This document shows positions 1 to 64,000 of a DNA stretch of 64,000 bases, piece after piece. Under the pieces are notes generated by a model. The model made no database searches and was not told the origin of the DNA. It saw only the letters and a list, made by a program, of their open reading frames with translations. This DNA comes from a virus, in the IMG/VR virus record IMGVR_UViG_3300019889_000009, positions 1-64,000 of that record, one strand, 5' to 3'. Made by a program: the position numbers and the translations under genes. Each line of letters begins with the position of its first letter. Position 1 is the first letter of the stretch.

Positions 1-1
1 C

Positions 2-496
2 CGCAGGCTCAAGCTGTACGATCGCACGACGCAAGAGGCGATCGGCATCGAGAAGGGTGATCGCGTCATGGGTATCGATTTGGATACCCTGATCACGGGA
101 GACATCCGCAGACTCGTCAAGACCGAAGGTCGGTTCGTCGGGTGGGGCTTGAGAGGTTTGGGCGATCGCCCAGTGTTCAACGGCTCACTGCAAATGTTCA
201 ATGCGGGTGACCTGTCGGAGATATGGACGGAGTTCGATCCCGCGACGTCACCGAAGGAAGCGCAAGCCGCAGGCTACAATGGTTCGGATCAAGCTTGGTT
301 GTCTTACAAGCTTGTCGACAAAGCAGGGTCGGTGCCGTTGCATTGGCCTGAAGTATCGTCCTACCCGTTGCAGAACCGCATTCAAGGCGTACTGAAACGG
401 GAGACTAAAATTATTTTCTTCCACGGCAGTTTGAAACCGTGGTCCCCTCAAGCCCGGTTCTATACCCCGTGGATAGACCGCTACTGGAGAACGTGA
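2..496 (+). CDS. Glycosyltransferase-like protein, 3' part
   Basis: The reading frame is open from the first bases of the window, so the true start lies to the left; the ATG at 68 is internal. The visible 164 residues include a DxD-type IDLD segment followed by hydrophobic and Gly-Asp residues, as in nucleotide-sugar glycosyltransferases. They end in a FFHGSLKPW motif and an aromatic C-terminus that I recognise from small phage glycosyltransferase-like proteins near portal and capsid genes. It could glycosylate virion proteins or DNA; the substrate cannot be told. It sits one base upstream of the prohead gene. Confidence 0.55.
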   Translation, partial: RRLKLYDRTTQEAIGIEKGDRVMGIDLDTLITGDIRRLVKTEGRFVGWGLRGLGDRPVFNGSLQMFNAGDLSEIWTEFDPATSPKEAQAAGYNGSDQAWLSYKLVDKAGSVPLHWPEVSSYPLQNRIQGVLKRETKIIFFHGSLKPWSPQARFYTPWIDRYWRT

Positions 497-497
497 C

Positions 498-1943
498 ATG
501 TCGCAATTCGCATTGACCGATCGGTTTGCCATCGATGATGGCGCCAAGGTTCGCTACACGGAAGACGGTTACATGACCGCGGCCCCGCGCGTCGCGCGCA
601 CGGGCATTCAATTGTATCGGGGCAAGGAGGTCGGCAAACCCGAACTCGATATCGTGCGGATCTATCGTTCCGCGGACGAGGTGTTCAATGCGGACTCCCT
701 GCATTCGTTCGGGCATCGCCCCGTCACCGACGACCACCCACCTGTCAATGTGACTGCGGAGAACTGGAAAGATTACGCCAAAGGCCAACTCGGGGGCGAG
801 GTCGCACGAGACGGTCAGTTCATTCGGGTGCCCATGTGCATGATGGACGCGGCCACCATCGGGAAGTTCAAGGGTGGCAAGGTCGAGCTGTCGGTCGGCT
901 ACACCTGCGATATCGATTGGACCGCGGGGGAGTTCGAGGGCCAGTCTTATGACGGCTTCCAAAAGGACATTCGCGCCAACCACGTCGCGCTGGTCAAGGC
1001 TGCACGTGGTGGAAAAGATTTGCGGGTTGGTGACGGTACCGGCGTTGCGCCGACTCAGTCCGCATTTATCGATGGCCTGCGGGCTATCATCAAAGGAGAC
1101 GTTGACAAGAGCGAGTCACTCGCAGGAGTCAACGGGTATCTCGCAGACGCGAGTAAGAAGCAGTACCCGTTCATGTTGAGCGGGAAGGTACACCTTATGA
1201 GCCTGCGGGCTTGTAAGGCCGACGCGATTGCAAAGGGTGACGGAGACATACTCGCGGCCGTTGACTCGATGCTGTCGCTTATCGATGACACCACCGCCGT
1301 CGAGGACGGCAACAAGGAGAGAGAGACTATGACTAAGATGATTACTGTTGACGGCGTGTCCGTCGAGGTGATGAACGACCAGGCGGCGCAGATCATTCAA
1401 AAGGCGCTGACGTCGGCAACCGATGCCTTCAACTTCGAAAAGAAGAAGAAGGAGGAAGCCGAGGAGGAAGTCAAAAAGAAGAAGGACGCTCTCGATGCTG
1501 CGATCGCCTCGCACGCCACGGTCATCACGACCAAGGATGCGGAGATCGCGACACTCAAGACTCAGGTGGCGGACAACGTCATGACCCCTGCGAAGCTGGA
1601 CGGTCTTGTGAAGGATCGTGCGGTCACTGCAGGCAAGGCCCGCGCACTCCTCGGCGACAAACTGATGGTGGACGGCAAGACCGATCACGAGATCCGCAAG
1701 CAGGTCGTTGACCTCAAGCTCGGCGAGCAGGCGAAAGCCTGGTCCGAGGATCAGGTCAAGATCAGCTTCGATACCTTGACTGCAGACGTCAAGGCGATCG
1801 ATGGTACGGTCTCGGGTGTGATGGATACGGCGCGCGCGTTCTCGGCGCCGGCTGGTACTGTGCAGATGCAGAATGATGCGCTGTATACCAAGCGCGACAA
1901 GGCACTGCAGGAAGCCTGGAAGGGCCCCGCCGCTTCCGCCTAA
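498..1943 (+). CDS. DUF2213 prohead protein fused to scaffold
   Basis: 481 residues. Residues about 1-180 match the DUF2213 head-maturation family (an RTGIQLYRGKEVG region, then HRPVTDDHPP and LSVGYTCDIDW), usually encoded next to DUF2184 capsids and thought to be the prohead protease or core protein. The C-terminal 200 residues are very different: a Lys/Glu-rich coiled coil at about 313-350, then an alpha-helical Asp/Lys-rich tail, typical of a capsid scaffold. An internal start with a good Shine-Dalgarno lies at 1329. The gene would act inside the assembling procapsid. A GC-rich hairpin follows the stop. Confidence 0.75.
   Translation: MSQFALTDRFAIDDGAKVRYTEDGYMTAAPRVARTGIQLYRGKEVGKPELDIVRIYRSADEVFNADSLHSFGHRPVTDDHPPVNVTAENWKDYAKGQLGGEVARDGQFIRVPMCMMDAATIGKFKGGKVELSVGYTCDIDWTAGEFEGQSYDGFQKDIRANHVALVKAARGGKDLRVGDGTGVAPTQSAFIDGLRAIIKGDVDKSESLAGVNGYLADASKKQYPFMLSGKVHLMSLRACKADAIAKGDGDILAAVDSMLSLIDDTTAVEDGNKERETMTKMITVDGVSVEVMNDQAAQIIQKALTSATDAFNFEKKKKEEAEEEVKKKKDALDAAIASHATVITTKDAEIATLKTQVADNVMTPAKLDGLVKDRAVTAGKARALLGDKLMVDGKTDHEIRKQVVDLKLGEQAKAWSEDQVKISFDTLTADVKAIDGTVSGVMDTARAFSAPAGTVQMQNDALYTKRDKALQEAWKGPAASA
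1329..1943 (+). CDS. Nested in-frame scaffold start
   Basis: In the same frame as the DUF2213 gene, an AAGGAGA at 1314-1320 precedes an ATG at 1329 by about nine bases. Initiation here would give a separate 204-residue protein made only of the coiled-coil and acidic C-terminal part. This copies the lambda C/Nu3 arrangement, in which protease and scaffold share a C-terminus. The spacing is seen directly; use of the start is inferred. Confidence 0.55.
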   Translation: MTKMITVDGVSVEVMNDQAAQIIQKALTSATDAFNFEKKKKEEAEEEVKKKKDALDAAIASHATVITTKDAEIATLKTQVADNVMTPAKLDGLVKDRAVTAGKARALLGDKLMVDGKTDHEIRKQVVDLKLGEQAKAWSEDQVKISFDTLTADVKAIDGTVSGVMDTARAFSAPAGTVQMQNDALYTKRDKALQEAWKGPAASA

Positions 1944-1954
1944 CCAAAACCTAC

Positions 1955-1982
1955 AAGGGCGGCCGCTCGACGCGGCCCCCTT
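1955..1982 (+). terminator. GC-rich hairpin after scaffold gene
   Basis: AAGGG(C)GGCCGC pairs with GCGGCCCCCTT around a five-base loop: about eleven pairs and one bulge. No T-run follows, so it may weaken transcription or protect mRNA ends rather than terminate fully. Confidence 0.4.
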
Positions 1983-2060
1983 CAAGTTTCAACAGTCAGC
2001 GCTATGCGCATTGAACACACTGCAAACTCTCACCTGATCAACAGAAGGATTTGATCAATC

Positions 2061-2516
2061 ATGACGACTCAAACGACCTATAGCGAGCGTATCGCACCTC
2101 CGATGCCCGGCGTCATTGCCGGTAACATGGACAACGCTCGTACCGCGACTGGCATCTGCGAGACCGCGTCCCCGGGCATTCCGTTCGGCCGTGCTGTTTC
2201 CATTGGTGCCTTGTCGGATCAGGGCATCGTACTCGGCGGTGTCCTTGCTGGCTTCCGCGGTATCTCGATCCGTGACGTCACATTGCGTGGCGACCTCGCG
2301 GTCATCGATGCCTATCTGCCGCCGAACAGCATGGGCGTTTTGGAAAAGGGTGACATCTGGGTCGAGCCGGCGGTTGCCGTCGACGTCACGGATCCTGTCC
2401 ATTACATCCAGGCGACCGGTGTGTTCACCATCACCGGTGGCATCGGTCCGATCATCGGCGCGAAATGGAAGACCTCCTGCGGCATTGGTGGCCGCGCGAT
2501 CGTCTCCCTGTTCTAA
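2061..2516 (+). CDS. Capsid decoration-like structural protein
   Basis: 151 residues, rich in Gly, Val and Ile and without membrane segments; predicted beta-rich. It lies directly between the scaffold and the major capsid gene, where related phages encode the head decoration or cement protein. The N-terminus has the APPMPGVIAGN type of opening common to such proteins. An AAGGA lies upstream of the ATG. Function is inferred mainly from position and composition. Confidence 0.55.
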   Translation: MTTQTTYSERIAPPMPGVIAGNMDNARTATGICETASPGIPFGRAVSIGALSDQGIVLGGVLAGFRGISIRDVTLRGDLAVIDAYLPPNSMGVLEKGDIWVEPAVAVDVTDPVHYIQATGVFTITGGIGPIIGAKWKTSCGIGGRAIVSLF

Positions 2517-2589
2517 ACCCCGCTCGTCTGACAAGACGGGTTAACCCCATACGACAAGTCCCCCGAGCGGGGCAAGGAGAAATTTAACT

Positions 2590-3543
2590 ATGCGCATGGT
2601 AGACGCTCAACAGGCTCTGGGGTTTGCAGTATCCCAGACGTCTTACATCGAGCAGCAGGTTGTCGAGACGCAGTATCCCGACATCCAGTACCCGGCCCTC
2701 ATTCCCGTGGACACCTCCGCGAACGAATGGGCCAAGTCCGTGACGTACTACTCGTCCGACAAGGTAGGTCGCGCCGGGTGGTTCCATCACTACGCGAAGG
2801 ATATCCACGTTGCGGATATCGAGCGTACCAAGAACGAAGTCGGCATCGAGATGGCCGACATTGGTTATCGTTGGACCCTCGAAGAACTGGGTCAGGCGAT
2901 GATGATCCCCGGCACCAACCTGTCGTCTGATCGTGCGGCTGCGGCCGTGCGTGCATACGAGGAGTTTGTGGATGATGCGGCGCTTCGCGGTAAAGCCGAG
3001 AAGAGCATGTACGGCATCATCAATTACCCGGGCATCACCTCGGTGCTGGCTGGCATCGAAACCGGCCACACAGTGTGGAACCTCAAGACCGCCGACGCGA
3101 TCCTGGCCGACGTCAACAATGCCCTTACCGGCCTGTACGTCGAGACCTTGACCGTGGAAATGGCGGACACGATCCTGTTGCCCATTGCCGCAATGACTCT
3201 CATTGCGACGAAGCGCATTCCGGACACCACCATGACCGTTGCTCAGTTCCTCAAACTGAACAACGTCTATACCGACATTACTGGTCGACCCCTCACGATC
3301 CGCGGCGTTCGCGGCCTCGAGACGGCTGGCCAGAATGGTTCGGGTCGCATGATTGCTTATCGTCGGGCACCCGACGTGATCAAGATGCACATCCCGATGA
3401 CCCATCGGTTCCTGCCCGTGTGGCAGACCGGACCGCTGGTATTCGACATCCCCGGTATCTTCCGTATCGCCGGCGTCGAAATTCGTCGCCCCAAGGCCGT
3501 TCGTTATGTCGACGGCATTCTGACCAGCGACGAACTGTCGTAA
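2590..3543 (+). CDS. Major capsid protein, DUF2184 type
   Basis: 317 residues, the usual size for the DUF2184 family of HK97-fold major capsid proteins. Family-like stretches include FPTD-like YPALIPVDTSAN near residue 40, a conserved MADIGYRWTLEELGQA helix region, and RRPKAVRYVDGI at the C-terminus. A strong AGGAGA precedes the ATG. Hundreds of copies would form the head shell. The hairpin just after the stop separates it from the next gene. Confidence 0.85.
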   Translation: MRMVDAQQALGFAVSQTSYIEQQVVETQYPDIQYPALIPVDTSANEWAKSVTYYSSDKVGRAGWFHHYAKDIHVADIERTKNEVGIEMADIGYRWTLEELGQAMMIPGTNLSSDRAAAAVRAYEEFVDDAALRGKAEKSMYGIINYPGITSVLAGIETGHTVWNLKTADAILADVNNALTGLYVETLTVEMADTILLPIAAMTLIATKRIPDTTMTVAQFLKLNNVYTDITGRPLTIRGVRGLETAGQNGSGRMIAYRRAPDVIKMHIPMTHRFLPVWQTGPLVFDIPGIFRIAGVEIRRPKAVRYVDGILTSDELS

Positions 3544-3550
3544 GACCCAA

Positions 3551-3576
3551 GCCCGCAGGGGGTAACTCCTGCGGGC
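3551..3576 (+). terminator. Hairpin after major capsid gene
   Basis: GCCCGCAGG at 3551-3559 pairs with CCTGCGGGC at 3568-3576, with a short loop and a weakly T-rich ATTCTTCGTT after it. It lies in the only gap behind the most highly expressed gene and probably attenuates transcription or stabilises the capsid mRNA. Confidence 0.55.
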
Positions 3577-3627
3577 ATTCTTCGTTCAACAATTCAACGC
3601 GGACCGCCAGCCCGCAGGAGAACACCA

Positions 3628-4275
3628 ATGCGCGCAATCCTTATGAACTTCGGTGACAACACACGAGTCGTCCATGACGTGATGAACATGCCGATCTCCG
3701 TCGGCATTGGAAAGATCCGAGAGTGCGACATGCACAAAGTGCACTATGACATGATCCGCAAGGGTCTCGCGACCGACACCTTGATGCTGGTGCCCGCGGA
3801 TGCGGAGATGCCTGCACACCTGTCCCTGATCATGGGGGTGTTGGAAGCAGTCGACACTGAACCCTATGACGAACTACTGCAGCGTGCGGTCGAAGTGATC
3901 GGTAAGGAGAATGTTAAGCTACGACCGAACCGCGACATGATCAGAGTTGCGTTGCGCGACCTCGCACGTGAACTCGTATCGCAAATTTTCGCAGGAGTGC
4001 AGCCGCCACCCCCGCGTGTCCCGATCAAAGAAGAGGGTGATGAAGACACGCGCAACGATCCCCCGCGCAAGCCTGAAAAAAACTTACCAGGGTCGAACGC
4101 GCCCCTTGCCGATCGATCGGATGCAGCCCTCCTTGCCGCCATTGGGGAGAAGCCTATCGATCCGGTGCCTGCAACTAAGCCTGCGATCGAGCGCGAAGTG
4201 CTCAAAACCAAACGCGTGAAGGCGAAACGGGAAACGATAACCCCCCCAAAGGGGCGTGCCAGGGAGCGCCTGTAA
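3628..4275 (+). CDS. Unknown protein between capsid and connectors
   Basis: 215 residues. The N-terminal half looks globular. The C-terminal half is low complexity, rich in Pro, Lys, Arg and Glu, and probably disordered. By position it may be a head or neck component, but I recognise no family. A GCAGGAGA lies upstream of the ATG. The last codons and stop (4273-4275) fall inside the structured repeat at 4262-4354, so its C-terminus is partly dictated by that element. Confidence 0.6.
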   Translation: MRAILMNFGDNTRVVHDVMNMPISVGIGKIRECDMHKVHYDMIRKGLATDTLMLVPADAEMPAHLSLIMGVLEAVDTEPYDELLQRAVEVIGKENVKLRPNRDMIRVALRDLARELVSQIFAGVQPPPPRVPIKEEGDEDTRNDPPRKPEKNLPGSNAPLADRSDAALLAAIGEKPIDPVPATKPAIEREVLKTKRVKAKRETITPPKGRARERL

Positions 4276-4354
4276 GCGGTTCGGGACCCCTCGACGTACA
4301 TCGGCCCCCGATTGCCCCCAAAACCGCTGTAGCGCGCTCCGTGCGACGAGCAAA
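4262..4354 (+). repeat. Structured junction repeat, copy A
   Basis: One of four related elements of about 92 nt. GGAGCGC at the left end pairs with GCGCTCC at the right, and AGCGGTT pairs with AACCGCT further in, with a C-rich interior. The conserved tail TGCGACGAGCAAA follows the stem. It spans the stop of the gene at 3628 and precedes the DUF4054 connector gene. Function unknown. Confidence 0.7.
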
Positions 4355-4382
4355 ACGCGTTCAAAAACGATGAAAGGACCCC

Positions 4383-4772
4383 ATGGCACACGTCATACCC
4401 ACATACGCCGATTTTATCGCGCGGTTCCCAGTTTTCGCTGATCGATCACAAGCGGTTATCGAAGCCCTGATCACGGAAGCGGCGGGCACTGTAGACACCG
4501 ATTGGCTGGAGCGCGACTATGCTCCCGCCATTTTATACCTGACAGCACATCTCCTTGCCAATGAGGAGAGTGAAGCGGGGGATGACGTCGACGTGGGTAC
4601 TGGCGTATCCAACGCTGTCGCCTCTGAGTCGTTTGGCGGGATGTCGATCAGTTACGCGGCTGCCGACGATGGTGGTTCGTTGAACGACTCCGAGCTTTAC
4701 GGTAACACAGAATTCGGGAGACGCTTCTTGCGACTCCTGCGCCTCAACAAACCAGCCGTGGTGATCGTGTAA
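4383..4772 (+). CDS. Head-tail adaptor, DUF4054 family
   Basis: 129 residues. The opening (YADFIARFPVFAD, then VDTDWLERDYAPAI and a YLTAHLLANE helix) is the signature of DUF4054, small alpha-helical connector proteins that form the ring under the portal. Length fits the family. An AAAGGA precedes the ATG. The stop overlaps the next start as TAATG, which suggests translational coupling with the following neck protein. Confidence 0.75.
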   Translation: MAHVIPTYADFIARFPVFADRSQAVIEALITEAAGTVDTDWLERDYAPAILYLTAHLLANEESEAGDDVDVGTGVSNAVASESFGGMSISYAAADDGGSLNDSELYGNTEFGRRFLRLLRLNKPAVVIV

Positions 4773-5113
4773 TGCCCGACTTCAATCGATCCCGCAAAGT
4801 CTGGCATGCGCATATTGCGCGATGGGGTGGGGGTGTGAACAACGGAGTCCTGGTCAGGGGAGTAACTCCTCGCACCATGACGATGGCGATGGCAGACTAC
4901 GCGCCAAAAGAACGTGGCCTGTTCCTTGATGGAGCAGTTCGGTTTTGGGTGTCGGCCTTGAACGTTGCACCCGCAGACTATCCGGATCACGAACAGGACG
5001 TGATACAGTTCGCGGGTCGTGAATACAAAATTCTGATGCCCCCTGCGGGTGGCCACCCTGATGGCACCTGGATCGCTTTTGATCTGTCGTGCATGTACAC
5101 TCGGACAGTCTAG
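4772..5113 (+). CDS. Putative head-closure (stopper) protein
   Basis: 113 residues, beta-rich, with a typical head-completion pattern: FAGREYKILMPPAGG near residue 82 and WIAFDL near the end. Its place right after the DUF4054 adaptor, with a one-base overlap, is the usual place of the stopper protein that seals the head before the tail joins. The family match is weaker than for its neighbour. Confidence 0.5.
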   Translation: MPDFNRSRKVWHAHIARWGGGVNNGVLVRGVTPRTMTMAMADYAPKERGLFLDGAVRFWVSALNVAPADYPDHEQDVIQFAGREYKILMPPAGGHPDGTWIAFDLSCMYTRTV

Positions 5114-5114
5114 C

Positions 5115-5645
5115 ATGGCTGGTTTCAATCAAGGCGCGTTTCGCAAGATGATGTTGGTGAGGTTCGGGAAGAAATACCAACTCACTTGCAATGTCGGTGC
5201 TCTCGTCTTCACGGGCGGTAGCATAATCGCTCCCGCCAGTGGGTCGATGATTGTCACAGATATGGATACGGGGCAGTCGATAAACATCACGTCTGACCCG
5301 CTAGTTGAGTTGTTCCAGCCGCCAGAGCAGTTCAACGGAGCTTCGATAGTATTTAATCGCTTAGCGGATGATGTTAATATCGCGAAGTACTTGGTCAACA
5401 AGTTTGAAACAAGATTAGCGTCTAGCTATAGATGGACGATGAGTCTTTCCTGGACCATGGCTCCTGGTGATCATCTGAACGACCATGGGTTCGGTGCTCA
5501 ATTGTTCAATTTGACTGACCAGGAATTCATAGGAGAATTCAATGAGTCTCAACAGAACGAGGATCAGTCGCTGACCGGGACGTTCTTCATAAACACTAGA
5601 CCACCAGCAAAGCCTCCCGGACCTTTGTGGACACTGACTCATTGA
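5115..5645 (+). CDS. Unknown neck-region protein
   Basis: 176 residues from the ATG at 5115. An in-frame ATG at 5049 would overlap the previous gene heavily and has no better ribosome site. Composition is beta-rich with scattered aromatics. Position between head-closure and tail-terminator candidates suggests a neck or tail-completion role. Codon use in 5200-5420 is more AT-rich than in neighbouring genes. Confidence 0.5.
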   Translation: MAGFNQGAFRKMMLVRFGKKYQLTCNVGALVFTGGSIIAPASGSMIVTDMDTGQSINITSDPLVELFQPPEQFNGASIVFNRLADDVNIAKYLVNKFETRLASSYRWTMSLSWTMAPGDHLNDHGFGAQLFNLTDQEFIGEFNESQQNEDQSLTGTFFINTRPPAKPPGPLWTLTH

Positions 5646-6025
5646 CCGTTCCTCGTTTCATATGGGTGTTGATCTCGGCAACGTTGCTTGTGTCGATCGC
5701 GGCGGGACTAACTTATCTTGCTAGACAGATGCCTTATGTCGTGCGGTTGGAGCGCGTCGAAGAACCGAAGCAGAGCGATCGCGTTGACACAAGCGAACGT
5801 GTCAATGTTGAGCGTACGCCGGTGCCATTCGTTGGAGTGCCAGTACCGCACGTCACAACAAACCCGACGCCTGCACCTGCGGTCGTGCCAGCTCCCGTGA
5901 ACAAGCGCAAGGTAACACCGCAATCGTCAGTGCGTCGAACTCTGCAATCAAAATGGGGTCGAGGAGTCACCAAACCAAAGCCCTCGACGAATGCTTTTGA
6001 AGATCTGTTCAAGGGGATCAAATAA
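5627..6025 (+). CDS. Single-pass membrane protein, Pro-rich tail
   Basis: 132 residues from a GTG at 5627 overlapping the previous gene; a TTG at 5642 is the alternative start. Residues about 9-32 form one hydrophobic segment. The rest is a Pro/Thr/Val-rich, probably extended chain with basic patches. It is odd to find a membrane protein inside the tail module. It could be a moron-type envelope protein. No family is recognised. Confidence 0.45.
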   Translation: MDTDSLTVPRFIWVLISATLLVSIAAGLTYLARQMPYVVRLERVEEPKQSDRVDTSERVNVERTPVPFVGVPVPHVTTNPTPAPAVVPAPVNKRKVTPQSSVRRTLQSKWGRGVTKPKPSTNAFEDLFKGIK

Positions 6026-6026
6026 A

Positions 6027-6503
6027 ATGCCAGCCGCAACTCCTGATCGCCGCGAGGCGATACTCGAACGCATCTCCGCGATCATATTGACTCCGGGTCT
6101 CGGGTTTGCGTCATCTGTGCGCAATCGTGGTCTGCGCCAAAACGAACAACGACCTGCTTGCGTGTTGCTCGACGGAGACGAGTCACCAAAGCTTGTTCAC
6201 AATAACCGCCGCAGTGGCCGCGCGAGCATGTTGACGCCGCAGATCATGATCATGCGGCCCGAACTGTACGTCCTGCTTGTGGAGAAGCGTCCGACCAACG
6301 TTGAAGTCGGGCAGGACTTGAATGCGAAACGAATTGCTTTGGTCGCTGCGATCGCAGAGGACACGGCATTGGCGACCCTGCTGGGGTCGAATGGTGGTAT
6401 GGTTTATAACGGATGCGTGACCGACTTGAAGTCCGGGTCTGCGCTCACCGGCCAAATGAGACTGGACTTCGCGTACACCTATACGTTCTACCCCACCGCA
6501 TAA
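6027..6503 (+). CDS. Putative tail terminator protein
   Basis: 158 residues from the ATG at 6027. The opening REAILERISAIIL resembles tail-terminator and tail-completion proteins, which begin with a helix of this kind and cap the tail tube. The gene lies directly before the tail tube gene, the expected place. The end (RLDFAYTYTFYP) has the beta-strand pattern of these proteins. The assignment rests on position and weak similarity. Confidence 0.45.
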   Translation: MPAATPDRREAILERISAIILTPGLGFASSVRNRGLRQNEQRPACVLLDGDESPKLVHNNRRSGRASMLTPQIMIMRPELYVLLVEKRPTNVEVGQDLNAKRIALVAAIAEDTALATLLGSNGGMVYNGCVTDLKSGSALTGQMRLDFAYTYTFYPTA

Positions 6504-6518
6504 GGAGAGAGAAATACT

Positions 6519-7067
6519 ATGGCTGAACCCACAATGGAATCCCCGAACGTCGGCAACTTGCAGGTCGGCAAAGGGATCGTATCGTTCAAGAAGACCGGAG
6601 ACGCGGAGTTCCGCGATCTTGGTAACGTGACCTCGTTCACATTCACACCCGAGGTCGAGACACTGGAGCATTTCAGTTCGCGGGAAGGCACCAAGAAGAA
6701 AGACTTGGTGATTACCCTCGAGCAGAAAGGTACTGTCACTCTGGTCATGGAGGAGTTCACCGCCTACAACCTCGCCATCATGGTGTTGGGCACTCTCGAC
6801 GAAGCTGCCATCGGCGGCCCCGAGGTCGAGATCTTCGCGTCGACGTCAGTCACTGGAGAACTGCGGTTCGTCGGCACCAATGACGTCGGTCCGAAAGTCA
6901 CCATCGATCTGTATCAAGTCTCGTTCAACCCGACTGGCGATCTGGAAATGATCTCCGACGAGTGGAATGAGATGGAGGTCGAGGGAGACGTGCTTGTTGC
7001 GCCGTCGGGTCCGAACGTCGGCAAGTTTGGTCTCGCGAAGTTCACGAACGTTACCGCGGTCTCATAA
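6519..7067 (+). CDS. Major tail tube protein
   Basis: 182 residues, typical for siphovirus tube proteins. It starts with VGNLQVGKGIVSFKK-like text, then a LGNVTSFTFTPEVE strand pair and LEHFSSREGTKKKD, the loop pattern I recognise from this family. A strong AAGGAGAGAG precedes the ATG. It polymerises into the tube around the tape measure. The chaperone pair and tape measure follow in the standard order. Confidence 0.8.
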   Translation: MAEPTMESPNVGNLQVGKGIVSFKKTGDAEFRDLGNVTSFTFTPEVETLEHFSSREGTKKKDLVITLEQKGTVTLVMEEFTAYNLAIMVLGTLDEAAIGGPEVEIFASTSVTGELRFVGTNDVGPKVTIDLYQVSFNPTGDLEMISDEWNEMEVEGDVLVAPSGPNVGKFGLAKFTNVTAVS

Positions 7068-7132
7068 GGCCGGGTTTTAATGCAGGAGACCGCGACATCC
7101 CGTCGCTCATGTAACAGAGAGAAACAACCGTC

Positions 7133-7612
7133 ATGGTTAGTCTAATCGATATCGCAAATTCAAAAACCACTGTTCCCCTTCGCGGTCAAGACGTTGAAGT
7201 GACCGGGCTGACAGCGGATCATATCGGCACCATCCTGTCTGTGTTCCCCGAGGTTCGCAGATTGCTCACGGGCAACACTGATGCTGAGATCATCACATCG
7301 CTTATCTCACGAATGCCGGAAGCCGTCGCGCTCATGATTGCGGCAGGTACTTGCGGTGACCCGCTTAACGACAAATTCATTGCCGTTGCCCGCGGGCTTG
7401 CGATCGGTGAGCAATTCACCGTTCTTGAAGCGATCGTGAAACAAACTTTCCCACAGACGCTAAAGTCTTTTCTCGACGGGGTCGCGGCGCTCGTAAACCA
7501 GTCCGGCGCGCGTGGATGGGCTCCGGCTATGACGTCGCCCGAGCCATCCAACGTTGCGTCGCCGCGGGACGATCAGAAGCAGACTGCTGGCGAAGCACCC
7601 CAAAGCAGTTGA
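7133..7612 (+). CDS. Tail assembly chaperone, first frame
   Basis: 159 residues. It lies between tail tube and tape measure, where siphoviruses encode a chaperone (lambda G) and its frameshifted extension (lambda GT). Its body is helical. The last 40 residues are Pro/Ser-rich and probably read only when ribosomes do not shift. The second frame is open from 7429, overlapping this gene by up to 183 bases. Confidence 0.65.
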   Translation: MVSLIDIANSKTTVPLRGQDVEVTGLTADHIGTILSVFPEVRRLLTGNTDAEIITSLISRMPEAVALMIAAGTCGDPLNDKFIAVARGLAIGEQFTVLEAIVKQTFPQTLKSFLDGVAALVNQSGARGWAPAMTSPEPSNVASPRDDQKQTAGEAPQSS

Positions 7613-7749
7613 GCGCATGGGTCGAATTGATAGACCGCGAGGAGCATCGACGTGACTCGGTATTGCTCAGTATCTATCGTGCGGCCGCGCATGCTGAGGG
7701 CAGGACCTTCAAGGACTTCAGCAAGCGATTGGCAGAGCAGGGGGCTTGA
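7516..7749 (+). CDS. Tail chaperone, -1 frame extension
   Basis: The frame runs from 7429 to 7749 without a stop. Its first ATG is at 7516 but has no Shine-Dalgarno, so it is probably reached by -1 frameshifting from the upstream chaperone gene, as in lambda G/GT. The product has a STPKQLSAWVEL start and a helical, charged tail like other second-frame chaperone domains. No perfect slippery heptamer is visible; the run TCTTTT at 7466-7471 is the best candidate. The stop abuts the next GTG start. Confidence 0.55.
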   Translation: MGSGYDVARAIQRCVAAGRSEADCWRSTPKQLSAWVELIDREEHRRDSVLLSIYRAAAHAEGRTFKDFSKRLAEQGA

Positions 7750-8310
7750 GTGATCACGGTCAAATACACTGATGGCCGCAAATTAGGTCGGAGGTTCAAG
7801 GAGCGCATCACTGTTTATGATGAGCGCCGGATACTTGCGATCCAGTCAGCGGCTCGACGTGGATGCGAGGAGATCGAAGTCGAGGGGCGTGCTGATATCA
7901 GGGCCGGGGGTAACTTCGGCTCTGATCGTTGGCAGGATGGGTTTCGGGCAAAGCTTTCGTACCAGAGTCGTTCTGATCTCAATATCCGTGTGACACACTC
8001 AGTTCGTTATTGGGTCGTGTTCGAGGAAGGCCGCGTCATTAAGGGGCGACCGCTGTTGTGGATCCCCCTATCGTTCGCGAGTGATGCGCAAGGAGTCATG
8101 GCACGCGATTACCCAGCCCCCCTGTTTCGTGTTGATCGTCCGGGCAAGGCTCCGTTGCTGATGACCAATACCGGCGGTGGAAAAGCCGAAGCGAAGTATT
8201 TTGGTAAAGAGAGCGTCACTATTCCGAAGAAGTGGCACCTGCGCGATATCGCAAAAGCTGTGAGTCGCAAGCTAGGTGGCTACTACAAAGAGGCTTTCCG
8301 CAATGGCTGA
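7750..8310 (+). CDS. Minor tail protein-like
   Basis: 186 residues from a GTG directly after the previous TGA. It is basic and alpha/beta, with a VTHSVRYWVVFEEGRV stretch and a C-terminal LRDIAKAVSRKLGGYY helix as in phage minor tail proteins encoded just before the tape measure. Its stop overlaps the tape measure start, so the two are probably coupled. Confidence 0.45.
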   Translation: MITVKYTDGRKLGRRFKERITVYDERRILAIQSAARRGCEEIEVEGRADIRAGGNFGSDRWQDGFRAKLSYQSRSDLNIRVTHSVRYWVVFEEGRVIKGRPLLWIPLSFASDAQGVMARDYPAPLFRVDRPGKAPLLMTNTGGGKAEAKYFGKESVTIPKKWHLRDIAKAVSRKLGGYYKEAFRNG

Positions 8311-10318
8311 AAATGACGAAGATCTAGTTTCGCAGATCAAGATCGAGGGTACTCAGCAATCGTCCGACGATCTGAACAAGATGGCAGACGACGGCGTCTC
8401 CGCGTTTGATCGGTTAGGTGACGCGGCTAGAAAGGCGGGGGCACTCATTGCCTCCGGCTCCAAGACGATTTCCAATGCACTCGGGTCAATTGAGCCACCC
8501 AGTGCATTGACGGCTGAGCGGTTGGGAGAAATCGCTCAAGGGATGGGTGAGTTAAAGATCGCTGCAACTTCTTCGATCTCAGCCGTTGCTGGGTTTGCCG
8601 CTGGCGTCGCGGCCATTGGAGCAGTCGTTGTTGGTGCGGTTGCAGGGGTTGCCAAGTTTGCGGCTTCGACGACTAGGGCGTATCGTGAACTGAACGACTC
8701 GACTAGTGATAACGTCCGCCTTACTCAAGCTCAGGGTAAGGCTTCGGTTCAGTCTGCGAACCAATCTAACCAATATGGAGAATCACTCCGCAAGCTTCGT
8801 GAACAATTGCGGCTTGGTAAGATCACATACTCTGAGTACGGTCTTGCCATTCGTTCATTGAATGAAGACTTTGCGCGCCAGGCCGCGTCAGTCCGTCGTG
8901 TTCAAGCTGCGCAAGAAGAAGCACAGAAGAAAAACGATTTGGCGCAACGGGCTGAGCAAGACCGCGTCGCACTTAAGAAGCTTGTCGACATGTACGGGGG
9001 GCCGTTGACCACCAGTCTGATCGCTCTAGGCACCACCTACGATCAGATCAAGAAGCAAGCTGTCGACGCCTTCTCACCAGCCCTTTCAAACTTGATCGAT
9101 AGCATTGGCGCGATCATTGACAGGAACCGCACTGCGATCACAAAATTCATTGATGACACTTCGACGGCGTTGGCGGACTTCATCAAGAACAATGGTCCGG
9201 CGATTGAGAAGTTTTTCAGTATCATCATGGACATCATCAAGGGTGTTGGCACGACTCTAACTCTGATCGTGATCCCGCGCCTGGTTCATCTGATGGAGAT
9301 ACTTGACGCGATTGCTGTCAAGATTAACCAGGTGTTCGGCACAGAGTTCACGGGGGGAACACTGCTAGCTGCAGCCGCCATTTTGAAATTGACTGGTGGG
9401 TTCTCGACATTAAAGACTTTGATCCAAGCGACCATTGTCGCGCTCAGTGCGCTTGCTACGATTTTTAGTGTCAGCATCGTGACGGTGGGCCTTGTGGTTG
9501 TCGCAATCGGTTTGCTATTCGCCGCGATCATGTTGATTGACTGGACTGCATTCGGAGAACGTGCAGTGTCAGCCGGCACTAGGATACTTACTTTCTTTCA
9601 AACCATGCCAGCGAAAGTCGGTGCCTTTTTCTCAGCTCTATGGGAGAGCGTGAAGACGATGACCTCTGAAGCGGTGCAATGGGTCATTACAAAATGGACT
9701 GAATTTGTCACATGGATCGCTGCGATACCCGATCGCGTGTCTCAGATCTTCACTGATTTGTGGAATAGAATTAAGCAAAGCGCGACTGAAGCGTTTGATA
9801 GTCTCAAGACCACAATAAAAGGTTGGGTCGATAGTGTGCTGGGGTGGCTCAAGCCGATCTTGGACATGATGGCCAAAATCAATGCGCAGAGTGAAAGCTC
9901 GCCGGGTAGTGAGTCGGTTGGCGCATTCGCGGGTGGTGGTGCCGTTCGTGGTCCCGGCACTGCGACCAGTGACTCGATCCCGGCATGGCTGTCGAACAAT
10001 GAGTGGGTCATGCGCGCGAAGGCTGTGCGCAAGTATGGATCTGGTTTTATGCGCGCAGTCAATGAGGGTCGGTTCAAGATGCCGAAATTCTCAATGGGCG
10101 GTCTCAATATGATCTCACCCACGTCTCGCATTCGATACGCCGAAGGTGGTCCGGTTGGAGGATCATCAATGCAGCCCTTGAACCTGTCCCTGTTCGGCGA
10201 GGAGTTCAAGGGTTTGATGATGCCTGAAGATGTCGCGGGCCGCATGACCAAGTTTGCAATCGCACGTCAGTCACGTTCAGCAGGCCGCAAGCCGGCATGG
10301 GTTGGAGGTAATCGCTAA
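8303..10318 (+). CDS. Tape measure protein
   Basis: 671 residues from the ATG at 8303, chosen over a GTG at 8276 because it sits in the classic overlap with the upstream stop. Long alpha-helical and coiled-coil stretches, an alanine-rich hydrophobic part near residues 80-130, a strong hydrophobic stretch near 385-425 and a Gly-rich C-terminus (GGGAVRGPGT) are all usual. By the rule of about 1.5 angstrom per residue the tail would be near 100 nm, which is short. It overlaps the next gene by one base. Confidence 0.8.
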   Translation: MAENDEDLVSQIKIEGTQQSSDDLNKMADDGVSAFDRLGDAARKAGALIASGSKTISNALGSIEPPSALTAERLGEIAQGMGELKIAATSSISAVAGFAAGVAAIGAVVVGAVAGVAKFAASTTRAYRELNDSTSDNVRLTQAQGKASVQSANQSNQYGESLRKLREQLRLGKITYSEYGLAIRSLNEDFARQAASVRRVQAAQEEAQKKNDLAQRAEQDRVALKKLVDMYGGPLTTSLIALGTTYDQIKKQAVDAFSPALSNLIDSIGAIIDRNRTAITKFIDDTSTALADFIKNNGPAIEKFFSIIMDIIKGVGTTLTLIVIPRLVHLMEILDAIAVKINQVFGTEFTGGTLLAAAAILKLTGGFSTLKTLIQATIVALSALATIFSVSIVTVGLVVVAIGLLFAAIMLIDWTAFGERAVSAGTRILTFFQTMPAKVGAFFSALWESVKTMTSEAVQWVITKWTEFVTWIAAIPDRVSQIFTDLWNRIKQSATEAFDSLKTTIKGWVDSVLGWLKPILDMMAKINAQSESSPGSESVGAFAGGGAVRGPGTATSDSIPAWLSNNEWVMRAKAVRKYGSGFMRAVNEGRFKMPKFSMGGLNMISPTSRIRYAEGGPVGGSSMQPLNLSLFGEEFKGLMMPEDVAGRMTKFAIARQSRSAGRKPAWVGGNR

Positions 10319-10758
10319 TGGTCACTCTCGCAGATCCCACCTTACTCCGATTGACGGGAGTCGGGGTACCGCCATATTCCGCGCGTGGTTTAACGCAAAC
10401 GCTTGCCCCAATACAGCAGGCGTCGCAAAACAAACGCACAGTCAATGGCGCACTCAAAGACATTTCGTTCCCCGGTTTTCGCAAATACAGAAGCGCGATA
10501 TCGGGGGGCGATCAGCAGCCACCGAACGTTGATGGCATCTGGCCGGGCCTGACAATCACCGTCGACTGCATCTCTGAATTGCAGTACACCACAATTGGAG
10601 GAGCGCCTGCACGAACGATCGTTCGTGCAGGCGCTCCTCCAATTGGTTTGTACACACTGTACCGCCCACGGTTGACCATGAAGATCCTTGGCTTCAATGT
10701 GTCGACTGACGAATACGGAGCTCAAGTAAGTTGGGCAATGGATCTCGAGGAAGTTTAA
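10318..10758 (+). CDS. Tail-tip protein
   Basis: 146 residues. The C-terminal half carries CISELQY, a YRPRLTM segment and a SWAMDLEE end, a pattern seen in small tail-tip proteins encoded just after the tape measure. The middle of the gene is a 54-bp perfect palindrome, so residues about 92-109 are read from an inverted repeat and spell a near-symmetric Gly-Ala-Pro-Arg segment. The reading frame is intact. The start overlaps the tape measure stop. Confidence 0.5.
   Translation: MVTLADPTLLRLTGVGVPPYSARGLTQTLAPIQQASQNKRTVNGALKDISFPGFRKYRSAISGGDQQPPNVDGIWPGLTITVDCISELQYTTIGGAPARTIVRAGAPPIGLYTLYRPRLTMKILGFNVSTDEYGAQVSWAMDLEEV
10592..10645. repeat. 54-bp perfect palindrome inside tail gene
   Basis: Each 27-base arm is the exact reverse complement of the other with no spacer, centred on CGATCG at 10616-10621. 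Three mismatched bases outside it, a further five pairs form between 10584-10588 and 10649-10653. As RNA or single-stranded DNA it would fold into an extremely stable hairpin in mid-gene. Confidence 0.95.
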
Positions 10759-12609
10759 ATGGCCAAGAATTTCTATTTTGCATGGGTAGAACCGGGCACT
10801 GCGTTCAATCCCGCGGTCCACAACGTCGAGGACGAGGACGTGTTCTCGCATGAATTCTCACATGAGGAGGGTGGCTTCGCGGCCTTGCAGATCGTGATAC
10901 GCAACCCGCGTATCGGACTGCTGAACCCGAGCCGCAAGCGTTGGGCATATTTTTCGTTCAACAAGGGCACTGACGAAGCGCCTGATATCGTGCCTCAGTT
11001 CTATGGTCGCTTGCTAGGAGTCCCTGACAATATCTTCGACACTTTGGTCACCCTGCAATTCGTCGCAAGGCCGTCAAACTTTGTTGCGCAGAAGACCGCA
11101 CTGGCGACGACGCTCAAAGTGTTGCCGTATTACGATCCAATCTTCGTGTCGCCTGATGCGTGGACGGACCCAGACGCGGTGCTCGAGGGCCGCACTCAAT
11201 TGTGGCATATCGATCCCGTTAGCCACGTTGTCAGTGTGTCGGACATCCTTGTGCCAGAGGATGGCACTGTCGAGTTTGAAGCTACTGACGTCTTCTACGA
11301 CTCGGTGGCAATTTCTTTGCAGTCAGTTCCCTTGCGAGCGGTATCGGTGGTCGCGACAATCCCGTGGACGCAGTCTGCTCAAGGCAGTGTGGATTTCAAA
11401 CAACCGATACTCGGCATATTTGGTGGCCGGTCTTCTATTGGTTCGTTCTCCATGGAAGGCTTGGTATCATCATGGCCGCAGCCGGGTACTCAGATCGGAA
11501 ACGGTTGGGTCGTCACAGCGGGAGAACTTGTCGACATTTCGTTCTTGTCGAAGCCGGAGTATGTGATCCCAGACGTATTCGCGCAGACCAACTCGTCATT
11601 GCCACATCTTGCAGAAGGTTCGATCGTATTCCCCATTAAAGTCAGCGGTAAAATTTGGGGAGGCGTCGATGGCGCAGGTTACGACTTCAACTATGAACTT
11701 GTTGGTGTGGCCAAGGGATGGGGTTCACCGACGCTGACTGCGCAATACACTGCGCAACGTGATTTTGCAGAGGTGGTCAATTTTACTTTGTTCAGCGATC
11801 AGCAAGCAATCTTGACGTTGCCTGAAGATGATGAAGCGATGCTTGTGTCACTGACTGCTAACAGTGTGTCTGACATGACCGTTGACGGCTCAGTTCCGAT
11901 TGGAGACGTTCGCTCGCGGACATACGTCAACAGCGCTCGAGGCCGACAATCAGTTGAGCATTTGATCATGATCGCGCGTGCGCATTTGGTCAGCCGATCG
12001 CGCGCGGTGCAGGTCAGTTTCAAAACCGATTATGTCACTGGCTTGCAGATTACATTGAGAAAGGCAGCACTGATCCACGATGACAGGATCCCAGGTGGGG
12101 TAGCGACTGGCAAGGTGATGTCTTACAAGTTCTCGTTAGACGGTGACTCGGGAGAAGCGATCGCGGAAATCACGATTGGGTGTGCTGTAGGTTACGGGGG
12201 TTCATATACGGAAATCCCTGGCAACCCGACTTACGTGGATGAACCTTACGTGGATAAGGAGTATCAAGAGTATGAAAGCGAGGTAGTGCTGTCGACCACG
12301 TCCGACGTGTTGTACTCGATGCCACCATACCAAGCTTTCGATGACGGGCTGGATTTCAAACGTGGTTTGACCACCACCGCAATTACACATCTGTCAGTCG
12401 CAAATCCAGCCGCTGTGCAGGCTGCCGCGATTGAGGCAGTGAGTGGTGCTGATCAATCCGTGTTGAGTACTGTACTGCAAGCGATCCCGACACGGATCAC
12501 GATGCAGTTGGTGCCCATGGAAGGGGGTCCCTTTGTTGCGTCAGTCCCGATATCAGTCAGTGATTTAATCGTTCCGAAGCAAATCGACTTGGAGGCTGCC
12601 AGTGTCTAA
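10759..12609 (+). CDS. Tail-tip / baseplate hub protein
   Basis: 616 residues, beta-rich, with early text (FYFAWVEPGTAF, FSHEEGGFAALQI, then KRWAYFSF) typical of the large tail-tip protein following the tape measure in this class of phage. Residues about 250-450 resemble a hub-like beta region. It probably forms the ring at the distal end of the tail. It overlaps the next gene by eight bases. Confidence 0.6.
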   Translation: MAKNFYFAWVEPGTAFNPAVHNVEDEDVFSHEFSHEEGGFAALQIVIRNPRIGLLNPSRKRWAYFSFNKGTDEAPDIVPQFYGRLLGVPDNIFDTLVTLQFVARPSNFVAQKTALATTLKVLPYYDPIFVSPDAWTDPDAVLEGRTQLWHIDPVSHVVSVSDILVPEDGTVEFEATDVFYDSVAISLQSVPLRAVSVVATIPWTQSAQGSVDFKQPILGIFGGRSSIGSFSMEGLVSSWPQPGTQIGNGWVVTAGELVDISFLSKPEYVIPDVFAQTNSSLPHLAEGSIVFPIKVSGKIWGGVDGAGYDFNYELVGVAKGWGSPTLTAQYTAQRDFAEVVNFTLFSDQQAILTLPEDDEAMLVSLTANSVSDMTVDGSVPIGDVRSRTYVNSARGRQSVEHLIMIARAHLVSRSRAVQVSFKTDYVTGLQITLRKAALIHDDRIPGGVATGKVMSYKFSLDGDSGEAIAEITIGCAVGYGGSYTEIPGNPTYVDEPYVDKEYQEYESEVVLSTTSDVLYSMPPYQAFDDGLDFKRGLTTTAITHLSVANPAAVQAAAIEAVSGADQSVLSTVLQAIPTRITMQLVPMEGGPFVASVPISVSDLIVPKQIDLEAASV

Positions 12610-12985
12610 CCAACTTGAACAAATTGTCCGCCCATCGCAATCTGCCCTGATCAGGCCCGCGGTTGCGATACAGATTTACGCGACGCCAAAGATCCCAGAC
12701 AACACACCCGTTGAGTGGGGTTCGTCGGGTAACTCCATCTTCGAGCTGCACGCTCACGCCGAGGACTCACTGGACAGGAATTGGCCGGAGGAGAAGCGGA
12801 AGTATGACGTTGTTCGCGTCTACAATGAGGATGATCGTTCGCAATATATCGATACCGAGGTCATGACTGAATATCAGGGTCGCAACAAGATCTCGCAAAA
12901 TCGCATAGTCATGCAATTTGCGTTGAACTCCAACACCAAGAACACAGAAGTGATCGAGCGCAATCTCGTTCGAGAGACCAAGTAA
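12602..12985 (+). CDS. Unknown tail-tip protein
   Basis: 127 residues from a GTG at 12602 within the end of the hub gene, preceded by a GGAGG (12591-12595). It is charged, without membrane segments; a WPEEKRKYDVVRVYNEDD stretch lies mid-protein. No family is recognised. Position and coupling point to a virion tail component. Confidence 0.5.
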   Translation: MSNQLEQIVRPSQSALIRPAVAIQIYATPKIPDNTPVEWGSSGNSIFELHAHAEDSLDRNWPEEKRKYDVVRVYNEDDRSQYIDTEVMTEYQGRNKISQNRIVMQFALNSNTKNTEVIERNLVRETK

Positions 12986-12997
12986 AGGACAGCACCC

Positions 12998-13795
12998 ATG
13001 GACGGCATCATATATAAAACTACCGACGTCTTGAAGTGGGGCGTTGGTGGTGGGTCTGGTACAGGGGGGAACCTGAGTCCGACCGAACTCGATCTGAATT
13101 TTTGGGAATTGTATTTCAGGTTAAAGGCCCTCGAAGACAATCCCCCGGAGTCAATCAATATATCGGGCATGACCGTCGTCGGCACTCAATGGCAAGTCAA
13201 CATGTCCGACGGGTCACACTTTGGCCCGTTCACGTTACCGCTCGCGACGTTCCAGTTCCGTGGCGACTGGGTCAATGAGATGCATTACTACGAACTGGAT
13301 ATCGTAGTAGCGCCAGACTTTGGATTGTTCTTGGTGCGGATCGAGCACGATACACCTCCCTTGCCTGCTGTATTTGACCCCCTTGCCGACGACGGCAGCG
13401 GCAACCTCCTTTACTTGAAGTTGTTCGGCGAGGGTCCTCGCATCTATGACTTTGGTTTCTTCTTTCCGGGTCAGCCGGGAGCTGGGATCGGTACGGGGGA
13501 CTATATGGCCGCGCATGCGTTTGCGCGCGACGTTGTGCTGCCCATAAATCTTACGGGTTCAATTGCGCGCCTGCGACTGGCACCATTGGCAGATTTGTCA
13601 TTCGACGCGCAAAAGAACGGAGTCGATATCGGCACTATTGATTTTGCAGCGGGAGAGACTGAGGGCACGTTTACTTTTGTAGATGCTACTGCATTTGTAT
13701 CGGGAGATGCATTTGGCGTGCTACCTCCAGCCGCACTTGACGATGATGCACGTTCATTGACTCTAACATTCGTCGGTACTAGAGGCACCCTGTAA
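12998..13795 (+). CDS. Tail fibre or tip structural protein
   Basis: 265 residues. After a short Gly-rich N-terminus (VGGGSGTGGNLS) comes a segment like phage fibre proteins: FRGDWVNEMHYYELDIVV, the motif in which a fibre introduces a carbohydrate-binding-like fold. The C-terminal 80 residues are Asp/Ala-rich beta strands. It starts with AAAGGA upstream. Probably part of the adhesion apparatus together with the next gene. Confidence 0.5.
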   Translation: MDGIIYKTTDVLKWGVGGGSGTGGNLSPTELDLNFWELYFRLKALEDNPPESINISGMTVVGTQWQVNMSDGSHFGPFTLPLATFQFRGDWVNEMHYYELDIVVAPDFGLFLVRIEHDTPPLPAVFDPLADDGSGNLLYLKLFGEGPRIYDFGFFFPGQPGAGIGTGDYMAAHAFARDVVLPINLTGSIARLRLAPLADLSFDAQKNGVDIGTIDFAAGETEGTFTFVDATAFVSGDAFGVLPPAALDDDARSLTLTFVGTRGTL

Positions 13796-13796
13796 C

Positions 13797-15068
13797 ATGA
13801 CCGTCGTATCAAGCTACGATCATATCTTTAGCCGAGGTGTCCGCTCGGGAACAAACGGCAATGGCTTCCTGGTGTCTGTCACGCGGTCTGCGGCTCTGGC
13901 GGCCATCGAATTTGCGCCGTGGACCGAAGCCTTTGATGCCTTTGGCTCTGGACCGTTTTACGACAGCGGCGCGACGCTGACCGGTGTTGATCATTTCACG
14001 TTCCGCTTTTCTAGTGCGGTTGCCATCACGGGTATACGGTTCTGGGGAGAGGGCGGGGATATCACCGACTTAGGGATGTGGCAACTCAAGGGTTCGAATG
14101 ACGGGTCTAGCTTCACCAACATAGCGTCGCCGTTCCATTGGAACCAAGTTAACAACGGCATCGGGTCGTTGGATGGTTGCGTATTCGAATTTTCTAACAC
14201 CGTCGCGTATCTTTATTACCGGCTGTCTTACGTCAGCGGCACCTTTGGCGGCGGACGTCTCTGCACCAAGGTGGACTTAAGAATAGCGCATAGCGATCGC
14301 GGGGGCGGGGATCGCTCCTCGACGGTGGTTATATCACGAAGCGGTCTAGCGCCGTCCCCGCAGCCGCTCAGTGACTTGATCGATGGCAAGTACTTCGCTG
14401 GTCTTCCTGTTCCCGGTACCGATCAAGTTTCCCTCCTTGCTCCGGCAAATGGAAACTACCTAGAGTTTGACTTCGGCATTCCCGTGTCGATCAGGCGATG
14501 GAGGCTCAATAACGACGGGCAGCTTAATCAGAACTACGGAACCTGGAGGTGGCAGGGTTCAGCTAGTGGTTCATCGTTTGCTAATTCGGGAGTAACGTTT
14601 ACCTTGAACAACACAACCAACACCAAGTGGGATTGGTTGCTCACGACACAGGTTCCTGTCTCCACGGACTTCTTTCGCTATTGGCGTCTGACTAGTAGCG
14701 GTGACGCGTCGAACCTGGATGGGCTTTACGAGATCGTGTTTGATCTTGTGGAGGGAGCGGTTGAAGAAAATCCAGTCGCTTGGTTTGAAGACGACACTGA
14801 GTTTCTTGCGGCCATCACCTCGGAGTATCCTGAGGAGAATCCGGTCGCTGACTTTATAGACGATAGCATTTTTGATGCCATCATCACGTCAGTCGCTGTT
14901 GAAACTTTAGTCGCAGAGTTTGTAGACGACACTCAATTCCTTGCTGCGATTGAAGTGGAGGAGGTACATCTTGTTGCGGAGTTTGTTGATGATGCGACTT
15001 TCATTGCGATACCCGAAAATCAAAGAAGTCCCATAGTGCAAACTATAATCATTGTCACTGGAATGTAA
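13797..15068 (+). CDS. Tail fibre with two discoidin-like domains
   Basis: 423 residues. Two similar beta-sandwich units (about 40-160 and 185-320) carry the F5/8 type C / discoidin-like pattern: WQLKGSNDGSSFTNI in the first and WRWQGSASGSSFANS in the second, each followed by YRL or YWRL. Such domains bind glycans, suggesting receptor binding. Residues about 325-410 hold four degenerate repeats of roughly 25 residues, each with a VA(E/D/W)F(E/V/I)DD core. The stop is followed by the endolysin start. Confidence 0.55.
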   Translation: MTVVSSYDHIFSRGVRSGTNGNGFLVSVTRSAALAAIEFAPWTEAFDAFGSGPFYDSGATLTGVDHFTFRFSSAVAITGIRFWGEGGDITDLGMWQLKGSNDGSSFTNIASPFHWNQVNNGIGSLDGCVFEFSNTVAYLYYRLSYVSGTFGGGRLCTKVDLRIAHSDRGGGDRSSTVVISRSGLAPSPQPLSDLIDGKYFAGLPVPGTDQVSLLAPANGNYLEFDFGIPVSIRRWRLNNDGQLNQNYGTWRWQGSASGSSFANSGVTFTLNNTTNTKWDWLLTTQVPVSTDFFRYWRLTSSGDASNLDGLYEIVFDLVEGAVEENPVAWFEDDTEFLAAITSEYPEENPVADFIDDSIFDAIITSVAVETLVAEFVDDTQFLAAIEVEEVHLVAEFVDDATFIAIPENQRSPIVQTIIIVTGM

Positions 15069-15080
15069 GGAGATACCACT

Positions 15081-16091
15081 GTGAAAGAAAATTACCAAAA
15101 AGCGATGGCCATCGAACTCAAGTTTGAGGGTGGCAAGGACGATGATCCGATTGATCCCGGGGGTCGAACAAATCAGGGAGTCACGCAACGCGTCTATACA
15201 GCGTGGCGATTGAAGAACGGAAAGCTTGCGCGCGACGTGTTCGTGATGGAGGCCGGCGAGCGTGACGCGATCTATTATCAAAACTACGGTCTCAAGGTTC
15301 GGTTTGATGAATTGCCCCCGGGTGTCGATCTGGTGCTGTTGGACGGAGCCATCAACTCGGGCCCTTCGCAATCGATCAAATGGGCGCAGCGTGCATTGAA
15401 CCTAAATGCCGACGGTGTGCTGGGTGACGTCACGATGCAGCGCATTCAAGATCATCCGGACCACGATAAGCTGATCGAGGGCATCTGCTTTCGTCGCATG
15501 GCGTTCTTGCGTGGTCTCAAAACGTTCTATCATTTCGGAGGTGGCTGGACCTCGCGCGTCAGTCAATTGAAGAAGAGTGGTCAAGCGTGGGCCATGGGTA
15601 CGGTCGGCCCGCCCGTCATATTCGCGCCGAACGGCAACAAGAAGGCGACCATCGTCGACGCAAAGGCACTCCCTTCGACAGCACCCGCGGATGCGACGGC
15701 TGCTGGTGGTGGTGTCAGCACTGCGTTGACAACGGCCCAGTCCGTCTTCGAGCCATTGCAGGGACGATCGAATACGATCGACAATATCCTGCTGGGCCTT
15801 ATGGTCGGAGGTCTGTTGTTGACGGCCTTCGGTTTCGCATACGGCTATTGGGTCCGTCAGAAGAGGAACGAGCTCAATGATGTCCTCGATCTCGAGCCGC
15901 AGAAGATGGGTTACGCGGATAACGACAATATCCCCAATGAAGTGTTGGCACAGTATGTCGATCCGAACTTACATGGTTCAGAGACCGGCAACATTGCGCC
16001 GGGTAACGTCACGACGTCGGGGCGTACAGCGGGAGACGCCGAAGAACGTGTCAACCCTCCTGCTCCTGTACCTGAGAGCAAAGTAGCTTAA
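15081..16091 (+). CDS. Endolysin, GH108-type, membrane-anchored
   Basis: 336 residues from a GTG after GGAG. Residues 1-90 match glycosyl hydrolase family 108 lysins: FEGGKDDDPIDPGGRTNQG, with Glu16 the probable catalytic acid. Residues 90-150 match the paired peptidoglycan-binding region (DGAINSGP, WAQRALN, DGVLGD). Unusual is a C-terminal extension: an Ala/Thr linker, one membrane segment at about 236-258, and a 75-residue Pro/Asn-rich tail. The anchor may hold the enzyme at the inner membrane until lysis. It cleaves the peptidoglycan sugar backbone. Confidence 0.8.
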   Translation: MKENYQKAMAIELKFEGGKDDDPIDPGGRTNQGVTQRVYTAWRLKNGKLARDVFVMEAGERDAIYYQNYGLKVRFDELPPGVDLVLLDGAINSGPSQSIKWAQRALNLNADGVLGDVTMQRIQDHPDHDKLIEGICFRRMAFLRGLKTFYHFGGGWTSRVSQLKKSGQAWAMGTVGPPVIFAPNGNKKATIVDAKALPSTAPADATAAGGGVSTALTTAQSVFEPLQGRSNTIDNILLGLMVGGLLLTAFGFAYGYWVRQKRNELNDVLDLEPQKMGYADNDNIPNEVLAQYVDPNLHGSETGNIAPGNVTTSGRTAGDAEERVNPPAPVPESKVA

Positions 16092-16098
16092 CACGACC

Positions 16099-16124
16099 GG
16101 GGTCGCGCGTCCGCGCGCGGCCCC
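16099..16124 (+). terminator. Stable hairpin after endolysin
   Basis: GGGGTCGCGCG pairs with CGCGCGGCCCC over eleven pairs, closed by a TCCG loop. There is no T-run after it, so it may be an mRNA stabiliser or weak terminator. Confidence 0.45.
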
Positions 16125-16141
16125 ATCATCGGAGAAGCGTC

Positions 16142-16477
16142 ATGCATTATTTTGATTTGCTTTTGGGTTGGGTACCGTTATGGGGTTGGATCGTGATGTG
16201 CGTTGTTTTCGCGGCCCCGCTGTTTTATTTCTTCGGTCCGATCATTATCGCATTTTGGAACATGCTGCCGCGAACTGTGCAAGTCGTGCTTGGAGGCATC
16301 GGAGCAGTACTCCTCGCGTTCGCAGCCGGCCGATACAAGGGGGCGTCGACGGAACGCGACGAGCAGCGCAGGCGTGAAGCGGGCGCCATCAAAAACAGAG
16401 AAGAGGTAGATCGAGATGTTGGAAGCCTTTCTGAGAAGGACACTCGTGATCGTCTCAATCGTTGGAATAGGGATTAG
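16142..16477 (+). CDS. Inner-membrane spanin-like protein
   Basis: 111 residues. Hydrophobic segments at about 9-39 and 45-63 are followed by a charged helical tail (STERDEQRRREAG, then EEVDRDVGSLSEKD) like the periplasmic coiled coil of Rz-type i-spanins. The outer-membrane partner starts inside this gene in another frame, the classical Rz/Rz1 layout. Two membrane segments are more than the single one of most i-spanins, so a combined holin function is possible. Confidence 0.55.
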   Translation: MHYFDLLLGWVPLWGWIVMCVVFAAPLFYFFGPIIIAFWNMLPRTVQVVLGGIGAVLLAFAAGRYKGASTERDEQRRREAGAIKNREEVDRDVGSLSEKDTRDRLNRWNRD

Positions 16478-16628
16478 CTTTATATCCTTAGGCGGTTGTG
16501 GGTTCGGGTGCGCAGGCTGGCATGAGTTCGAACCCTCTAGCAGAGACGTGCTGACCGATGGTACTGCAAAGCAAATGCTGGCTCATAATGAGTTCGGTGC
16601 AAAACAGGGCTGCTGGAAAGCCCGCTAG
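16416..16628 (+). CDS. Outer-membrane spanin lipoprotein
   Basis: 70 residues starting inside the i-spanin gene, in a different frame and overlapping it by 62 bases. A basic start and hydrophobic stretch lead to a lipobox, SLGGC, with lipidated Cys28; the mature chain would be about 43 residues. The mature part (SSRDVLTDGTA, then ending GCWKAR) resembles o-spanins of related phages. It would join the i-spanin to fuse inner and outer membranes. Confidence 0.65.
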   Translation: MLEAFLRRTLVIVSIVGIGISFISLGGCGFGCAGWHEFEPSSRDVLTDGTAKQMLAHNEFGAKQGCWKAR

Positions 16629-16637
16629 GGAGAAGGA

Positions 16638-17177
16638 ATGGCATCGGAGTTTGTCGAGGGTCAGATAAAGAGTATGGGTGTGGCGGGGGCCATCATCTCA
16701 GTGTTAATGGGAGTGATCGTTATATTGTCGGGTGCGATCCTGGTCATGTACCGACACGCAAATAAAGTTTATGGGTATCGGCTTGCTGAACGCGACACAC
16801 TCAAAGACGCGTTGAACGATAGCAAGAACGCATTGAAGGAGATGCTAGACGCGACCAAGGACCGCAATGAGATTACCGAAGAACTGGCGGAGTTGATCGC
16901 CAAGCAGTCAATCGCGTTCACGTCGTTAGAGCAGACCGTGAACCATCATTACGCGATGCTGAAAGACAACCATGAGCGAATGCATATGGTGATGTCTGCG
17001 ATCACGGAATCCATCAGGACACTGAGCTCGCACGTCGGCGACGTGCGCAATACGGTTCAGCACATGGGCACCGATATTAAAACCAGTCTTGGTAATGCCA
17101 TGGGTGTATTTTTGAATGATATTAGGTCGGCGATCGATTATGCGTTGGACGTGGTCAAGAGGAGAGGTAGTAGATGA
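16638..17177 (+). CDS. Membrane protein with long coiled coil
   Basis: 179 residues. One hydrophobic segment at about 15-40 is followed by some 130 residues of helical heptad-like sequence with many Lys, Asp and Glu. It lies in the lysis cluster and ends in ATGA overlap with the next gene. It may be a holin partner, a lysis regulator or a superinfection-exclusion factor. No family is recognised. Confidence 0.5.
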   Translation: MASEFVEGQIKSMGVAGAIISVLMGVIVILSGAILVMYRHANKVYGYRLAERDTLKDALNDSKNALKEMLDATKDRNEITEELAELIAKQSIAFTSLEQTVNHHYAMLKDNHERMHMVMSAITESIRTLSSHVGDVRNTVQHMGTDIKTSLGNAMGVFLNDIRSAIDYALDVVKRRGSR

Positions 17178-17440
17178 GTTGGTTCTCGAAGTTTCTGCGG
17201 TCCATCGGTGTGCTGTCAGACTTCACGCACGACGACATCTTGAACGCGGAGGCAGAGGACGCTCTCTTGGAGCACAGTAAGGTGGTTCGCGAAATGGAGA
17301 CTACTACGCGTGTGCGCAAGACCGTCAATGATAAATTGCGCAGAGTACTAGCGGAGGCTCGGGAACGGAGTTCGAGCTTTGGCGATTTTGAGCAGAACAT
17401 TCGCAGGGAGACTCGCCGTCATGTACGACGTCCTAACTAG
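17174..17440 (+). CDS. Unknown small charged protein
   Basis: 88 residues, coupled to the gene before by ATGA overlap. The N-terminus is short and amphipathic (WFSKFLRSIG), the remainder helical with acidic then very basic parts. It overlaps the next membrane protein by 20 bases. Probably part of the same lysis-region transcription unit. Confidence 0.5.
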   Translation: MSWFSKFLRSIGVLSDFTHDDILNAEAEDALLEHSKVVREMETTTRVRKTVNDKLRRVLAEARERSSSFGDFEQNIRRETRRHVRRPN

Positions 17441-17861
17441 CAATCTGATCATTCGTGAATGGTTGAACGGATCGCTGTTCCCGCTATCAGGTAATCTAGC
17501 TTTCATCATCATGGTATTTTTGATAGACAGTTTCCGCCAACGAGGCAATGACTCATGGTGGACCATGCCGGGTGTGCCGACGGGGTGTGCGTTGTTTTGG
17601 GTCTTCTCCCTCGACATGGTGCGCGCGGTGTGCGTGTGGTATGTGTTGCGCGCGAACAATGACGGGAAGCAGGTCTCGGAATGGGTGCGTGATTTGTCGA
17701 ATTGGTTTTTGATATTTGCTAGTCTTGGTCTTGTTATCACGATGCTGCGTTGCACCTATCTGTTCACACCCCCGCGATGGGGCAACAGTTATTGGGTCTA
17801 TTCAGCATTGTCTACGATCGCGTTCTTGTTACTGTCACACTTCTTCCCCTCAATCGGCTAA
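17421..17861 (+). CDS. Multi-pass membrane protein, holin candidate
   Basis: 146 residues from the ATG at 17421, with four hydrophobic segments (about 20-37, 47-70, 85-106 and 120-143). Its size, segment number and place next to the endolysin and spanins fit a holin, but no signature is recognised. The overlap with the upstream gene suggests coupled translation. Confidence 0.5.
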   Translation: MYDVLTSNLIIREWLNGSLFPLSGNLAFIIMVFLIDSFRQRGNDSWWTMPGVPTGCALFWVFSLDMVRAVCVWYVLRANNDGKQVSEWVRDLSNWFLIFASLGLVITMLRCTYLFTPPRWGNSYWVYSALSTIAFLLLSHFFPSIG

Positions 17862-17876
17862 CCAAAGGAGACTACA

Positions 17877-18275
17877 ATGGCTTCCGACCTATCACTGTAT
17901 TTGGGCAACAAGGTCGCGCGATGGCTGGGCGGCAATGCTATGCCAACAGCACCCACGTCGATCTACACTGCGTTGTTCGACGGCGACCCCAAGGGGGCTG
18001 GTGTCGAAGTCACTGGCGATATCGATGCAGGTGGCCGCATTGCTCCGACCTGGACAGTACCCATTTCAGGTACAGACAATGTACTCGAGTCAAGTGCTGA
18101 CGTCGATTATGGTCTTGCTGACGGGGCTGCCGATATCACGCATGTTGCGATCTTCGATGACGACACCGCGGGCAATCTGTTGAGTTCGAAAGTGTTGGCA
18201 GCTCCGATCGCAGCCGTCCTCGGGACACCCATCAAATTCTTGGCAGGAGATCTGAAGTTCACAATCGGGACTTGA
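17877..18275 (+). CDS. Small virion-associated protein
   Basis: 132 residues with a good AAAGGAGA upstream. The pattern YLGNKVARWL, TSIYTALFDGDPKGAG and a THVAIFDDDTAGNLL strand is typical of a small phage structural or tail-fibre-associated protein repeated in many siphovirus genomes. It is the last gene of the plus-strand late block and is followed by a strong bidirectional hairpin. Confidence 0.5.
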   Translation: MASDLSLYLGNKVARWLGGNAMPTAPTSIYTALFDGDPKGAGVEVTGDIDAGGRIAPTWTVPISGTDNVLESSADVDYGLADGAADITHVAIFDDDTAGNLLSSKVLAAPIAAVLGTPIKFLAGDLKFTIGT

Positions 18276-18351
18276 GGTCTGCGACCTGACCGGAGGACCA
18301 CCGGACAGCGGCGCGATATCGGGCTTGCTTTGCTGGCGCGGCGGCCCGAGG

Positions 18352-18380
18352 TAAAGGCGGGGGTGCAATCCCCGCCTTTA
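18352..18380. terminator. Bidirectional terminator
   Basis: TAAAGGCGGGG and CCCCGCCTTTA pair exactly over eleven bases around a seven-base loop. It lies between convergent genes: the late plus-strand block ends at 18275 and a minus-strand gene ends at 18387. The AT ends give short U-runs in both directions. Confidence 0.75.
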
Positions 18381-18386
18381 CTGTCT

Positions 18387-18701
18387 CTACCCCCCCACTG
18401 GACGATCTTTCCACTTGCGAAATTCAAATCCGCGCGATGGGTGTTCCGCCGTGTACCATATCGACGCGATTTCCAACTTCACTGTCAGTGACGGTGTATA
18501 TGTTGATCCGTTCCAGGTATGCTGTTGGATCATTTGGTCCGGTGGATAACCAGCGTCGATCAATTGTTTTGCGATCATGAGTAGTGGGTGGATCGTAGGT
18601 TTAGTCACGAGCTTTGTTTCAGGGACGGATGCGACAAAAAGCGCCCCGATTTGCCCATGGTGCGAGCACTTGACGTTCGTGCGAATTGTTCCAGTTATCA
18701 T
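18387..18701 (-). CDS. Unknown protein, minus strand
   Basis: 104 residues; the ATG is at 18701 with an AAAGGA upstream on the minus strand. Slightly basic, no membrane segment, no recognised family. It is last in a minus-strand unit with the aminotransferase and small DNA-binding protein, and the terminator lies seven bases after its stop. The structured repeat copy B precedes it. Confidence 0.5.
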   Translation of the reverse strand: MITGTIRTNVKCSHHGQIGALFVASVPETKLVTKPTIHPLLMIAKQLIDAGYPPDQMIQQHTWNGSTYTPSLTVKLEIASIWYTAEHPSRGFEFRKWKDRPVGG

Positions 18702-18765
18702 CGCTACATAGTCCTTTGATCAGGGGCCGCCCCGAGGGGGGCGAGCAAGGGGGGAAAACACGTCA

Positions 18766-18859
18766 TTTGCTCGTCGCAGGGGGCGTGCTACAGCGGTTTT
18801 GGAGACAATCGGGGGTCCATGTCGGGGGGCCCCCCAATAACCGCTGTATCGCGCTCCCC
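18766..18859 (-). repeat. Structured junction repeat, copy B
   Basis: On the minus strand this copy reads left stem GGGGAGCG, then ACAGCGGTT, C-rich interior, AACCGCTGT, CGCCCCC and the conserved tail. About sixteen pairs form with two mismatches. It overlaps the last codons and TAG of the aminotransferase and precedes the minus-strand gene at 18701. Confidence 0.7.
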
Positions 18860-20189
18860 TGTCACAGGTCCTTTTTCGCCAGTTGTCACCGCTATGATCG
18901 CGTCGGTTATCGCATCCAAAGATTGGCGTTGGGTGATCAAGGGGGGTGCAAACAACAGCATGTTGCCCTGACCATGTATTGTCGCACCATCAGTGTACGT
19001 CGAGACCCCGCGTTTGAGCAATTTGGTCTTTACGATCTTGTGCAGGCCGATCCATTCGGGTTCGAGTTGAATGCCGTACAAACAACCTGCACCTGATACG
19101 CGCACGACTCCAGGCGCTTTTGCGATCTTTTCAGCTGCAAGTTGCATCTCCCATGCGAGGGATACCCAAACGTGGGACATTTCCTCGTAAAGACCGATGG
19201 CTGCGACGACGGCCGCACAGCCGATCGGATGATTTTGATTTGTCGACGTGTGCCACAAGGTCGGAAGGTTTGAAGACACAAGGATATCGCGCATCGAACT
19301 CGAACACACGACTGCCGACATGGGGAAGTACCCGCCCGTGATCCCCTTACCGAGGATCACGATATCAGGAGCGCAGTTTAGCATGGAAATTTTTTGATAG
19401 GCTTGCCACGCAGTCAGGTACCCCAAACGATAATTGCCTGACAACACTTCGTCATAGATCAAGATCGCTTTGTATTGATTGCAGAGTGATCGAATAGCTG
19501 CGAGGTAGGTCGCCGACGGAGGTGCGACGCCGATCGTAGTGCCCCCGATTGTTTCCATGACGACAACGCAACGCCGACCCGTCGTGCGAAACTCGTCATT
19601 CAGTATCCGACGCAATGACGCGATCGATGCTTCTCCGGTGCTGTCTTTCCACGGCATGAAAGCATCGAACCGGCCGACGCTTTGTTTAACCCATGATATT
19701 GAGTACTCGAGACACATTTTGCGCGGATGATCTCCCAAGGACAGAGCGAAGATCGAATTGCCGTGGTACGAATGTTGACGTCCCACGAACAAGGGTGCCG
19801 GCCCATTGGTGCCGTCACGCAGTGCCATGATTTGGACTGCGAGCTTGCAGGCCGCTTCCACCGCCTCCGAACCCCGAATAAAACGTGACACCTCCGTCTT
19901 CGAAGCCCGGACCCGACGTGCCCAAGATCAAGTCACCCGCGGCTTCGACGGAGTCCGAGGTCCACTGCGCGCTGTGAGCGTACGGCATCTTCAATAACTG
20001 ATCGCTCATAGCAGTTTTGATTTCCGTGCAATTGTGGCCGAGACCCGTGACCCCGGCACCGCTCGACATGTCATAGACAAGTTCAAACCCCGTTTCGTCG
20101 GGAACAGGAGCGTGAACGAAGGTGATGCCCGTCGACGCGCGGGCGTGCGGGGGTGGGCTGTTTACCGATCGATGCAAAATTGACGACAT
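18788..20189 (-). pseudogene. Class III aminotransferase, frameshifted
   Basis: Two reading frames together give a complete PLP-dependent class III aminotransferase. 20189 to about 19872 encodes the N-terminus (SSGAGVTGLGHN, then PYAHSAQWTS), and about 19870 to 18788 encodes the rest, with the SEAVEAACKLA helix, an IYDEVLSG cofactor Asp and the LGKGITGGYFP Schiff-base lysine. The frames part within the normally conserved SG-GSEAVE turn: the minus strand reads TCGGGGTTCGGAG, which would be restored by two extra Gs or by removing one T. It may be a true mutation, a sequencing error or a programmed shift. The start overlaps the upstream stop as TAATG. Confidence 0.75.
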
Positions 20190-20422
20190 TATTTTCTCCT
20201 CGATTTAATGGCCGCCTTGATCCAGGGACCGGCTTCGGTGGGTAGGAAACGTATTGTGGGACGTGCGGTTCCGTTGATGACGATGCATGGGCAGCCGCGA
20301 TCACGCCACGCATGGACCGTCATTACTGTTGTCTTGAACCTTGCGCAGACGTCCTGCACGGTCCAGGTTTTGTTGATTGTGGACTGCAAGTCTTTGGATG
20401 TGACTACTTTGCTTGATTGCAT
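20189..20422 (-). CDS. Small MerR/excisionase-like DNA-binding protein
   Basis: 77 residues from the ATG at 20422, chosen because an ideal AAGGAGG lies nine bases upstream on the minus strand. The segment TWTVQDVCARFKTTVMTVHAW is a winged helix-turn-helix of the MerR/AlpA type, followed by a wing (PTIRFLPTE). It may regulate its own operon, which also holds the aminotransferase, or act as an excisionase-like factor. It is coupled to the next gene by TAATG. Confidence 0.6.
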   Translation of the reverse strand: MQSSKVVTSKDLQSTINKTWTVQDVCARFKTTVMTVHAWRDRGCPCIVINGTARPTIRFLPTEAGPWIKAAIKSRRK

Positions 20423-20470
20423 TGCCAAGTGCCTCCTTTGCACGTAAACACATACTGCCTGAAAATGACG

Positions 20471-20481
20471 GCAGTATGATT
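20471..20481 (+). promoter_or_regulatory. GCAGTATGATT motif, site 1
   Basis: Exact copy of an eleven-base motif found at several gene ends. TATGAT resembles a -10 box. This site lies far upstream (about 520 bases) of the next plus-strand gene, within the gene-free region. Confidence 0.45.
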
Positions 20482-20934
20482 GTGATACAAAGGCAGCACT
20501 CGCACACGTCGCAAACAGCACAGAGCCTTTGCCATCGGTTAGCCCGTCAATCGGGATCAAGAGTCCGTTCGCTACAAGAATGATGCCACGGGGTCCTCTG
20601 ATAACAAAAACGCGACCTCATTGTCTTGATGACCTTGAGTGATCGCCTTGGAGTATTTGAGTCCCACCGCTTGTCCCGGTGACACGCTTGGTACTCCTCG
20701 ACAAAAGCAGTACCAATGGGGCCAGCGTCAACACTGCAGGAGCGAGTCTCTCCTGACGCCATCGTAAAATGACTACACCCGACGTGACGGTTTGATATCG
20801 CAGTCGCTTGCAAGCTCCCAGTCTAATCAGGCTGGGGGCCTTGCACCCTCAGATCAAGTTTGATGGAACCCTTATTCAACGAAATCTGATAACTACCCGG
20901 TAGTACTATCAATACAGGGGTTTGAAACGTCGAT

Positions 20935-20963
20935 TTGATCAGGGCAGTACGAATGTATATGAT
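20935..20963 (+). promoter_or_regulatory. Probable sigma70-type promoter
   Basis: TTGATC at 20935-20940 and TATGAT at 20958-20963 with exactly 17 bases between them. The predicted start near 20970 gives a 30-base leader with two GGAGA-like sites before the gene at 21002. It would drive the rightward early genes. Confidence 0.6.
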
Positions 20964-21001
20964 TTGACGGTGCTTAAAACGGAGAACGGAGAACTGAAAA
21001 C

Positions 21002-21262
21002 ATGACGCTGATTGAAGTTGGGTCGGACGGGGACGTTCCTCGGGCGACCTCCCCCAAGCGAGTTAGACGCAAGTTGCCCGACGTGACCGGCTGCAAACAC
21101 TGCGGTCTGGTTATTTTCGAGCATCATCGCACTAACCGTCGCAAATACCATGCTGAGTGCAAAGTCATTGTCGATCGGGCTTCCAATTTGCGATCGCAAC
21201 AGCGACGACGCGCACGACAAGGTCGCATTTCACCATCACTACAGAGGAGTCTAGGGCTGTGA
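21002..21262 (+). CDS. Small zinc-binding protein
   Basis: 86 residues with CKHCG, then HAEC sixteen residues on: a C-C-H-C zinc ligand pattern near residues 31-53. The rest is very basic (RRRARQGR), consistent with nucleic-acid binding. First gene of the rightward early block behind the promoter at 20935; the stop overlaps the next GTG. Confidence 0.55.
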   Translation: MTLIEVGSDGDVPRATSPKRVRRKLPDVTGCKHCGLVIFEHHRTNRRKYHAECKVIVDRASNLRSQQRRRARQGRISPSLQRSLGL

Positions 21263-21468
21263 GAAACTCAAGAATTCACTATGTGCGCAAGTTCAAAATC
21301 GGAAATGTATTCTTGGAATGCGGTCGTCGCGCGCATTCGATCTATAATTGTGACTCGACACGACCCGGGACTGTCCGCGAACTGGAGGGCACTCAAGGGA
21401 CACTGCATGCATCCAGTCATATGAACCTGGTGACATGTGTCGCCTGCAAACTGAGGAAACTGCCATGA
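21259..21468 (+). CDS. Small Cys-containing protein
   Basis: 69 residues from a GTG in GTGA overlap with the previous stop. Cysteines in FLECGRRAHSIYNC and the terminal CVACK suggest metal binding. No family is recognised. It ends in ATGA overlap with the next gene. Confidence 0.5.
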   Translation: MRNSRIHYVRKFKIGNVFLECGRRAHSIYNCDSTRPGTVRELEGTQGTLHASSHMNLVTCVACKLRKLP

Positions 21469-21731
21469 CGACTCACAACAATACGACTCACTACGTGCTG
21501 ATCAACGAGTCAGCCGTGTTCACGAAAGAAGCTGCGTTCTTCAAATCGCAAGGGGGGTTGACCGAGGAGTGGGGTCAGACGTGGATTCCCGTCAAGGCAA
21601 TTTCGTTATACGACGCACGGGCGCAGGCCATCAACCTGCGACGCGCGCACTGGCCGAAATGCCACAAGACCATGGGGGAGTTCAAAGGTGACAAGCCGGA
21701 GGACTATTGGCCTGAAGCGAAAGGGCAGTGA
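21465..21731 (+). CDS. Unknown small protein
   Basis: 88 residues from the ATG at 21465, coupled to the gene before by ATGA. It is soluble and Trp-rich (WGQTWIPVKAISLYDARAQA). Such openings occur in short phage proteins of unknown role. No function is assigned. Confidence 0.5.
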   Translation: MTTHNNTTHYVLINESAVFTKEAAFFKSQGGLTEEWGQTWIPVKAISLYDARAQAINLRRAHWPKCHKTMGEFKGDKPEDYWPEAKGQ

Positions 21732-21732
21732 C

Positions 21733-22095
21733 ATGCACCCGACGTTCATTACCGACCTCGCTCGCGTGTGTCTCGCGGCTGAGCTATCGACGCGTCATGA
21801 GTTCAGGGGGTATGCTGCCAGCGATCCCCAACTGTTGCGCATTGCAGCTTTTTGGATGACCACGCATGACACTATGACTCAGCGTGCAGCAGTCGACGAT
21901 GCCTATCGCATGGCATGGTCTATATATCGTCATATTCAACCCAAACTACTGGACCTATGCGACGTCACCGCACAACACGCGCTCGAGGAGCCAAACCATT
22001 TCTTGAGTACTGAAGTGCGTGAGAAGCTGATCGGCAAAGTGTTCCCTGATGACTCTCCAAAGAAAGGACCCCTTCGTTTTGTCCCCGACAAATGA
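21733..22095 (+). CDS. Unknown protein, helical
   Basis: 120 residues from the ATG at 21733, two bases after the previous stop. Predominantly helical with several His and Arg residues, without cysteine pairs or membrane segments. It overlaps the following zinc-ribbon gene by 47 bases. Confidence 0.5.
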   Translation: MHPTFITDLARVCLAAELSTRHEFRGYAASDPQLLRIAAFWMTTHDTMTQRAAVDDAYRMAWSIYRHIQPKLLDLCDVTAQHALEEPNHFLSTEVREKLIGKVFPDDSPKKGPLRFVPDK

Positions 22096-22264
22096 ACGCA
22101 TACACTTTCGCTTCATCGTGTGCCCGGAGTGCCAACATAATTTGTGCTGGGTGAACCCACGTTTGCCGTCATACTGCCCCGAATGCGGCAAGCATATTTA
22201 CGCAACTGTTCGGGGGTGTATCCATATCGACGATGACAAAGCAACCTTGAGGTACTTATCATGA
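22049..22264 (+). CDS. Zinc-ribbon protein
   Basis: 71 residues at most. CPEC near residue 25 and CPEC near 43 form a two-knuckle zinc ribbon, joined by CWVNPRLPSY. The ATG at 22049 lies deep in the upstream gene and has no good ribosome site; a TTG at 22079 after AAAGGA is the alternative start. Likely a nucleic-acid or protein-binding accessory factor. Confidence 0.5.
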   Translation: MTLQRKDPFVLSPTNERIHFRFIVCPECQHNLCWVNPRLPSYCPECGKHIYATVRGCIHIDDDKATLRYLS

Positions 22265-22274
22265 TTGTGCCGAC

Positions 22275-22982
22275 ATGATCACCAATGCAACATTGGACGC
22301 GAGACTGCAGGGCATGCGAAACCTCGAGCGCATGTTTGTTCGTGTGGACTTGATAGACTTTAACGAGGGTCAGCAAGCATACCTGCGATATCACGCGGTC
22401 ATGCATTCGATCGCGTTGCACTATAAGTTCCCGATCGAGCGCGTGGTCGCGACGTTTGCATCCCTGTCCCCTAACTCCGACTACAAGGGCAACCTGCGTT
22501 CGACCGTTTCTGTATTGGACGGTTTGAACAATGATGTCCCGTGCAATCAGATCGTGGTCTCGACGTACAAGCATTGTCGAGACCGAGCTTACCGCTACGC
22601 TCGCGGTGACCATGACTTCCTAAAAAAGACCAAGGGTCCCAAGATCAAAAACTTTTATCATAATCTTGTGGACCCCCTCGACAACCGATGGGTGACAATC
22701 GACGGTCATATGGTCGGGTGCTGGCGTGACTCAAATAGCACGATGAAACAACTATTGATCAAGCCGCACGAGTACCGAGAGATCGCAGACGCGATCAAGA
22801 TACTTGCGTTCAAGCATCAAATGCTGCCCAACCAAATGCAGGCAGTGCTATGGTTTGCGCGCAAGCGTACACTGAATATCAAGTACGATCCGCAGGGGTC
22901 TTTGTTTGCGGAGCGTGGAGATATGTGGAACACTCTGATCCACATTGACGATATCAAGCCCTACCCGAGGACAATGGGATGA
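22275..22982 (+). CDS. Conserved phage protein, possibly DUF7178-like
   Basis: 235 residues, soluble. The pattern VVATFASLSPNSDYKGNLRS, then GPKIKNFYHNL and VTIDGHMVGCW, recalls a conserved phage protein I associate with DUF7178; its activity is unknown to me. The arrangement of helices ending in an Asp-containing motif is reminiscent of helix-hairpin-helix DNA glycosylases, but this is only an impression. It ends in ATGA overlap with the next gene. Confidence 0.5.
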   Translation: MITNATLDARLQGMRNLERMFVRVDLIDFNEGQQAYLRYHAVMHSIALHYKFPIERVVATFASLSPNSDYKGNLRSTVSVLDGLNNDVPCNQIVVSTYKHCRDRAYRYARGDHDFLKKTKGPKIKNFYHNLVDPLDNRWVTIDGHMVGCWRDSNSTMKQLLIKPHEYREIADAIKILAFKHQMLPNQMQAVLWFARKRTLNIKYDPQGSLFAERGDMWNTLIHIDDIKPYPRTMG

Positions 22983-23179
22983 CAGTCCAGCAGGACTTTC
23001 ACAACTTTATGTTGACGCACCGCGCGAACCACAGCAGCTGCTCGGTAGACGAGCTTAAACATGCGTTCGAGTGTGGTTGGGAATTGGGTTATGAAGAACA
23101 CGTCAAGGAGTCTGGCGTCACCACGATCATACTCCTTTGTGGTTTACTGTTTCTCTTGATAGGAGCCGTGTTGATATGA
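22979..23179 (+). CDS. Small tail-anchored membrane protein
   Basis: 66 residues. The first 45 are soluble and acidic. The last 20 (TTIILLCGLLFLLIGAVLI) form one membrane segment at the C-terminus, a tail anchor facing the cytoplasm. Function unknown. It overlaps the next gene by a few bases. Confidence 0.5.
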   Translation: MTVQQDFHNFMLTHRANHSSCSVDELKHAFECGWELGYEEHVKESGVTTIILLCGLLFLLIGAVLI

Positions 23180-23382
23180 ACAACCTTCCAGATCTACACC
23201 ATCCAAATTTACAAAAAGACTTTGAGGCATACATCAAAGATGCGTGGCCTGAACTAGTCGTGGGTCTCGCCGCCCACCAAAAGTATTTAGACTTGTTAAA
23301 GGAGGTCTACACCGAAGCCTGGAAGGCGGGCTTCGATACTGCTGATTGTGCAGCCCCTTACTCGGGTGAGGATGGAGAATGA
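23176..23382 (+). CDS. Unknown small acidic protein
   Basis: 68 residues from the ATG at 23176, with an AGGAG about ten bases upstream. Helical, acidic, with several Tyr and Trp. It ends in ATGA overlap with the RNase HI gene, so the two are probably co-translated. Confidence 0.5.
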   Translation: MNNLPDLHHPNLQKDFEAYIKDAWPELVVGLAAHQKYLDLLKEVYTEAWKAGFDTADCAAPYSGEDGE

Positions 23383-23840
23383 TCACAGCCTATTGCGACG
23401 GTTCATGCCCGAGACCGCACAAGCATGGTGGTTGGGCGTATGTCATACTGCACGATTACGAGACGCCAGTCTATATTGACAAAGGAGGGGTCAACGTCGC
23501 GACCAACAACACGATGGAGTTGCAAGCTGCCATCGAATGCATGAAAGGTCTGATACACCTCGAACTGCAGCAAGAAGCTTGCACGATCTGGACTGACTCA
23601 ATGTACGTCGTCAATGGCATGCAGCATCATCGTCATGTCTGGGCTGAAACGAATTGGGTCAGCAGCAGTAATGGCGGCATGCCGATCAAGAACCCCGAAC
23701 AATGGAAGGAGCTTCATGAGTTAGCAAAACAGTTCAAGTCCCTGCGGTTCAATCATGTCAAGGGGCATGCAGGGCACTACTGGAATGAAAGAGTCGATGG
23801 GCTCGCGGGCAGTGCCATGCGGGCCGCACGACGCGCGTAG
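23379..23840 (+). CDS. rnhA: Ribonuclease HI
   Basis: 153 residues, typical RNase HI length. The catalytic set is visible: YCDGS with Asp7, NNTMELQAAI with Glu47, WTDSMYVVNG with Asp73, and the end HVKGHAGHYWNERVD with His130 and Asp140. It cuts the RNA strand of RNA-DNA hybrids and would remove primers during phage DNA synthesis. It is coupled to the gene before by ATGA; a variant of the TATG motif follows its stop. Confidence 0.85.
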   Translation: MITAYCDGSCPRPHKHGGWAYVILHDYETPVYIDKGGVNVATNNTMELQAAIECMKGLIHLELQQEACTIWTDSMYVVNGMQHHRHVWAETNWVSSSNGGMPIKNPEQWKELHELAKQFKSLRFNHVKGHAGHYWNERVDGLAGSAMRAARRA

Positions 23841-23847
23841 TATGTTT
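23837..23847 (+). promoter_or_regulatory. GCAGTATGATT-like motif, site 2 (variant)
   Basis: GTAGTATGTTT differs from the common motif at two positions and is followed by the same TTAAC-like text. It lies just after the RNase HI stop and about 24 bases before the next start. Confidence 0.35.
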
Positions 23848-23870
23848 TAACAGAGAACGGAGAACTACAA

Positions 23871-24458
23871 ATGGCAATCGGATTTACAGGCGAAGCCGTG
23901 CAGCAGATCGAGGCTGACTTGCACGCTGCGACAATCGAGAATGAGTCCCTGCGACGCACGAATGCATTACAGGAGATGGAGCTCGCACATTTGCGCGCGC
24001 AGAACGTCAAGCTGCGGGCGGATTGCAATACCGAAATGATCAGGTGTGCAGAGATGCGCACGATCATGGAACAGGTATCGGCAGGGCTTGTGTCGGGTCT
24101 GCAACGCATGAACTTCACGCGACGTCAGCGCCAAGAACGCGAGTTAGGTGTGAACAATGAAGACGATCGGTCTCCTTACCACAATCGCAAGCCCGAGTTT
24201 GACGCGATCAGTAACATGCTCGTCGAGGGAGATAATCAAAACGCGGAGCGGCTTGCACAACGCAATGAGGTATTGGAGGAGCGGTCACGCGAAGTCGCTC
24301 CTGTCGTGCCCATGCGCACGCGAAGCCTCGATCTGGAGTCCAAGCTTCGTACCGATATCGTTGATATGAGACTGCCACGTGTCGATTTGCCCGGTCAGTC
24401 TGATGACGACAATCTGCGGAAGATGTTTGACACACTGCAAACGCAAAACAGGAGGTGA
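23871..24458 (+). CDS. Coiled-coil protein
   Basis: 195 residues, first 65 a coiled coil with regular Leu/Glu heptads, then a charged, partly disordered region. A good GGAGAACT lies upstream. No domain is recognised; it may be a scaffold or regulator of host machinery. Confidence 0.5.
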   Translation: MAIGFTGEAVQQIEADLHAATIENESLRRTNALQEMELAHLRAQNVKLRADCNTEMIRCAEMRTIMEQVSAGLVSGLQRMNFTRRQRQERELGVNNEDDRSPYHNRKPEFDAISNMLVEGDNQNAERLAQRNEVLEERSREVAPVVPMRTRSLDLESKLRTDIVDMRLPRVDLPGQSDDDNLRKMFDTLQTQNRR

Positions 24459-24461
24459 CTT

Positions 24462-24953
24462 GTGCTTGATAAACAACCAAGCGATAATCAGGAAATTGTT
24501 GCGCGCATTTTTGCACAGAATGCAGGTGATGATGAGCAGATCGAAATTGCTCTATTGCGTGAAGCGAAGCGTAACAGCAGCTTAGCGCAGGAGTTTATAC
24601 TTCTTGGTGTCAAACAAACTATCAGGTCTTATTACTCATTCGAACGTTCAACAGCTAGTCGTGCATTACCTGATCCTGCAGAACGAGAACGACGTGCTCA
24701 AGCACGGGAAGACTTACGTTCTCATTTTTGGGATCGTTACTCCTTGTTCGGGCATATGTCATTGAAGGACGCACGTGCAGAAGACTTGAGAGAGAGTGCT
24801 GCGAAGCGTAAGCAAATGGCGTCAACGAATATGCGGCGTGCTAGGTTTGAGTTGGCAGTTGCCAGTCGCATGGGAGAGTCAAAGAGAACAGTTGGGTCAT
24901 TCTTTGATGGAGCTACAATCGACAAGTTAGCGGAGCAGTATAATGCGGGGTAA
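24462..24953 (+). CDS. Unknown charged protein
   Basis: 163 residues from a GTG after AGGAGG. Helical, rich in Arg, Glu and Ser. Codon use is more AT-rich than in surrounding genes (many TTA, AAT and GAA), as in the next two genes. It may have been acquired with them. Confidence 0.5.
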   Translation: MLDKQPSDNQEIVARIFAQNAGDDEQIEIALLREAKRNSSLAQEFILLGVKQTIRSYYSFERSTASRALPDPAERERRAQAREDLRSHFWDRYSLFGHMSLKDARAEDLRESAAKRKQMASTNMRRARFELAVASRMGESKRTVGSFFDGATIDKLAEQYNAG

Positions 24954-25161
24954 AATATATCCAAGAAACTCAGAGGGTTTAACTGATGCTATTTTTGATG
25001 CATTAGAGTTATTGCGTGACGGCGCAATGACGCACCAAGAAGCATCAGCTTATGCGCAACTTGCCAATGCTGAACTTCAAAATGTAGCAATGGCGCAACG
25101 CGCACAGTCTCAATCCTTGGAACATGATCGGCGCGCAATCGGAGGTCATAGGGATGACTAG
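24943..25161 (+). CDS. Small unknown protein
   Basis: 72 residues starting inside the previous gene. A helical middle (EALELLRDGAMTHQEASAYA-like) suggests a small alpha-helical fold. It shares the AT-rich codon pattern of its neighbours. Confidence 0.45.
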   Translation: MRGKIYPRNSEGLTDAIFDALELLRDGAMTHQEASAYAQLANAELQNVAMAQRAQSQSLEHDRRAIGGHRDD

Positions 25162-25855
25162 ATGTGCATTATGTGCAGGGGATATAGATCGTAGTTTTCC
25201 AACTGAGTTGCGAAATCCATTTCGAGGTGTTGATAAAAGATGCCAACTTAGTGCAATTTTGGAGCATAACTACGCTGACAGTCTCGATGTGCTTCGACGA
25301 GTCTGCATGGTGTGTATTGCAGAAACGTGGCGAGTGTCACGTGCGATGCCAGAATGGGCTAAGTCGTCATTGCGTTTGAGTATTTGCTGGATGGCTTGCC
25401 AAAAGTTACAGAGAAAACCGTTTTGGTCAAAACGAAAGCGGTTTGAGACGCGTAGTCACAAAAACTGGATTGATGGGTACCTCAATTGCTCCACTTCACG
25501 TCAACGCGAAGCTGAGATGATCTATATAATTAACTGCATGTATTATAAAAGTCACGCTGCTGCAAAGCATGCCCGCAAACGTTTTGGCATACGAGGGAGT
25601 GTGGTTCGTTTTAAAATGGGGTGGAGTACCGCCAGAAGTAATTACTCGACTAAACCGATAAGGTACCCAAGTGACCTTGATCAAGTTTTGCTGGGAGATA
25701 CTCCAAGAGCACGAAGTTTGGTTCGTGGTTCTTTACTTGATGTCCCATTAGACCTACGGTTGCGTAGATACAAAATGCGTAAAGTGCGAAAAGAGAAACC
25801 TTGGAGGGAGTTATATGGGCATACCAGATTTAAGTTCAAACCAAACTTACCTTGA
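25154..25855 (+). CDS. Unknown protein with cysteine pairs
   Basis: 233 residues from the ATG at 25154, nine bases after GGAGG and overlapping the upstream stop. CALCAGD near the start and CMVC near residue 55 give two CxxC knuckles, suggesting zinc binding. The rest is very basic (about one residue in five Lys or Arg) with a Tyr/Trp-rich end, compatible with nucleic-acid binding. AT-rich codons, as in its two upstream neighbours. Confidence 0.5.
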   Translation: MTRCALCAGDIDRSFPTELRNPFRGVDKRCQLSAILEHNYADSLDVLRRVCMVCIAETWRVSRAMPEWAKSSLRLSICWMACQKLQRKPFWSKRKRFETRSHKNWIDGYLNCSTSRQREAEMIYIINCMYYKSHAAAKHARKRFGIRGSVVRFKMGWSTARSNYSTKPIRYPSDLDQVLLGDTPRARSLVRGSLLDVPLDLRLRRYKMRKVRKEKPWRELYGHTRFKFKPNLP

Positions 25856-25865
25856 GGGGACGATC

Positions 25866-26324
25866 ATGAATGACTCAATCCCAGCCACTGTTAGCGAGGC
25901 GCAGTACCGACTGCACTTAACGTGGCACCAAGTCGAAAGCTTGGTCGACAATATCAAGGTCGATCTTGACCACGTCAAAACGATCACCGCGGTATCCCGC
26001 GGCGGTCTGATACCTGCGGCGATCCTCGCGCACCGTCATGGCATCAGAGTTGTTGAACTCATTCACGCGAGGAGTTACGACGACTCCAACAAGCGCGGAG
26101 AATTGTTCGTGCATTATCAGCCATTGGTCTTGAGCGAACCGACCCTGATCATTGATGACATCTGCGATAGTGGGAATACGTTTCGTGCGATCAAGACGCA
26201 CGTCACGGGGCAGGTCTACACAATGGCTGCGCTCGTCGCAAAGGACGGGTGTGGCATGCTCGAGGAGTTTCAATACGGCGTTGAAGTGCCGTCAAACATA
26301 TGGGTGGTGTTTCCATGGGAGTAA
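25866..26324 (+). CDS. Purine phosphoribosyltransferase-like protein
   Basis: 152 residues from the ATG at 25866. The PRPP-binding motif LIIDDICDSGNTF is at about residues 94-106 and the ITAVSRGGLIPA loop at about 40, as in xanthine-guanine phosphoribosyltransferases. It would join a purine base to PRPP to make a nucleotide. Phages use such enzymes for base salvage; here a role in handling deazaguanine bases is conceivable but unproven. A GAGGGG ribosome site precedes it. Confidence 0.7.
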   Translation: MNDSIPATVSEAQYRLHLTWHQVESLVDNIKVDLDHVKTITAVSRGGLIPAAILAHRHGIRVVELIHARSYDDSNKRGELFVHYQPLVLSEPTLIIDDICDSGNTFRAIKTHVTGQVYTMAALVAKDGCGMLEEFQYGVEVPSNIWVVFPWE

Positions 26325-26329
26325 AGGGT

Positions 26330-27055
26330 ATGGAATTGCTTGATCGCTACAAACAATTGACGCTGGAGCAAAAACTGGCGTTGTTCATTACTGGGCCTGT
26401 TGACCCAGTGCCGGCAGACAGTCGGTGGGAGCTAGAGGAGATGCAAATGCAGCACTTCTGGCATACTCTCAGTCCGGATGAGCGTGTAGATGCGTTGCGA
26501 CGCGCGAAGGCGATGGTTGCAATGGTGAGTCGTGACATGGGTCGCCCAGTACTGCAGGAGTGGGCGATGCAATGCAGTCTCATGCAGCAGTCGGTGTTGA
26601 TGGGTATCGTTCGTGGTCCCGACGACACACCCAAATATCATCCCGTGAAGCCAGTACTTCGTTGGTACAGGCGCTGTCTCCTGTTATCGGCACTCGATGG
26701 TCAGGTGATTACCGATCCTTACGATTTGCGCGGGGGGTCGTTTACTGGACCGTCATTGTCTTTGACAAACCCCATGCTCAATGACTGGAAGAAAGAGATG
26801 TGGGCAAAGGTTGATGACTTCATGCAGCATATGGATCAGTACCCGATCCATTTCTGGTTACACATGATGCATGCGATTGAGATCATGGGCTACCATCATT
26901 CCGACCTCGACATTCGGGAGTGGTGGAATGCTTTGTATCAGCGCATGGTTCATGCGATGCATGTTTTTCCCGAGTCTCAGGAACAGTTAGATAAGCGACT
27001 GGGCGATACAAGAGAGGGTTGGGTTGAACGCTCTGACCCTGCGGTGACGAAGTGA
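26330..27055 (+). CDS. Unknown helical protein
   Basis: 241 residues from the ATG at 26330, chosen because GGAG lies nine bases upstream; an ATG at 26315 is the alternative. Rich in Trp, Met and His, with alternating helices, no membrane segment. It resembles no family I know. It overlaps the next gene by four bases. Confidence 0.5.
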   Translation: MELLDRYKQLTLEQKLALFITGPVDPVPADSRWELEEMQMQHFWHTLSPDERVDALRRAKAMVAMVSRDMGRPVLQEWAMQCSLMQQSVLMGIVRGPDDTPKYHPVKPVLRWYRRCLLLSALDGQVITDPYDLRGGSFTGPSLSLTNPMLNDWKKEMWAKVDDFMQHMDQYPIHFWLHMMHAIEIMGYHHSDLDIREWWNALYQRMVHAMHVFPESQEQLDKRLGDTREGWVERSDPAVTK

Positions 27056-27207
27056 GTGGCGATCAAAAAGATCCGTGGTGGATAAAGCTCATAGTCATGG
27101 GTTTGATCGCGGGCATTGTCGTGGTGCCAGTCATTGCGATTTGGACAGAAGAGTTTTGGCTTCTGACCATCACGGCAGTTTGTTTCCTGATCGTATATGC
27201 TGGGTGA
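27052..27207 (+). CDS. Small two-segment membrane protein
   Basis: 51 residues from a GTG in GTGA overlap with the previous stop. Two hydrophobic segments (about 12-30 and 36-50) separated by a short TEEF turn. Likely an inner-membrane micro-protein of an early operon. Too short for a functional call. Confidence 0.5.
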   Translation: MSGDQKDPWWIKLIVMGLIAGIVVVPVIAIWTEEFWLLTITAVCFLIVYAG

Positions 27208-27208
27208 C

Positions 27209-27403
27209 ATGATCTATATTCTTGCGACTACGGGGTCCATGCTGTTCGCGACGTATGGACCCTTTTCAATGACAATGCGCGAGTGCAATGCCCACGTCGA
27301 ATTGTGGGTCAAGCTGTACCAAGCCTATCCTCCTATCGGCAAGAGGGTCGGCAATACTTATCAATGCGTCAATTATCAAATCAAGAAGAGGGGTAAAGTA
27401 TGA
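27209..27403 (+). CDS. Small protein with hydrophobic N-terminus
   Basis: 64 residues from the ATG at 27209, directly after the previous stop; an ATG at 27197 would overlap it. The first 20 residues are hydrophobic and may be a signal or anchor. Two cysteines lie in the body. Its stop overlaps the next start as ATGA-like text. Confidence 0.45.
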   Translation: MIYILATTGSMLFATYGPFSMTMRECNAHVELWVKLYQAYPPIGKRVGNTYQCVNYQIKKRGKV

Positions 27404-28491
27404 TCACGTATTCTCCGCAAGTGACTAAAAAAGCAAACTTGTATATCGACAAATTGCGCGATCGTTGGATGGACAAGCCGGAGCGTTGGGATACCGAGGC
27501 ACTGCGCACAACATTGTGCGAACTGATCTACTCGTGCTGCGGTGACTGCGTGCCGTATGAGGGGGAACCAAAATTCGTACTCCTAGGTCGTGACCCACAA
27601 GCACCCGACCTGATCTTGGAGTGGGCCGAAACGAGACTGGCGATCGAACCAACAGCAACGGAGAAGTGTGAGTCAGCTCGATTGCGCGCGAACGAGATGC
27701 TGTTTTGGAAATCGCACGTCATGACGCTCGGTCTCGATTATGAAGCGTACCTTGAGCATCTCAACTCCCGCACGTCGCGCGTCAAGTGGGTGGTCACGAA
27801 CAGTGAGGGGGACAAGTTCGGTATTTGGGACGGGGGTCCGACGTGGTCCAAGAACATCGATCAGGCTTTGAAGTTCGCAGACCGCGAGTCCGCAGAGAAG
27901 TACTGCGCTGATGATGAAGACGCGTGGCGCGTCGTCGCGATCCCTGATCACACTCCCTTGACTGATGCACAACGCAAGACCGCAGCCGATGCAATCGCGG
28001 AGTATGTCGCGGAGTCGATCAAAACGATGCCCAAAGAACTGCGACGTGTCGCTGACACATTCCCCGACAATCACTGGGATCGCAACGTGCTCATGTTCAT
28101 GGCTGATTTGGTAGACCCTCCCGTCAACAGAGTGCTCAATTCACGGGAGCAAATTGCAGAAGCAATCGCTGACGTGGCCGATGCCGTTCTTACGCTCTCC
28201 ATACCCGAGGACGGTCCCAAAATGGTGTTGGTCGATGATACGGATCCTGTGATGGTGCTGCAGTTGTTTCGGGAGTTCGTCACGCGCAACGCGACGCAGT
28301 GGGTCATGGGTGCCGGGGATCATCATCACCCAATGTGGGAACTGGTCGCGACTGCGATCGAAAACGGGTCGGAGATACTGCCCGAGGCCGACCTGCATCG
28401 GGGCACTGCATACGCCTTCATCCAGCCGACAAACCGCAAGCCATGGTCTGAATTTGCGCAATCGCAGGAGCTCGATAACGGGGCAGTATGA
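27400..28491 (+). CDS. Large unknown early protein
   Basis: 363 residues. N-terminal half helical with cysteines (LIYSCCGDCVPYEG near residue 46). A WVVTNSEGDKFGIWDGG stretch near 131 looks like a small beta-domain. The remaining part is helical. No enzyme motif is recognised. The stop codon is part of a GCAGTATGATT motif, so a new transcription unit may start right after it. Confidence 0.5.
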   Translation: MITYSPQVTKKANLYIDKLRDRWMDKPERWDTEALRTTLCELIYSCCGDCVPYEGEPKFVLLGRDPQAPDLILEWAETRLAIEPTATEKCESARLRANEMLFWKSHVMTLGLDYEAYLEHLNSRTSRVKWVVTNSEGDKFGIWDGGPTWSKNIDQALKFADRESAEKYCADDEDAWRVVAIPDHTPLTDAQRKTAADAIAEYVAESIKTMPKELRRVADTFPDNHWDRNVLMFMADLVDPPVNRVLNSREQIAEAIADVADAVLTLSIPEDGPKMVLVDDTDPVMVLQLFREFVTRNATQWVMGAGDHHHPMWELVATAIENGSEILPEADLHRGTAYAFIQPTNRKPWSEFAQSQELDNGAV

Positions 28492-28493
28492 TT
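28483..28493 (+). promoter_or_regulatory. GCAGTATGATT motif, site 3
   Basis: Exact motif containing the stop codon of the gene ending at 28491. If TATGAT is a -10 box, transcription would start near 28499, giving a 25-base leader for the gene at 28524. No clear -35 box. Confidence 0.5.
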
Positions 28494-28523
28494 TGATATA
28501 AACGCGAACCCACGGGGAAACGA

Positions 28524-28886
28524 ATGTCAGATCCCACTGTTGATGAAATGAAGCACGCGATGGCTGAGCAACTCCTTGCTGAACGTCGCGCGCAATACAT
28601 GCAAGACCGAACCGAAGCGCTTGTCAACCTGACGGCCAAAGGTTGGAAAGTGTTTTGCCTTCGTTGGAATTTACCTCCTCCACCTAAAGGATGGTCAGAC
28701 CTTAGCGCGATGCTGGGTGCCATGCATAAGATCAGACTCCTTATGCCGGAGATCCCACCTGAAGAAAAATTGCGATCGGCTCAGTACTGCGTGTCGCACT
28801 TCATACAGCTGCCGCCCGGGCAGAAACTCAAGGATGGTGTTTTGACCGGGGCAACTTATGCTGTGGAACCCACACTCCCCGATTGA
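28524..28886 (+). CDS. Unknown protein
   Basis: 120 residues. Helical with a central proline-rich loop (WNLPPPPKGW). It begins after GGGGAAAC, a fair ribosome site, and overlaps the HNH gene by 29 bases. No family is recognised. Confidence 0.5.
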   Translation: MSDPTVDEMKHAMAEQLLAERRAQYMQDRTEALVNLTAKGWKVFCLRWNLPPPPKGWSDLSAMLGAMHKIRLLMPEIPPEEKLRSAQYCVSHFIQLPPGQKLKDGVLTGATYAVEPTLPD

Positions 28887-29337
28887 TGTACTAGACCCGA
28901 ACGAACTAGACTACCCCGACCAATATGAGCACCGCATCTACGGTAGTGCTGACTTGGAAATTTACGCGATCGTTGACTGGGTAGACTATTTGTATTTCAG
29001 TCGATGGCGTTGGTCGGTGCATTGCACACGTGGTAAGAAGAAGCTTTACCTGCGACGTGCGACCAACGAAATGATAGCACCCAGCAATGGGTGGTATACG
29101 AACCCCGAGACTGGGCGCTACGTTCGCAATCGGCCGCGCGTGCAACGTAACCTGTTTCTGCATCAAGCGATCATGGAGCGTACGGGCATACCCAAACCAA
29201 CACCTTCTCACAAGCTTGTCGATCATGGGGACCGCGACACGATGAACTGCAGACGTAATAATTTGAATTGGGCAACCACCACGATGAACCGCCACAACGA
29301 GTTAGTATACATCGAGAAGCACAGCAGTATGATTTAA
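28858..29337 (+). CDS. HNH homing-type endonuclease
   Basis: 159 residues. The C-terminal third holds the HNH core: FLHQAIM, a KLVDHGDRDTMNCRRNNL run and WATTTMNRHN, the usual H-N-N arrangement of phage-borne HNH nucleases. The N-terminal part is a basic beta-rich unit. Free-standing HNH genes often move by homing. Its end lies within a GCAGTATGATT motif. It overlaps the previous gene. Confidence 0.7.
   Translation: MLWNPHSPIDVLDPNELDYPDQYEHRIYGSADLEIYAIVDWVDYLYFSRWRWSVHCTRGKKKLYLRRATNEMIAPSNGWYTNPETGRYVRNRPRVQRNLFLHQAIMERTGIPKPTPSHKLVDHGDRDTMNCRRNNLNWATTTMNRHNELVYIEKHSSMI
29324..29334 (+). promoter_or_regulatory. GCAGTATGATT motif, site 4
   Basis: Exact motif at the end of the HNH gene. 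The distance from TATGAT to the ATG at 29339 is only five bases, so a transcript starting six bases downstream of the -10 box would begin at or beside the start codon, that is, a leaderless mRNA. Confidence 0.5.
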
Positions 29338-29338
29338 C

Positions 29339-29818
29339 ATGCGACAAGAACTACAAACGATCCTCACCCTCGTCCCCAAGCTCACACCCGCAGAGTGTGC
29401 GCAGGTGGCTTCTGCCATGAAGGCCGCAGGAGTGCTGGGCCCCGTCAAGGCCGTTGCGGACGAGGGGACCAGTGACGAATTATGGGTTCTGCAATCGATC
29501 ACCAAATGGATGCAGGATCGCGCTTTCGATCTGTCGGGTATAGAGCAGTTGAAAAAGACCGCAGGGTACAAATCGTTTCGGGAGAAAGTGCCGCCAGTCG
29601 TGTCTTACATCAGGCGCATCGGTAAGGATCGAAACACCCAACGCGCGTTTTTAAATATCGGGATTGAACTCCTGCATGAAGACCTGATCACCATCACCAT
29701 CGCTGCGACGTCGCGAACGATGATGCTTCACAGTCACCGCATTCCCGCGGTACTCAACCGTGCGTTCCCCGGGTACTTGCAAGCCGGGTTAATGCACATG
29801 ATCCTAAGGAAGAGATGA
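29339..29818 (+). CDS. Unknown protein, possibly leaderless
   Basis: 159 residues, helical, with conserved-looking middle (SIRRIGKDRNTQRAFLNIG-like). No Shine-Dalgarno lies before the ATG at 29339. The preceding motif may start transcription on this codon. No family is recognised. It is followed closely by a small beta-strand protein and QueE. Confidence 0.5.
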   Translation: MRQELQTILTLVPKLTPAECAQVASAMKAAGVLGPVKAVADEGTSDELWVLQSITKWMQDRAFDLSGIEQLKKTAGYKSFREKVPPVVSYIRRIGKDRNTQRAFLNIGIELLHEDLITITIAATSRTMMLHSHRIPAVLNRAFPGYLQAGLMHMILRKR

Positions 29819-29819
29819 T

Positions 29820-30029
29820 ATGGTTAACGCAATAGCAGATGTTCAAATTATCGATGACCCGGCCGAGATCAAAAAAGCAGACTCGCCAAAGGGCAAAGCG
29901 TTCTTGCGCATCAAGCTTGACGATGGCACTGTCGTCGACATGACTTTGACTCTTGCGGAGATGATCGGCGGAGTCGGCAAGGGAGCGCAGTTGCGTTTCG
30001 GTTACGTCGCGCAAACAAAAGGGCACTGA
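29820..30029 (+). CDS. Small unknown protein before queE
   Basis: 69 residues, AAGGAAGAG upstream. Two halves rich in Lys/Asp and Val/Leu strands (AFLRIKLDDGTVVDMTL) suggest a small beta-barrel fold. It is one base from QueE and could be an accessory of that enzyme or an independent factor. Confidence 0.5.
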   Translation: MVNAIADVQIIDDPAEIKKADSPKGKAFLRIKLDDGTVVDMTLTLAEMIGGVGKGAQLRFGYVAQTKGH

Positions 30030-30030
30030 C

Positions 30031-30747
30031 ATGTTCGGTAAGAACGAAATTACAAAACCATTCACGCATGAGGATGGCAGACTGCTGGTCAACGAGTTGT
30101 TCTACACAATACAGGGTGAGGGTCCCGACGCGGGTCGCCCTGCGATATTCCTGCGATTGTCGAAGTGCAACCTGCGGTGCTACTTTTGCGACACGCAGTT
30201 CGAAAAGGGAGAATGGATAACGGCACACTCGCTTATGGATCGGATTGGGCGCATGAGTGTGATCAATGGGTGCCCACTTGTCGTGATCACGGGGGGCGAA
30301 CCGCTCCTGCAAAACATCGTGCCATTGACCAGGTCATTGAACGAATGCGGGATATCAGTGTCGGTCGAGACTGCGGGCACCACGTACTACCCTGAACTTG
30401 TCGACGTGTTTTCGCCGGTGCGGGCGATCGCGGGTAACCTGATCGTGTGCAGTCCCAAGACTGGCAAAGTCAATTCTGATATTGAACCGCTGGTCGGAGC
30501 GTGGAAGTACATCATCAAGAGCGGGCATACGTCGGTGTTGGGGATACCCGACAAATCGACTCAATTGCCTGGTCAGGACGCTGCGATCTTCCTGCCGCGT
30601 GATCGCACGGTGCCGATATACGTGCAGGCGATGGATGAGTATGACGATGTGCTCAATGCAGGTAACCTGATCGAGGCCGCCGCCATCGCAATGAAGCATG
30701 GCTATCGGTTGTCGGTTCAGATACACAAGTTGGCGGACCTGCGCTGA
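30031..30747 (+). CDS. queE: 7-carboxy-7-deazaguanine synthase
   Basis: 238 residues. FYTIQGEGPDAG marks the substrate region and CNLRCYFC gives the radical-SAM cluster cysteines Cys46, Cys50 and Cys53 (CxxxCxxC). VVITGGEPLLQ and VSVETAGT follow as in the family. It converts 6-carboxy-tetrahydropterin to 7-carboxy-7-deazaguanine, step three of preQ0 synthesis. Other pathway members lie at 45-49 kb. It overlaps the helicase start by one base. Confidence 0.85.
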   Translation: MFGKNEITKPFTHEDGRLLVNELFYTIQGEGPDAGRPAIFLRLSKCNLRCYFCDTQFEKGEWITAHSLMDRIGRMSVINGCPLVVITGGEPLLQNIVPLTRSLNECGISVSVETAGTTYYPELVDVFSPVRAIAGNLIVCSPKTGKVNSDIEPLVGAWKYIIKSGHTSVLGIPDKSTQLPGQDAAIFLPRDRTVPIYVQAMDEYDDVLNAGNLIEAAAIAMKHGYRLSVQIHKLADLR

Positions 30748-32192
30748 TGGCTATCGAGCGTCTGAACTCCACACTGCAGGAAAACTTGATCACACTGCTC
30801 GGTTATAGTGAGACGGGTAAGATCGTCGCGAACATGCTTGACACTAATCTGATGGAAGGTGATTACCGCCTGATCGCGGAGCGGTGTATTGACTACTGGC
30901 ATCAATACAGTAAGTTCCCGGGAGATCACACCGCCGATCTCATGGCCGACATACTCGACGACAAGCACAACCGACGCACGAAGTCAGTTGCCCGCATACT
31001 CCGTCAAATGGTCCAGCTTGCCGATACGGTCAATACTGAATACGTGATGACGCAGTTGCGCATGTTCAGTCGAATGCAGAGGTTCAAGTCTGCGATCATT
31101 GAGTCGGCGGAGAAGATCAATTCGAACCAGCACATGGCAATCGAGGAGATCGAAGATATTTGGCATGGGTTGCTGCGTCACAACGAACGCGACTTCGACG
31201 CGGGTATGAAGCTCAATGAATATGCCCGCGTGCTTGCGAAGCTTGACCAGAAGGCGACTGAGTTCTCGTCGGGTGTTGAAGAATTAGATGCGCGCGGTGT
31301 GGTGCCAATGCGCGGTGCCATGTACCTGTTGCTGGGTGCTGCGGGCCGCGGTAAGACATGGGGGCTGGTTCATATCGGCAAGCACGCGATCACTGATCGC
31401 AAAAAAGTCGTCCACATCTCTTGCGAAATGGACGAGGAAGATGTGGGTCTGCGCTACTACATGAGTCTGTTCTCAGTACCGAAACGACTCGCTCCTGTTG
31501 AAATAACGACCATGACCATTGACCAAGAGAATCATTTAGAGGAGTTGGTGCGCAAGAAATTCAAACCCGCGTTTGCGTTTGATGAAAGCGCGATTGATGA
31601 AGAGTTGCGTTCGTACTCCGAGGCGTTCGGCAAGCGTTTTGATAACTTGCGCATCAAGCGTTACCCCCCGGGTCAATTGACCATTGGGATGATTGAAGCG
31701 TACCTTGATACTCTGGAGCAGGTCGAGGGCTTTATCCCGGACATGTTGATCGTCGATTACCCGGGCATCATGAAACTAGACCCAAAGAACATTCGTGGGA
31801 GTCTAGGGTATCTCGTGATGGAACTGCGTGGCCTGTTCGTGCGCCGCAATGTTGCGGGTGTCGTCGCGCATCAAGGGTCTAAGGAAGGGGAGAAGGCTGT
31901 AATGATGAAAGCAACGCATGTCGCAGAAGATTGGTCTGTCGTCGGTACTGCCGACGTCATTGTGACGTACTCCTGCACAGAGCGAGAGTTCAGATATGGG
32001 CTTGCGCGTTTGTTCGTTGCAAAGGCGCGATCGGAGGAGGATCGGTTCGCACTCCTGATCACGCAGTCATATAAAATCGGGCAATGGTGCTTGGAGTCTC
32101 ATTTCCTCGACAAGGGCTATCGCACGATGCTTGATGACTTCACGGCCGACGACGTGGACGCTGATGACGATGACGACTCCGAGGAGTCATAG
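30747..32192 (+). CDS. DnaB-type replicative helicase
   Basis: 481 residues. Walker A GAAGRGKTWGL at about 196-206, Walker B MLIVDYPG near 333, and a C-terminal RecA-like fold (VVGTADVIVTYSCTE) fit the DnaB/gp4 helicase core, ATP-driven unwinding ahead of the fork. The N-terminal 150 residues are helical and less similar to host DnaB. The C-terminus is a long acidic tail of Asp. A strong hairpin follows. Confidence 0.75.
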   Translation: MAIERLNSTLQENLITLLGYSETGKIVANMLDTNLMEGDYRLIAERCIDYWHQYSKFPGDHTADLMADILDDKHNRRTKSVARILRQMVQLADTVNTEYVMTQLRMFSRMQRFKSAIIESAEKINSNQHMAIEEIEDIWHGLLRHNERDFDAGMKLNEYARVLAKLDQKATEFSSGVEELDARGVVPMRGAMYLLLGAAGRGKTWGLVHIGKHAITDRKKVVHISCEMDEEDVGLRYYMSLFSVPKRLAPVEITTMTIDQENHLEELVRKKFKPAFAFDESAIDEELRSYSEAFGKRFDNLRIKRYPPGQLTIGMIEAYLDTLEQVEGFIPDMLIVDYPGIMKLDPKNIRGSLGYLVMELRGLFVRRNVAGVVAHQGSKEGEKAVMMKATHVAEDWSVVGTADVIVTYSCTEREFRYGLARLFVAKARSEEDRFALLITQSYKIGQWCLESHFLDKGYRTMLDDFTADDVDADDDDDSEES

Positions 32193-32204
32193 GGCAAAAA
32201 AAGA

Positions 32205-32223
32205 CCCCCGCAACGTGCGGGGG
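32205..32223. terminator. Bidirectional hairpin terminator
   Basis: CCCCCGCA pairs exactly with TGCGGGGG around an ACG loop. On the minus strand a T7 run follows, making a strong intrinsic terminator for the gene ending at 32254. On the plus strand it ends the helicase transcript less efficiently. Confidence 0.8.
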
Positions 32224-32253
32224 CTGTTAACTCAGTCTGGCGCTATGTCGTTT

Positions 32254-32568
32254 TTAAGCGCGGGCTTCGGTTGCCGTCGAGGGAGTCGCGCGTTCACGCT
32301 TCACAGGCTTCTTCGCACGTTTCGGTGCGGCGGCTTTCTTCACAACCTTCTTCGACGGTGCAGCTGCCTTGACGGCCTTTTTCGTGGCCTTGGCTTTCTT
32401 GACCTTGCCGGATTTCCACGACGAGATCCACGTGCGGGCCGTCGCTTCTTGCAGATCGAAACTCACTGCCTTTTTGATTGCGGCGTCCTTGCCTTTCGTA
32501 TCGAATACGCGATGCACCTCACCCTTGGGAGAGCCCGCGCGATGGTCCTTATATGCTTCTTTCGTCAT
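32254..32568 (-). CDS. Small basic protein, histone-like tail
   Basis: 104 residues, minus strand, ATG at 32568. The N-terminal 55 residues share a pattern with the protein at 37612: RAGS..., VFDTKG, then AAIKKAV and an E-TA-W helix, probably a small helix-turn-helix. The rest is a Lys/Ala/Pro-rich tail like histone H1 or bacterial nucleoid proteins. It may bind DNA or compact phage DNA. Its own promoter and terminator surround it. Confidence 0.55.
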   Translation of the reverse strand: MTKEAYKDHRAGSPKGEVHRVFDTKGKDAAIKKAVSFDLQEATARTWISSWKSGKVKKAKATKKAVKAAAPSKKVVKKAAAPKRAKKPVKRERATPSTATEARA

Positions 32569-32595
32569 GACCTCAGTCCTTCTGTTTTGCAGTTA

Positions 32596-32614
32596 TCGGA
32601 ACTGAATGTTCCGA
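32596..32614. promoter_or_regulatory. Operator-like inverted repeat
   Basis: TCGGAAC, a five-base TGAAT spacer, then GTTCCGA: a perfect seven-base inverted repeat just downstream of the predicted minus-strand -10 box, overlapping its start site. A place for a repressor. Confidence 0.5.
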
Positions 32615-32620
32615 GCCGTC

Positions 32621-32648
32621 ATATTAGACCCCTGATCAGGAGTTGCAA
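32621..32648 (-). promoter_or_regulatory. Minus-strand promoter candidate
   Basis: On the minus strand TTGCAA (32648-32643) and TAATAT (32626-32621) are 16 bases apart, upstream of the gene starting at 32568. The -35 box is only fair. Confidence 0.4.
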
Positions 32649-32711
32649 GGTTAAGGTTTTCTGTGTCGTTTGGCCGACATACTGTACCCATGTCGACGAG
32701 TTGTCATAACC

Positions 32712-34283
32712 ATGCTGAGCCCCCGCGCGATCAAAGCATTTGTTAAACGACCTCGAAAGGATTGGTCGACGTGGAAGCACATCTCGGATGCCGAGCTTGA
32801 ACGTCGCGCAGATAATCTGCCAGTGTTTCCCCCGATATGGGACCCCCTGAAGAAGCATCAAAAGACTTGTGTCGTGATCGGAGCGCGCAAGCGTCGTTTC
32901 GCATTCTTCAACGATACGGGCACTGGCAAGACTTACCTGTGCCTCGCGCTGATGGATTACTTCGATGAAGTTCAGGTGGCGGAGCAAAACCTCGTATTGG
33001 TGCCCAACATTTTGAACAAGTGGGAATGGCTGGACGAGGGGTTCAAGAAGCATGCTCCACACTTAAAGGCTGTCGTACTGACTGGGTCATCGAAACACAA
33101 ATGGCAACAGATCGAGGACAACCCCGACGCCAACGCATTCGTGGAAACCTATGCGGGCTTTGTTCGCATGCTGTGTCAATTGAAGTCGGTCAAAAAGAAA
33201 GGCAAGCCTGCGAAGAATAAATTGGTTCCAGATAAGAAGCTGGTCAGACGTATGGTCGATTTGTTCAAGGGAGTGTACTGCGACGAGTCAACGTTCCTGA
33301 AGAACCGCGCGAAGCTCCCATTCCGACTCGTCAATCAATTGAGCAAGACCGCAGAAACGTTTTTCATTTTGACTGCGACGCCGTTCGGTCGCAATGCCGA
33401 GGACTTGTGGTCGCAAATGATGCTCGTCGATCGTGGCGAGACTCTGGGCGAGACGCTTGGTCTATTCAGGGGAGCGTTCTATGACGCGAAGCCAAATTAT
33501 TGGGGCGGGTTTGAATACAAGTTCAAGAAGGATGGCAAGAAGCTGTTGTCGCATTTCTTAGACCATGGTTCGATCACATACCCCGCCGACGAAGCGGACT
33601 TGCCCAAGGTCTCGCGGATCCCACGTCACGTCTCCCTAGGCGAGACTGCGGAGGCGTACTACGAACGCGCAAAAGAACAGATCATGGCTGCGCAAGGTAA
33701 CTACAGTGAGATGAAAAACGCGTTCATGCGAATGCGTCAAATCAGTTCTGGGTTCATCGGCTATCGCGATGACGAAACGGGTCTCAAGGCAAAGTTCTCA
33801 TTCGACACAAACCCCAAGCTCGAACTCCTTGAGACAGTCATGTTGGAGATTGACCCTAAGTACAAGGTGATCGTGTTTCACGAGTTCCAATACAGTGCGA
33901 AGGTGATCTCCGAGATGCTCGGGGATATTGGCATTGGTCATGTCAACATTTATGGCGACGTCAAGGACCCGCGTGGTCTGCGCAATCAATGGCGCGACAA
34001 TCCGAAGAAGCAAGTGTTGGTCTTGTCGAACTCGTCGGGGGGCTACGGGCTTAACTTGCAGGCTGCGAAGTATGGGATCTATTACGAGTCACCGGTCGGT
34101 GCAATCTTGCGCAAGCAAACTGAAAAGCGTTTCGATCGCCAGTACTCCCTGCACAAAAAGATTTTCATGCTTGACTTGATCGTTCGCGGCACCGCTGATC
34201 AATCGATCTTAGACTTTCACGCTGAGGGTCGCTCCTTGTGGAAGGCGATATTGAACACGGGCCCGCAGTCGGTCTTTGATTGA
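32712..34283 (+). CDS. SNF2/DEAD-type helicase
   Basis: 523 residues from the ATG at 32712. Motif I NDTGTGKTYL near 68, motif II YCDEST near 190, motif III ILTATPF near 225, and the C-terminal LSNSSGGYGLNLQ plus QTEKRFDRQ motifs (V and VI) place it with superfamily 2 DEAD-like/SNF2 translocases. Phages use such proteins in recombination and replication restart (compare T4 UvsW). Its expression follows the divergent region with the operator-like repeat. A hairpin with a T-run lies 80 bases after the stop. Confidence 0.75.
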   Translation: MLSPRAIKAFVKRPRKDWSTWKHISDAELERRADNLPVFPPIWDPLKKHQKTCVVIGARKRRFAFFNDTGTGKTYLCLALMDYFDEVQVAEQNLVLVPNILNKWEWLDEGFKKHAPHLKAVVLTGSSKHKWQQIEDNPDANAFVETYAGFVRMLCQLKSVKKKGKPAKNKLVPDKKLVRRMVDLFKGVYCDESTFLKNRAKLPFRLVNQLSKTAETFFILTATPFGRNAEDLWSQMMLVDRGETLGETLGLFRGAFYDAKPNYWGGFEYKFKKDGKKLLSHFLDHGSITYPADEADLPKVSRIPRHVSLGETAEAYYERAKEQIMAAQGNYSEMKNAFMRMRQISSGFIGYRDDETGLKAKFSFDTNPKLELLETVMLEIDPKYKVIVFHEFQYSAKVISEMLGDIGIGHVNIYGDVKDPRGLRNQWRDNPKKQVLVLSNSSGGYGLNLQAAKYGIYYESPVGAILRKQTEKRFDRQYSLHKKIFMLDLIVRGTADQSILDFHAEGRSLWKAILNTGPQSVFD

Positions 34284-34365
34284 CGCGCGCATATGGTAGT
34301 TATGTGCGATAACCAGTTTGATCGATATCGTTCAAATTGTACATAATTGACGTCGAACGGATCCC

Positions 34366-34395
34366 AAAAGCCCTTGCAACAGTGGGGCCTTTTTT
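34366..34395 (+). terminator. Rho-independent terminator after helicase
   Basis: AAAAGCCC pairs with GGGCCTTTT with one bulged base, followed by TTTTT. It ends the SNF2-helicase transcript just before the next promoter. Confidence 0.65.
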
Positions 34396-34409
34396 CCACA
34401 GCCTCCAAT

Positions 34410-34438
34410 TTGACAACTGTAGCAGGGGTTACTATTAT
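34410..34438 (+). promoter_or_regulatory. Near-consensus sigma70 promoter
   Basis: TTGACA at 34410-34415, exactly 17 bases, then TATTAT at 34433-34438. This is the best -35/-10 pair in the window. Transcription starting near 34445 would run through all twelve hammerhead copies. Host-type boxes suggest early expression by the host polymerase. Confidence 0.75.
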
Positions 34439-34459
34439 ACAGGGGTTATCGATTGTACG

Positions 34460-34669
34460 TTATGGGACCCCCCGTCGTGATGACGCGATACTCCCCCGAC
34501 ATTCGATGAAAGGGACCGATCCGAGGCCTCGCGATGAAATGCGCGAAACAAACTCCTCGCATGATTGCAGCCCTTCACACGGACGAACGCGCAAGTGCCC
34601 ATCGTGGCCGACGCAGCGCAAGACTCCCGGTGCATGATCGCCGCAAGGGCAAAAGTATTCGATGGTCAA
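34460..34669 (-). CDS. Possible Cys-rich small protein
   Basis: 69 residues on the minus strand from a TTG. Cysteine spacing FCPCGDHAPG, then VLRCVGHDGH and RPCEG, looks like a zinc knuckle. There is no clear ribosome site, and it lies in the leader of the plus-strand operon, so it may be chance. Confidence 0.3.
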   Translation of the reverse strand: MTIEYFCPCGDHAPGVLRCVGHDGHLRVRPCEGLQSCEEFVSRISSRGLGSVPFIECRGSIASSRRGVP

Positions 34670-34808
34670 TACATCGATTTGGTTCCTGCGAGCGGCCGGA
34701 GCGTGGAGCTTGTGTAGACTCCCGACGAGGCGCGATCCATGTCATATGTTTTCTCCGAATAAAATTGCCCAAACCCATGTTGCGGGCTAGCGTGAATTGA
34801 CACGCAAC

Positions 34809-34891
34809 GTCGAAACCCCCTCACCGCGCTAACGTAATGCACCGAGGGGGTCAACGTCGATCGGCTATCGACGTTCTGATGATGACAAGCC
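34809..34891 (+). ncRNA. Type II hammerhead ribozyme, copy 1
   Basis: GUC-GAAA at 34809-34815; stem III ACCCCCU/AGGGGGU (34815-34821 with 34845-34851) with an unusually large 23-base loop; predicted cut after C34852; stem I of eight pairs (34853-34860 with 34868-34875); CUGAUGA at 34876-34882; stem II GAC 34884-34886 with GUC. Loop-I GGCU (34863-34866) can pair with AGCC (34888-34891). It lies 14 bases before the gene at 34906 and is the most divergent copy. Confidence 0.85.
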
Positions 34892-34905
34892 AAGGGAAAA
34901 CGATA

Positions 34906-35094
34906 ATGTTCCTTATTGAGGTGTTTGATAAAATGTCCGAGCTCGAATTAAATCGGCTTGAGAAGCACCCAACAGCCAACAGCGAAGCGCACAAAGTTGG
35001 TAAGCGACGATATGAAGTGATCACCAACGATCTTCAGGAGCTGATCACATTAGTACCATCGTTGTGCGAAGGCAAGAGAGTCGAAACGGCCTAA
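34906..35094 (+). CDS. Small early protein 1 of ribozyme operon
   Basis: 62 residues from the ATG at 34906. Helical, slightly acidic, with a Lys/Arg-rich middle (HKVGKRRYEV). Its last codons (Val-Glu-Thr-Ala) and stop at 35092 lie inside ribozyme copy 2, whose GUCGAAA core is thus translated. The predicted cut at 35102 leaves the reading frame whole. No family is recognised. Confidence 0.55.
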   Translation: MFLIEVFDKMSELELNRLEKHPTANSEAHKVGKRRYEVITNDLQELITLVPSLCEGKRVETA

Positions 35095-35140
35095 GGGCCG
35101 TCAACGTCGATTGGTCCCGACGTTCTGATGATGATAGACC
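35080..35140 (+). ncRNA. Type II hammerhead ribozyme, copy 2
   Basis: Core GUC-GAAA 35080-35086; stem III ACGGCC/GGCCGU (35086-35091 with 35096-35101) and TAAG loop; cut after C35102; stem I AACGUCG/CGACGUU (35103-35109 with 35118-35124), loop ATTGGTCC; CUGAUGA 35125-35131; stem II GAU 35133-35135 pairs with GUC through one G-U. Loop GGTC (35113-35116) pairs with GACC (35137-35140). Precedes the gene at 35161. Confidence 0.9.
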
Positions 35141-35160
35141 AAACACAATGGAGAATGACA

Positions 35161-35361
35161 ATGAGCGAATTGAATACGATTGCTGAACTGTTGAAACATC
35201 GGCACGCTCCCTTTAACGGGTTGACGATTGAAAACGTTTCGAAGTTAGGACGAGTTACTGTCGTGCACTACGTCGTCGAAACGAACGCGTTTACTCATTA
35301 CCGCGTTGCGATTGTGAACGGTGATCATGTTGAGTCCGACATGATTGCCGATCAAGAATAG
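35161..35361 (+). CDS. Small protein 2 of ribozyme operon
   Basis: 66 residues from the ATG at 35161 after TGGAGA; an earlier in-frame ATG at 35128 falls inside the ribozyme. Mixed alpha/beta (TVVHYVVETNAF). The stop TAG at 35359-35361 shares its last base with ribozyme copy 3. No family is recognised. Confidence 0.55.
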   Translation: MSELNTIAELLKHRHAPFNGLTIENVSKLGRVTVVHYVVETNAFTHYRVAIVNGDHVESDMIADQE

Positions 35362-35423
35362 TCGAAACTCCCTAACAAGGGAGTCTTGAACGATTGGTCC
35401 CGTTCAACTGATGATGACAGACC
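35361..35423 (+). ncRNA. Type II hammerhead ribozyme, copy 3
   Basis: Stem III ACUCCCU/AGGGAGU (35367-35373 with 35378-35384), loop AACA; cut after C35385; stem I UUGAACG/CGUUCAA (35386-35392 with 35401-35407), loop ATTGGTCC; CUGAUGA 35408-35414; stem II GAC 35416-35418 with GUC 35361-35363; pseudoknot GGTC 35396-35399 with GACC 35420-35423. Identical over its full length to copy 7. Confidence 0.92.
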
Positions 35424-35437
35424 GAGGAGTTACGAAC

Positions 35438-35563
35438 ATGCAGTTTGAAATATGGATGGTGCCTGCGGCAGTCTGTTTGCTTGCTATAGGCTATTACTTT
35501 TGGATGTTGAAAACGCGCATTGAAAAAGTGCGGTACGATCGCATCATGAACATTGGGCGATAA
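35438..35563 (+). CDS. Micro membrane protein
   Basis: 41 residues, ATG at 35438 after GAGGAG. One hydrophobic segment at about 5-23 (WMVPAAVCLLAIGYYFWML) then a basic tail. It lies alone between ribozyme copies 3 and 4, which supports it being a genuine gene. No function is assigned. Confidence 0.5.
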   Translation: MQFEIWMVPAAVCLLAIGYYFWMLKTRIEKVRYDRIMNIGR

Positions 35564-35624
35564 GTCGAAACGGGCGCGAGCCCGTCTGACGCGATTGGTC
35601 CCGCGTCACTGATGATGACAGACC
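35564..35624 (+). ncRNA. Type II hammerhead ribozyme, copy 4
   Basis: Stem III ACGGGC/GCCCGU (35570-35575 with 35580-35585) closed by a GCGA tetraloop; cut after C35586; stem I UGACGCG/CGCGUCA (35587-35593 with 35602-35608); CUGAUGA 35609-35615; stem II GAC 35617-35619 with GUC 35564-35566; pseudoknot GGTC with GACC 35621-35624. Its stem I differs from all others. Confidence 0.9.
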
Positions 35625-35640
35625 ACAATGGAGAATGAAC

Positions 35641-35946
35641 ATGACACCGATTGAACGATTTAAGATCCTTTTGGAGAAAGAGGCTAACAGCTCGAACTCG
35701 AAGGAGGCTAAGCGAGCTCGATTAGCTTTGAAAAGTCGTCAATTCAAGTCACTACGTCGATCGTTGCTTACACCATCTCGTTCTGATATCGGCAAACCCG
35801 TTCAATATGTCCCCGAACATCTCGAGGGTGTATTGGTCGACGTTTACGGCATCTTCGCAAAATTTAAATTCAAGCCCAAGGGGCGCGGTAAGAGCTTGTA
35901 CGCTGAAACCGACGTGCGCAACTTGAAGCTGATCAAATCGAAATAA
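35641..35946 (+). CDS. Small basic protein 3 of ribozyme operon
   Basis: 101 residues from the ATG at 35641 (seven bases after GGAG; the ATG at 35635 is too close). Lys/Arg/Ser-rich with a LEKEANSSNSKEAKRARLA helix and a beta-like middle. It resembles a small RNA- or DNA-binding protein but no family is recognised. Confidence 0.5.
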   Translation: MTPIERFKILLEKEANSSNSKEAKRARLALKSRQFKSLRRSLLTPSRSDIGKPVQYVPEHLEGVLVDVYGIFAKFKFKPKGRGKSLYAETDVRNLKLIKSK

Positions 35947-36009
35947 GTCGAAACTCCCTACCAAGGGAGTCTTGCATGATTGGTCCCATGCAACTGATGA
36001 TGACAGACC
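35947..36009 (+). ncRNA. Type II hammerhead ribozyme, copy 5
   Basis: Stem III ACUCCCU/AGGGAGU (35953-35959 with 35964-35970), loop ACCA; cut after C35971; stem I UUGCAUG/CAUGCAA (35972-35978 with 35987-35993); CUGAUGA 35994-36000; stem II GAC 36002-36004; pseudoknot GGTC 35982-35985 with GACC 36006-36009. Identical to copy 8. Confidence 0.92.
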
Positions 36010-36026
36010 GAACATGGAGAACTGAC

Positions 36027-36356
36027 ATGACAAAGATTTATCACACCCTACTCTCGCGTACGCCCGGTGAATTGTTCGCCATCGAGTTTGGCGATTTTGA
36101 CAAATCGGTCGTTTTGCAGGAGCACGTTTATTTGAAGGAGTCGGGTTCGACGCCTCCCAAAACAACGTTCAAGGTGATCTCGTCGAAGTCTGATCAGCCA
36201 TCGATCAAAGCGGCGGTTGAGTTCGAAAATGAAAAGATCAAAGCAAAAGTGCTGACTGAGGCGCTAGTCGCGTCGATCAAAAAGCACCACGGTGACGAAC
36301 GATCGCAACGTGCGCGCCATCAAGAAGCGATGGCACGTTTCCCGAAAGCGAAGTAA
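36027..36356 (+). CDS. Unknown protein 4 of ribozyme operon
   Basis: 109 residues, ATG at 36027 after GGAGA. Beta-rich N-terminus (FAIEFGDFDKSVVLQEH) and Lys-rich helical C-terminus. No family is recognised. The stop lies three bases before ribozyme copy 6. Confidence 0.55.
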   Translation: MTKIYHTLLSRTPGELFAIEFGDFDKSVVLQEHVYLKESGSTPPKTTFKVISSKSDQPSIKAAVEFENEKIKAKVLTEALVASIKKHHGDERSQRARHQEAMARFPKAK

Positions 36357-36358
36357 CT

Positions 36359-36419
36359 GTCGAAACCCCCTGCGGGGGGTCTGCCACAATTGGTCCCGTG
36401 GCACTGATGATGACAGACC
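36359..36419 (+). ncRNA. Type II hammerhead ribozyme, copy 6
   Basis: Stem III ACCCCC/GGGGGU (36365-36370 with 36375-36380) with a UGCG loop; cut after C36381; stem I UGCCAC/GUGGCA (36382-36387 with 36398-36403), ten-base loop; CUGAUGA 36404-36410; stem II GAC 36412-36414; pseudoknot GGTC 36392-36395 with GACC 36416-36419. Confidence 0.9.
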
Positions 36420-36433
36420 TTTAGGAGATTAAA

Positions 36434-36673
36434 ATGATGGAGTACTTGTTACTTGCTGTCATGAACGCACATCCTCGACAAGAGGTGGCGATTTTGCAGG
36501 CGACATTGATACCCACGACTGGGTGGCTGGTAATTTATGAGGCCGGCGACGAAGTGCGTTGTGGGTTCGTTATGGAGCAAAAGGCTAGTGTGGCGTTTGA
36601 ATGGTCGCACAAATTGCGAAGCATCACGCGTCGAGCTAACCGAACGTTCCGAAAACAAAAAGCCAAGTCTTAA
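36434..36673 (+). CDS. Unknown protein 5 of ribozyme operon
   Basis: 79 residues; a second ATG follows at 36437. N-terminal strands (WLVIYEAGDEVRCGFVM), basic C-terminal helix ending in RKQKAKS. No family is recognised. Ends four bases before ribozyme copy 7. Confidence 0.5.
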   Translation: MMEYLLLAVMNAHPRQEVAILQATLIPTTGWLVIYEAGDEVRCGFVMEQKASVAFEWSHKLRSITRRANRTFRKQKAKS

Positions 36674-36676
36674 ACG

Positions 36677-36739
36677 GTCGAAACTCCCTAACAAGGGAGT
36701 CTTGAACGATTGGTCCCGTTCAACTGATGATGACAGACC
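36677..36739 (+). ncRNA. Type II hammerhead ribozyme, copy 7
   Basis: Same sequence as copy 3. Stem III 36683-36689 with 36694-36700; cut after C36701; stem I 36702-36708 with 36717-36723; CUGAUGA 36724-36730; stem II GAC 36732-36734; pseudoknot GGTC with GACC 36736-36739, extendable to six pairs with the next AA. Confidence 0.92.
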
Positions 36740-36755
36740 AAAATGGAGAATGACA

Positions 36756-36959
36756 ATGATTGAGAACCACTATGAACTGAACCTCGCGCTTGATGGTAGG
36801 CATTATGCGCGGGTCAGTTTCAGCCCGTCACTGTCGAGGGAAGACGCAAAGGTGCGCAGTTGCGTTATTGCGGAGGCCCTGCAAGCCGGCAACACTCAGG
36901 GGCGTTGGTCGTTTGACTTGACGTTCGTTGAATGCGTCGGGCGGTCGGTGACGTTCTGA
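36756..36959 (+). CDS. Small unknown protein 6
   Basis: 67 residues from the ATG at 36756 after TGGAGA; longer in-frame readings upstream cross the ribozyme and the previous gene. Two beta strands and a helix are likely. Its stop overlaps the next start as TGATG. Confidence 0.5.
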   Translation: MIENHYELNLALDGRHYARVSFSPSLSREDAKVRSCVIAEALQAGNTQGRWSFDLTFVECVGRSVTF

Positions 36960-37330
36960 TGGCACGTAAGCGAGCTCTATCGACTGCGGAGTTGTCAGAC
37001 AGCTTCTCAAGCCCTGATGGCTTGATCAAGTACGAGGAGTGGGAGGAGCGAGTGTTCCGAGCCTCGATACGATACAGTACCAACGTCCCCCTAGGTCGGG
37101 GGCGTGTCGAGACGAAATGGTGGCCAACGTATCCTGAGGCCATGCTGATTGCGATGCACACTCCACGCGCGATATTGTATTGTTCGACACAAAGCGGTCG
37201 GTCAGTCTGCATCGCGCGCAAGGATTACGAAAAGTACTTGAAGCTCTACAATAAACTAACGAGGCAATCACTGCGAATGCCCCGTGACCCCCTCAAGCTG
37301 CGCGCGAAGCGTGAAAGGATACGATTGTGA
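36959..37330 (+). CDS. Unknown basic protein 7
   Basis: 123 residues from the ATG at 36959 in TGATG overlap. Basic, with a Trp pair in the middle (VETKWWPTYPEA) and a Lys/Arg-rich C-terminus. The third gene of this cassette starts inside its end as GTGA. No family is recognised. Confidence 0.5.
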   Translation: MARKRALSTAELSDSFSSPDGLIKYEEWEERVFRASIRYSTNVPLGRGRVETKWWPTYPEAMLIAMHTPRAILYCSTQSGRSVCIARKDYEKYLKLYNKLTRQSLRMPRDPLKLRAKRERIRL

Positions 37331-37527
37331 AATGGGAGGTGAGCACTCCTGATGACTTCAAGCCGATCTTCGGTGAAAGTCTCCATACTGTTTTTCGCGG
37401 CGTCCACGTTGTTATGACCTGGGACGACACATCTAATCAGTATGTCGTGCAAGAGTCAAAAACTCGTAAGGTAATCGCAGCTGCACGTCGCAAAGGCGAA
37501 TGTTATAAGCAGATGAGATCGAAGTAA
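37327..37527 (+). CDS. Small unknown protein 8
   Basis: 66 residues from a GTG overlapping the previous stop. Alternating strands (GVHVVMTWDDTSNQYVV) and a basic C-terminal helix. Ends just before ribozyme copy 8. Confidence 0.5.
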   Translation: MKWEVSTPDDFKPIFGESLHTVFRGVHVVMTWDDTSNQYVVQESKTRKVIAAARRKGECYKQMRSK

Positions 37528-37531
37528 AAAA

Positions 37532-37594
37532 GTCGAAACTCCCTACCAAGGGAGTCTTGCATGATTGGTCCCATGCAACTGATGATGACAGACC
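37532..37594 (+). ncRNA. Type II hammerhead ribozyme, copy 8
   Basis: Same sequence as copy 5. Stem III 37538-37544 with 37549-37555; cut after C37556; stem I 37557-37563 with 37572-37578; CUGAUGA 37579-37585; stem II GAC 37587-37589; pseudoknot GGTC with GACC 37591-37594. Confidence 0.92.
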
Positions 37595-37611
37595 ACGAAA
37601 GAGAAAACGAA

Positions 37612-38064
37612 ATGTCAAAAGCACCAAGAGCTGGTTCAAGCAAGGCCGCGGTCTATACCGTGTTCCATGCTGAGGGTCTAGCTGCTGCGATCAAGAAAGC
37701 AGTTGCGCTAGGTCTCAAAGAAAGCACAGCTAAATCATGGGCTGGAGGCTGGGCGCGGAGTCCGGAACAGGAAGTGACTCCTGTCAAGGTCAAGCGCGTC
37801 AAGCTCCCGAAAGCATCCCTTGATCAATTGGAGGACGACGGCACCGGACCCGCGTCAGTTGGCTATAAGGGTCAGTTGATCAGGAGGCGCATGCGCGTCG
37901 TCGAAGTCGGAGTCGGCAAAAACCGTGCCGGCCGCATCATGGAGTTGGGAGGTCAGGTATCCATTGTGAAATGGGAAACCGAAGCACTCCCGACGCCGCA
38001 GGCTATCAGCAATAAAAACCTCGCACCTTACGACACGTTCAAGACTGAAAGGGTACGGATATGA
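37612..38064 (+). CDS. Paralogue of the minus-strand basic protein
   Basis: 150 residues from the ATG at 37612. Its N-terminal 55 residues share RAGSSKAAVYTVFHAEGLAA-like text and the AAIKKAV helix followed by TAKSWAGGW with the protein encoded at 32254-32568 (minus). This is probably a small helix-turn-helix repeated in the genome. Beyond it the chain differs: a beta-domain-like MRVVEVGVGKNRAGRIMELG. It may be a regulator. Confidence 0.5.
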   Translation: MSKAPRAGSSKAAVYTVFHAEGLAAAIKKAVALGLKESTAKSWAGGWARSPEQEVTPVKVKRVKLPKASLDQLEDDGTGPASVGYKGQLIRRRMRVVEVGVGKNRAGRIMELGGQVSIVKWETEALPTPQAISNKNLAPYDTFKTERVRI

Positions 38065-38264
38065 CGGGTCTACACAAGAAGACAATCGCGTTTGACTGCA
38101 ACCTACGTCAACGTGCGTTGGAGATCGAGCGCATCGCATGTCGCGATTACCTCGATGATAACGCCGACGTCGCAGACATCGCACTCGATGAATTGCACAT
38201 TGACTCCGATCGATCGGATCAAGCCATTGCGCGGGTTTGTTCAATGCGCATTGCGTACCCATAG
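38061..38264 (+). CDS. Small acidic protein
   Basis: 67 residues in ATGA overlap with the gene before. Helical, with Asp-rich segments and two cysteines. No family is recognised; the last base of its stop is the first base of ribozyme copy 9. Confidence 0.45.
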   Translation: MTGLHKKTIAFDCNLRQRALEIERIACRDYLDDNADVADIALDELHIDSDRSDQAIARVCSMRIAYP

Positions 38265-38325
38265 TCGAAACGGCCCACGGGCCGTCTGCGAGGAGTGAGC
38301 ACCTCGCACTGATGATGACAGCTCA
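38264..38325 (+). ncRNA. Type II hammerhead ribozyme, copy 9
   Basis: Stem III ACGGCC/GGCCGU (38270-38275 with 38280-38285); cut after C38286; stem I UGCGAGG/CCUCGCA (38287-38293 with 38302-38308); CUGAUGA 38309-38315; stem II GAC 38317-38319. Here the loop reads TGAGC (38296-38300) and pairs with GCTCA (38321-38325): both partners have changed relative to GGTC/GACC, a compensatory change. Confidence 0.92.
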
Positions 38326-38343
38326 TAATGTTGGAGAACGACA

Positions 38344-38517
38344 ATGGCTAAAGCACCAGCGACCGACGCGATCAAGGTCGCAATGACGCACACCAAGGAC
38401 ACCAAGGGGACGTTCGTGTTTTCTAGCGATGATCCTGATGCTGCGGTGACGCAGTTATACGTTCGCCGTTCGGCAATGAAGACTCCGCGCGAAACGATCA
38501 CCTTGACGATTGAGTAG
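38344..38517 (+). CDS. Small phage protein, beta-rich
   Basis: 57 residues from the ATG at 38344. GTFVFSSDD, then AVTQLYVRRSAM and a TITLTIE end is a pattern found in a family of tiny phage proteins of unknown function. Possibly a single-domain anti-host factor. Confidence 0.5.
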   Translation: MAKAPATDAIKVAMTHTKDTKGTFVFSSDDPDAAVTQLYVRRSAMKTPRETITLTIE

Positions 38518-38526
38518 GAGGAGTGG

Positions 38527-38835
38527 TTGGCGAAGTATCGAGGCGACTATTACACCATTACGCTCGATGAGCGTGAGTTAGGTGGTGACATGACAACCCT
38601 TGCCGCATTTGATGATTGGCGTGAAGCGCAAGCGGCGTGGGAAGCGATGCCTGAACCTGAACAGGGTTGCATTTGGTTTGGTAAATGCAACCATATAGAC
38701 AAAAGCTACAGCGAAGCGATCTCGTGCAAGGGGCCAGACAAAGACCCGTTGTTTGAGCAATGGGTCCAGGCGATCGATGAGTTGATAGAAGAGGGCTCTA
38801 TTAAAGTGCGCGGTAAAAAAGCGACACGACACTAG
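38527..38835 (+). CDS. Unknown acidic protein, TTG start
   Basis: 102 residues from a TTG six bases after AGGAGG. Acidic, with Trp and Glu helices (DDWREAQAAWEAMPE) and two cysteines near the middle. No family is recognised. Confidence 0.45.
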   Translation: MAKYRGDYYTITLDERELGGDMTTLAAFDDWREAQAAWEAMPEPEQGCIWFGKCNHIDKSYSEAISCKGPDKDPLFEQWVQAIDELIEEGSIKVRGKKATRH

Positions 38836-38898
38836 TCGAAACTCCCCTACGGGGGAGTCTGCGAGGAGCGGCTCTCCTCGTACTGATGATGACAAGCC
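38835..38898 (+). ncRNA. Type II hammerhead ribozyme, copy 10
   Basis: Stem III ACUCCCC/GGGGAGU (38841-38847 with 38852-38858) capped by a UACG tetraloop; cut after C38859; stem I of eight or nine pairs (38860-38868 with 38874-38882); CUGAUGA 38883-38889; stem II GAC 38891-38893. Loop GGCT (38870-38873) pairs with AGCC (38895-38898). Confidence 0.88.
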
Positions 38899-38912
38899 AA
38901 CGGAGAACTACA

Positions 38913-39218
38913 ATGAAACGGTTACTGATTACAGCCGCATTGATCACACTCACGACCTCCGCGTTTGCGGACTCGTATGTGTCAACGTCGAACTGTGGGC
39001 ACTCGCGTGTCTACGGGTACAGTAAATGCAGCAACACAGTCACTTATGTTCCTGATCGCGACCGCAACCTCGAGCAAGAACGGCTCGACGCACTAGCGAT
39101 TGCAAAGGAGGACGCAAAGTGGGAAGCGTTTTGCAAGCCGTCGCGTTATGTCGACTCTTTCGGCATGACCAGGATGCATTTTGCACAAACTGGCTGTGAG
39201 TTTGGGAGGAGCGAATGA
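38913..39218 (+). CDS. Exported protein with signal peptide
   Basis: 101 residues from the ATG at 38913. A classical signal peptide: MKR, hydrophobic LLITAALITLTTS, and AFA before a probable cleavage site near residue 18-19. The mature part has four cysteines (SNCGHSR, SKCSNT, FCKPSR, TGCEFG) that may form disulfides in the periplasm. It could alter the host envelope or exclude other phages. Confidence 0.5.
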   Translation: MKRLLITAALITLTTSAFADSYVSTSNCGHSRVYGYSKCSNTVTYVPDRDRNLEQERLDALAIAKEDAKWEAFCKPSRYVDSFGMTRMHFAQTGCEFGRSE

Positions 39219-39397
39219 GATCGAAGTTGTCATGCCCCTGCGGGTCGGGCTTAGACTCGCAATGGCAGTTTGATGCGCGCGGTATCGAATTGTGCCGCAC
39301 GTGTCGCAAGTGTAATGACACCAAGATGTCGGGGTATCGTCGCGACGTGTTGACGAACTCCAATTATCAATGCGACGAACCAATTGAGGAGGATTAA
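39215..39397 (+). CDS. Zinc-ribbon-like small protein
   Basis: 60 residues in ATGA overlap. CPCGSG and CRTCRKC near residues 8-33 give a cysteine cluster suited to zinc. A small nucleic-acid or protein binder. The next start lies seven bases beyond its stop. Confidence 0.5.
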   Translation: MRSKLSCPCGSGLDSQWQFDARGIELCRTCRKCNDTKMSGYRRDVLTNSNYQCDEPIEED

Positions 39398-39403
39398 ATC
39401 ACA

Positions 39404-39574
39404 ATGGCACAGATCAGAGTCACCCTACGCGGGCAAGGCGGTGAGTTGGATTCCCGGGTCATCAATCCGTCTGAAGATGCATTTGAGGCGGAGGTTCGTC
39501 ACGCGGTGATGGATATTGTCCTCAATTGCGTGCTTGCCGCAGGCGATAGCATCACGATCGAAGAAATGGATTAA
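39404..39574 (+). CDS. Micro protein with acidic C-terminus
   Basis: 56 residues after GAGGAGG. Beta-helix-beta pattern (QIRVTLRGQGGELDSRV; a helix; SITIEEMD). Its stop lies two bases before ribozyme copy 11. No family is recognised. Confidence 0.5.
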   Translation: MAQIRVTLRGQGGELDSRVINPSEDAFEAEVRHAVMDIVLNCVLAAGDSITIEEMD

Positions 39575-39576
39575 AT

Positions 39577-39641
39577 GTCGAAACCCCCTATCAAGGGGGT
39601 CTGCCGCAATTGAGCACGCGGCACTGATGATGACGGCTCAA
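39577..39641 (+). ncRNA. Type II hammerhead ribozyme, copy 11
   Basis: Stem III ACCCCCU/AGGGGGU (39583-39589 with 39594-39600), loop ATCA; cut after C39601; stem I UGCCGC/GCGGCA (39602-39607 with 39618-39623); CUGAUGA 39624-39630; stem II GAC 39632-39634. Loop TTGAGC (39610-39615) pairs with GCTCAA (39636-39641), six pairs, again covarying with the common GGTC/GACC. Confidence 0.92.
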
Positions 39642-39655
39642 AGGAGAAAGAAACT

Positions 39656-40639
39656 ATGGCACATAAAGTAGAGAGTATGGCGTATGCGGGACAAGTTCCT
39701 TGGCATGGGCTCGGCGTCAACGTCGATCACAAGCAAACTCCCGCGCAAATGATGAAGGCGTCAAAGACCGATTGGAAGGTCTCGAAGCGCCAACTTCATT
39801 ACCCCGACACTGCAGGCAAGCTTATTCCTGCCGATGGGGAGTTCGCTATCGTTCGTGATACGGACGACAAACTTCTGACGACGGTCGGCGCCACATATAT
39901 GCCGGTCCAGAACGAGGAGATTTTTGATTTCTTCAAGAAGTTTACGACGGCCGGCAAAATGACAATGGAGACTGCGGGCTCCCTGTCGGACGGTCAATAC
40001 ATTTGGGCCCTTGCTCGTCTCGGCAAGGACTTCAAAGTCGGCAACGGCAAAGGAGGCGACGAGGTCAGACCGTATCTCCTGATCATGTCACCTCATGTTC
40101 ATGGCAAAGCCTTGATCATGCAGTACACACCCATTCGTGTGGTCTGCTGGAACACGTTGTCGATGGCTCTCGGTTCCGACCTCAAAGGAAAGAGGGGCGA
40201 GGGCTTCAAGATGGCACACTCACAGAAGTGGGATGCCAAGAGTGGTGAAGCGGAAATTGCATTGAACCTCGCGATGGTACAGACCGAGGAGTTCAAGGAT
40301 TGCGCGCAACACCTCGCGAAGAAGAAAGCGACCAAGGACACGGTTGACAAGTACTTCCTGTCGATCCTTACAAACCCTGGCAAAAAGATCGAAGGCACCG
40401 AGGAGTCCAAGAAGACTCCGACATTGCTTCCGAAGTTTCGTGCCGCGTTGGAGCGAGCTCCGGGTGCGACGATGCCATCTGCGCAAGGCACCTGGTGGGG
40501 TGCGTTGAATGCAGTCACCTATGTTATCGACCACGAAGTTGGCAAAGATCGCCAAACTGCGTTGCGAGGAGCATGGGTCGGCAATCACCAGAAGACGAAG
40601 CTGCGAGCGCTTCAGCTGGCGATTGAAGGAGCGAAGTAA
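39656..40639 (+). CDS. DUF932 (TIGR03299-like) protein
   Basis: 327 residues, usual length. The opening MAHKVESMAYAGQVPWHGLG, a WKVSKRQLHY stretch, YMPVQNEEIFDFF and the CWNTLSMAL motif are all signatures of the phage/plasmid family DUF932. Function is not established; such proteins are common in phage early regions. It is the largest gene of the ribozyme operon. Confidence 0.75.
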   Translation: MAHKVESMAYAGQVPWHGLGVNVDHKQTPAQMMKASKTDWKVSKRQLHYPDTAGKLIPADGEFAIVRDTDDKLLTTVGATYMPVQNEEIFDFFKKFTTAGKMTMETAGSLSDGQYIWALARLGKDFKVGNGKGGDEVRPYLLIMSPHVHGKALIMQYTPIRVVCWNTLSMALGSDLKGKRGEGFKMAHSQKWDAKSGEAEIALNLAMVQTEEFKDCAQHLAKKKATKDTVDKYFLSILTNPGKKIEGTEESKKTPTLLPKFRAALERAPGATMPSAQGTWWGALNAVTYVIDHEVGKDRQTALRGAWVGNHQKTKLRALQLAIEGAK

Positions 40640-40678
40640 ACTACACCTGATGATGTAAACAGTAACGGAGTAAAGAGA

Positions 40679-41095
40679 ATGCCTAAACCAATGACCATGA
40701 CAATCGAAGTCGAGGAGATCGCCTTCGGTCGCGTGTGGAGAACCCTTGATCAAATGCAGGGGGTGATAACGTTGAAGATGCACGGCACCGGGCCCAAGCC
40801 TAATAAGGGGTCCCCTGTAGCGCGTGCGTCGTCAAAGAAGGGGGACACGGTTACGTGCGTCGTCCTCAAGGCTCTGGCTCATGGTAAGCCGGAAAACAAA
40901 GCAGCATTGATTGATGCTGTGGTTGCTGCGGGTAAGGCGGCGACGTCATTTCCCGACTCGATCAGTAAACTGAAGAAAGCGAAGCACATTACCAACCCAT
41001 CGTCGGGGGTATTTAAGATCACCGTCGCGGGCGCTAAGTATCTCTCAACTGTCTGCAACGGTGCACCGAAACAGGAGTCCAAGTCCAATGGCTAA
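40679..41095 (+). CDS. Possible winged-helix protein
   Basis: 138 residues. The C-terminal 90 residues (ALAHGKPENKAALIDAVV, a short linker, then VFKITVAGAKYL) suggest a winged-helix-like fold. Slightly basic overall. It overlaps the next gene by eight bases. No named family is recognised. Confidence 0.45.
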   Translation: MPKPMTMTIEVEEIAFGRVWRTLDQMQGVITLKMHGTGPKPNKGSPVARASSKKGDTVTCVVLKALAHGKPENKAALIDAVVAAGKAATSFPDSISKLKKAKHITNPSSGVFKITVAGAKYLSTVCNGAPKQESKSNG

Positions 41096-41441
41096 ATCGT
41101 CATTCATTCGACCATATCACTATATCGATAAAAATCCTGTTATCGATAAAGTCCGAACGATGCTGCAAGATGTCGGTCTGATCAACAAGCTTGGTATCGT
41201 TGCAAACCTCTCGACAATGAACAAAGCAACATTCGAGGGGTGGTTTGACGGCGACGTGAAAGACCCACGTCACTCGTCAATCGCACGCGTGACGGAATCT
41301 GTCGGCTATGAACTGACGCTGCGCAAGCAGCGTACGATCAAGTTGGACGAGGAGTTGGCCGCCGCTAAGGAGTGGCGTGCGGAGCAACGCAAAAAGGCGA
41401 ACGGCAAAAAGAAGCCTGCTGCGAAGAAGAAAAAGAAATAA
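41088..41441 (+). CDS. Small helix-turn-helix protein
   Basis: 117 residues from the ATG at 41088. NLSTMNKATFEGWFDGD near residues 45-61, followed by SSIARVTESVGYEL, has the helix-turn-helix pattern of Xre-like regulators. The last 25 residues are almost all Lys and Ala, a DNA-binding tail. It may repress or activate phage promoters. It is followed directly by ribozyme copy 12. Confidence 0.5.
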   Translation: MAKSSFIRPYHYIDKNPVIDKVRTMLQDVGLINKLGIVANLSTMNKATFEGWFDGDVKDPRHSSIARVTESVGYELTLRKQRTIKLDEELAAAKEWRAEQRKKANGKKKPAAKKKKK

Positions 41442-41505
41442 GTCGAAACGGGCCTACGGGCCCGTCTGTCACGATTGATCACGTGGCACTGATGATGACA
41501 GATCA
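41442..41505 (+). ncRNA. Type II hammerhead ribozyme, copy 12
   Basis: Stem III ACGGGCC/GGCCCGU (41448-41454 with 41459-41465) with a UACG tetraloop; cut after C41466; stem I of seven pairs with one G-U (41467-41473 with 41482-41488); CUGAUGA 41489-41495; stem II GAC 41497-41499. Loop TTGATC (41475-41480) pairs with GATCAA from 41501: another covarying pseudoknot. Confidence 0.9.
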
Positions 41506-41517
41506 AGGAGAAGTAAC

Positions 41518-41781
41518 ATGACGACATTGAGTCATAAGAATTTGACCGCTCATAACTTTTTGACCGATCAAGGTGCTTGCGTCCATCTGCACCACGAAGC
41601 TGAGCACGGTGGTGACGCGGAGAACGGTCCCGGCAAGGTATTTCCGGCGTGGGACGAGTACGATAGCGAGTCGCATTTTATTGTGATCGATGATAGCGGC
41701 CTGATCGTGCACACTGAAATGATTGATTGGGATTTACTTGCTTGGCTTGAGGATCGAGAGTGGGAGGCTGATCATGGCTAA
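41518..41781 (+). CDS. Unknown acidic protein
   Basis: 87 residues after AAGGAGA. His- and Asp/Glu-rich (CVHLHHEAEHGGDAEN) with a WDLLAWLEDREWE end. It overlaps the next gene by eight bases. No family is recognised. Confidence 0.5.
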   Translation: MTTLSHKNLTAHNFLTDQGACVHLHHEAEHGGDAENGPGKVFPAWDEYDSESHFIVIDDSGLIVHTEMIDWDLLAWLEDREWEADHG

Positions 41782-42169
41782 CCGAGTTATCGTTACCCTG
41801 CAGTTCGACGTGAACGCACATGGTAATAAGCAATGGTTCAACGTGTTCAACGAGCATGCGGTGGACCTTTTGAAGCATGCTAACGAAATGCCCGGTCTCG
41901 GACTGCTAGTCAATGCGACAAGTACGCGGGCAAGTGGAGTTGGAGATGTGCGACGGTTGAACGTGAACGTAAGGGGAGTGCCCACTGCGGGTGCTCCCAA
42001 GATATTCACGTTTTGCGCTGACTGCCCAAACACGTCGTGGTGCCGAACACAAGGGCATTGCGAACGTGCAGCTCTAATGCGGTTGCGTGATGCCAACCAC
42101 GCTCGCGCTTATGGTAACCAAGACCCCCCTCGCAAGAAAAAGGTCGTCAAGAAGAAGAGGGTCAAATGA
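41774..42169 (+). CDS. Unknown protein, Cys-rich with basic tail
   Basis: 131 residues from the ATG at 41774. A central FCADCPNTSWCRTQGHC cluster (four cysteines and a histidine) suggests zinc binding. The tail is very basic (PPRKKKVVKKKRVK), probably nucleic-acid binding. It ends in ATGA overlap with the next gene. Confidence 0.5.
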   Translation: MANRVIVTLQFDVNAHGNKQWFNVFNEHAVDLLKHANEMPGLGLLVNATSTRASGVGDVRRLNVNVRGVPTAGAPKIFTFCADCPNTSWCRTQGHCERAALMRLRDANHARAYGNQDPPRKKKVVKKKRVK

Positions 42170-42360
42170 TCACGATACAGAAAGCACGCGCTCGCACTCC
42201 GATCATTCGCGGTCAGCTATCGTCTTACGGGGGCCGCATGGATGATGGGAAGTGGAAGCATACGTTCACGGTCGCCGATGCTAGCGGTCAGCACGTCGAA
42301 GTGTTGATTGACGGCGACACTTTTATCGAACTCTTGCAAGGTTGGGAGACCAGAAAGTGA
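42166..42360 (+). CDS. Small unknown protein
   Basis: 64 residues in ATGA overlap. Basic N-terminal half and a Trp-containing end (LLQGWETRK). No family is recognised. Its stop overlaps the next GTG. Confidence 0.45.
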   Translation: MITIQKARARTPIIRGQLSSYGGRMDDGKWKHTFTVADASGQHVEVLIDGDTFIELLQGWETRK

Positions 42361-43478
42361 CTGATTTAGCAAACGAGCTGATCCGCGCGACGTGGCGCAA
42401 CCCGAAGAAAGCGTGGAAGCTTTCAACAATGCAACCGCGTCCCCTGCATGTGATACGCCACGCAGTTGCGAACGCAAAGCGGTTCATGCTTGACAGTGCG
42501 ATGAGCGGGTTCCTTGCGGAGCTCTCTACTATACCATTCTTGGTGTCGGAAGAGAGGAGGCACGACGTGCTAGACTCTTTGCGGCACTCCTCGGTCTTGC
42601 CGTTCCCCAAGATGTTTGTTCAGTTTGACGGACTAGCATTTCGTAGGAGCTTACTACACGTCAAAGGCGGGCAAGGGGGTCGTGATTTTCATGGCAACAA
42701 ATTGCTGCCTCCAGAACAGGGGGTGGTGCCTGAAATAGGATGGCTGATCGAGCAGCAGCCAAATGGCTCGATCATGATGACGGAGTTTTTTGAAGTGGAA
42801 GACGATATCGTCACCCTACCATTCGCGTTTTTGTATCGTACAGATGATGTAGAGTTGCGCGATACCGACACGATCAGCGTACTTGCTGGTGCATTCGCAC
42901 ATGGGATCAGCGGTGTGTACGCTCCGTCAATTGCGATACAGTACGGTCAACCTCTTAAGCAGTATCCGCCAGATCAAATGACGCTGGTTGAAGATGACAC
43001 AGTCGTTCCATCTAAACACTATGCGGTGCATTATCTTGTACCCGAATATGGCGGAGTCCTTCGGTACTTGTTCGCATTCCTCGCGACGTTGAACAACGTT
43101 CCGAAGATTGCAACGGAGGTGCGCCCACAAAAAAGTTATATGGGTGGCGGTCAAGTTCGTAAGTATCTTGATCATACGGTGTTGAAGTTGAGCCTGCCTG
43201 CACGTCAAACGACAACGCAGTTGGCTAAGCGGTTGATCGCGCATGCTCGCAGGGGTTGGCATTTAGTACGCCCACACTGGCGCGTTATGCACGAACGATT
43301 AGGTGGCAACTATTGTGCAACGCGCGAAGCGCATATTTGGGGGGTCATCGACACGACGGGACATGCGACGTGCAAACAATGCGACGCACGCCGCATATGG
43401 ATCACACTACCGCATGGCCGAGGAGATCCCACGATATCAGTTCGAACCCATGAGTACTCTGTTACGCACCCAGTATGA
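42357..43478 (+). CDS. Large unknown protein
   Basis: 373 residues from a GTG in GTGA overlap with the previous stop; a GGGAG lies nine bases upstream. Two regions look globular: RWGGKP-like basic early and a Cys-containing C-terminal end (TCKQCDARRIW) that looks like a zinc knuckle. No domain is recognised. Its end forms part of a motif site before the primase gene. Confidence 0.5.
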   Translation: MTDLANELIRATWRNPKKAWKLSTMQPRPLHVIRHAVANAKRFMLDSAMSGFLAELSTIPFLVSEERRHDVLDSLRHSSVLPFPKMFVQFDGLAFRRSLLHVKGGQGGRDFHGNKLLPPEQGVVPEIGWLIEQQPNGSIMMTEFFEVEDDIVTLPFAFLYRTDDVELRDTDTISVLAGAFAHGISGVYAPSIAIQYGQPLKQYPPDQMTLVEDDTVVPSKHYAVHYLVPEYGGVLRYLFAFLATLNNVPKIATEVRPQKSYMGGGQVRKYLDHTVLKLSLPARQTTTQLAKRLIAHARRGWHLVRPHWRVMHERLGGNYCATREAHIWGVIDTTGHATCKQCDARRIWITLPHGRGDPTISVRTHEYSVTHPV

Positions 43479-43480
43479 TT
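43470..43480 (+). promoter_or_regulatory. GCAGTATGATT motif, site 5
   Basis: CCAGTATGATT, one base off the common form, containing the stop of the preceding gene. A start about six bases after TATGAT would give an eleven-base leader holding the GCAGGAG ribosome site of the primase gene. Confidence 0.5.
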
Positions 43481-43496
43481 GTGCAGGAGTATCAGC

Positions 43497-44495
43497 ATGT
43501 CGTTTGAATGGCGATCGTTTCTCGACTCGTATAACGTCAAGTATGTGACCTCGGGGCCAAACGTGTCCCGGGGTCACGTCGCGGTGCACTGCCCGTTCTG
43601 CGGGAGTGCCGATCCCTCGCAGCATATGTCGATCAATCTTGCGGGACAGGGCTGGCGCTGCTTCCGCAATACGTCACACCGGGGTAAGCACCCGGCATAC
43701 CTGATCGCGAGACTACTGAACACGTCGACGGAGCGCGCGTCGCAAATCGTCGGCGACTCCGTATTCATTCCTGAGGACTTCATGGGCGCGGTTATGGGCA
43801 AGCTCACACCCAAAGTGATCGAACCCCGCAAGACACCCCTGTTGATGCCGGAGGAGTTCAAGCCGATCGGTGACAAACCATCATGTCGTCACGCGGTGAA
43901 CTACCTGACAGGTCCGACCCGCATGTTCACTTATGACCAAGTCATGGGCATGACCGATCGATACGGTCTGAAGTTCGCAGTGCGCGGCCCGTTCACGGGT
44001 CGCATCATTTTTCCCGTCGAGTTCGAGGGTGATCTCGTCACGTGGACAGGGCGCACGATATACTCGCAAGAGGAGTTGCGCTATCGCACGTTGAGCGCAG
44101 ACCCCGAACTTGAGGATGATCCAGCAATTGGTCCAGTCAATGATTATCTATTGTGGTATGACGACATTCGCGACAATGTAAACGATGCTGATGTCCTGGT
44201 GTTGTGCGAGGGGCCTTTTGACGCGCTCAAGGTGCGAGTGCTCGGCCGTCGTCACGGCATCGAGGCGACGTGTTTCTTTACGGCGGCCCCCTCCAGTCGT
44301 CAGATCGATCTCCTGCACGACGTTGTCCACAGATATCCACAACGGTACTTGCTGCTCGATCGCGGTACCTTGGGCACTGCAATGAGGGCGCAGGGGGACA
44401 TGTCGTCGCTTGAAATGCGTGTTTTATCATTGCCTTCGGATGTCAAGGATCCTGGCACGCTCACAGAACGACAACTGCTCGAAACAATCCCTTGA
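43497..44495 (+). CDS. DNA primase (zinc finger plus TOPRIM)
   Basis: 332 residues from the ATG at 43497. HCPFCGSADP (ligands H31, C32, C35) and WRCFRNTSH later form the zinc-binding primase finger. VLVLCEGPFDALKV near residue 236 is the TOPRIM glutamate and Asp motif, with a YLLLDRG Asp motif after it. It would make RNA primers; the DnaB-type helicase at 30.7 kb is its likely partner. Smaller than host DnaG, as is usual in phages. Confidence 0.8.
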   Translation: MSFEWRSFLDSYNVKYVTSGPNVSRGHVAVHCPFCGSADPSQHMSINLAGQGWRCFRNTSHRGKHPAYLIARLLNTSTERASQIVGDSVFIPEDFMGAVMGKLTPKVIEPRKTPLLMPEEFKPIGDKPSCRHAVNYLTGPTRMFTYDQVMGMTDRYGLKFAVRGPFTGRIIFPVEFEGDLVTWTGRTIYSQEELRYRTLSADPELEDDPAIGPVNDYLLWYDDIRDNVNDADVLVLCEGPFDALKVRVLGRRHGIEATCFFTAAPSSRQIDLLHDVVHRYPQRYLLLDRGTLGTAMRAQGDMSSLEMRVLSLPSDVKDPGTLTERQLLETIP

Positions 44496-44516
44496 TCAGT
44501 TGAATTTCTAGGAGCA

Positions 44517-44699
44517 TTGTCGGGTATCGCACAGAACACGGTTGCAGTAGCGCGAACTGCAAGGGCACTTGGGTCTCAATTCTCCCCCGGTGCCCAAGTC
44601 ATCAGCGGAGCCAAGGGTCCCGTTCGCGCAACCCGAATTTATTTTTTTTCAATCAAGAAAAGACGGGGACCAGCATATGGACATGGATCGCGGAGTTAG
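44517..44699 (+). CDS. Possible small basic protein
   Basis: 60 residues from a TTG after TAGGAG. Ala/Arg-rich start and RATRIYFFSIKKRRGP end. It overlaps the next gene by 23 bases. No family, and it may be chance in a 180-base gap that otherwise holds an imperfect GGGCAC/GTGCCC hairpin and a T-run at 44641-44648. Confidence 0.3.
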   Translation: MSGIAQNTVAVARTARALGSQFSPGAQVISGAKGPVRATRIYFFSIKKRRGPAYGHGSRS

Positions 44700-45219
44700 G
44701 GGGTATCTTGTCAACACTTCACGTGAAAACTTCTGGCGTGTCGCGGGGTGGTACGACTTCGACGACATGATACAGGATGGCTGCTGGATGTGGCAGCGAC
44801 TCGTTATCAAGTATCCAAATGTCACACCGAAACATCGCATGGCGCTTTTCAAAACCGCCTTCACAAATCACATTCACGACCTGTCGAAGAAGCGCAGCCG
44901 CAACGAGTTTGTGGTCAATGAGTCTGACCTTGGTGCTGAAATGCATGAGGTCGAGTCTCTCATGTTCTCCGAACTCCCAGACACGTCGCTGATTGTGTCG
45001 AGACTCCCCCCGCTCTTGCGGGCACTCATTCACGCAATTCAAAACGACCCCCGCGCACGATCAGAGAACTACCGTCTGCATCGTGACGACACCCGCGAAA
45101 CAACCAACGAGCGGTTGTGTCGTATCGTTGGCGTTGACCCCACGTCGATTGATTTGCTGGGCACCCTGCGCCAGTATCTGAGAGGGGAAGCACCCGGTCT
45201 AACAAACTCCGCAGTATGA
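44677..45219 (+). CDS. Possible sigma-factor-like protein
   Basis: 180 residues from the ATG at 44677. FDDMIQDGCWMWQRLV, then ALFKTAFTNHIHDLSKKRSRN, resembles sigma region 2 (the helix pair that meets the -10 box): an acidic FDD-IQ-G helix followed by a basic helix. The C-terminus (TNERLCRIVGV, DLLGTLRQYL) could be a short region-4-like helix-turn-helix. If so, it may read the GCAGTATGATT motif. Weak similarity; a general helical DNA-binding protein is the alternative. Confidence 0.4.
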   Translation: MDMDRGVRGYLVNTSRENFWRVAGWYDFDDMIQDGCWMWQRLVIKYPNVTPKHRMALFKTAFTNHIHDLSKKRSRNEFVVNESDLGAEMHEVESLMFSELPDTSLIVSRLPPLLRALIHAIQNDPRARSENYRLHRDDTRETTNERLCRIVGVDPTSIDLLGTLRQYLRGEAPGLTNSAV

Positions 45220-45221
45220 TT
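45211..45221 (+). promoter_or_regulatory. GCAGTATGATT motif, site 6
   Basis: Exact motif holding the stop of the sigma-like gene, 37 bases before the QueD start. A start near 45227 would give a leader of about 30 bases with a GGGAG site. Confidence 0.5.
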
Positions 45222-45257
45222 GTGTGACGACACACTCAAACTGACTCGGGAGTTCTC

Positions 45258-45704
45258 ATGTATCACGTCACCAAACACTACCCACACTCACTTGGGTTGT
45301 CCGTTGCGTTTCGGCAGCCGGGGGCGACGTCGCATTGTAAGTACCTGCATGGGTACGCCCTCGCATTCACGTTCGAGTTCGAGGCCGAGGAGCTGGACGA
45401 AAACAATTGGGTCATTGACTTCGGCAGTCTCAAACGATTGAAGGAGTGGTTGGTCGAGACATTCGATCACAAAACCGTGGTCTCGAATGACGACCCGATG
45501 CTGCACACGTTTCAGGAACTCAACGGCACCTTGATCGATTTGCGCGTGCTGCCTGCGGTCGGTATGGAGGCTTTCGCCAAACTAGCATTTGGTGCCTGTT
45601 GTCATGTCATAATGACCACCGGCAATTTTCCTCGCGTTCGACTCACAAAGGTAACGGTCGCGGAGCATGAGGGCAACAGCGCCTCATACTCCGAACCCTT
45701 GTGA
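45258..45704 (+). CDS. queD: 6-carboxytetrahydropterin synthase
   Basis: 148 residues. HCKYLHGYALAF gives zinc-site His26 and His31 with the nearby Cys27; WVIDFGSLKRLKEWL and FDHKTVV follow, and TVAEHEGNSASY carries the usual catalytic Glu/His end. It makes 6-carboxy-tetrahydropterin from dihydroneopterin triphosphate, step two of preQ0 synthesis. The usual HGH zinc motif is HGY here, as in some other phage and proteobacterial QueD-like proteins. Confidence 0.75.
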   Translation: MYHVTKHYPHSLGLSVAFRQPGATSHCKYLHGYALAFTFEFEAEELDENNWVIDFGSLKRLKEWLVETFDHKTVVSNDDPMLHTFQELNGTLIDLRVLPAVGMEAFAKLAFGACCHVIMTTGNFPRVRLTKVTVAEHEGNSASYSEPL

Positions 45705-45740
45705 TCCTATAGACCACCCACCATCTCAAACGGAGTTAAC

Positions 45741-46574
45741 ATGCCACAGAGTGCAATCGAAACAGTACTATCGAAAGCTACCAAGATCAAGCAGGGCGCG
45801 AAGGAGGATCGACAAACGTTCCTGATCGCGCTTGGCAATGGTATTCAGGACCTCACTGATAAGCAGTGGGATGTCCTCGGCGAGGGTGACCTCGGCGACG
45901 AGTGCCAGAAGTGGGCGAACGAAGCAACGAAAGCGATCAAGGCGAAGAAGACCGTCAAGGATTTTTCGGATGTCGGCAAGGTCAAGCCGGATGCCGACGA
46001 AGACGGTGATGACGACAAACCGCCACGTCGCGGTCGCGGTCGTGACGCCGACGGAGAAGCTGATGACGATGACGACAAGCCGTCACGTCGCGGTGCTGCG
46101 AAAGAAGATGACGACGATGACAAACCTGCTCGTCGTGGTCGCCGCGACGCCGAAGAAGCCGATGACGACGACAAGCCGGCACGTCGTGGTCGCGCGGCGA
46201 AGGAAGAAGAAGCCGATGATGATGACAAACCAGCGCGTCGCGGTCGCGGTGCGAAGGATGATGATGACGACAAGCCCGCACGTCGCGGTCGTGCAGCGAA
46301 AGAAGACGATGACAAGCCGGCACGTCGCGGGGCGGCATCGAAGGAGAAGGAAAAGTCGTCGGGCATCAAGCAGTCGGGTACGGGAGTCAAGAACTCGATC
46401 AAGCTCGCGATCCTCGATGACCTTAAGATCTCCGTCGACGACCTGGTGAAGAAGTTGGGCAAGGGCGGCGCCTCCGTGTCAAAGGTCACGGTGTCGAACA
46501 TTCGCGCGGAGTTTCGTCACACGTTGAAACTCCTGCACGATGAAAAGGTCAACTGCGCGAAGTTGGAGATCTGA
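45741..46574 (+). CDS. Winged-helix-like protein with charged repeat
   Basis: 277 residues. Residues 1-75 are a helical domain with a TFLIALGNGIQDL helix. Residues about 85-200 are seven or eight repeats of a DDDDKPARRGR type, rich in Asp, Lys, Pro, Ala, Arg and Gly, and certainly disordered. The last 60 residues (SIKLAILDDLKISVDDL, then VSKVTVSNIRAEF) look like a winged-helix DNA-binding domain. The same repeat occurs in the SSB candidate at 54819. It is four bases from QueC. Confidence 0.6.
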   Translation: MPQSAIETVLSKATKIKQGAKEDRQTFLIALGNGIQDLTDKQWDVLGEGDLGDECQKWANEATKAIKAKKTVKDFSDVGKVKPDADEDGDDDKPPRRGRGRDADGEADDDDDKPSRRGAAKEDDDDDKPARRGRRDAEEADDDDKPARRGRAAKEEEADDDDKPARRGRGAKDDDDDKPARRGRAAKEDDDKPARRGAASKEKEKSSGIKQSGTGVKNSIKLAILDDLKISVDDLVKKLGKGGASVSKVTVSNIRAEFRHTLKLLHDEKVNCAKLEI

Positions 46575-46577
46575 CCC

Positions 46578-47303
46578 ATGCCCCTGCGAGCACTCGACAT
46601 TCAAGACTCACTGGTACTGTTCTCGGGAGGAATGGACAGCACCATCGCTCTATTCGATCGCCTGTCGCGTGCTCGCAGGGAAGGGGGTCAGGTTCACGCC
46701 CTGACCTTTTCCTACGGTCAGCGTCATTCGTCGGAAATAGGACACGCACGCCTGATCATGTCACGCGTCGCGACGTCGAGTCTGTACGGCCCGATTATGG
46801 GTCGGTTCATCACGCACAGAATTCATATGCCCGCATTCGGGTCACTCCTTGCCGGCGAACCCGTGATGAAGTATGAGAACGTCGAGCAGGCTGAACAAGC
46901 GGCCTTTGACAACTCATTCGTTCCGTATCGCAATATGATCTTCCTGACAGTTGCTGCGCAATACGCGTACAGCCTTGGAGTCAATATCATAGCGACGGGT
47001 TTGCGAGGGGGCTTCCCCGATTGTACCAGTGAGTGGGAAGCGCACATGGCTGACATGTTGCGGGAGTCCGTGCCGTCACATCCTATTCAGATGCGAACGG
47101 TGACCCATCAATCGCGTGCGGACTGTTTGACGTTCGCAATGGGCATCCCCGAATGTATCGATGCGCTCGCGATCAGCATGACGTGTTTCGAGGGGTCAAC
47201 TCCCCCCTGCGGGCATTGCCTCCCGTGCCTCAAACGTGCGCAAGGCTTCTCCTCGCTTGGGTTGTCAGATCCCCTTGAAACGCCCCGATACGGGCCTCGT
47301 TAG
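46578..47303 (+). CDS. queC: 7-cyano-7-deazaguanine synthase
   Basis: 241 residues. The PP-loop SGGMDS at 16-21 and YGQRHSSEI fit the adenylating fold. GHCLPCLKRAQG near the end with CFEGSTPPC gives the four-cysteine zinc site. It makes preQ0 from 7-carboxy-7-deazaguanine, step four. No amidotransferase extension is fused, unlike the archaeosine-making phage QueC. Repeat copy C begins at its stop. Confidence 0.85.
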   Translation: MPLRALDIQDSLVLFSGGMDSTIALFDRLSRARREGGQVHALTFSYGQRHSSEIGHARLIMSRVATSSLYGPIMGRFITHRIHMPAFGSLLAGEPVMKYENVEQAEQAAFDNSFVPYRNMIFLTVAAQYAYSLGVNIIATGLRGGFPDCTSEWEAHMADMLRESVPSHPIQMRTVTHQSRADCLTFAMGIPECIDALAISMTCFEGSTPPCGHCLPCLKRAQGFSSLGLSDPLETPRYGPR

Positions 47304-47395
47304 GGGGCGCCACAGAGCGGTTTTAGGGGTCCCCCGCATATGGGGCCCCCGAATGCCCCCAAAACGTCCCCAGCACGCCCCCTGCGACGACGAAA
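47303..47395 (+). repeat. Structured junction repeat, copy C
   Basis: Between queC and folE. GGGGGCG and CGCCCCC pair; the inner TTTT/AAAA also pairs. It holds the common ACAGAGCGG and AGCACGCCCCCTGCGACGA blocks. Its centre codes in frame as an N-terminal extension of the folE reading frame, but the real start is later. Confidence 0.7.
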
Positions 47396-47405
47396 GGCCC
47401 CCCAA

Positions 47406-48005
47406 ATGACGATAAAGCCCCCCCGAACGTCCCCCCATGACGCGATCGTTAAACAGTTGTTAAAACTGATCGTACCGGACCCCGAACGCGAGGGGCTGGC
47501 CGACACCCCATTTCGCGTCCTGCAAGCGTGGCAGGAGTGGACCGAAGGCTATCACGTCGACACCGATGCACTCTTGAAAACATTCGAGGATGGTGCAGAG
47601 AGTTACGACGAGATGGTTTTTGTTGGAGCGATCCCGTTCTACTCGACGTGCGAGCACCACATGGCTCCGTTCTTCGGTCTTGCGCATGTCGCGTACATGC
47701 CGGGCAATGGTCGTATCGTCGGACTGTCGAAGATACCCAGGTTAGTTGACGCATTCGCACGACGCCTCACTGTGCAGGAGCGTATCACGACGCAAATTGC
47801 TGACACGATGAATACAGTATTGAGACCAAGAGGAGTCGCAGTGCTCATGCAGGCGCGCCATATGTGCGTCGAGAGTCGTGGTGTAGCGAAGCCGGGTACT
47901 ATCACGACTACAAGTGCGGTCCGGGGTTTGTTCAAAACTGACGCGGCCGTGCGATCGGAGTTTCACAGTCTAGTCGCTTTGCAGAAAGGTATGGGCAATG
48001 GTTAA
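47406..48005 (+). CDS. folE: GTP cyclohydrolase I
   Basis: 199 residues from the ATG at 47406 (after GAAAGG); a longer frame would run back into the repeat. CEHHMAPFFG at about 82-91 supplies the zinc Cys and His; VGLSKIPRLVDAFARRL and MCVESRG are conserved active-site segments. It opens GTP to dihydroneopterin triphosphate, step one of preQ0 synthesis. It overlaps dpdA by eight bases. Confidence 0.85.
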   Translation: MTIKPPRTSPHDAIVKQLLKLIVPDPEREGLADTPFRVLQAWQEWTEGYHVDTDALLKTFEDGAESYDEMVFVGAIPFYSTCEHHMAPFFGLAHVAYMPGNGRIVGLSKIPRLVDAFARRLTVQERITTQIADTMNTVLRPRGVAVLMQARHMCVESRGVAKPGTITTTSAVRGLFKTDAAVRSEFHSLVALQKGMGNG

Positions 48006-49152
48006 GCGTATTAGATTGGTTGACGACGTTTCCCCGAATAAGGTCAATCTATTTTTAGACTCTGGTGTGTTTGGCGCTTGGAACAGGGGCGAGACTCTCG
48101 ACATTCAAGAGTACTGTGACTTCATCAAACGCAATGAGCAGTACCTGACATGCTACGCGGGCATGGATGTGATCCCCGGGAAGTTCGGGCAACGTCGCAC
48201 GATGGAGGAGGTCGAGGACTCCGCAGAGCAATCAGCGAAGAACCAGACCTATATGCGCAAGCAGGGTCTGACGCCCATTCCGATCTTCCACCAAGGTGAG
48301 TCGTTCAAGTGGCTTGAGAAAATGATGGCCGACGAAGAACCTTATGTCGGCATCTCGACGGCTAAGGACTTGACCCATCGTGAGCATCGAGTGTGGCTTG
48401 ATCAGGTCTTTACCATGATCACGGATGCGTCGGGTGTGCCGTTCATCAAGACTCACGGGTTTGGGATCACAACGATCTCGCTACTCCTGCGATACCCGTG
48501 GTGGACTAGTGACAGCACGACGTGGTCGCTTGCTGCGGGTTTCGGTCTGATCTACGTTCCGGGAATGCGAGGGAGCAAACCAGATTACACTCAGTTGCCT
48601 GTGCGAGTGATCATGTCAGGGCGTACGCAGATGGCGTGGTCGTCAGCGAAGCGTCAATATGAAAATCTTTCGATCATTGAAAAGGACCACGTAAACAGTT
48701 ACCTCGAGTATCTGGGTCTGTCGATCGAGCAGGTGCGTTATCAATCGTCTGCACGTCGCGCGGCGTGCTTGCGGTACTTCATTGACTTCCACGAACAATT
48801 GAAACTCAAACCGTTTCAGCATCGTCTGGGTGACAGTATCGGTCGCAAAGCGTCAAAGAAAAAAGCACCCGAGTTGTGGGATCATATGACCATCGTGTTC
48901 GCGACCATGATGTCCAATGGTCAATTTTCGCGCATCATGAACGCGGCCAATGCGAGCAATCGATTGGTCTCGTATTATGAACTGATCGGTAAGCCGGAAC
49001 AGCCCCTGCACAATTATGTGCGCGATGGCATCACCGATATTGACTACGAACGTCGCAAGCCCGCCCCGATATGGAACGACACTTACACGTCGTCCCGTAG
49101 AATGTCCCTCCTAGAACGATTGAAAGGATACCCCCTCGATGGCCAAGGATGA
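47998..49152 (+). CDS. dpdA: DpdA-like DNA-guanine transglycosylase
   Basis: 384 residues. FLDSGVFGAW and AGMDVIPG hold catalytic-type Asp residues; IPIFHQGES and HGFGITTISLLLRYPWWTSDSTTW complete the tRNA-guanine-transglycosylase-like barrel as in phage DpdA. It exchanges guanine in DNA for preQ0. It is encoded right after FolE, overlapping it by eight bases, and next to the sliding clamp and polymerase, with QueC and QueD just upstream, so the modification seems coupled to replication. Confidence 0.75.
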   Translation: MVKRIRLVDDVSPNKVNLFLDSGVFGAWNRGETLDIQEYCDFIKRNEQYLTCYAGMDVIPGKFGQRRTMEEVEDSAEQSAKNQTYMRKQGLTPIPIFHQGESFKWLEKMMADEEPYVGISTAKDLTHREHRVWLDQVFTMITDASGVPFIKTHGFGITTISLLLRYPWWTSDSTTWSLAAGFGLIYVPGMRGSKPDYTQLPVRVIMSGRTQMAWSSAKRQYENLSIIEKDHVNSYLEYLGLSIEQVRYQSSARRAACLRYFIDFHEQLKLKPFQHRLGDSIGRKASKKKAPELWDHMTIVFATMMSNGQFSRIMNAANASNRLVSYYELIGKPEQPLHNYVRDGITDIDYERRKPAPIWNDTYTSSRRMSLLERLKGYPLDGQG

Positions 49153-50209
49153 TATCACCCGGCCCAAACTCGTGCAGCTCATGACTGACGTCGAACCCGC
49201 GCTCTCTAGTTTGGGCCTTGTTCCTGTCACCAGTCACTTTTGGTTCACGGGCAAGGAGATCATGGCATACGATGGTCGGATAGCGATTGAAGTCGAGTGC
49301 AAGACACCGTTCGCAGGAGCAGTGCCGCCAGCACTCCTCGCATTGCTCAAGACTTCAACGGCGGAGACACCCATAGAATTTAAACTTGACGACGCGGGCA
49401 CTCTGCACGTCAAAGCCGCATCATCGAAGTTCAAGCTCGCGATCATGCCCAAATCGGACTTTGTGTTCAAAATGCCCGCGTTACCGCAGAATGCGTTTCC
49501 ATGCGATGCCGGTCGGTTCCTCGAAGCGATGACGACGTGCATGTACTCTCTTGGTAATGACACGTCGCACACTGACCATTTGGGTGTGACGTTGATTGCG
49601 GAGGACGGGTTCCTGTTTCTGTTTGGTTATGATCGCGCGACTCTGTCGTCGGGCCGCGTCAAGCTCACGGGTAAGGTCGATTTTGAACGCATCATTCTCC
49701 CGACGAACTTCTGCAAGCAGTTGTTGCGCATCGGTGCAGGAGCAAAAAAGCTGTACCTTGAGATCGCCGATGACTTCGCCATGTTCGAGTGTGACGGCAT
49801 CGCTCTATATGGCAGGCTTGAGGAGTTGGACAAGCCTATCGACTTCATGAACATCCTTGACCAAGCTCTTTTTAAGAACAAGCAAAAGCTTTGTGAGTTA
49901 CCAGAGAACAAATTGCCAGCCGTATTGGAACGCGCCTGCATCATCACTGATGCGGCGGTCGACAAGACGCGAATGGTGGTATCGATCAAGAATGCGCATG
50001 GGCATTTTGACTCCGTCTCCGAACGTGGAGAAGTTCATGACGAGTGTGGGTTTGAAAAGCAGCACCCCGATTGTCTCGCGCATGTTGACCCAGTACGAAT
50101 AAAGGACGGGATTGATCGCTTCACCCATATCTTGTTCACTGAAGAAGCCTGCATCATGGCGAACAAGGAAGCATCGATGGTCTACTTGATACAGGCGAAA
50201 CCAGGTTAA
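49139..50209 (+). CDS. Sliding clamp (beta-like)
   Basis: 356 residues, the length of a bacterial beta clamp. CMYSLGNDTSHTDHLGVTL and ATLSSGRVKLTGKVDFERIILP resemble clamp domain segments. The direct neighbour of the polymerase, with clamp loader and SSB further on. It would tether the polymerase to DNA. Its start overlaps dpdA by 14 bases. Confidence 0.7.
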   Translation: MAKDDITRPKLVQLMTDVEPALSSLGLVPVTSHFWFTGKEIMAYDGRIAIEVECKTPFAGAVPPALLALLKTSTAETPIEFKLDDAGTLHVKAASSKFKLAIMPKSDFVFKMPALPQNAFPCDAGRFLEAMTTCMYSLGNDTSHTDHLGVTLIAEDGFLFLFGYDRATLSSGRVKLTGKVDFERIILPTNFCKQLLRIGAGAKKLYLEIADDFAMFECDGIALYGRLEELDKPIDFMNILDQALFKNKQKLCELPENKLPAVLERACIITDAAVDKTRMVVSIKNAHGHFDSVSERGEVHDECGFEKQHPDCLAHVDPVRIKDGIDRFTHILFTEEACIMANKEASMVYLIQAKPG

Positions 50210-50219
50210 GGAAACTGCA

Positions 50220-52838
50220 ATGGGATTCTTCGGATTAGACGACGGGTCAGCACCCAAGAAGTTAGCAAAAAACGGAGGCCCCCAGAAGGGGGTCTCTGTC
50301 GATTTACTGCACAAGATCGAGTGCAAGGCTTGCCCACTCAATCACGCGCAGGTCACGTCCAACAAGATGGAGCCATTGGGTCCAAAGCAGCCATTGATTT
50401 ACGTGCTGGGCTCCGCTCCCTCGAAAGAAGCCGACAAGGCCGACAAACCATTTGCGGGAAACGAACTGCGTGTGATCAGGCAAATGATGGGCAGTGCTCA
50501 TAAGGATGCGCGGTTCAACAATGTGATCCGTACTTACCCGGGTGAAGGTCCCGACGTTGTGTCAAAGGTTATTGAACTAACGCGTCCGCGCGCGCCCGCA
50601 TTCGTGGAGATCGAATGCTGCCGACCATCGATCGTTCGCGATATTGAGGACGCGCGACCTCGCGCCATATTCGGGTTTGGAGGAGTACCCCTGAAGTGGG
50701 CCGCAGGAGAGACTCACGCCTATCAATGGATGGGGCGTCGGATCCCCGTGCGCATCGGCAACCACACCTGTTGGTACTACCCGTTCATTGACCCTATCGA
50801 TGCGTTGGCCGACGTCAAGTGGGAAGGTCATGAGCCCGACAACATGTTCACCATGCGCAAGAAGATGCGGGCCGCGATTGCGCAGGTGTACGACGAGAAC
50901 GATATCGAACCGCATATTCATTCGGAGGAGTTCGCGCGTCGGGACGTCAAGATCGTGATGGGTGACAGCGATGCTGACTTGCAAGTCATCGAGAAGCATC
51001 TCAAAGCTGCGATGGAAGAGGACTTCGTGGGTCTCGATTATGAAACCAGCACTCTGCGCCCCTACAACAAGGCTGCGAAGATTTGCACAGCGGCCGTCTC
51101 GATCGAGGGTGCGCACCTCGCGTTCCCGTTTGCGCATCGGCAGAGTAAATGGACGGCGAAGCAAGCTGATTACCTGCACGACATGTTCCGCGAGTTTCTA
51201 TATGCCGAAGGTCCGATGAAGATCGCGCATCAACTCGCATTCGAGATGGAGTGGTCTGCGGAGTTCTTTGGACCCGAATGCCTGCGGGCCTCAGAGTGGG
51301 GTGATACGATATCGCAGGCATACGTTATCGACGAGATGCAGGGCTTGCTTTCGCTCGAGGCTCTGACCACGCAGCACTTCGGTATCAATATCAAGGACCT
51401 TAGTCAAGTCAATCGCAAAGACATTGACTCCGAGCCACTCAAGGATGTGCTGACCTACAACGCGATTGATGCGAAGTACCATCGACTCCTGTACATGGAG
51501 CAAGTGCCGATCATTGCACAGCTGGGTATGATGGATGTCTATCGGCATCAACTGCGACGCGTGCCCACACTGGTATTGACGCAGCGTCATGGTATCCCGA
51601 TCGATCAGGACGAACTCGCGGACTTCAAGAGTGACTACGAAGACGAAATTGCAGGAGTTGAAGCAAAGCTTGCCAAAGACCCGTCGGTCATTCGATACAA
51701 CAAGCGATACCCCGATGCACCATACCGCCCGTCAGCATCGCAGGACCTTGCGAAGATGCTACAGATGCTCGGTCACACGTTGAAGAAGACTGAGAAGGGA
51801 GGAGACGCTACCGACGAAAAGAATTTGAGGAAGTACAAGGAGCCGGTAGTCGCTCTTACGATCAAGCATCGCAAAGCTTCTAAAATCTTGTCGACCTATT
51901 GTTCTCCTGTCAGTACTGGGTCAGAGCATCTATTCGACGATAATATGATCAGACCCATCATCTCGACCTACAAGGTGCGCACGTGGCGCACGTCGTCGGA
52001 AGACCCCAACATTCAAAACTGGCCTAAACGCGGACCGAACGTCGTGATCCGCAAAGTCGTCGCACACCGCAAGAAAAAGATTGTGGCGTTTGACTACGCT
52101 GGCATTCAAGCGCGCAATGTCGCAATGGAAAGCCTGGACCCGACACTGATCGACGCATTCTTCACCGGCTACGACATTCACAAAGACTGGGTCAATAATC
52201 TTGACAAGCGCTATCCGAAGTGGTCGAAGAAAGGGCTGCATGATGACCCAAAGGTGTTCAAGGACGTTCGTGGTGGTGTCAAAAATCAATTCGTGTTCCC
52301 GACGTTTTTTGGTGCGTCTCCCAAGTCAATAGCGGTCGGGCTTGCGGGCTCGGGTAACATGTCGCCCCCTGTCGAAGTCGTCGAGGAGATGCAGGACGAG
52401 TTCTTTAAGCGGTTCCCAAAGATCAAAAAGTGGCACGAACGACTTCAAGGGCAATACAGGCGCGACGGTTACGTGACTGGTCTATCAGGGCACCGACGTC
52501 ACGCTCCGATCTCCTATAACGAAATAATCAACTCACCTATTCAGGCTGACGAGTCTCTAATCGTGCTGACCGCTATGTCAGAGTTGTCAGAACGCGACTA
52601 TAAACTGTACCAGCCGATGATGGAGATCCATGACGACTTGACGTTCTTGTGGCCGGAGGATGAGATTGACGAGCGGTCGGATGTCGTGATCTCCGAAATG
52701 TGCAGGCCGCGGTTCGAATGGATCAATGTGCCATTGGAGGTCGAGATGTCGATCGGCGACAATTGGTGCGATTTGAAAGAGATTGGGAAGTTCATCAATG
52801 TGGGCACTAAGGGCGACTACAAGGAGTTAAAGAAATGA
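50220..52838 (+). CDS. Uracil-DNA-glycosylase/DNA polymerase A fusion
   Basis: 872 residues. Residues about 27-200 match iron-sulfur uracil-DNA glycosylase-like proteins (CKACPLNHA, a LGSAPSKEADKADKPFAGN loop). Residues about 265-440 are a 3'-5' exonuclease with GLDYETS (Asp272, Glu274). From about 600 on is a family A polymerase: motif A FDYAGIQARN near 624, motif B KNQFVFPTFFGA near 688, motif C HDDLTF near 804. One chain would scan for uracil, copy and proofread DNA. Key catalytic Asp residues are present. Confidence 0.8.
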   Translation: MGFFGLDDGSAPKKLAKNGGPQKGVSVDLLHKIECKACPLNHAQVTSNKMEPLGPKQPLIYVLGSAPSKEADKADKPFAGNELRVIRQMMGSAHKDARFNNVIRTYPGEGPDVVSKVIELTRPRAPAFVEIECCRPSIVRDIEDARPRAIFGFGGVPLKWAAGETHAYQWMGRRIPVRIGNHTCWYYPFIDPIDALADVKWEGHEPDNMFTMRKKMRAAIAQVYDENDIEPHIHSEEFARRDVKIVMGDSDADLQVIEKHLKAAMEEDFVGLDYETSTLRPYNKAAKICTAAVSIEGAHLAFPFAHRQSKWTAKQADYLHDMFREFLYAEGPMKIAHQLAFEMEWSAEFFGPECLRASEWGDTISQAYVIDEMQGLLSLEALTTQHFGINIKDLSQVNRKDIDSEPLKDVLTYNAIDAKYHRLLYMEQVPIIAQLGMMDVYRHQLRRVPTLVLTQRHGIPIDQDELADFKSDYEDEIAGVEAKLAKDPSVIRYNKRYPDAPYRPSASQDLAKMLQMLGHTLKKTEKGGDATDEKNLRKYKEPVVALTIKHRKASKILSTYCSPVSTGSEHLFDDNMIRPIISTYKVRTWRTSSEDPNIQNWPKRGPNVVIRKVVAHRKKKIVAFDYAGIQARNVAMESLDPTLIDAFFTGYDIHKDWVNNLDKRYPKWSKKGLHDDPKVFKDVRGGVKNQFVFPTFFGASPKSIAVGLAGSGNMSPPVEVVEEMQDEFFKRFPKIKKWHERLQGQYRRDGYVTGLSGHRRHAPISYNEIINSPIQADESLIVLTAMSELSERDYKLYQPMMEIHDDLTFLWPEDEIDERSDVVISEMCRPRFEWINVPLEVEMSIGDNWCDLKEIGKFINVGTKGDYKELKK

Positions 52839-53161
52839 CTGACAACTGCTATAGAATCCCCGAAGGTCAAGAAGAGCAAATAGAAGTACTGATCACTGCG
52901 GTGCATGAGGACGTCAGTACTGAGTTTGCAGAAAAACTACGCCAGCTTGTTCACGCAGAAGCGACTTCCAACAACCTGTCGAGAGCTACTTGTTTAGCAA
53001 CCTTATCATTCGTGCTAGCCAATACATGCTTTCGAACCAGGCAGTTCGACGAGTTGGCTGGCTGCGAACTTACTTTCATCTACACAAACTACATGCACGC
53101 AACTGTGCATGCTCTTTATGATGACCAGCGCACCGACGCAATAAACAAAACCAAATCGTAG
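52835..53161 (+). CDS. Unknown protein after polymerase
   Basis: 108 residues in ATGA overlap with the polymerase stop. Helical, with three cysteines (TCLATLSFVLANTCF, AGCELT). No family is recognised. Its end abuts a GCAGTATGATT motif. Confidence 0.45.
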   Translation: MTDNCYRIPEGQEEQIEVLITAVHEDVSTEFAEKLRQLVHAEATSNNLSRATCLATLSFVLANTCFRTRQFDELAGCELTFIYTNYMHATVHALYDDQRTDAINKTKS

Positions 53162-53171
53162 CAGTATGATT
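53161..53171 (+). promoter_or_regulatory. GCAGTATGATT motif, site 7
   Basis: Exact motif directly after the previous stop. TATGAT at 53165-53170 followed by TTAAC predicts a start near 53176, giving a fifteen-base leader with AAAGGAG before the clamp loader GTG. Confidence 0.55.
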
Positions 53172-53190
53172 TAACAAAGGAGCACCACAC

Positions 53191-54123
53191 GTGACAGCAC
53201 TTGCGACGAAGCACCGCCCCCTGAACTTCGAGACCGTGAAGGGGCAAGACAAGGCCATCAAAGCCTTGAAGACAGTACTCGACGCTGACACCGCGTCGAC
53301 TTTCCTGTTCTCTGGGCCGTCGGGCACAGGCAAGACCACGCTTGCGCGTATCACGTCGGCATACCTCGAGTGTGACAAGGATCTACTTGAGATCGATGCT
53401 GCATCGAACTCCGGCGTCGACAAGATGCGCGAAGTCATGGAGCTCATGCGCTACACCCCTGTCGGGGGCAACGGGGGTCGTGCTGCGATCGTTGACGAAT
53501 GCCACAGATTGTCGGGGCAGGCGTGGGATGCGTTATTGAAAGCGACTGAGGAGCCGAAGAAGGGAGTCTTTTGGTTCTTCTGCACAACGAACCTCGGGAA
53601 GGTCCCGAAAACAATCATGACGCGCTGTGCCCACATTCAACTCAAGCCCGTGAGTGATGATGACCTCGAGTCAGTGGTGTTGCGTGTCGCGAAGAAAGAG
53701 GGGATCGACGTCACCGATGGTGTACTGCAAATCATTTGTCGCGAGGCCATGGGGTCCCCACGTCAAGCCCTCGCAAACCTCGCATTGGCTGCGAACGCAA
53801 CGACCGCGAAAGAAGCATCGGCACTTCTGCATTCGGCCGTTGACTCCGATGCTGTTCGCGAGCTGTGCCAGTTCTTGCTCAAAGGGGGTTCGTGGCCCAA
53901 GGTCATGAGTATCCTCAGTCGGCTTGAGGACGAGTCATTCGAAGGCGTGCGCATTGTCGTCACCAACTACATGGGGGCCGTGCTCAAAGGGGCCAAGTCC
54001 GATCGTGAAGCAATGGCGACCCTCCATATCATCGAACAGTTCTCGAACGAGTATAATCAATCGGAGGGCATTGCGCCCTTGCTCCTGTCAGTCGGTAGGA
54101 GCATATACAGCGGAGGAGAATGA
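53191..54123 (+). CDS. Clamp loader AAA+ subunit
   Basis: 310 residues from a GTG at 53191. Walker A GPSGTGKTT at 42-50, Walker B IVDECHRL near 97, sensor segment FFCTTNLGKVPKTIMTRC, and SPRQALANL fit the RFC/DnaX-like loader subunit, as in T4 gp44. It would open the clamp with ATP. Only this loader subunit is visible in the window. It is followed by a RecA-mediator-like gene. Confidence 0.8.
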   Translation: MTALATKHRPLNFETVKGQDKAIKALKTVLDADTASTFLFSGPSGTGKTTLARITSAYLECDKDLLEIDAASNSGVDKMREVMELMRYTPVGGNGGRAAIVDECHRLSGQAWDALLKATEEPKKGVFWFFCTTNLGKVPKTIMTRCAHIQLKPVSDDDLESVVLRVAKKEGIDVTDGVLQIICREAMGSPRQALANLALAANATTAKEASALLHSAVDSDAVRELCQFLLKGGSWPKVMSILSRLEDESFEGVRIVVTNYMGAVLKGAKSDREAMATLHIIEQFSNEYNQSEGIAPLLLSVGRSIYSGGE

Positions 54124-54125
54124 CG

Positions 54126-54677
54126 ATGGCGAAGAATACGCGGGTGCGGACCGACGACAAGCAAACCGATCATGACGGTTCGTTTCTCGAGGAGATGACC
54201 GAGGGCATGTCGATTGACAAGCACGCCCTTGATGAAGCACTGACGATGCAGGTGCACAATTTTCACAAGGTCTCGGAGCGTCTCGCCATCGATATCAGTA
54301 TCCGAGACATGCAAAAAGATGAAGCGAAGCGCATCGAGGCCGAAGCGGACGAGGAGATACGACGCATGGCTGAAGAAGAAGAAAAGAAAAAGCCATCAGA
54401 GACTGCGATCAGGAATTTGGTGATGCAGGACAAAGCGGTCGTCTCCGCGAACAAGGAGTTGGCTCGTCTGAACAAATCGGTTGGACTCCTGCAAGCACTA
54501 AAGGAGTCGTATCTGCAACGATCGTATGCATTGAAGGAGCTCGTCTCCCTGTATCTTGCGGGATACTTCGGCGAGGGCATGGTTGAAGGAGCAGGCGCGC
54601 ACCGCGTCAAAGAAGGAGCGCATGAAGGCAATCGTGCAGCCATGCAGCGTGAGCGCGAAGAACGCAAGCGGAGGTAG
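54126..54677 (+). CDS. Helical protein, possible recombination mediator
   Basis: 183 residues from the ATG at 54126, chosen because GGAGGAG lies about seven bases before it. Long charged helices (EEIRRMAEEEEKKK; KALKESYLQRSYALKELVSLYLAGYF). Its place between clamp loader, SSB and RecA is where T4-like phages encode UvsY, but sequence similarity is weak. Confidence 0.4.
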   Translation: MAKNTRVRTDDKQTDHDGSFLEEMTEGMSIDKHALDEALTMQVHNFHKVSERLAIDISIRDMQKDEAKRIEAEADEEIRRMAEEEEKKKPSETAIRNLVMQDKAVVSANKELARLNKSVGLLQALKESYLQRSYALKELVSLYLAGYFGEGMVEGAGAHRVKEGAHEGNRAAMQREREERKRR

Positions 54678-54679
54678 CT

Positions 54680-54829
54680 GTGGAAGAGTTCTTTCTAAAA
54701 CTATTTGTCGGTGTCTTGGCGGTGTATGCCTTGGGCCGATTGTTGCTGGTTGCATACTTTGCAGCCAGGCGTCGTCACGTGAGAAATGTCTTGCGTGACC
54801 TAACCTCAGGAGAAGGCAATGGTCGCTAG
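54680..54829 (+). CDS. Micro membrane protein
   Basis: 49 residues from a GTG just after the previous stop, with GGAGG six bases upstream. One hydrophobic stretch at about 7-28 and a basic end (RRRHVRNVLRD). Its stop overlaps the SSB start by eleven bases. Likely translated but unknown. Confidence 0.45.
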   Translation: MEEFFLKLFVGVLAVYALGRLLLVAYFAARRRHVRNVLRDLTSGEGNGR

Positions 54830-56138
54830 GACCGGGAGTAAGAAAGACAAGGGCGGGTCCAAGGGTTCGTCTTTTGTGTACAAGAAGCGCAATGCTGACG
54901 ACGTGAAGAAGCGGGCCGAACAAACTGGCGGCCGGTTTGACTCACCGTTCAAGCAGGGCTTCGACGTGTTCCGCCCGAAGAATGGGGAGTCGCAGGTCCG
55001 CATCCTCCCTGCTTCATGGGAAGACCATGATCATTATGGGTTCGATGTTTGGATGCATCGCTTCGTCGGTGCTGACAATTCGAACTATCTATGTGCGAAC
55101 AAAATGCTGGGCAAGAAGTGCGCAGTGTGCGTCGAGCAGAAACTCGCGAAAGACGCGGGTGAAGATCAGGAAGCGAAAGATCTTGCACCCGTCAAGCGAA
55201 GCGTCGTGTGGTTGATCGATCGCGACGACAAGGCCGATCCACCGGTCCCGCAGTTGTGGGAAATGTCGTGGACGCAAGATCGCGATATCGCGGCACTGTG
55301 CCACACCGAGCGTACGGGCAAGATACTCCTGATCGATCACCCGGACGATGGCTATGATATCATCATCAAGAAGACTGGTCAGGGTCTCAAGACACGATAC
55401 TCATTCATCATTGACCGGGAGTCTACCCCGATTTGTGATGACGTCGACGACCAGGACGATATCCTCGCGTTCATCACTGAGAACCCAGTGCCTGATACTC
55501 TGCGATACGACACCTTCGAACACGTCGAGAAGCAAATGTCGGGTACCTCGGAGTCCAAGGACGAGGAACTCGACGATGACAAGCCCCGCGGTCGCAAGCG
55601 CAGTCGTGATGATGACGACGACGAGAAGCCGCGTGGTCGTGGTCGCGCTCGTGATGAAGATGATGACGAGAAGCCTCGTGGTCGGCGTGGTCGTGATAAA
55701 GACGACGATGACGATGATGACCGTGCTTCGCGGCGCCGTCGTGACCGTGACGATGATGACCCGGATGACGAGACAACGGAGCGTGGCAGTCGTGGTCGTA
55801 GTCGCGCTAAAGACGATGATGATGATAAACCGGCACGTCGTGGTCGTGGCAGAGATGCTGACGATGATGACGACAAGCCGGCACGTCGCGGTCGTGAACG
55901 TGCGGACGAGGATGACGACGACAAGCCGAGAGGCCGTCGTTCTCGGGAAGAGCCTGAAGACGATGATAAGCCAGCGCGTCGAGGGCGTGGTCGCGATGCG
56001 GATGATGATGACGACAAACCCGCCCGCCGTGGTCGCGAGCGAGTTGATGAAGAAGAAGATGACAAACCGTCGCGACGTGGCCGCGCTCGTGACGATGATG
56101 ACGCCGAGGAGCGCCCTGCTCGCCGCAGTCGGCGTTGA
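54819..56138 (+). CDS. ssDNA-binding protein with long charged repeat
   Basis: 439 residues. Residues about 1-240 fit a phage gp32-like single-strand DNA-binding core: RFDSPFKQGFDVFRPKNGES, a zinc-type CANKMLGKKCAVC, and YDIIIKKTGQGLKTRYSF. The C-terminal 190 residues are a repeat of Asp runs, KPARRGR and KPRGR units: a mixed-charge disordered tail much longer than the acidic tips of usual SSBs. Such tails recruit partners or drive condensation. It lies between mediator and RecA. Confidence 0.7.
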   Translation: MVARTGSKKDKGGSKGSSFVYKKRNADDVKKRAEQTGGRFDSPFKQGFDVFRPKNGESQVRILPASWEDHDHYGFDVWMHRFVGADNSNYLCANKMLGKKCAVCVEQKLAKDAGEDQEAKDLAPVKRSVVWLIDRDDKADPPVPQLWEMSWTQDRDIAALCHTERTGKILLIDHPDDGYDIIIKKTGQGLKTRYSFIIDRESTPICDDVDDQDDILAFITENPVPDTLRYDTFEHVEKQMSGTSESKDEELDDDKPRGRKRSRDDDDDEKPRGRGRARDEDDDEKPRGRRGRDKDDDDDDDRASRRRRDRDDDDPDDETTERGSRGRSRAKDDDDDKPARRGRGRDADDDDDKPARRGRERADEDDDDKPRGRRSREEPEDDDKPARRGRGRDADDDDDKPARRGRERVDEEEDDKPSRRGRARDDDDAEERPARRSRR

Positions 56139-56145
56139 TACCATC

Positions 56146-56170
56146 GGGGGGTCGCGCGTTGCGGCCCCCC
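56146..56170 (+). terminator. GC hairpin before recA
   Basis: GGGGGG and CCCCCC pair, with inner CGC/GCG pairs and one U-G. Ten pairs, no T-run. It may slow transcription or protect the mRNA end. Confidence 0.4.
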
Positions 56171-56192
56171 ATTACATTGAACGGAGTCCGAT

Positions 56193-57191
56193 ATGGTGGC
56201 GCGCGAACGATTGAAACAGGGCAACTATTTTTCAGCCCCTAAGTCAAACTTACAATTCATACCGTCGGGGTCCAAGCTGTTGGATCTCTCGCTAGGTGGG
56301 GGGTGGTGTGAAGAACGGATCATCAACGTGGTTGGTGACAAGGCGACGGGCAAGACCCTGCTCATGATCGAAGCCAGCGCAAACTTTGCCCGCAAGTATC
56401 CCAAGGGCAAGATCAGATACCGCGAAGCAGAGTCTGCATTCGATAAACCGTATGCAGGAGCACTCGGGATGCCGATCGAGCGTATTGACTTCGGTGGTGA
56501 CGCTCCGATGGAAACGGTCGAGGACATGTTTGAGGACCTGCAAAAGATCGTGACGAAAGCGAAGCAAAAAGAATTGGTCATCGTTGACTCGTTGGACGCG
56601 TTGTCAGACCGCAGCGAAATGAAACGCGACATGGACGAGGGCACCTATGGCGCGCAGAAGGCCAAGATGCTGTCGCAGTTGTTTCGCAGACTGACGAGTC
56701 AATTAGCTGATAGCCAGGTCACGCTCATAATCGTGTCGCAGGTCCGCGACAAAATCGGAGTGTCATTCGGTCGCAAGTTTTCACGATCAGGCGGCAAGGC
56801 ATTGGATTTTTACGCGTCGCAAGTCGTATACCTTGCGCACGTCGGTCGCCTGACCCGTAAGGTCTCGGGTCTCGCACGTGCAACTGGAGTCAAGGTGTTG
56901 GCGAAGATTGACAAGTCAAAGGTCGGACTCCCGTTCCGCGAAGCTGCTTTTGACGTGCGGTTCGGCTATGGGATCGATGACGTTCAGTCATGCGTCGATT
57001 GGCTCAAGGAGTGTCGGTCACTCAAGCTCGCCGATATCAGGGAGTCTGAGGTCAAGGACTATTTGGATTGGGTGCTAGCAATGTCACCCGAGGATGGGCA
57101 GAAGGAGATCGACCGCATTCGTGCGATCGTTGAACACAAGTGGTATGAGATCGAAGACAAGCTGCTAACTCCGAGGAAGAAATATGGGTAA
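56193..57191 (+). CDS. RecA/UvsX recombinase
   Basis: 332 residues. Walker A VGDKATGKTLL at about 47-57, Walker B LVIVDSLDAL near 128, and the segment LIIVSQVRDK are those of RecA. Shorter than host RecA, as with UvsX. It would pair homologous DNA for recombination-dependent replication, with SSB and SbcCD-like nuclease nearby. Its last codons overlap a small basic gene. Confidence 0.8.
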   Translation: MVARERLKQGNYFSAPKSNLQFIPSGSKLLDLSLGGGWCEERIINVVGDKATGKTLLMIEASANFARKYPKGKIRYREAESAFDKPYAGALGMPIERIDFGGDAPMETVEDMFEDLQKIVTKAKQKELVIVDSLDALSDRSEMKRDMDEGTYGAQKAKMLSQLFRRLTSQLADSQVTLIIVSQVRDKIGVSFGRKFSRSGGKALDFYASQVVYLAHVGRLTRKVSGLARATGVKVLAKIDKSKVGLPFREAAFDVRFGYGIDDVQSCVDWLKECRSLKLADIRESEVKDYLDWVLAMSPEDGQKEIDRIRAIVEHKWYEIEDKLLTPRKKYG

Positions 57192-57315
57192 GCATAAACC
57201 TGCACGACTACGACGCGCCAAAAAGAAAGCTGCACAACGCAAAGCCTATCGGGCACGCAAGAAGGAACGAGATAATGCGCAAGGGAGGCGGGAAAGCAAA
57301 GGGGTCAGCGTATGA
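57184..57315 (+). CDS. Small very basic protein
   Basis: 43 residues, ATG at 57184 within the end of recA and overlapping the next gene by 41 bases. More than half of the residues are Arg, Lys, Gln or Ala (RRAKKKAAQRKAYRARKK). GAGGAAG lies six bases upstream. Likely a nucleic-acid-binding micro-protein, but coding is not certain. Confidence 0.4.
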   Translation: MGKHKPARLRRAKKKAAQRKAYRARKKERDNAQGRRESKGVSV

Positions 57316-57934
57316 GCGCGAAGTTTGCAAAGCTTTGTCACTGTGGGTCTCGCACAATAAACGCGAGGATTTGTTCTGGCGGTCGGCGATGTCTGGGGGT
57401 CGTGCGACTGTCGGCCGACGTGCAGGCAAAGATCTTGCGCATCATGCGGGTGACATCTCCGCAACCCATCGGCTTGGACACGCGCTTACTGATCAGTTCT
57501 ACGTCGAGTGTAAACGATACGCCGACCTGAAGATCGAGTCAGGAGTGTTGCGAGGAGTTGGTAAGCTCGCAGCGTTTTGGAAAGAGACTTGCAAGCAGGC
57601 CACCATTCACAAGAAGCTTCCGATGCTGATCGCGCGGCAGGACCAATCAAGCACCCTTTTGATCATCCCCCTTGCGTCAATTATCAACCCTTATGGCACC
57701 CCGATGTACGCCCACAAGACGGTGGTGCTGCGATCGTGGGTAATGCGCGCGGACTTCTTCGAGTTCGATGCAGTGATGAAGCTTCCGTTCCCCGACGTCA
57801 ACTCCGTCAATGAACCGTTCCTGAAAGCGGGGGAGCTTGCGCGCATCCTCGGCTATGAGGTTGCAAAAGTCAGTACTCGATCACGTGAACGCATTCGGCT
57901 TGAACCAATCAAACGCAAGAGGATAAGACTATGA
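57275..57934 (+). CDS. Putative PD-(D/E)XK nuclease
   Basis: 219 residues. GSAYEREVCKALSLWV, an HAGDIS segment and FYVECKRYADLKIE give the acidic-Asp-ExK arrangement of PD-(D/E)XK nucleases such as Holliday-junction resolvases. The basic end (RKRIRL) fits DNA binding. Placed between RecA and SbcCD-like genes, it is probably a recombination nuclease. Coupled by ATGA to the phosphatase. Confidence 0.55.
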   Translation: MRKGGGKAKGSAYEREVCKALSLWVSHNKREDLFWRSAMSGGRATVGRRAGKDLAHHAGDISATHRLGHALTDQFYVECKRYADLKIESGVLRGVGKLAAFWKETCKQATIHKKLPMLIARQDQSSTLLIIPLASIINPYGTPMYAHKTVVLRSWVMRADFFEFDAVMKLPFPDVNSVNEPFLKAGELARILGYEVAKVSTRSRERIRLEPIKRKRIRL

Positions 57935-58560
57935 AATATACCGCAGCACCAGAATGGTTTGGATATGGTGGCCCGACATTGAACTTGCGCAGGGGACGCC
58001 CGTGCATCATCGTTGATTTGGACGGTACTCTCGCGAACAACGATCACCGACAACACTTCATGACTGGTGGTCGTAAGCAGTGGGGTCCATTCTTCGACGC
58101 AATACCTAGGGACAGTGTTTATTCAGAAGTTAAGTTCATCATGAACTTGATTTTTAACAACACTGAAGTTGAAGTGCTAGTATGCACAGGCCGCCCTTCG
58201 CAGTATCACGGTCAGACGCGTGATTGGCTTGCGTTTCACGATATCAATTACTCAGCTTTGATCATGCGCTCTCAAAGTGACAATCGTGCGGACACCGACG
58301 TCAAGCTAGACATGTTGGGTCACATCAAATCGCAGGGGCTTGCACCTTTGTTTTGTATTGATGATAGACCCGAGGTTGTTGCCATGTGGCGTGCGCAAGG
58401 CATCAGGACTTTGCAGTGTGATGCAACGGTGTGGGAGCAACGCGACAAGGTCGTGGCTGGGATGGACCCTCGAGCATTGCTTGACGAGTTGGAGCGTGAG
58501 CGTGAGTTGTGTGCTGAATTGCGCAGGGACAACATTATGCTGCGGGAGAAGTACGAATGA
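57931..58560 (+). CDS. Polynucleotide 3'-phosphatase (HAD)
   Basis: 209 residues from an ATG in ATGA overlap with the nuclease. DLDGT at 29-33 is the HAD nucleophile motif, and CTGRP, then FCIDDRPEVVAMWRAQGI, match the phosphatase half of T4 polynucleotide kinase. No kinase half is present. It would remove 3'-phosphate, and in PNK also 2',3'-cyclic phosphate, from RNA or DNA ends. Hammerhead cleavage makes exactly such ends. The last 30 residues form a coiled coil. Confidence 0.7.
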   Translation: MKYTAAPEWFGYGGPTLNLRRGRPCIIVDLDGTLANNDHRQHFMTGGRKQWGPFFDAIPRDSVYSEVKFIMNLIFNNTEVEVLVCTGRPSQYHGQTRDWLAFHDINYSALIMRSQSDNRADTDVKLDMLGHIKSQGLAPLFCIDDRPEVVAMWRAQGIRTLQCDATVWEQRDKVVAGMDPRALLDELERERELCAELRRDNIMLREKYE

Positions 58561-58793
58561 GTCATGAGCTTATGCCCGGCGAACTACATAAGCTGTATGA
58601 AGCGTGGCGCCGTCCTAACAGCATTGTGCCGATGGACGGTTTGCCTGCGGGTCGAGCCCGCAGACGCAACAAGAACAATTCATTACTGCGTCAGTTGGGT
58701 TACCTTGAGCGTTTGCCCGATGGTGACTATAAATTGACACCACTGGGCATCGAGGTCGTGCTCGCGTACATCAAAGCAGGGAAGCCACGATGA
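58557..58793 (+). CDS. Small winged-helix-like protein
   Basis: 78 residues in ATGA overlap. Basic middle (GRARRRNKNNSLLRQLGYLERLPDGDYK) followed by LTPLGIEVV, compatible with a small winged helix. It precedes SbcD in ATGA overlap, suggesting a regulatory or accessory role. Confidence 0.45.
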   Translation: MSHELMPGELHKLYEAWRRPNSIVPMDGLPAGRARRRNKNNSLLRQLGYLERLPDGDYKLTPLGIEVVLAYIKAGKPR

Positions 58794-59794
58794 TTAACCT
58801 ATTGGTCACGGGCGATTTGCATTTGACCGACGACCCCGCGAACGAGTACCGACATTCGTTCATGCGGGAGTTGTGGTCGATCGCGAAGCAACGGCAGCCC
58901 GACGGCATCGTGATCCTCGGTGACTTGACACAAGAGAAGGATCGGCACTCCGCGTCATTGGTTAATCGAGTGGTTGATCATATCGATGCATTGGCATCGG
59001 TTGCCCCTGTCGTGATACTCGAGGGCAACCACGATTATGCGGATGAGGGGTCTCCATTCTTCGCGTTCCTGTCGCGGATACCGGACTGCACGTGGGTCGG
59101 CGCGATCACGGATGGTGCTGATATCGGCAAGCAGTTCAAGAGCTGTTTGTTTCTGCCACACACTCGACGCTACAAGGAGGATTGGAAAGATGTCGACTTC
59201 GAAGCGTTCGAAATCTGTTTCGCCCACCAAACCTTCACCGGTGCAAGCATCGGGTTTGGACGACAGCTCGAAGGTGTCCCTCTCGAATACATTCCCGCGC
59301 GTGCCTCCGTGGTGTCAGGAGACATTCACGTCCCTCAGTCACTGGGGCCTGTTATCTACGCCGGTGCACCCTACACGATCAATTTCGGAGACGAATATAC
59401 TCCAAGGTTACTCAGCATCGATCTACCAAATGGACGAGTCCGTAGTATTGGAGTTGGCACCTTCCCTCAAAAACGTTTGGTCGTTGTCGGAGGAATTGAA
59501 GAACTCCCAACTGCAGGCTTTAACGAGAGAGATATTGTTAAGGTCCGCATCCGCGTTGACGACATGGGAACCTGGCACTCCACCAAAAAGGCAATCGAGG
59601 AGTGGGGGCAAGAGCACGGCCTTACCATTCAACGTAAAGAACCGATCCTCGAACACAAAGCGATAAAGCGCCGTATCAAGATCAAGGAGTCAAAGCAGTC
59701 TGATGACCATGAGTTGGTCGAGCAGTACGGCAAACGCCACGACCTCGACGACAAGACGATAGACATGGGTCTCGCGATCATGGAGGGCAAGTAA
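58790..59794 (+). CDS. SbcD/gp47-like nuclease
   Basis: 334 residues. The metal motifs of Mre11-type nucleases are present in order: GDLHL (Asp9, His11), LGDL near 44, EGNHDYAD near 80, and SGDIH near 179. It would pair with the SbcC-like ATPase encoded two small genes further on to trim DNA ends. Its stop and the next start overlap by one base. Confidence 0.8.
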   Translation: MINLLVTGDLHLTDDPANEYRHSFMRELWSIAKQRQPDGIVILGDLTQEKDRHSASLVNRVVDHIDALASVAPVVILEGNHDYADEGSPFFAFLSRIPDCTWVGAITDGADIGKQFKSCLFLPHTRRYKEDWKDVDFEAFEICFAHQTFTGASIGFGRQLEGVPLEYIPARASVVSGDIHVPQSLGPVIYAGAPYTINFGDEYTPRLLSIDLPNGRVRSIGVGTFPQKRLVVVGGIEELPTAGFNERDIVKVRIRVDDMGTWHSTKKAIEEWGQEHGLTIQRKEPILEHKAIKRRIKIKESKQSDDHELVEQYGKRHDLDDKTIDMGLAIMEGK

Positions 59795-60027
59795 TGCGCA
59801 AGCGGCCATCACGTCGTCGCCTCAAGGCGCGTTTTATGCGCTATCAGCGGATTGCCCTTGAAGATGTCTACGAACGCGACCTTGTGGATTTCGTCAAGCG
59901 TTATGGGTATGAGACTGACCACACCGCAATGATCCGTAGATACTTTAAGCCAGTGCGTGTCGTTCTAGAGGAGTTCGGTGTGAAAAATTTGCGAGCCGCA
60001 TTTTTAGGTTTAGGAGATGACCTATGA
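59794..60027 (+). CDS. Unknown small basic protein
   Basis: 77 residues, in one-base overlap with SbcD. Arg/Lys-rich N-terminus (RKRPSRRRLKARFMRY) and helical rest. It lies between the SbcD and SbcC genes, where an accessory DNA-binding role is possible. Confidence 0.45.
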   Translation: MRKRPSRRRLKARFMRYQRIALEDVYERDLVDFVKRYGYETDHTAMIRRYFKPVRVVLEEFGVKNLRAAFLGLGDDL

Positions 60028-60296
60028 AAGTTCACGCAATGCTTACGATCGTGCCCGAGACAAGATCAGTTAAAACATTTTGCGGTCGGTGGGGTAAGGC
60101 GACAATGGTCAGCACCGACAAGCCATTCGAGATCACAGCACCGTCGGGCACCACACTGACGGTGACGCAATCAACTGAGAACGTGGTCAAGCCATTGAGT
60201 GAGCAGCGGCAGCGTATTGTCGCGTACGCCATCCCAAATGACGCGGTGACGTGCTACAACTGCGTGCGTGTGTTCCGAAAAGCGATCAGGGCCTAA
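60024..60296 (+). CDS. Unknown protein with CxxC
   Basis: 90 residues in ATGA overlap. Beta-strand rich; TFCGRWG and TCYNCVRVF hold cysteines that may bind zinc. Its stop shares one base with the SbcC start as TAATG. Confidence 0.5.
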   Translation: MKVHAMLTIVPETRSVKTFCGRWGKATMVSTDKPFEITAPSGTTLTVTQSTENVVKPLSEQRQRIVAYAIPNDAVTCYNCVRVFRKAIRA

Positions 60297-62137
60297 TGAT
60301 GCCACACCTAGAGTTCGCGCGTATCACACTGATTGACTTCAAGGAGTTCAGGGGTGGGCCGCACAAGCTTGACCTCGCGAAGATCGGACTCGGCTGTCAC
60401 TTCATGTCAGGGGAGAACCGGGTTAACCCGCGATTGGGTAGCAACGGTGCGTCGAAGTCGTCGGTGTGGGACGCATTGTGTTGGTGTCTGTACGGGCGTA
60501 CGGTGTCGGGCCTGCGGGGGATGGACCTGCGAACGTGGGAGACCAAGAACCATCCGCGGGTGCTGGTTGATGTTTATGTCGACGGTGCATTGATGACCGT
60601 GACCCGATCGACGACCACCAATGGTCTGTGGATCAATGACAAGGTGGTGACGCAAGAGAGTGTGGACAAACTGATCGGGCTATCGTTCGCGACGTTTCAG
60701 CACACACTGTACTTTGCGCAGAAGGCCGACACGTTCCTGGACCTGAAGTCTACGGCAAAGCTGGCACTGCTGTCGGAGACACTCGATCTCGATCGATGGG
60801 AAGAGCGCTCGAGGGCCGCGAACAAAAAAGCCAGTGACTACGAAGTCGCCATGTCGAGTCTTATGCATCAGTCTGCAAACCATGAGTTCATGATCTCCGA
60901 CGCGCGCAAGACACTCGACGACCTCAAAGACAAGAGTGCTGGTTGGATGGACGAGCAGGCCGCAGCCCTCGAGACGAAAGAGAAGAACCTGCGACTGCTG
61001 TTAGCGGCTGTCGAACGCGCGCAGTTGGAGCTCGGTAACTACGATCTGGCCTATGACGGAGCCGAGACTGAACTGCGACATGCCCAGCGCGAACTCGACA
61101 AGGGTGTGAATGCGTTCAGTGCCGCGGCTGCTAAGTATGCGGAGATGGGTGCGGAGTTTGATGCAGCTGACCGTGAACGCGTGCGGCTTGAGCTGGACCT
61201 GCGCGACATGCTCGACGGCGACAAGTGCCCGACATGCGGCCAGACCCTCAAGGGTGACCACAAACTCCACGCGGCGAAAGCCCGCAAGGCGCTCAAGGAG
61301 CAGACCGAACGCGTGAAGAAGGCGAAGCGATCGTGGGAAGCATCGGGTACTGCTCGAGGAGCAGCCCGCATGAAGAAGGAGCGTTGGGAACATGACGTGC
61401 GGGTCTATCGTGCGAAGTCTGATGAAGCTGTCGACGGCCGCACGCGGGCGCAGGGCAAAGTGCAGGAGTTCAAGGCCGGTTACAAGGCACTGAACGATCA
61501 GACGGCCGGACAGACCGACAATCCGTATTCACCCCTGATATCGAAAGCGCGAACGCAATGGAAGACCCTGATCAATCAAGCAGACGAATGTGACCGCCTG
61601 ATCAAGGTCGCTGAACAAAAGCGCGAACGTGCCAAGTATTGGGTCAAGGGGTTCCGCGGCATCAGACTGTATCTGTTGCAGGAGGTGTTGGACGAATTGT
61701 ACGCTGTTACCCAAACCCTGTTGCCGCAAATCGGTCTCGACGATTGGGAAGTACGATTTGATATCGAGCGCGAGAGCAAGGCGGGGGACGTGACGTTGGG
61801 TCTCAATGTCGAGGTGATGAAAATGGGAATGCAAAAGGGCGTCAAGATGGAGTCGTGGTCAGGCGGTGAGGGCCAACGCATAAGGTTGATCGGTGCCATC
61901 GCCTTGAGTGAAGTGTTGCTGCGTCGTGCAGGAGTCGAATGCGATTTGATGATCCTCGACGAGGTCACCAAGCACATGTCGCCTGAGGGCGTCAACGAAA
62001 CCATTGAGTATTTGAATGAGCGCGGCCGTGACAATCAAGTGTTCTACATCGATCACCAGGCGATCGAGAGTTCTCGTTTCTCTTCCGTCGTGCACGTCGT
62101 CAAGAGCGATCAGGGGGCCCGAATTGTCATTCGCTAG
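60296..62137 (+). CDS. SbcC/gp46-like SMC ATPase
   Basis: 613 residues from the ATG at 60296. Walker A GSNGASKSSV near 48, a zinc-hook CPTCGQ near 310 with coiled coils on both sides, signature SGGEGQRIRL near 521 and Walker B LMILDEVTK near 551 are those of Rad50-type proteins. It partners the nuclease at 58790 in repair and recombination. The stop TAG runs into repeat copy D. Confidence 0.85.
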   Translation: MMPHLEFARITLIDFKEFRGGPHKLDLAKIGLGCHFMSGENRVNPRLGSNGASKSSVWDALCWCLYGRTVSGLRGMDLRTWETKNHPRVLVDVYVDGALMTVTRSTTTNGLWINDKVVTQESVDKLIGLSFATFQHTLYFAQKADTFLDLKSTAKLALLSETLDLDRWEERSRAANKKASDYEVAMSSLMHQSANHEFMISDARKTLDDLKDKSAGWMDEQAAALETKEKNLRLLLAAVERAQLELGNYDLAYDGAETELRHAQRELDKGVNAFSAAAAKYAEMGAEFDAADRERVRLELDLRDMLDGDKCPTCGQTLKGDHKLHAAKARKALKEQTERVKKAKRSWEASGTARGAARMKKERWEHDVRVYRAKSDEAVDGRTRAQGKVQEFKAGYKALNDQTAGQTDNPYSPLISKARTQWKTLINQADECDRLIKVAEQKRERAKYWVKGFRGIRLYLLQEVLDELYAVTQTLLPQIGLDDWEVRFDIERESKAGDVTLGLNVEVMKMGMQKGVKMESWSGGEGQRIRLIGAIALSEVLLRRAGVECDLMILDEVTKHMSPEGVNETIEYLNERGRDNQVFYIDHQAIESSRFSSVVHVVKSDQGARIVIR

Positions 62138-62228
62138 GAGCGTCACAGAGCGGTGCGACGCGATCAGGGGGGTATCGGCCCATGCAAACGCGTAAAATCG
62201 CCCCAGCGCGCTCCGATCGCACGGCAAA
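62137..62228 (+). repeat. Structured junction repeat, copy D
   Basis: GGAGCG pairs with CGCTCC; ACAGAGCGGT and AGCGCGCTCC blocks are shared with the other copies. It lies between the SbcC-like and NusG-like genes; the probable NusG-like start codon at 62182 is inside it. Confidence 0.65.
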
Positions 62229-62763
62229 TCCCCCTCGCAAGGGGCGTGCCCCGCACAAATCGCGTCCCCGCGTCGTCGATCCCCGTTGGGTGCTCGTCAC
62301 TACGCAATCGGGAAGAGAGAACTGGGCACGTCAAAACGTCGAAAAACAGGATATGAGAACCTTCATGCCGCGCATCGAGATCACCCACAAGGGCAAATTG
62401 GTCGTGATGTTTCCCGGTTACCTGTTCGTGCAAGACTCCCCAAACCTGCACAGGTTAAGGGGAACGTTCGGCGTCATTGGTCTGGTACCGTCCAATCACC
62501 GGATCGAATATGTGCCCCGACGTCACATGCAAGTGCTGTTCAACATGGTCAATGAGGAGCAGTACCTCGCACTCCCTCCCCCCGTCGTGCTCCCGAAACT
62601 GCGCAAAAATAATCGTGTGAAGATCCTCACGGGGTCTTTTCAATCATGGCTCGGTTCGTATATAAGGGAAACCAAGGACGGATTGCACGAAGTGGCAATC
62701 GAGTTCATGGGACAGATAGTCAAAGCCCGTTTCGGTCGCGAGTGGTTGGAGCTGATCGAATGA
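62182..62763 (+). CDS. NusG/RfaH-like antitermination factor
   Basis: 193 residues. Residues about 36-120 match the NusG N-terminal domain (RWVLVTTQSGRENWARQNV, FMPRIEI, FPGYLFVQ). The end (NNRVKILTGSFQSWLGSYI) is a KOW motif. Before that is a basic disordered start. It would bind RNA polymerase and promote read-through of terminators, fitting the many hairpins between genes. The only plausible ATG lies inside repeat copy D. Confidence 0.75.
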   Translation: MQTRKIAPARSDRTANPPRKGRAPHKSRPRVVDPRWVLVTTQSGRENWARQNVEKQDMRTFMPRIEITHKGKLVVMFPGYLFVQDSPNLHRLRGTFGVIGLVPSNHRIEYVPRRHMQVLFNMVNEEQYLALPPPVVLPKLRKNNRVKILTGSFQSWLGSYIRETKDGLHEVAIEFMGQIVKARFGREWLELIE

Positions 62764-62871
62764 CGCGGTACCCATTGAGCGGTGTCCTGCGGTAGCGTCC
62801 CTGCAACATACAAATGGAAGAGTCGATCAGAAGCCAGCCGACTCATGCCACCCACCATAAGGATCGCAATC

Positions 62872-63144
62872 ATGACAACAGACTACAACGCAATTCGCAC
62901 CAACGTCGAACTGGTATTGAAGGCACTCGAACGCGACAAGTTGCGCCCGCAGCAAATGTCGGCCGACGACGCCCGCAAATTCGCAAAGCAATCAGAAGAG
63001 ATCGAAAGACAGGGACGCCAGGCCGTGGGCGACCTGTTCGTTACACTGCTGTCTTCGATCGCCCGCATTGCCGACTCCCTCGGGCCCGTCGAATTGTTCG
63101 CGACCGAAGGGACTCCTGCAGATCGCGAAGGAGAACTGCAATGA
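62872..63144 (+). CDS. Unknown small helical protein
   Basis: 90 residues from the ATG at 62872 after AAGGA; earlier in-frame text from 62782 lacks a ribosome site. Helical and slightly acidic (DARKFAKQSEEIERQGRQAV). It ends in ATGA overlap with the following gene. Confidence 0.5.
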   Translation: MTTDYNAIRTNVELVLKALERDKLRPQQMSADDARKFAKQSEEIERQGRQAVGDLFVTLLSSIARIADSLGPVELFATEGTPADREGELQ

Positions 63145-63431
63145 ACACTCGCAGGAACATCCTCAAGGTGTTGGGCATGACGGCTGTCGCGGGTACTGTA
63201 TCGACGGACACGATCGCGGGCAATGACAGCCCGGGTTACCCCGCTATCACGGTCGAAGGTTCCAAGCAGTTTCAGGATCGCGTGGCTGAGTCTCTGGAGT
63301 CTCTTGCGAAAGCAATCCGATCAGGTGAAGCTACAGCACTCGCGATCGACGTCCAGTCCAAACTGGAACTCAATAATTGGCTGCAACATGAAGTCAAGAT
63401 CAGAGTCGAGATCTTGCAGGACAATTCATGA
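63141..63431 (+). CDS. Protein with twin-arginine-like signal
   Basis: 96 residues from the ATG at 63141 after AAGGAGA. The start TRRNILKVLGMTAVAG resembles a Tat signal: twin Arg then a hydrophobic segment, with a possible cleavage after TIAG. The remainder is helical. If exported folded, it could act in the periplasm, unusual for a phage. The fit is moderate. The last four bases overlap the next gene. Confidence 0.45.
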   Translation: MNTRRNILKVLGMTAVAGTVSTDTIAGNDSPGYPAITVEGSKQFQDRVAESLESLAKAIRSGEATALAIDVQSKLELNNWLQHEVKIRVEILQDNS

Positions 63432-63613
63432 ACCAGTCAAATCAATTCCCGCAAAGGGAAATCAGGGACGACGTGGACAGACCGATGCACGCCCACCCCG
63501 GACGTTATTGTTCAATCGAGGGTCCCGTCTATTGCAAGACACTCGATCAACACATCAGGTGCGAGACTTGCCCGGTCTCGGTCGATGATAGTCTAGTACT
63601 GCAGTTCAGTTAG
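63428..63613 (+). CDS. Small cysteine-containing protein
   Basis: 61 residues in ATGA overlap. YCSIEGPVYCKT and CETCPVS place four cysteines in a short span, suggesting zinc binding. No family is recognised. Confidence 0.5.
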   Translation: MNQSNQFPQREIRDDVDRPMHAHPGRYCSIEGPVYCKTLDQHIRCETCPVSVDDSLVLQFS

Positions 63614-63636
63614 ACTGAGACCGCATAAAGTAAACC

Positions 63637-63642
63637 TATAAT
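63637..63642 (+). promoter_or_regulatory. TATAAT box before last gene
   Basis: A perfect -10 hexamer about 24 bases upstream of the ATG at 63666. No good -35 box at the normal distance, but TCAGTTAGACTGA just before it is a small inverted repeat. It may drive the late genes starting with the terminase. Confidence 0.4.
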
Positions 63643-63665
63643 AGCAGTTAGATAGGAGTGCGCCA

Positions 63666-64000
63666 ATGAAACGCGAACGCTTAGACAGACCGACAGCACG
63701 CCAGGCTGTCCACAATGAAGCCAAGAAGCCACTCGATCGTGGTTTCATCAAGGGTGGTAAGAAGATCGCAGGACGTCAGAAGGGTACTCCGAACAAACTG
63801 ACGTTCATGATCAAAGAAGCGATGTTGGAAGCAATCGTGCGCACGGGCAACGGCAGGGGTAAGCAGGGTGCTGTTGAGTTCTTCATGGAGCTTGCACGAC
63901 AAAAGGACAAGACACTGATCGTGCGGTTGCTTGAGCGTTGTCTGCCGTATCAGGTCACTGGCAAGGACGGTGGCCCCGTGCAGATGGTGTACGAGACTGT
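63666..64000 (+). CDS. Terminase small-subunit-like protein, 5' part
   Basis: The start and 111 residues are visible; the gene runs off the window. GRQKGTPNKLTFMIKEAML near residue 38-56 and LERCLPYQVTGKDGG near 89-103 are typical of the phage protein encoded just before the large terminase. It would recognise DNA for packaging. With the missing large terminase and portal this joins the right end to the left end of the window. TAGGAG precedes the ATG. Confidence 0.6.
   Translation, partial: MKRERLDRPTARQAVHNEAKKPLDRGFIKGGKKIAGRQKGTPNKLTFMIKEAMLEAIVRTGNGRGKQGAVEFFMELARQKDKTLIVRLLERCLPYQVTGKDGGPVQMVYET

Follow-up and report, generated by a model that had tools for sequence, protein, structure and literature searches.

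Dispersed inverted repeats at gene junctions of a phage genome as candidate recognition sites for a phage-encoded factor

Introduction

Few model phages explain how host RNA polymerase travels over tens of kb, or how intervals along a genome are marked. The 71.8-kb phage record considered here, most of it covered by the 64,000-nt stretch that we analysed (the window), contains four related imperfect inverted repeats of ~93 nt, E1 to E4, at junctions of far-apart genes. A first-pass annotation had described them as structured RNA elements that might serve in RNA processing, antitermination or translation control. What reads these repeats, and does it read them as RNA or as DNA? We tentatively propose, at a probability of about 0.28, that they are cis sites recognised by an elongation or antitermination factor of the phage, the candidate reader being an RfaH-like NusG paralogue encoded downstream of E4.

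Results

Blastn and a profile together recovered all four copies, one of them on the minus strand as annotated, and the cores measure 93-94 nt, close to the 92 nt first estimated:

E1: 4262-4353, plus strand; 5' arm 4262-4281, centre 4282-4319, 3' arm 4320-4353
E2: 18858-18767, minus strand; 5' arm 18858-18839, centre 18838-18801, 3' arm 18800-18767
E3: 47303-47394, plus strand; 5' arm 47303-47322, centre 47323-47360, 3' arm 47361-47394
E4: 62136-62227, plus strand; 5' arm 62136-62155, centre 62156-62193, 3' arm 62194-62227

The length is thus nearly constant, with a 38-nt centre in all four, and arm identity among the window copies ranges from 61 to 91%. Pairwise blastn E-values are 2e-15 for E1/E2, 3e-13 for E2/E3 and 3e-7 for E1/E3; for E4, blastn reports no more than two fragments, of 18 and 22 nt, at chance level (E 0.28 and 0.91). 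The profile returns E4 at 8.5e-29, a figure that follows by construction since E4 is itself in the profile. E4 has independent support from E6, its positional orthologue in a related phage: a model built without E6 finds that copy at 46.4 bits (E 4e-12). The model located no additional copy anywhere in the 71.8-kb record, and its remaining matches are the antisense of the same four.

The letters originally ascribed to the element hold in part. The GAGCG/CGCTC ends are exact in E1 and E4, but E2 has GAGCG/CGCCC and E3 GGGCG/CGCCC; the tail TGCGACGAGCAAA, said to occur often, is exact in two copies. E3 alone has the exact block ACAGAGCGGTT, which in E4 ends in G, and AACCGCTGT is exact in E1 and E2 only; the two blocks together describe a composite, no copy having both intact.

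The gene context, by contrast, was described correctly: by coordinates, each of the four copies overlaps or abuts an upstream stop and precedes a gene in the same direction. The flanking genes are:

3628-4275, plus strand: ORF upstream of E1 without a PHROG match; the homologue in a related phage, G004, shares its C-terminal RERL
from 4383, plus strand: virion protein gene downstream of E1
stop at 18790-18788, minus strand: class-III aminotransferase-like ORF upstream of E2
18387-18701, minus strand: ORF downstream of E2, in a small minus-strand gene block
46578-47303, plus strand: QueC-like gene upstream of E3, stop at 47301-47303
47415-48005, plus strand: GTP cyclohydrolase (folE-like) gene downstream of E3, starting at ATG 47415 or at the in-frame ATG 47340 in the E3 centre
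60251-62137, plus strand: SbcC-like gene upstream of E4, stop at 62135-62137
62182-62763, plus strand: NusG paralogue downstream of E4, its ATG 62182 in the E4 centre

In E1 the stop (TAA 4273-4275) lies within the 5' arm, and in E3 and E4 the upstream TAG falls at the first bases of the element. The stop of E2 (TAG 18790-18788) lies in its 3' half, so that the aminotransferase-like ORF extends through most of E2; E2, the minus-strand element, sits within the one minus-strand gene block.

A model search of related phages found two homologues, both in phage G027, with E5 at the place of E3 and E6 at the place of E4; strong matches occurred in only this one of 36 related records. Gene direction is followed by both of these copies, as by all four in the window. 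The arms of E5 and E6 are 100% (5') and 97% (3') identical, and their centres 55%. The six centres are of two kinds, one in E1, E2, E3 and E5 (71-80% identical to one another) and one in E4 and E6 (69%), with 47-62% identity between kinds; E5 and E6 therefore have centres of different kinds yet common arms. A duplication or a single conversion tract is disfavoured because the centre would have travelled too. The E5 centre is 80% identical to E2 and 78% to its orthologue E3, and since it is as like the one as the other, the centre follows the locus only at E4/E6, where it is partly coding. Near-identical arms around unlike centres would be expected if a phage-specific factor reads the sites, and we infer that the arms are recognised in trans, an argument that draws mainly on the single E5/E6 pair.

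The same pattern bears on the alternative that the repeats are a small mobile element with no function for the phage. An inverted repeat in several copies near stops, variable between phages, would fit that description, but the identical G027 arms enclose unlike centres, and the orthologous copies have been kept beside proteins that have diverged to 54-70% identity. Some junctions are, moreover, common to phages whose repeats are unlike in sequence, and the copies of one relative (G032, below) are regularly spaced; we consider a mobile element improbable.

Translation control would have the hairpin mask start codons in the centre (E4, E6, possibly E3) until a ligand or protein opens it. The NusG ORF indeed starts in the centre of both E4 and E6, with shared first residues (MQTRK and MTRK), and the E3 centre holds an in-frame ATG. 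However, E1 and E2 lie ~30 and ~66 nt ahead of the next start and out of frame with it, and the E5 centre has no ATG. This function is plausible only at E4/E6, and perhaps E3, because only there is a start codon inside; as an account of the whole family it is decidedly improbable.

We considered whether the elements fold as RNA. Against dinucleotide shuffles, the sense-strand z-scores are -2.65 for E1, -4.87 for E2, -1.09 for E3 and -0.46 for E4, such that the long stem of the first-pass annotation is notably stable in E1 and E2, where it is imperfect and has internal loops, but E3 and E4, like E5 and E6, are not unusually stable. The consensus fold is one hairpin, and the folds of single copies differ. 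A three-helix structure over E1-E5 has 85.7% of cells paired and four pairs changed on both sides; shuffles average 2.0 such changes, with 36 of 500 reaching four, and slid controls give at most one. Helix P2 is broken in E3 and E5, and E6 has the same letters there. A pseudoknot between columns 46-49 and 77-80 was rejected, with only 40% of cells paired. Beyond this genome, then, copies stand at orthologous junctions in G027 and the pairing is kept, the opposite of the outcome (neither homologues nor kept pairing elsewhere) that would have refuted the first-pass annotation. The antisense strand nevertheless folds as well as the sense strand, so that folding does not decide between action as RNA and as DNA, and the broken P2 and the orientation of copies in G032 also weaken the RNA reading.

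One form of RNA action is processing at an intercistronic hairpin, where a cut by RNase III of the host, or by a like nuclease, would separate and stabilise neighbouring mRNAs and complement the hammerhead array of the same phage. The location between same-direction genes, the irregular stem of E1 and E2, the conserved pairing, the missing T-run and the hammerheads at other junctions all agree with this. RNase III recognition is mainly a matter of structure, and a structural reading leaves the identical, imperfectly paired arms of E5 and E6 unexplained; nor are E3 to E6 unusually stable, and P2 is interrupted in two copies. We therefore regard processing as rather unlikely.

In the window, Rfam 15 at gathering scores returned nine Hammerhead_II elements elsewhere and nothing else. 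Permissive scans of E1 and E2 gave sub-cut-off matches only (E1 best 8 bits; E2 best mir-877, 22.9 against 47, on the opposite strand); E3 and E4 were scanned at the gathering score. The hammerheads form an array at 35-41.5 kb and recur in relatives by motif, and CTGATGA is absent from E1-E4 (we take CUGAUGA to be the hammerhead core motif), in keeping with the original distinction between the two elements. A new small self-cleaving ribozyme or other catalytic RNA would suit a small element between genes that no Rfam family matches at cut-off, in a genome with its own array of hammerheads. Acting in cis, it would give no reason for near-identical arms within one genome; strong model matches are limited to a single relative and no unpaired core is definable from six sequences, making catalysis very improbable.

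The absence of a T-run was borne out for E3 and E4 by a scan that lists no terminator and for E1 and E2 by reading the letters. Within the scanned E3 and E4 regions, no promoter- or terminator-like site coincides with either element. A promoter for a phage RNA polymerase was rejected, an RNA polymerase gene being absent among the subset of ORFs scanned.

Window positions 1-25000 had no megablast match in a phage collection, and E2 had only chance 19-mers there. In cellular genomes a single capsid relative was found, on a Profundibacterium contig and at 53% identity. In IMG/VR, one 28-letter pattern gave no match; among 67 stretches with AGCGGTT...CCCCGATTGNC, one, on the E5 contig, is the element; of the 78 stretches with AAAACGTCCCCAGCA, two are elements, namely E5 and E6 on one contig; and AAAACCNCTGTAGCNCGC gave 19, three with the G032-type element. 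In the AAAACCNCTGTAGCNCGC scan, two further sequences, each present in two contigs (L329/L335 and L330/L331), have 5'-arm complements of 8 and 10 letters, and L328 has one of 7; these were not counted as family, and neither was L305, with an 8-letter complement in the AAAACGTCCCCAGCA scan. L323/G043, which has a 12-bp hairpin of similar letters and 21.2 bits in model R2, was rejected; its own repeats share only the other half.

Three further relatives, G028, G032 and G004, each have their own repeat family, unlike in letters and partly at the same gene junctions; the 3' end of the SbcC-like gene homologue bears a repeat in G027, G028 and G032 as well. Repeats at the same boundaries despite differing letters suggest that a factor docks there and changes along with each virus. 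Several candidates were set aside: a 20.6-bit match in G026, antisense within a head-protein-like ORF, and, excluded from all counts, a match in G002 whose second family arm is absent and one at 24.2 kb in G004 inside an ORF. Weak model matches are also seen in G030, G015, G021 and G025, and dispersed or clustered self-matches in G002, G014, G007, G033 and G035.

Copies lie ~14 kb apart in the window, in G032 and in most of G028. The G032 copies, at 20.1, 33.4, 47.8, 60.9 and 74.7 kb, have a gap CV of 0.037, more regular than random junctions at p 2e-5 (linear) or 0.0025 (circular). The smallest gap in G028 is 14.2 kb (p 0.0035 linear, 0.30 circular). A lattice with a period of one fifth of the record fits the copies in the window at p 5e-4, a post hoc value with periods L/3-L/8 tried; the CV of their gaps does not reach significance (p 0.15 linear, 0.06 circular). 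The lattice point at ~33 kb is empty; a fifth copy in this gap of the 14.36-kb lattice was rejected, the stretch being mostly coding and without a model match.

This placement argues for a different reading, in which a phage protein binds the repeats as dispersed double-stranded DNA sites (operator, partition or centromere-like, replication, gyrase or genome-organising), their symmetry is a dyad, and the ~14-kb intervals outweigh any link to transcription. Folding without strand preference agrees with this, as do the near-identical E5/E6 arms and the independence of G032 copies from gene direction: in either orientation assigned to the family, at least two of the five run against the local genes. 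Against it, every copy in the window and in G027 runs along the genes, the lattice has its gap and non-significant CV, and the G004 pair, at 7.9 and 48.1 kb, is not spaced by ~14 kb. No ParB-like, repressor-like or similar protein was matched among the subset of ORFs scanned. We consider a DNA site nearly as probable as the transcriptional reading and, like it, less likely than not.

For a transcriptional reading, the candidate reader is the NusG paralogue, a protein of 193 aa with a NusG N-domain (PF02357, 1.4e-11) and a 35-residue basic N-terminal extension, with a net charge of +9 in both the window phage and G027, the two phages that bear the E1-E6 family. TIGR01955 (RfaH) is the best NCBIfam match in all six phage proteins compared, below cut-off in each; the window protein scores 44.8 bits against 144.5 for TIGR01955 and 28.2 against 125 for NF033641 (LoaP), and is thus assigned to neither family. 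Its predicted structure is poor (mean pLDDT 49), with only a C-terminal barrel-like part above 80. A NusG-domain gene occurs in 5 of 11 relatives searched, and is absent from G032 (75.6 kb) and G028 (55 kb, possibly partial), both with their own repeats; G002, G014 and G007 have the gene and no recognised repeat family. A NusG protein scan of IMG/VR returned nine stretches, none of them relatives. The ops sequence, which we take to be GGCGGTAGNNT, is absent from E1-E4, and the window has 11 matches at one mismatch or fewer against 8.3 expected by chance. UNCG-like letters, a putative tetraloop, stand at the arm-centre border in three of the six copies (TTCG in E1 and E6, TGCG in E4) and are absent from that border in E2, E3 and E5. 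That this protein reads the arms and acts on elongation is our guess.

Discussion

We suggest that two sequence-conserved arms around a 38-nt locus-variable centre may form one cis-acting recognition element of nearly fixed length. The phage would encode a sequence-specific factor that recognises the arms and evolves together with them. The element would most likely work during transcription by forming a hairpin, either in the emerging RNA or in the single-stranded non-template DNA of the bubble, and at gene boundaries could recruit a factor by which RNA polymerase stays processive along the very long operons of the phage. That factor could be the RfaH-like NusG paralogue that the phage itself encodes, with its basic N-terminal arm; the paralogue might also regulate itself, given its start codon in the centre of E4 and E6. 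In favour of this reading we count the E5/E6 homologues, the arms-versus-centre pattern, the pairing, the strand of E2 and the paralogue in both phages; against it, G032 and G028 without a NusG gene, the orientation of G032 copies, the equal antisense fold, the lack of ops and of any promoter- or terminator-like site at E3/E4. Among the three functions first offered, antitermination has the most circumstantial support, from the paralogue and the common arms, with processing possible.

Regular spacing would suit reloading along the transcript. In a bolder and unlikely extension, sites ~14 kb apart, with arms that co-evolve with the basic-armed NusG paralogue, would reload the factor on RNA polymerase over an operon of tens of kb, and sister phages would place unrelated site families with other readers at the same places. 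If true, such a relay would add a new type of system, one for antitermination or genome organisation by distributed sites. The dispersed elements turn over in sequence between phages, with some places kept and spacing roughly kept in several, and together with an RfaH-like protein that starts in one copy they make a testable system with a named candidate pair.

Known systems offer partial parallels. The RNase III sites of phage T7 are irregular intercistronic hairpins in several copies, as here, whose structure is read by a host nuclease; in contrast, the arm sequence is kept in the G027 pair. With the SPbeta SPBRE operators, N15 centromere repeats and L5 stoperators, phage proteins likewise recognise a set of similar, partly palindromic sites in each genome, but those sites are shorter, and here no binding protein was found among the ORFs scanned. 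The HK022 put RNA is a structured phage element of ~70 nt in two similar copies oriented with transcription, with a reach of at least 10 kb (PMC9378689). It consists of a pair of stem-loops that follow early promoters, and it needs no dedicated protein, whereas here the elements lie between distant genes, their consensus fold is one imperfect hairpin, although single copies fold differently, and their arms look protein-read. RfaH with ops and LoaP with the dfn hairpin pair a NusG paralogue with a nucleic-acid hairpin (PMC7593976, PMC12691694), and the phage similarly encodes a NusG paralogue and has hairpin-like cis sites and long same-direction gene runs. E1-E4 differ from RfaH sites in lacking ops and from LoaP sites in that a UNCG loop is not common to all copies. 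RfaH and LoaP each act at one site per leader, whereas the sites in the window are repeated along the genome.

Results

The four related elements claimed for the window by the first-pass annotation were all located, each as an imperfect inverted repeat of about 93 nt:

4262-4353, plus strand: E1
18858-18767, minus strand: E2, within a minus-strand gene block
47303-47394, plus strand: E3
62136-62227, plus strand: E4

The remaining 7.8 kb of the 71,798-base source record hold no further copy. In each element a centre is flanked by two arms: the 5' arm, about 20 nt long, has GCGGT plus one further letter at its end, and the 3' arm, about 34 nt long, starts with AAAA. The centre is 38 nt long in all four window copies, and 40 and 39 nt long, respectively, in E5 and E6, two homologues from the related phage G027.

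The gene content (capsid, head protease, terminase, tape-measure, helicase and DNA polymerase) is that of a tailed phage, and in a rough ORF call the genes lie almost all on the plus strand, except for a block at ~18.3-21.2 kb. GcrA is an alphaproteobacterial cell-cycle factor, and a GcrA-like regulator (1394-2158 of stretch L004, record position 64393-65157) suggests an alphaproteobacterial host; in a scan of cellular genomes the sole capsid relative, at 53% identity, lay on a Profundibacterium contig. The window encodes a radical SAM protein (30031-30747) and QueC-like and GTP cyclohydrolase genes (46578-48005), a possible 7-deazaguanine (queuosine-type) pathway that perhaps serves DNA modification. 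Two different proteins (45995-46352 and 55559-56117), one of them single-strand-binding-like by PHROG, carry acidic repeats that alternate with basic ones, as D/E runs interspersed with KPxRRGR-like units. A 70-bp near-perfect palindrome (10584-10653; 35-nt arms, 91% complementary, no spacer) lies inside ORF 10318-10758 in the tail region. Nine Hammerhead_II ribozymes at gathering score stand in tandem 5' of small genes at 35079-41507, among further CTGATGA motifs, and similar arrays were recognized by motif and self-similarity, rather than by Rfam, in G027, G029, G004 and G032.

Relatives were gathered by protein scans (capsid, 26 loci; polymerase, 12), and homologues outside the window genome were sought, as had been proposed, with a covariance model, R2, built from E1-E5. 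At E values of 1 or lower, nine of the 36 related records searched gave matches. The search was borne out in G027, where the two strong matches, both on the sense strand, are E5, which is part of R2, and E6, which is outside it and scores 46.4 bits. E5 occupies the QueC/GTP-cyclohydrolase junction, as does E3, and E6 the SbcC/NusG junction, as does E4. The next-best match, in G026, was false, and others among the weak matches were rejected.

E5 and E6 are identical in the 5' arm (100%) and nearly so in the 3' arm (97%), with centres only 55% alike. The centres fall into two kinds, one comprising E1, E2, E3 and E5 (71-80% alike) and the other E4 and E6 (69%), with 47-62% likeness across kinds. 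The centre follows the locus only in E4/E6, where it is partly coding and includes the NusG ORF start, since the E5 centre matches E2 (80%) as well as E3 (78%). Arm identity is 61 to 91% among window copies, and for the orthologous pairs 74 and 85% (E3-E5) and 78 and 71% (E4-E6). Two copies with unlike centre kinds thus ended up with common arms in G027. Because duplication or a single conversion tract would bring the centre along too, we infer, mainly from this one pair, that the arms are under selection by a shared trans factor.

The consensus fold of E1-E5 comprises an outer and an inner helix plus an extension reaching into the centre, and 85.7% of its cells are paired. Four pairs are altered on both sides (shuffle mean 2.0; at least four in 36 of 500 shuffles) and the covariation score of 0.212 was equalled or exceeded in 8 of 500 shuffles, in a test that favours the structure because it was derived from the same sequences. 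Slid versions gave at most one both-side-changed pair. An earlier structure, with a pseudoknot and without the centre extension, showed no excess. Folding z-scores against dinucleotide shuffles were -2.65, -4.87, -1.09, -0.46, -1.40 and -0.59 for the sense strands of E1 to E6. Antisense values are similar except for E5 (+1.47), so there is no clear strand bias. Of the original proposal of a structured RNA, conserved pairing therefore stands across E1-E5, a strand bias is not clear, and one helix, P2, is disrupted in both E3 and E5.

Self-comparison of 12 records, with hammerhead-type arrays and coding repeats set aside, revealed further dispersed families:

G028 at 0.6, 21.4, 36.7 and 50.9 kb: repeat family
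G032 at 20.1, 33.4, 47.8, 60.9 and 74.7 kb: repeat family
G004 at 7.9 and 48.1 kb: hairpin pair with a common 3' arm

The families of different phages are unlike in sequence. That of G028 (core AGACCCGGTTTCTGGGCCG, with two of four copies deviating at a few positions or in the flanking sequence) has three copies at gene junctions and is unrelated to E1-E6. Two weak R2 matches pointed to the five-copy family of G032, which alone has a possible distant 3'-arm likeness to the R2 family (14.4 and 12.6 bits); G037, with scores identical to part of G032, was left out of the counts. The same junctions recur: 3' of the SbcC-like gene (window, G027, G028, G032), 5' of the homologue of virion protein gene ORF 4383 (window, G004, G028) and 5' of the GTP-cyclohydrolase gene (window, G027, G004, the last copy having an orthologue in G029). 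The G004 SbcC/NusG junction, where the two ORFs overlap, has no element. Where the window has E1, at the ORF-4383 junction, the G002 sequence from the stop codon TAG onward (~23500, minus strand) is hairpin-like; no repeat family was recognised for it in that record. By eye, G014, G007 and G019 show no such stretch there. In the AT-rich contig L323/G043, three of four repeat copies (2.0, 2.7, 11.8 and 16.0 kb) share AAACGGATTGGAGAGGTTTT...AGTGTCTTTGTATGG, and one has a 12-bp hairpin similar to the element's inner helix.

Spacing was compared with junctions drawn at random among roughly called ORFs; the p-values are not independent, because some junctions are common by descent. The G032 gaps (13.3, 14.4, 13.1 and 13.8 kb) have a CV of 0.037 (p 2e-5 linear, 0.0025 circular). 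Window copies lie no closer to each other than 14.5 kb on a linear record (p 0.022) or 13.9 kb on a circular one (p 0.013), and their gap CV does not reach significance (p 0.15 linear, 0.06 circular). They match a lattice whose step is one fifth of the record length, one point being without a copy (p 5e-4, post hoc, L/3 to L/8 tried). G028 has gaps of 20.8, 15.3 and 14.2 kb (smallest-gap p 0.0035 linear, 0.30 circular), E5 and E6 lie 16.0 kb apart, and the G004 copies, ~40 kb apart (36 the other way round), are off the pattern.

Discussion

The dispersed element family is real, with near-identical arms within one genome, G027; in sister phages, families of unrelated sequence occupy some of these junctions. 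Our best guess at function is elongation control at the transcript level, a tentative reading to which we give a probability of about 0.28. Level with it is action as a DNA-level site. Copies run in the direction of local genes in the window (4/4), G027 (2/2) and G004 (2/2), in three of four cases clearly in G028 (the 0.6-kb copy is ambiguous) and in three of five in G032 (two of five when that family is read in the opposite orientation). Most of these phages have nearly all their genes on one strand, which makes E2 and the G032 copies the informative ones; their directions do not settle RNA versus DNA action.

If elongation control is the function, a candidate reader is the NusG paralogue of ORF 62182-62763 (NusG N-domain, 1.4e-11), whose ATG lies inside the E4 centre, as that of its G027 counterpart lies inside E6. 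The N-terminal extensions (35 residues, and 38 in G027) both carry a net charge of +9. For each of the six phage proteins of this type that were examined, the top NCBIfam match is RfaH, far under the cut-off, and none of the elements contains the ops sequence. Of 11 relatives searched by profile, 5 have the NusG-domain gene; G032 and G028 do not, though both bear repeat families; the paralogue can therefore be a reader at most for the window/G027 (perhaps G004) family.

Known systems used for comparison include T7 RNase III sites, SPBRE, N15 and stoperators. Among the open-licence matches listed, judged by title and start of abstract, this arrangement was not found; topics were NusG paralogues and phages, put, intercistronic RNase III sites and hammerheads in phages, and for regularly spaced palindromic phage repeats the matches listed were mostly CRISPR papers. 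The comparison further draws on work on LoaP (PMC12691694), RfaH evolution (PMC7593976), put RNA (PMC9378689) and hammerheads (PMC3088659), and on a NusG review (PMC7819879).

Follow-up and report, generated by a model that had tools for sequence, protein, structure and literature searches.

Clusters of hammerhead ribozymes in prophages were described by Perreault et al. (2011; PMC3088659), and included type II examples in which loop I and the tail form a pseudoknot; they flanked single genes or short blocks of genes, and the processing of phage transcripts to gene-length mRNAs was already proposed in that paper, in which cleavage was shown in vitro for tandem hammerheads and in E. coli for one triple arrangement. 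In the halophages HF1/HF2, a hammerhead precedes a helicase gene, and a mapped 5' end lies at most 3 nt from its cut (PMC3088659). More recently, bacterial self-cleaving ribozymes were reported to be enriched near each other and near Mu-like phage genes, the biological reason for their clustering being called still unknown (2023; PMC10085705).

The locus considered here lies in a window of 64,000 nt from a 71.8-kb virus record (IMGVR_UViG_3300019889_000009) that represents a tailed phage, with genes for terminase, portal, head protease and tape measure. Like the clusters of Perreault et al. (2011; PMC3088659), it has several hammerheads at gene or block boundaries in phage DNA, but the largest cluster in the text of that paper is the triple arrangement, whereas twelve copies are found here in one predicted operon; beyond the clusters as presented there, the ribozymes of the window are placed by a fixed rule, are conserved at orthologous junctions and begin with a distinct leader copy. 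The HF1/HF2 hammerhead (PMC3088659) likewise belongs to an early phage operon and lies just 5' of a start codon, though single where we have an array, and clustering in phage-related regions is common to our locus and the 2023 study (PMC10085705), in which an ordered array at unit boundaries is not described. An earlier note on this DNA had held that type II hammerheads are known singly, which is wrong in the light of the phage clusters already in Perreault et al. (2011; PMC3088659), and its claim to novelty was to that extent too strong; a dozen in one operon, on the other hand, was not found described in open-licence PMC papers. What is new here is the scale, the placement rule, the junction conservation and, in the 5' leader, a first ribozyme that stands apart from the others. 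The relevant features are as follows.

34410–34438, + strand: predicted sigma-70-like promoter TTGACA-17-TATTAT (consensus match), head of the array operon
34806–34901, + strand: hammerhead 1, in the leader, its stem III extended; cut after 34852
34906–35094, + strand: unit 1, ORF of 62 aa; stop codon within the stem III loop of hammerhead 2
35077–35150, + strand: hammerhead 2; cut after 35102; Rfam and 12-copy model
35161–35361, + strand: unit 2, ORF of 66 aa; the orthologue in G002, a related phage, also has a ribozyme ahead
35358–35433, + strand: hammerhead 3; cut after 35385; 12-copy model, same hammerhead as copy 7
35438–35563, + strand: unit 3, ORF of 41 aa
35561–35634, + strand: hammerhead 4; cut after 35586; Rfam and 12-copy model
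35641–35946, + strand: unit 4, ORF of 101 aa
35944–36019, + strand: hammerhead 5; cut after 35971; same hammerhead as copy 8
36027–36356, + strand: unit 5, ORF of 109 aa
36356–36429, + strand: hammerhead 6; cut after 36381; Rfam and 12-copy model
36434–36673, + strand: unit 6, ORF of 79 aa
36674–36749, + strand: hammerhead 7; cut after 36701; Rfam and 12-copy model
36756–37527, + strand: unit 7, overlapping ORFs 36756–36959, 36959–37330 and 37327–37527, without internal ribozyme
37529–37604, + strand: hammerhead 8; cut after 37556; Rfam and 12-copy model
37612–38264, + strand: unit 8, overlapping ORFs 37612–38064 and 38061–38264
38261–38334, + strand: hammerhead 9; cut after 38286; Rfam and 12-copy model
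38344–38835, + strand: unit 9, ORF 38344–38517 and one ending at 38835
38832–38908, + strand: hammerhead 10; cut after 38859; Rfam and 12-copy model
38913–39574, + strand: unit 10, ORFs 38913–39218, 39215–39397 and 39404–39574
39574–39649, + strand: hammerhead 11; cut after 39601; precedes the DUF932 gene
39656–41441, + strand: unit 11, DUF932 protein (39656–40639) and ORFs 40679–41095 and 41088–41441
41439–41514, + strand: hammerhead 12; cut after 41466; Rfam and 12-copy model
41518–41781, + strand: gene (87 aa) opening the unit after hammerhead 12

All twelve motifs are present where the earlier note had placed them, the residue at each listed cut being the cleavage-site C, and their assignment to type II is supported by Rfam scores, a model built from the twelve copies, covariation, the pseudoknot and placement. 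They have the arrangement of Rfam RF02276 (Hammerhead_II), from GAAA through stem III, the cut and stem I to CUGAUGA, stem II being open, and differ from it, all of them, by an extra U after CUGAUGA. The Rfam search that had been suggested as a check gave 40.1–52.9 bits for ten of the copies (gathering score 37), but copy 1 fell just under this cut-off at 33.4 bits, and copy 3 was absent from all Rfam search listings. The hammerhead sequence of copy 3 is the same as that of copy 7, which scored 44.1 bits, just as copies 5 and 8 have an identical hammerhead sequence, and copy 3 reached 90.7 bits with a covariance model trained on all twelve. With this model, the twelve scored 69–93 bits and the next match in the window 15.7 bits (E = 0.023), and no further convincing copies were found in the 71.8-kb record. 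Because Rfam's model gives many phage copies too low a score or none, it was not used alone for counting, which employed a descriptor with shuffles and the window-copy model; when the letters of four whole records and of nine pieces of records were shuffled as a control, the descriptor matched 0 to 0.2 times in each. Matches to MIR2084 at 10583–10654 were rejected, being far under the family cut-off and on both strands of one segment.

A type II hammerhead core comprises CUGANGA, GAAA, an A15.1–U16.1 pair and H at position 17. CUGAUGA, GAAA, A15.1–U16.1 and C17 are intact in 12/12 copies, with zero core substitutions, so the claim that the core bases are all kept holds for the bases themselves, but not for the spacing, as there is a one-base insertion in every copy: an unpaired U between CUGAUGA (A9) and stem II. 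Within single arrays elsewhere (G003 and G010), this U is present in some copies and absent from others. We count it against our best explanation, while noting that an insertion there is not a recognised exclusion criterion for type II hammerheads. Might the copies be decayed repeats without present activity? The ubiquity of the extra U, and the first copy of G001, with CCGATGA in place of CTGATGA, could be taken to point that way, but the intact core elements of all twelve window copies, and the maintenance of pairing despite sequence change, make decay extremely improbable.

All three helices are present, stems I and III closed by loops and stem II open, with 97.6–100% of stem pairs paired across the 12 copies. 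That the stems vary, as had been claimed, was borne out: pairing is kept under sequence change, and in stems I and III both partners of pairs have changed. In a base-pair test of the 12 copies, 98.4% of cells were paired (76.6% when shuffled, and 30–45% with slid partners), and 48 cells were changed on both sides, compared with 14 when shuffled; covariation was strong in stems I and III and in the loop I–tail pseudoknot. Such a pseudoknot, with the tail 3' of stem II, is common but not universal in type II hammerheads, and all 12 copies have at least four contiguous Watson–Crick pairs in it. Loop I paired better with its own tail than with swapped tails both in the 12 window copies (mean of 4.9 versus 3.7 pairs) and in 162 copies with a long stem I (4.9 versus 3.1), none of 1000 shuffles being as good in either case. 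Among the copies of G001, stem II varies (GUC/GAC, GCC/GGC, GACC/GGUC), and therefore no selection for the exchange of halves is seen; exchangeable ribozyme halves were thus rejected as a designed feature.

The placement of the ribozymes is non-random: they adjoin the upstream stop codon, and the cut is 51–58 nt ahead of the next start codon. Of 206 copies for which flanks were available, 187 have the end of an ORF of 40 codons or more in the examined interval (–30 to +80 nt), and 187 are followed by a ribosome site and an ORF; 72% of these stops lie within –3 to +5 nt of the ribozyme. In the window, the gene gaps at the 11 ribozyme-bearing junctions are 66–84 nt, whereas among the eight junctions without a ribozyme there are overlaps at five and gaps of 6 and 39 nt at two others, genes within one unit being mostly overlapping. 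At copy 2, the upstream stop codon is inside the ribozyme, in the stem III loop, yet still 5' of the cut. The earlier contention that each cut comes after a stop codon and before the next ribosome site is thus supported in its geometry, except that copy 1 is in the operon leader and not between two convincing genes; likewise, the geometry is one that would divide the mRNA, but not uniformly into 'gene-sized pieces', the units holding one gene in six cases and two or three in the other five. No terminator-like site on the + strand coincides with any ribozyme, and stem III was on this ground rejected as an intrinsic terminator.

The predicted promoter is the sole 11/12 sigma-70-like match in the 71.8-kb record, and the array lies downstream of it; the relatives G002 and G021 have TTGACC-16-TATAAT at the equivalent place, between the helicase gene and the first ribozyme. 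This consensus match and the gene order suggest a single transcript. The first ribozyme is distinct, having the longest motif in 7 of the 11 arrays with upstream sequence (1.3 expected) and, often, a weak stem II. In G002 and G021, a 22-codon frame crosses the leader ribozyme, with no convincing ribosome site by eye; in the window, the same frame continues into gene 1. The peculiarity of the first ribozyme is one reason to consider regulation rather than mere division, in which cleavage conditional on ribosome occupancy, temperature, ions or a protein would set the levels of the units, with the leader as main control point. Another is that the stop codon lies against the ribozyme's 5' strand or overlaps it, so that a ribosome at termination would cover stem II and GAAA. 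Ordinary copies, however, have full cores and stable hairpins without an extra conserved sensor domain, and no ligand or protein site was identified; we regard this alternative as rather unlikely.

Related phages, in which the array had been proposed for checking, do have it in the corresponding region, with 5–10 copies, and one phage without detectable protein homology has 13. Among uncultured phages, arrays of this kind, with 5–13 copies, proved common. As for named phages, the loci listed with at least two copies did not include Achromobacter phage JWX, an Erwinia phage segment, Edwardsiella phage ZHS or Aminobacter phage Erebus, a negative that is not firm, as single copies were not resolved and those four loci may lie outside the list. 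Orthologous junctions retain a ribozyme while the stem sequences are rewritten: the hammerhead 11 junction, ahead of the DUF932 gene, has one also in G002, G021 and G026, and the hammerhead 12 junction also in G026.

The content and order of array genes vary among relatives, as might be expected if the motifs were mainly joints between cassettes at the DNA level, near-identical sequences between unrelated genes driving recombination, so that genes were shuffled or gained and ribozymes spread along with them. The identity of hammerheads 3 and 7, and of 5 and 8, between mutually dissimilar genes is in keeping with this, as is a possible ribozyme remnant (CTGATGATG) at 40647. Yet most copies differ in their stems while staying paired, which recombination sites do not need, and the compensatory changes at orthologous junctions require selection on RNA; cassette joints seem to us quite improbable as the explanation. 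There are no paralogues among the array proteins, and duplication of flanking genes along with the identical ribozymes was rejected for this reason.

The observed conservation of sequence and structure, the placement, the persistence at orthologous junctions and the occurrence in other phages are the basis for our preferred reading, that these are genuine type II hammerheads which probably act as self-cutting punctuation of a phage operon. Hammerhead self-cleavage leaves a 5'-OH and a 2',3'-cyclic phosphate, and we infer from this established biochemistry that the window copies would cleave. One transcript would run from the promoter near 34410 through the whole array, and each ribozyme would cut in cis, 3' of its GUC triplet. 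The 3' end of the upstream unit would then be a 2',3'-cyclic phosphate on the stem III hairpin, about 25 nt past the stop codon, and the downstream unit would open with the stem I hairpin, which would itself bear the 5'-OH, about 50–58 nt ahead of the start codon. The operon would thereby give rise to messages of one gene (six) or of two or three (five), all with uniform ends sealed by hairpins. With such ends, it is proposed, the units would be translated and decay independently of their neighbours; the benefit may lie in independent stability and expression of units and in protection from end-dependent RNases. Terminating ribosomes would occupy the ribozyme 5' strand and might limit cutting, which counts against punctuation.

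Hammerhead ends are also substrates of RNA repair enzymes. Could the cleaved units be healed and sealed into circular or re-joined mRNAs? The phage does have a phosphatase domain of the polynucleotide kinase-phosphatase (PNKP) type at 57931–58560, but only 5 of the 15 records with arrays were found to have this PNKP-type domain, G002 and G003 not being among them, and the 'RNA ligase' profile match is accounted for by an Acb1-like domain carried on the portal protein. An RNA end-repair partner for the array was rejected on these grounds; circular or spliced products were sought by Perreault et al. (2011; PMC3088659) and, by their account, none was found. Sealing is thus very improbable.

The purpose of hammerheads in phages and bacteria has been open since 2011, and the strict placement rules of this array and of similar ones make their purpose testable. 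Long arrays with a fixed order of stop, ribozyme and start, conserved at orthologous junctions and present in phages without detectable protein homology, are many natural replicates, and they predict RNA ends, message sizes and the effects of inactivating single copies. Conceivably, though we think it unlikely, several unrelated phage lineages use whole-operon arrays as a standard expression architecture, with a specialised leader as control point, mono- to tricistronic hairpin-sealed messages, and cutting tuned by the terminating ribosome. If confirmed, self-cutting punctuation would be a protein-free route from one operon to many independent bacterial messages, with direct use in synthetic biology.

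The twelve type II hammerhead ribozymes claimed by the earlier note (copies 1-12, with predicted cuts after 34852, 35102, 35385, 35586, 35971, 36381, 36701, 37556, 38286, 38859, 39601 and 41466) were all recovered where it had placed them. A covariance model built from them gives these copies 69-93 bits, the next match in the window reaching 15.7 bits, and on the whole record it finds, at E <= 0.01, these twelve and no others. With the Rfam model that the note had proposed as a check (RF02276, Hammerhead_II), ten copies lie above the cut-off but copy 1 falls just under it. The array is real.

From its 5' end, each element consists of (A)GUC-GAAAC, the hairpin of stem III, GUC with the predicted cut site after it, the hairpin of stem I, CUGAUGA plus one extra U, and GAC followed by a tail. 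One rival view would make the copies decayed repeats. In the twelve-copy alignment, 98.4% of proposed-pair cells hold standard pairs (76.6% when shuffled; 30-45% in a control with partners slid by 1-3 columns), and 48 cells have changed on both sides, against 14 in shuffles, such changes occurring alike in stem I, stem III and a pseudoknot between loop I and the tail. The pseudoknot is GGUC/GACC in most copies, UGAGC/GCUCA in copies 9 and 11 and UUGAUC/GAUCAA in copy 12; loop I makes a mean of 4.9 pairs with its own tail and 3.7 with swapped tails in the window (0/1000 shuffles), and 4.9 against 3.1 among 162 copies with long stem I. This signal is absent from 66 short-stem-I copies, which are a second architecture (stem I of 17 nt, stem II of 4 bp, no pseudoknot; 22-25 nt and a pseudoknot in the first). 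Two other viral records, G001 (L056) and G004 (L038), mix both in a single array. The extra U 3' of CUGAUGA is present in 12/12 window copies, its high frequency in the pooled set being partly due to the search pattern itself; it seems to be tolerated, since arrays in G003 and G010 have copies with and without it side by side.

The full IMG/VR record measures 71,798 bp, of which the window takes up 64 kb. The virus is a tailed phage: in the window it encodes a head protease, a tape measure protein, a replicative helicase, a family A DNA polymerase, RecA and an SbcC-type protein, and in the 7.8 kb beyond it a terminase and a portal protein; no close named relative was found. The main features of the locus are:

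34283 (end of DNA helicase gene) to 43479 (start of DNA primase gene), + strand: array block of small genes
34410-34438: sigma-70-like promoter between helicase gene and copy 1, the record's only 11-of-12 match
34806-34901, + strand: copy 1, in the operon 5' leader
40640-40660: CTGATGATG, between the stop codon of the DUF932 gene and the next gene (40679), resembling a ribozyme remnant reduced to its 3' core

Elsewhere, 7-deazaguanine (queuosine-type) genes (QueE, QueD, QueC, GTP cyclohydrolase I and a TGT-like protein; 30031-30747 and 45258-49152) suggest modified phage DNA. The family A polymerase (50220-52838) has an N-terminal uracil-DNA glycosylase-superfamily domain, and the portal protein (L131:6886-9129, record 66886-69129) a C-terminal Acb1-like (anti-CBASS, 2H phosphoesterase) domain, whose PHROG profile also matches long ORFs of the relatives G002 and G026.

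The claim that each predicted cut falls after a stop codon and ahead of the next gene holds for the eleven internal copies: the upstream stop ends anywhere from 15 nt within the ribozyme to 4 nt ahead of it, with the following start codon 51-58 nt past the cut. In a survey of 206 copies from many records (upstream ORF of at least 40 codons, stop within -30 to +80 nt), 187 had such an upstream ORF, with 72% of these stops at -3 to +5 nt, a zone of 9/111 positions (about 8% of the range); 187/206 were followed by an ORF that has a ribosome site, and the pooled copies with flanks had a median of 53 nt from cut to start. Gaps at the eleven ribozyme-bearing junctions in the window are 66-84 nt, and at the eight ribozyme-free ones -8, -4, -4, -4, -1, 6, 39 and 72 nt, the last becoming 9 nt with a TTG start at 38527; thus the ribozymes separate translationally distinct units and are absent at gene overlaps. 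The proposed division into gene-sized pieces fits the six single-gene units, but five hold two or three genes.

Similar arrays, which the note had suggested seeking in related genomes, are present in G001, G002, G004, G021 and G026. G002 is collinear with the window phage (G000) over most of the genome (amino acid identity typically 35-65%, up to 85%), and G001, G021, G026 and G004 also have proteins in common with it. The window-built model finds 12 copies in G000, 10 in G021, 9 in G001, 8 in G002, 6 in G004 and 5 in G026; records with few or no detectable protein matches to the window phage have 13 (G003), 9 (G023), 8 (G022), 7 (G010, G024), 6 (G025) and 5 (G009). This tally of array-bearing viral contigs is a lower bound, arrays being commoner than it shows. 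In G001, G002 and G021 the array follows the same helicase gene. In comparisons that are not mutually independent, a ribozyme precedes the ortholog of a gene that begins a unit in 9/10 cases, and of a within-unit gene in 1/10 (40679 in G026, whose ortholog has a complete ribozyme upstream); G026 has none before its ortholog of 38913. The nine, by window gene, are:

35161: G002
36027: G002, G021
36434: G021
37612: G026
39656: G002, G021, G026
41518: G026

At orthologous junctions, such as that before the DUF932 gene (G000, G026, G002 and G021), stems are largely rewritten with pairing preserved. Another rival explanation casts the ribozymes as DNA cassette joints. The hammerhead sequences of copies 3 and 7 are identical, as are those of 5 and 8, beside unrelated genes, so copies also spread or homogenise inside the array. 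Among annotated phage records, only MW202801.1 (L240, 8045-8105) resembles the array region at the DNA level, and it does so solely in the ribozyme, between two small genes near an antirestriction gene; ardA-adjacent ribozymes were noted by Perreault et al. (2011; PMC3088659). The same paper describes phage genes flanked by clustered hammerheads, the pseudoknot and the processing idea, with three tandem arrangements cleaved in vitro and one active in E. coli in vivo. According to PMC10085705 (2023), bacterial ribozymes cluster near one another and near Mu-like phage genes for reasons unknown. The novelty that the earlier note saw is thus narrower than it stated, since clustering, pseudoknot and processing idea were known; a search of the open-licence literature turned up no account of arrays this large.

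Copy 1 is of a distinct form that is usual for the first ribozyme of an array, and has counterparts in operon leaders of G001, G002, G021, G022, G024 and G025; in such first ribozymes stem II often has only two pairs. An extended stem III makes the first copy the longest in 7/11 arrays with upstream sequence (1.3 expected by chance, P = 7e-5) and in 4/8 taking one array per related group (P = 0.01), values that are indicative, the pattern having been noticed after the fact. In G000, G002 and G021 an RTAATG motif occurs around the stem III loop of this first copy. A TTGACC-16-TATAAT promoter lies about 260 nt (G002) and 220 nt (G021) before the first ribozyme, equivalent in place to the window promoter; from these positions the array is likely to be read as a single transcript. 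The NusG-like protein (PHROG transcription antiterminator, 62182-62763) might support long phage transcripts.

Hammerhead cleavage after GUC leaves 5'-OH and 2',3'-cyclic phosphate ends. Each unit would thus begin, at the 5'-OH, with the hairpin of stem I and finish in that of stem III, which would bear the cyclic phosphate (predicted energies -6.5 to -12.5 and -9.6 to -16.7 kcal/mol, respectively), and the leader ribozyme, by detaching leader RNA, would give the first gene a 5'-OH hairpin end too. A stand-alone PNKP-type HAD phosphatase domain (57931-58560), a type present in 5/15 array-bearing records, could act on the hammerhead 3' ends. Such ends might instead serve circularisation, or cutting might be conditional; the most likely benefit, we infer, is that units are translated and decay independently off one promoter.
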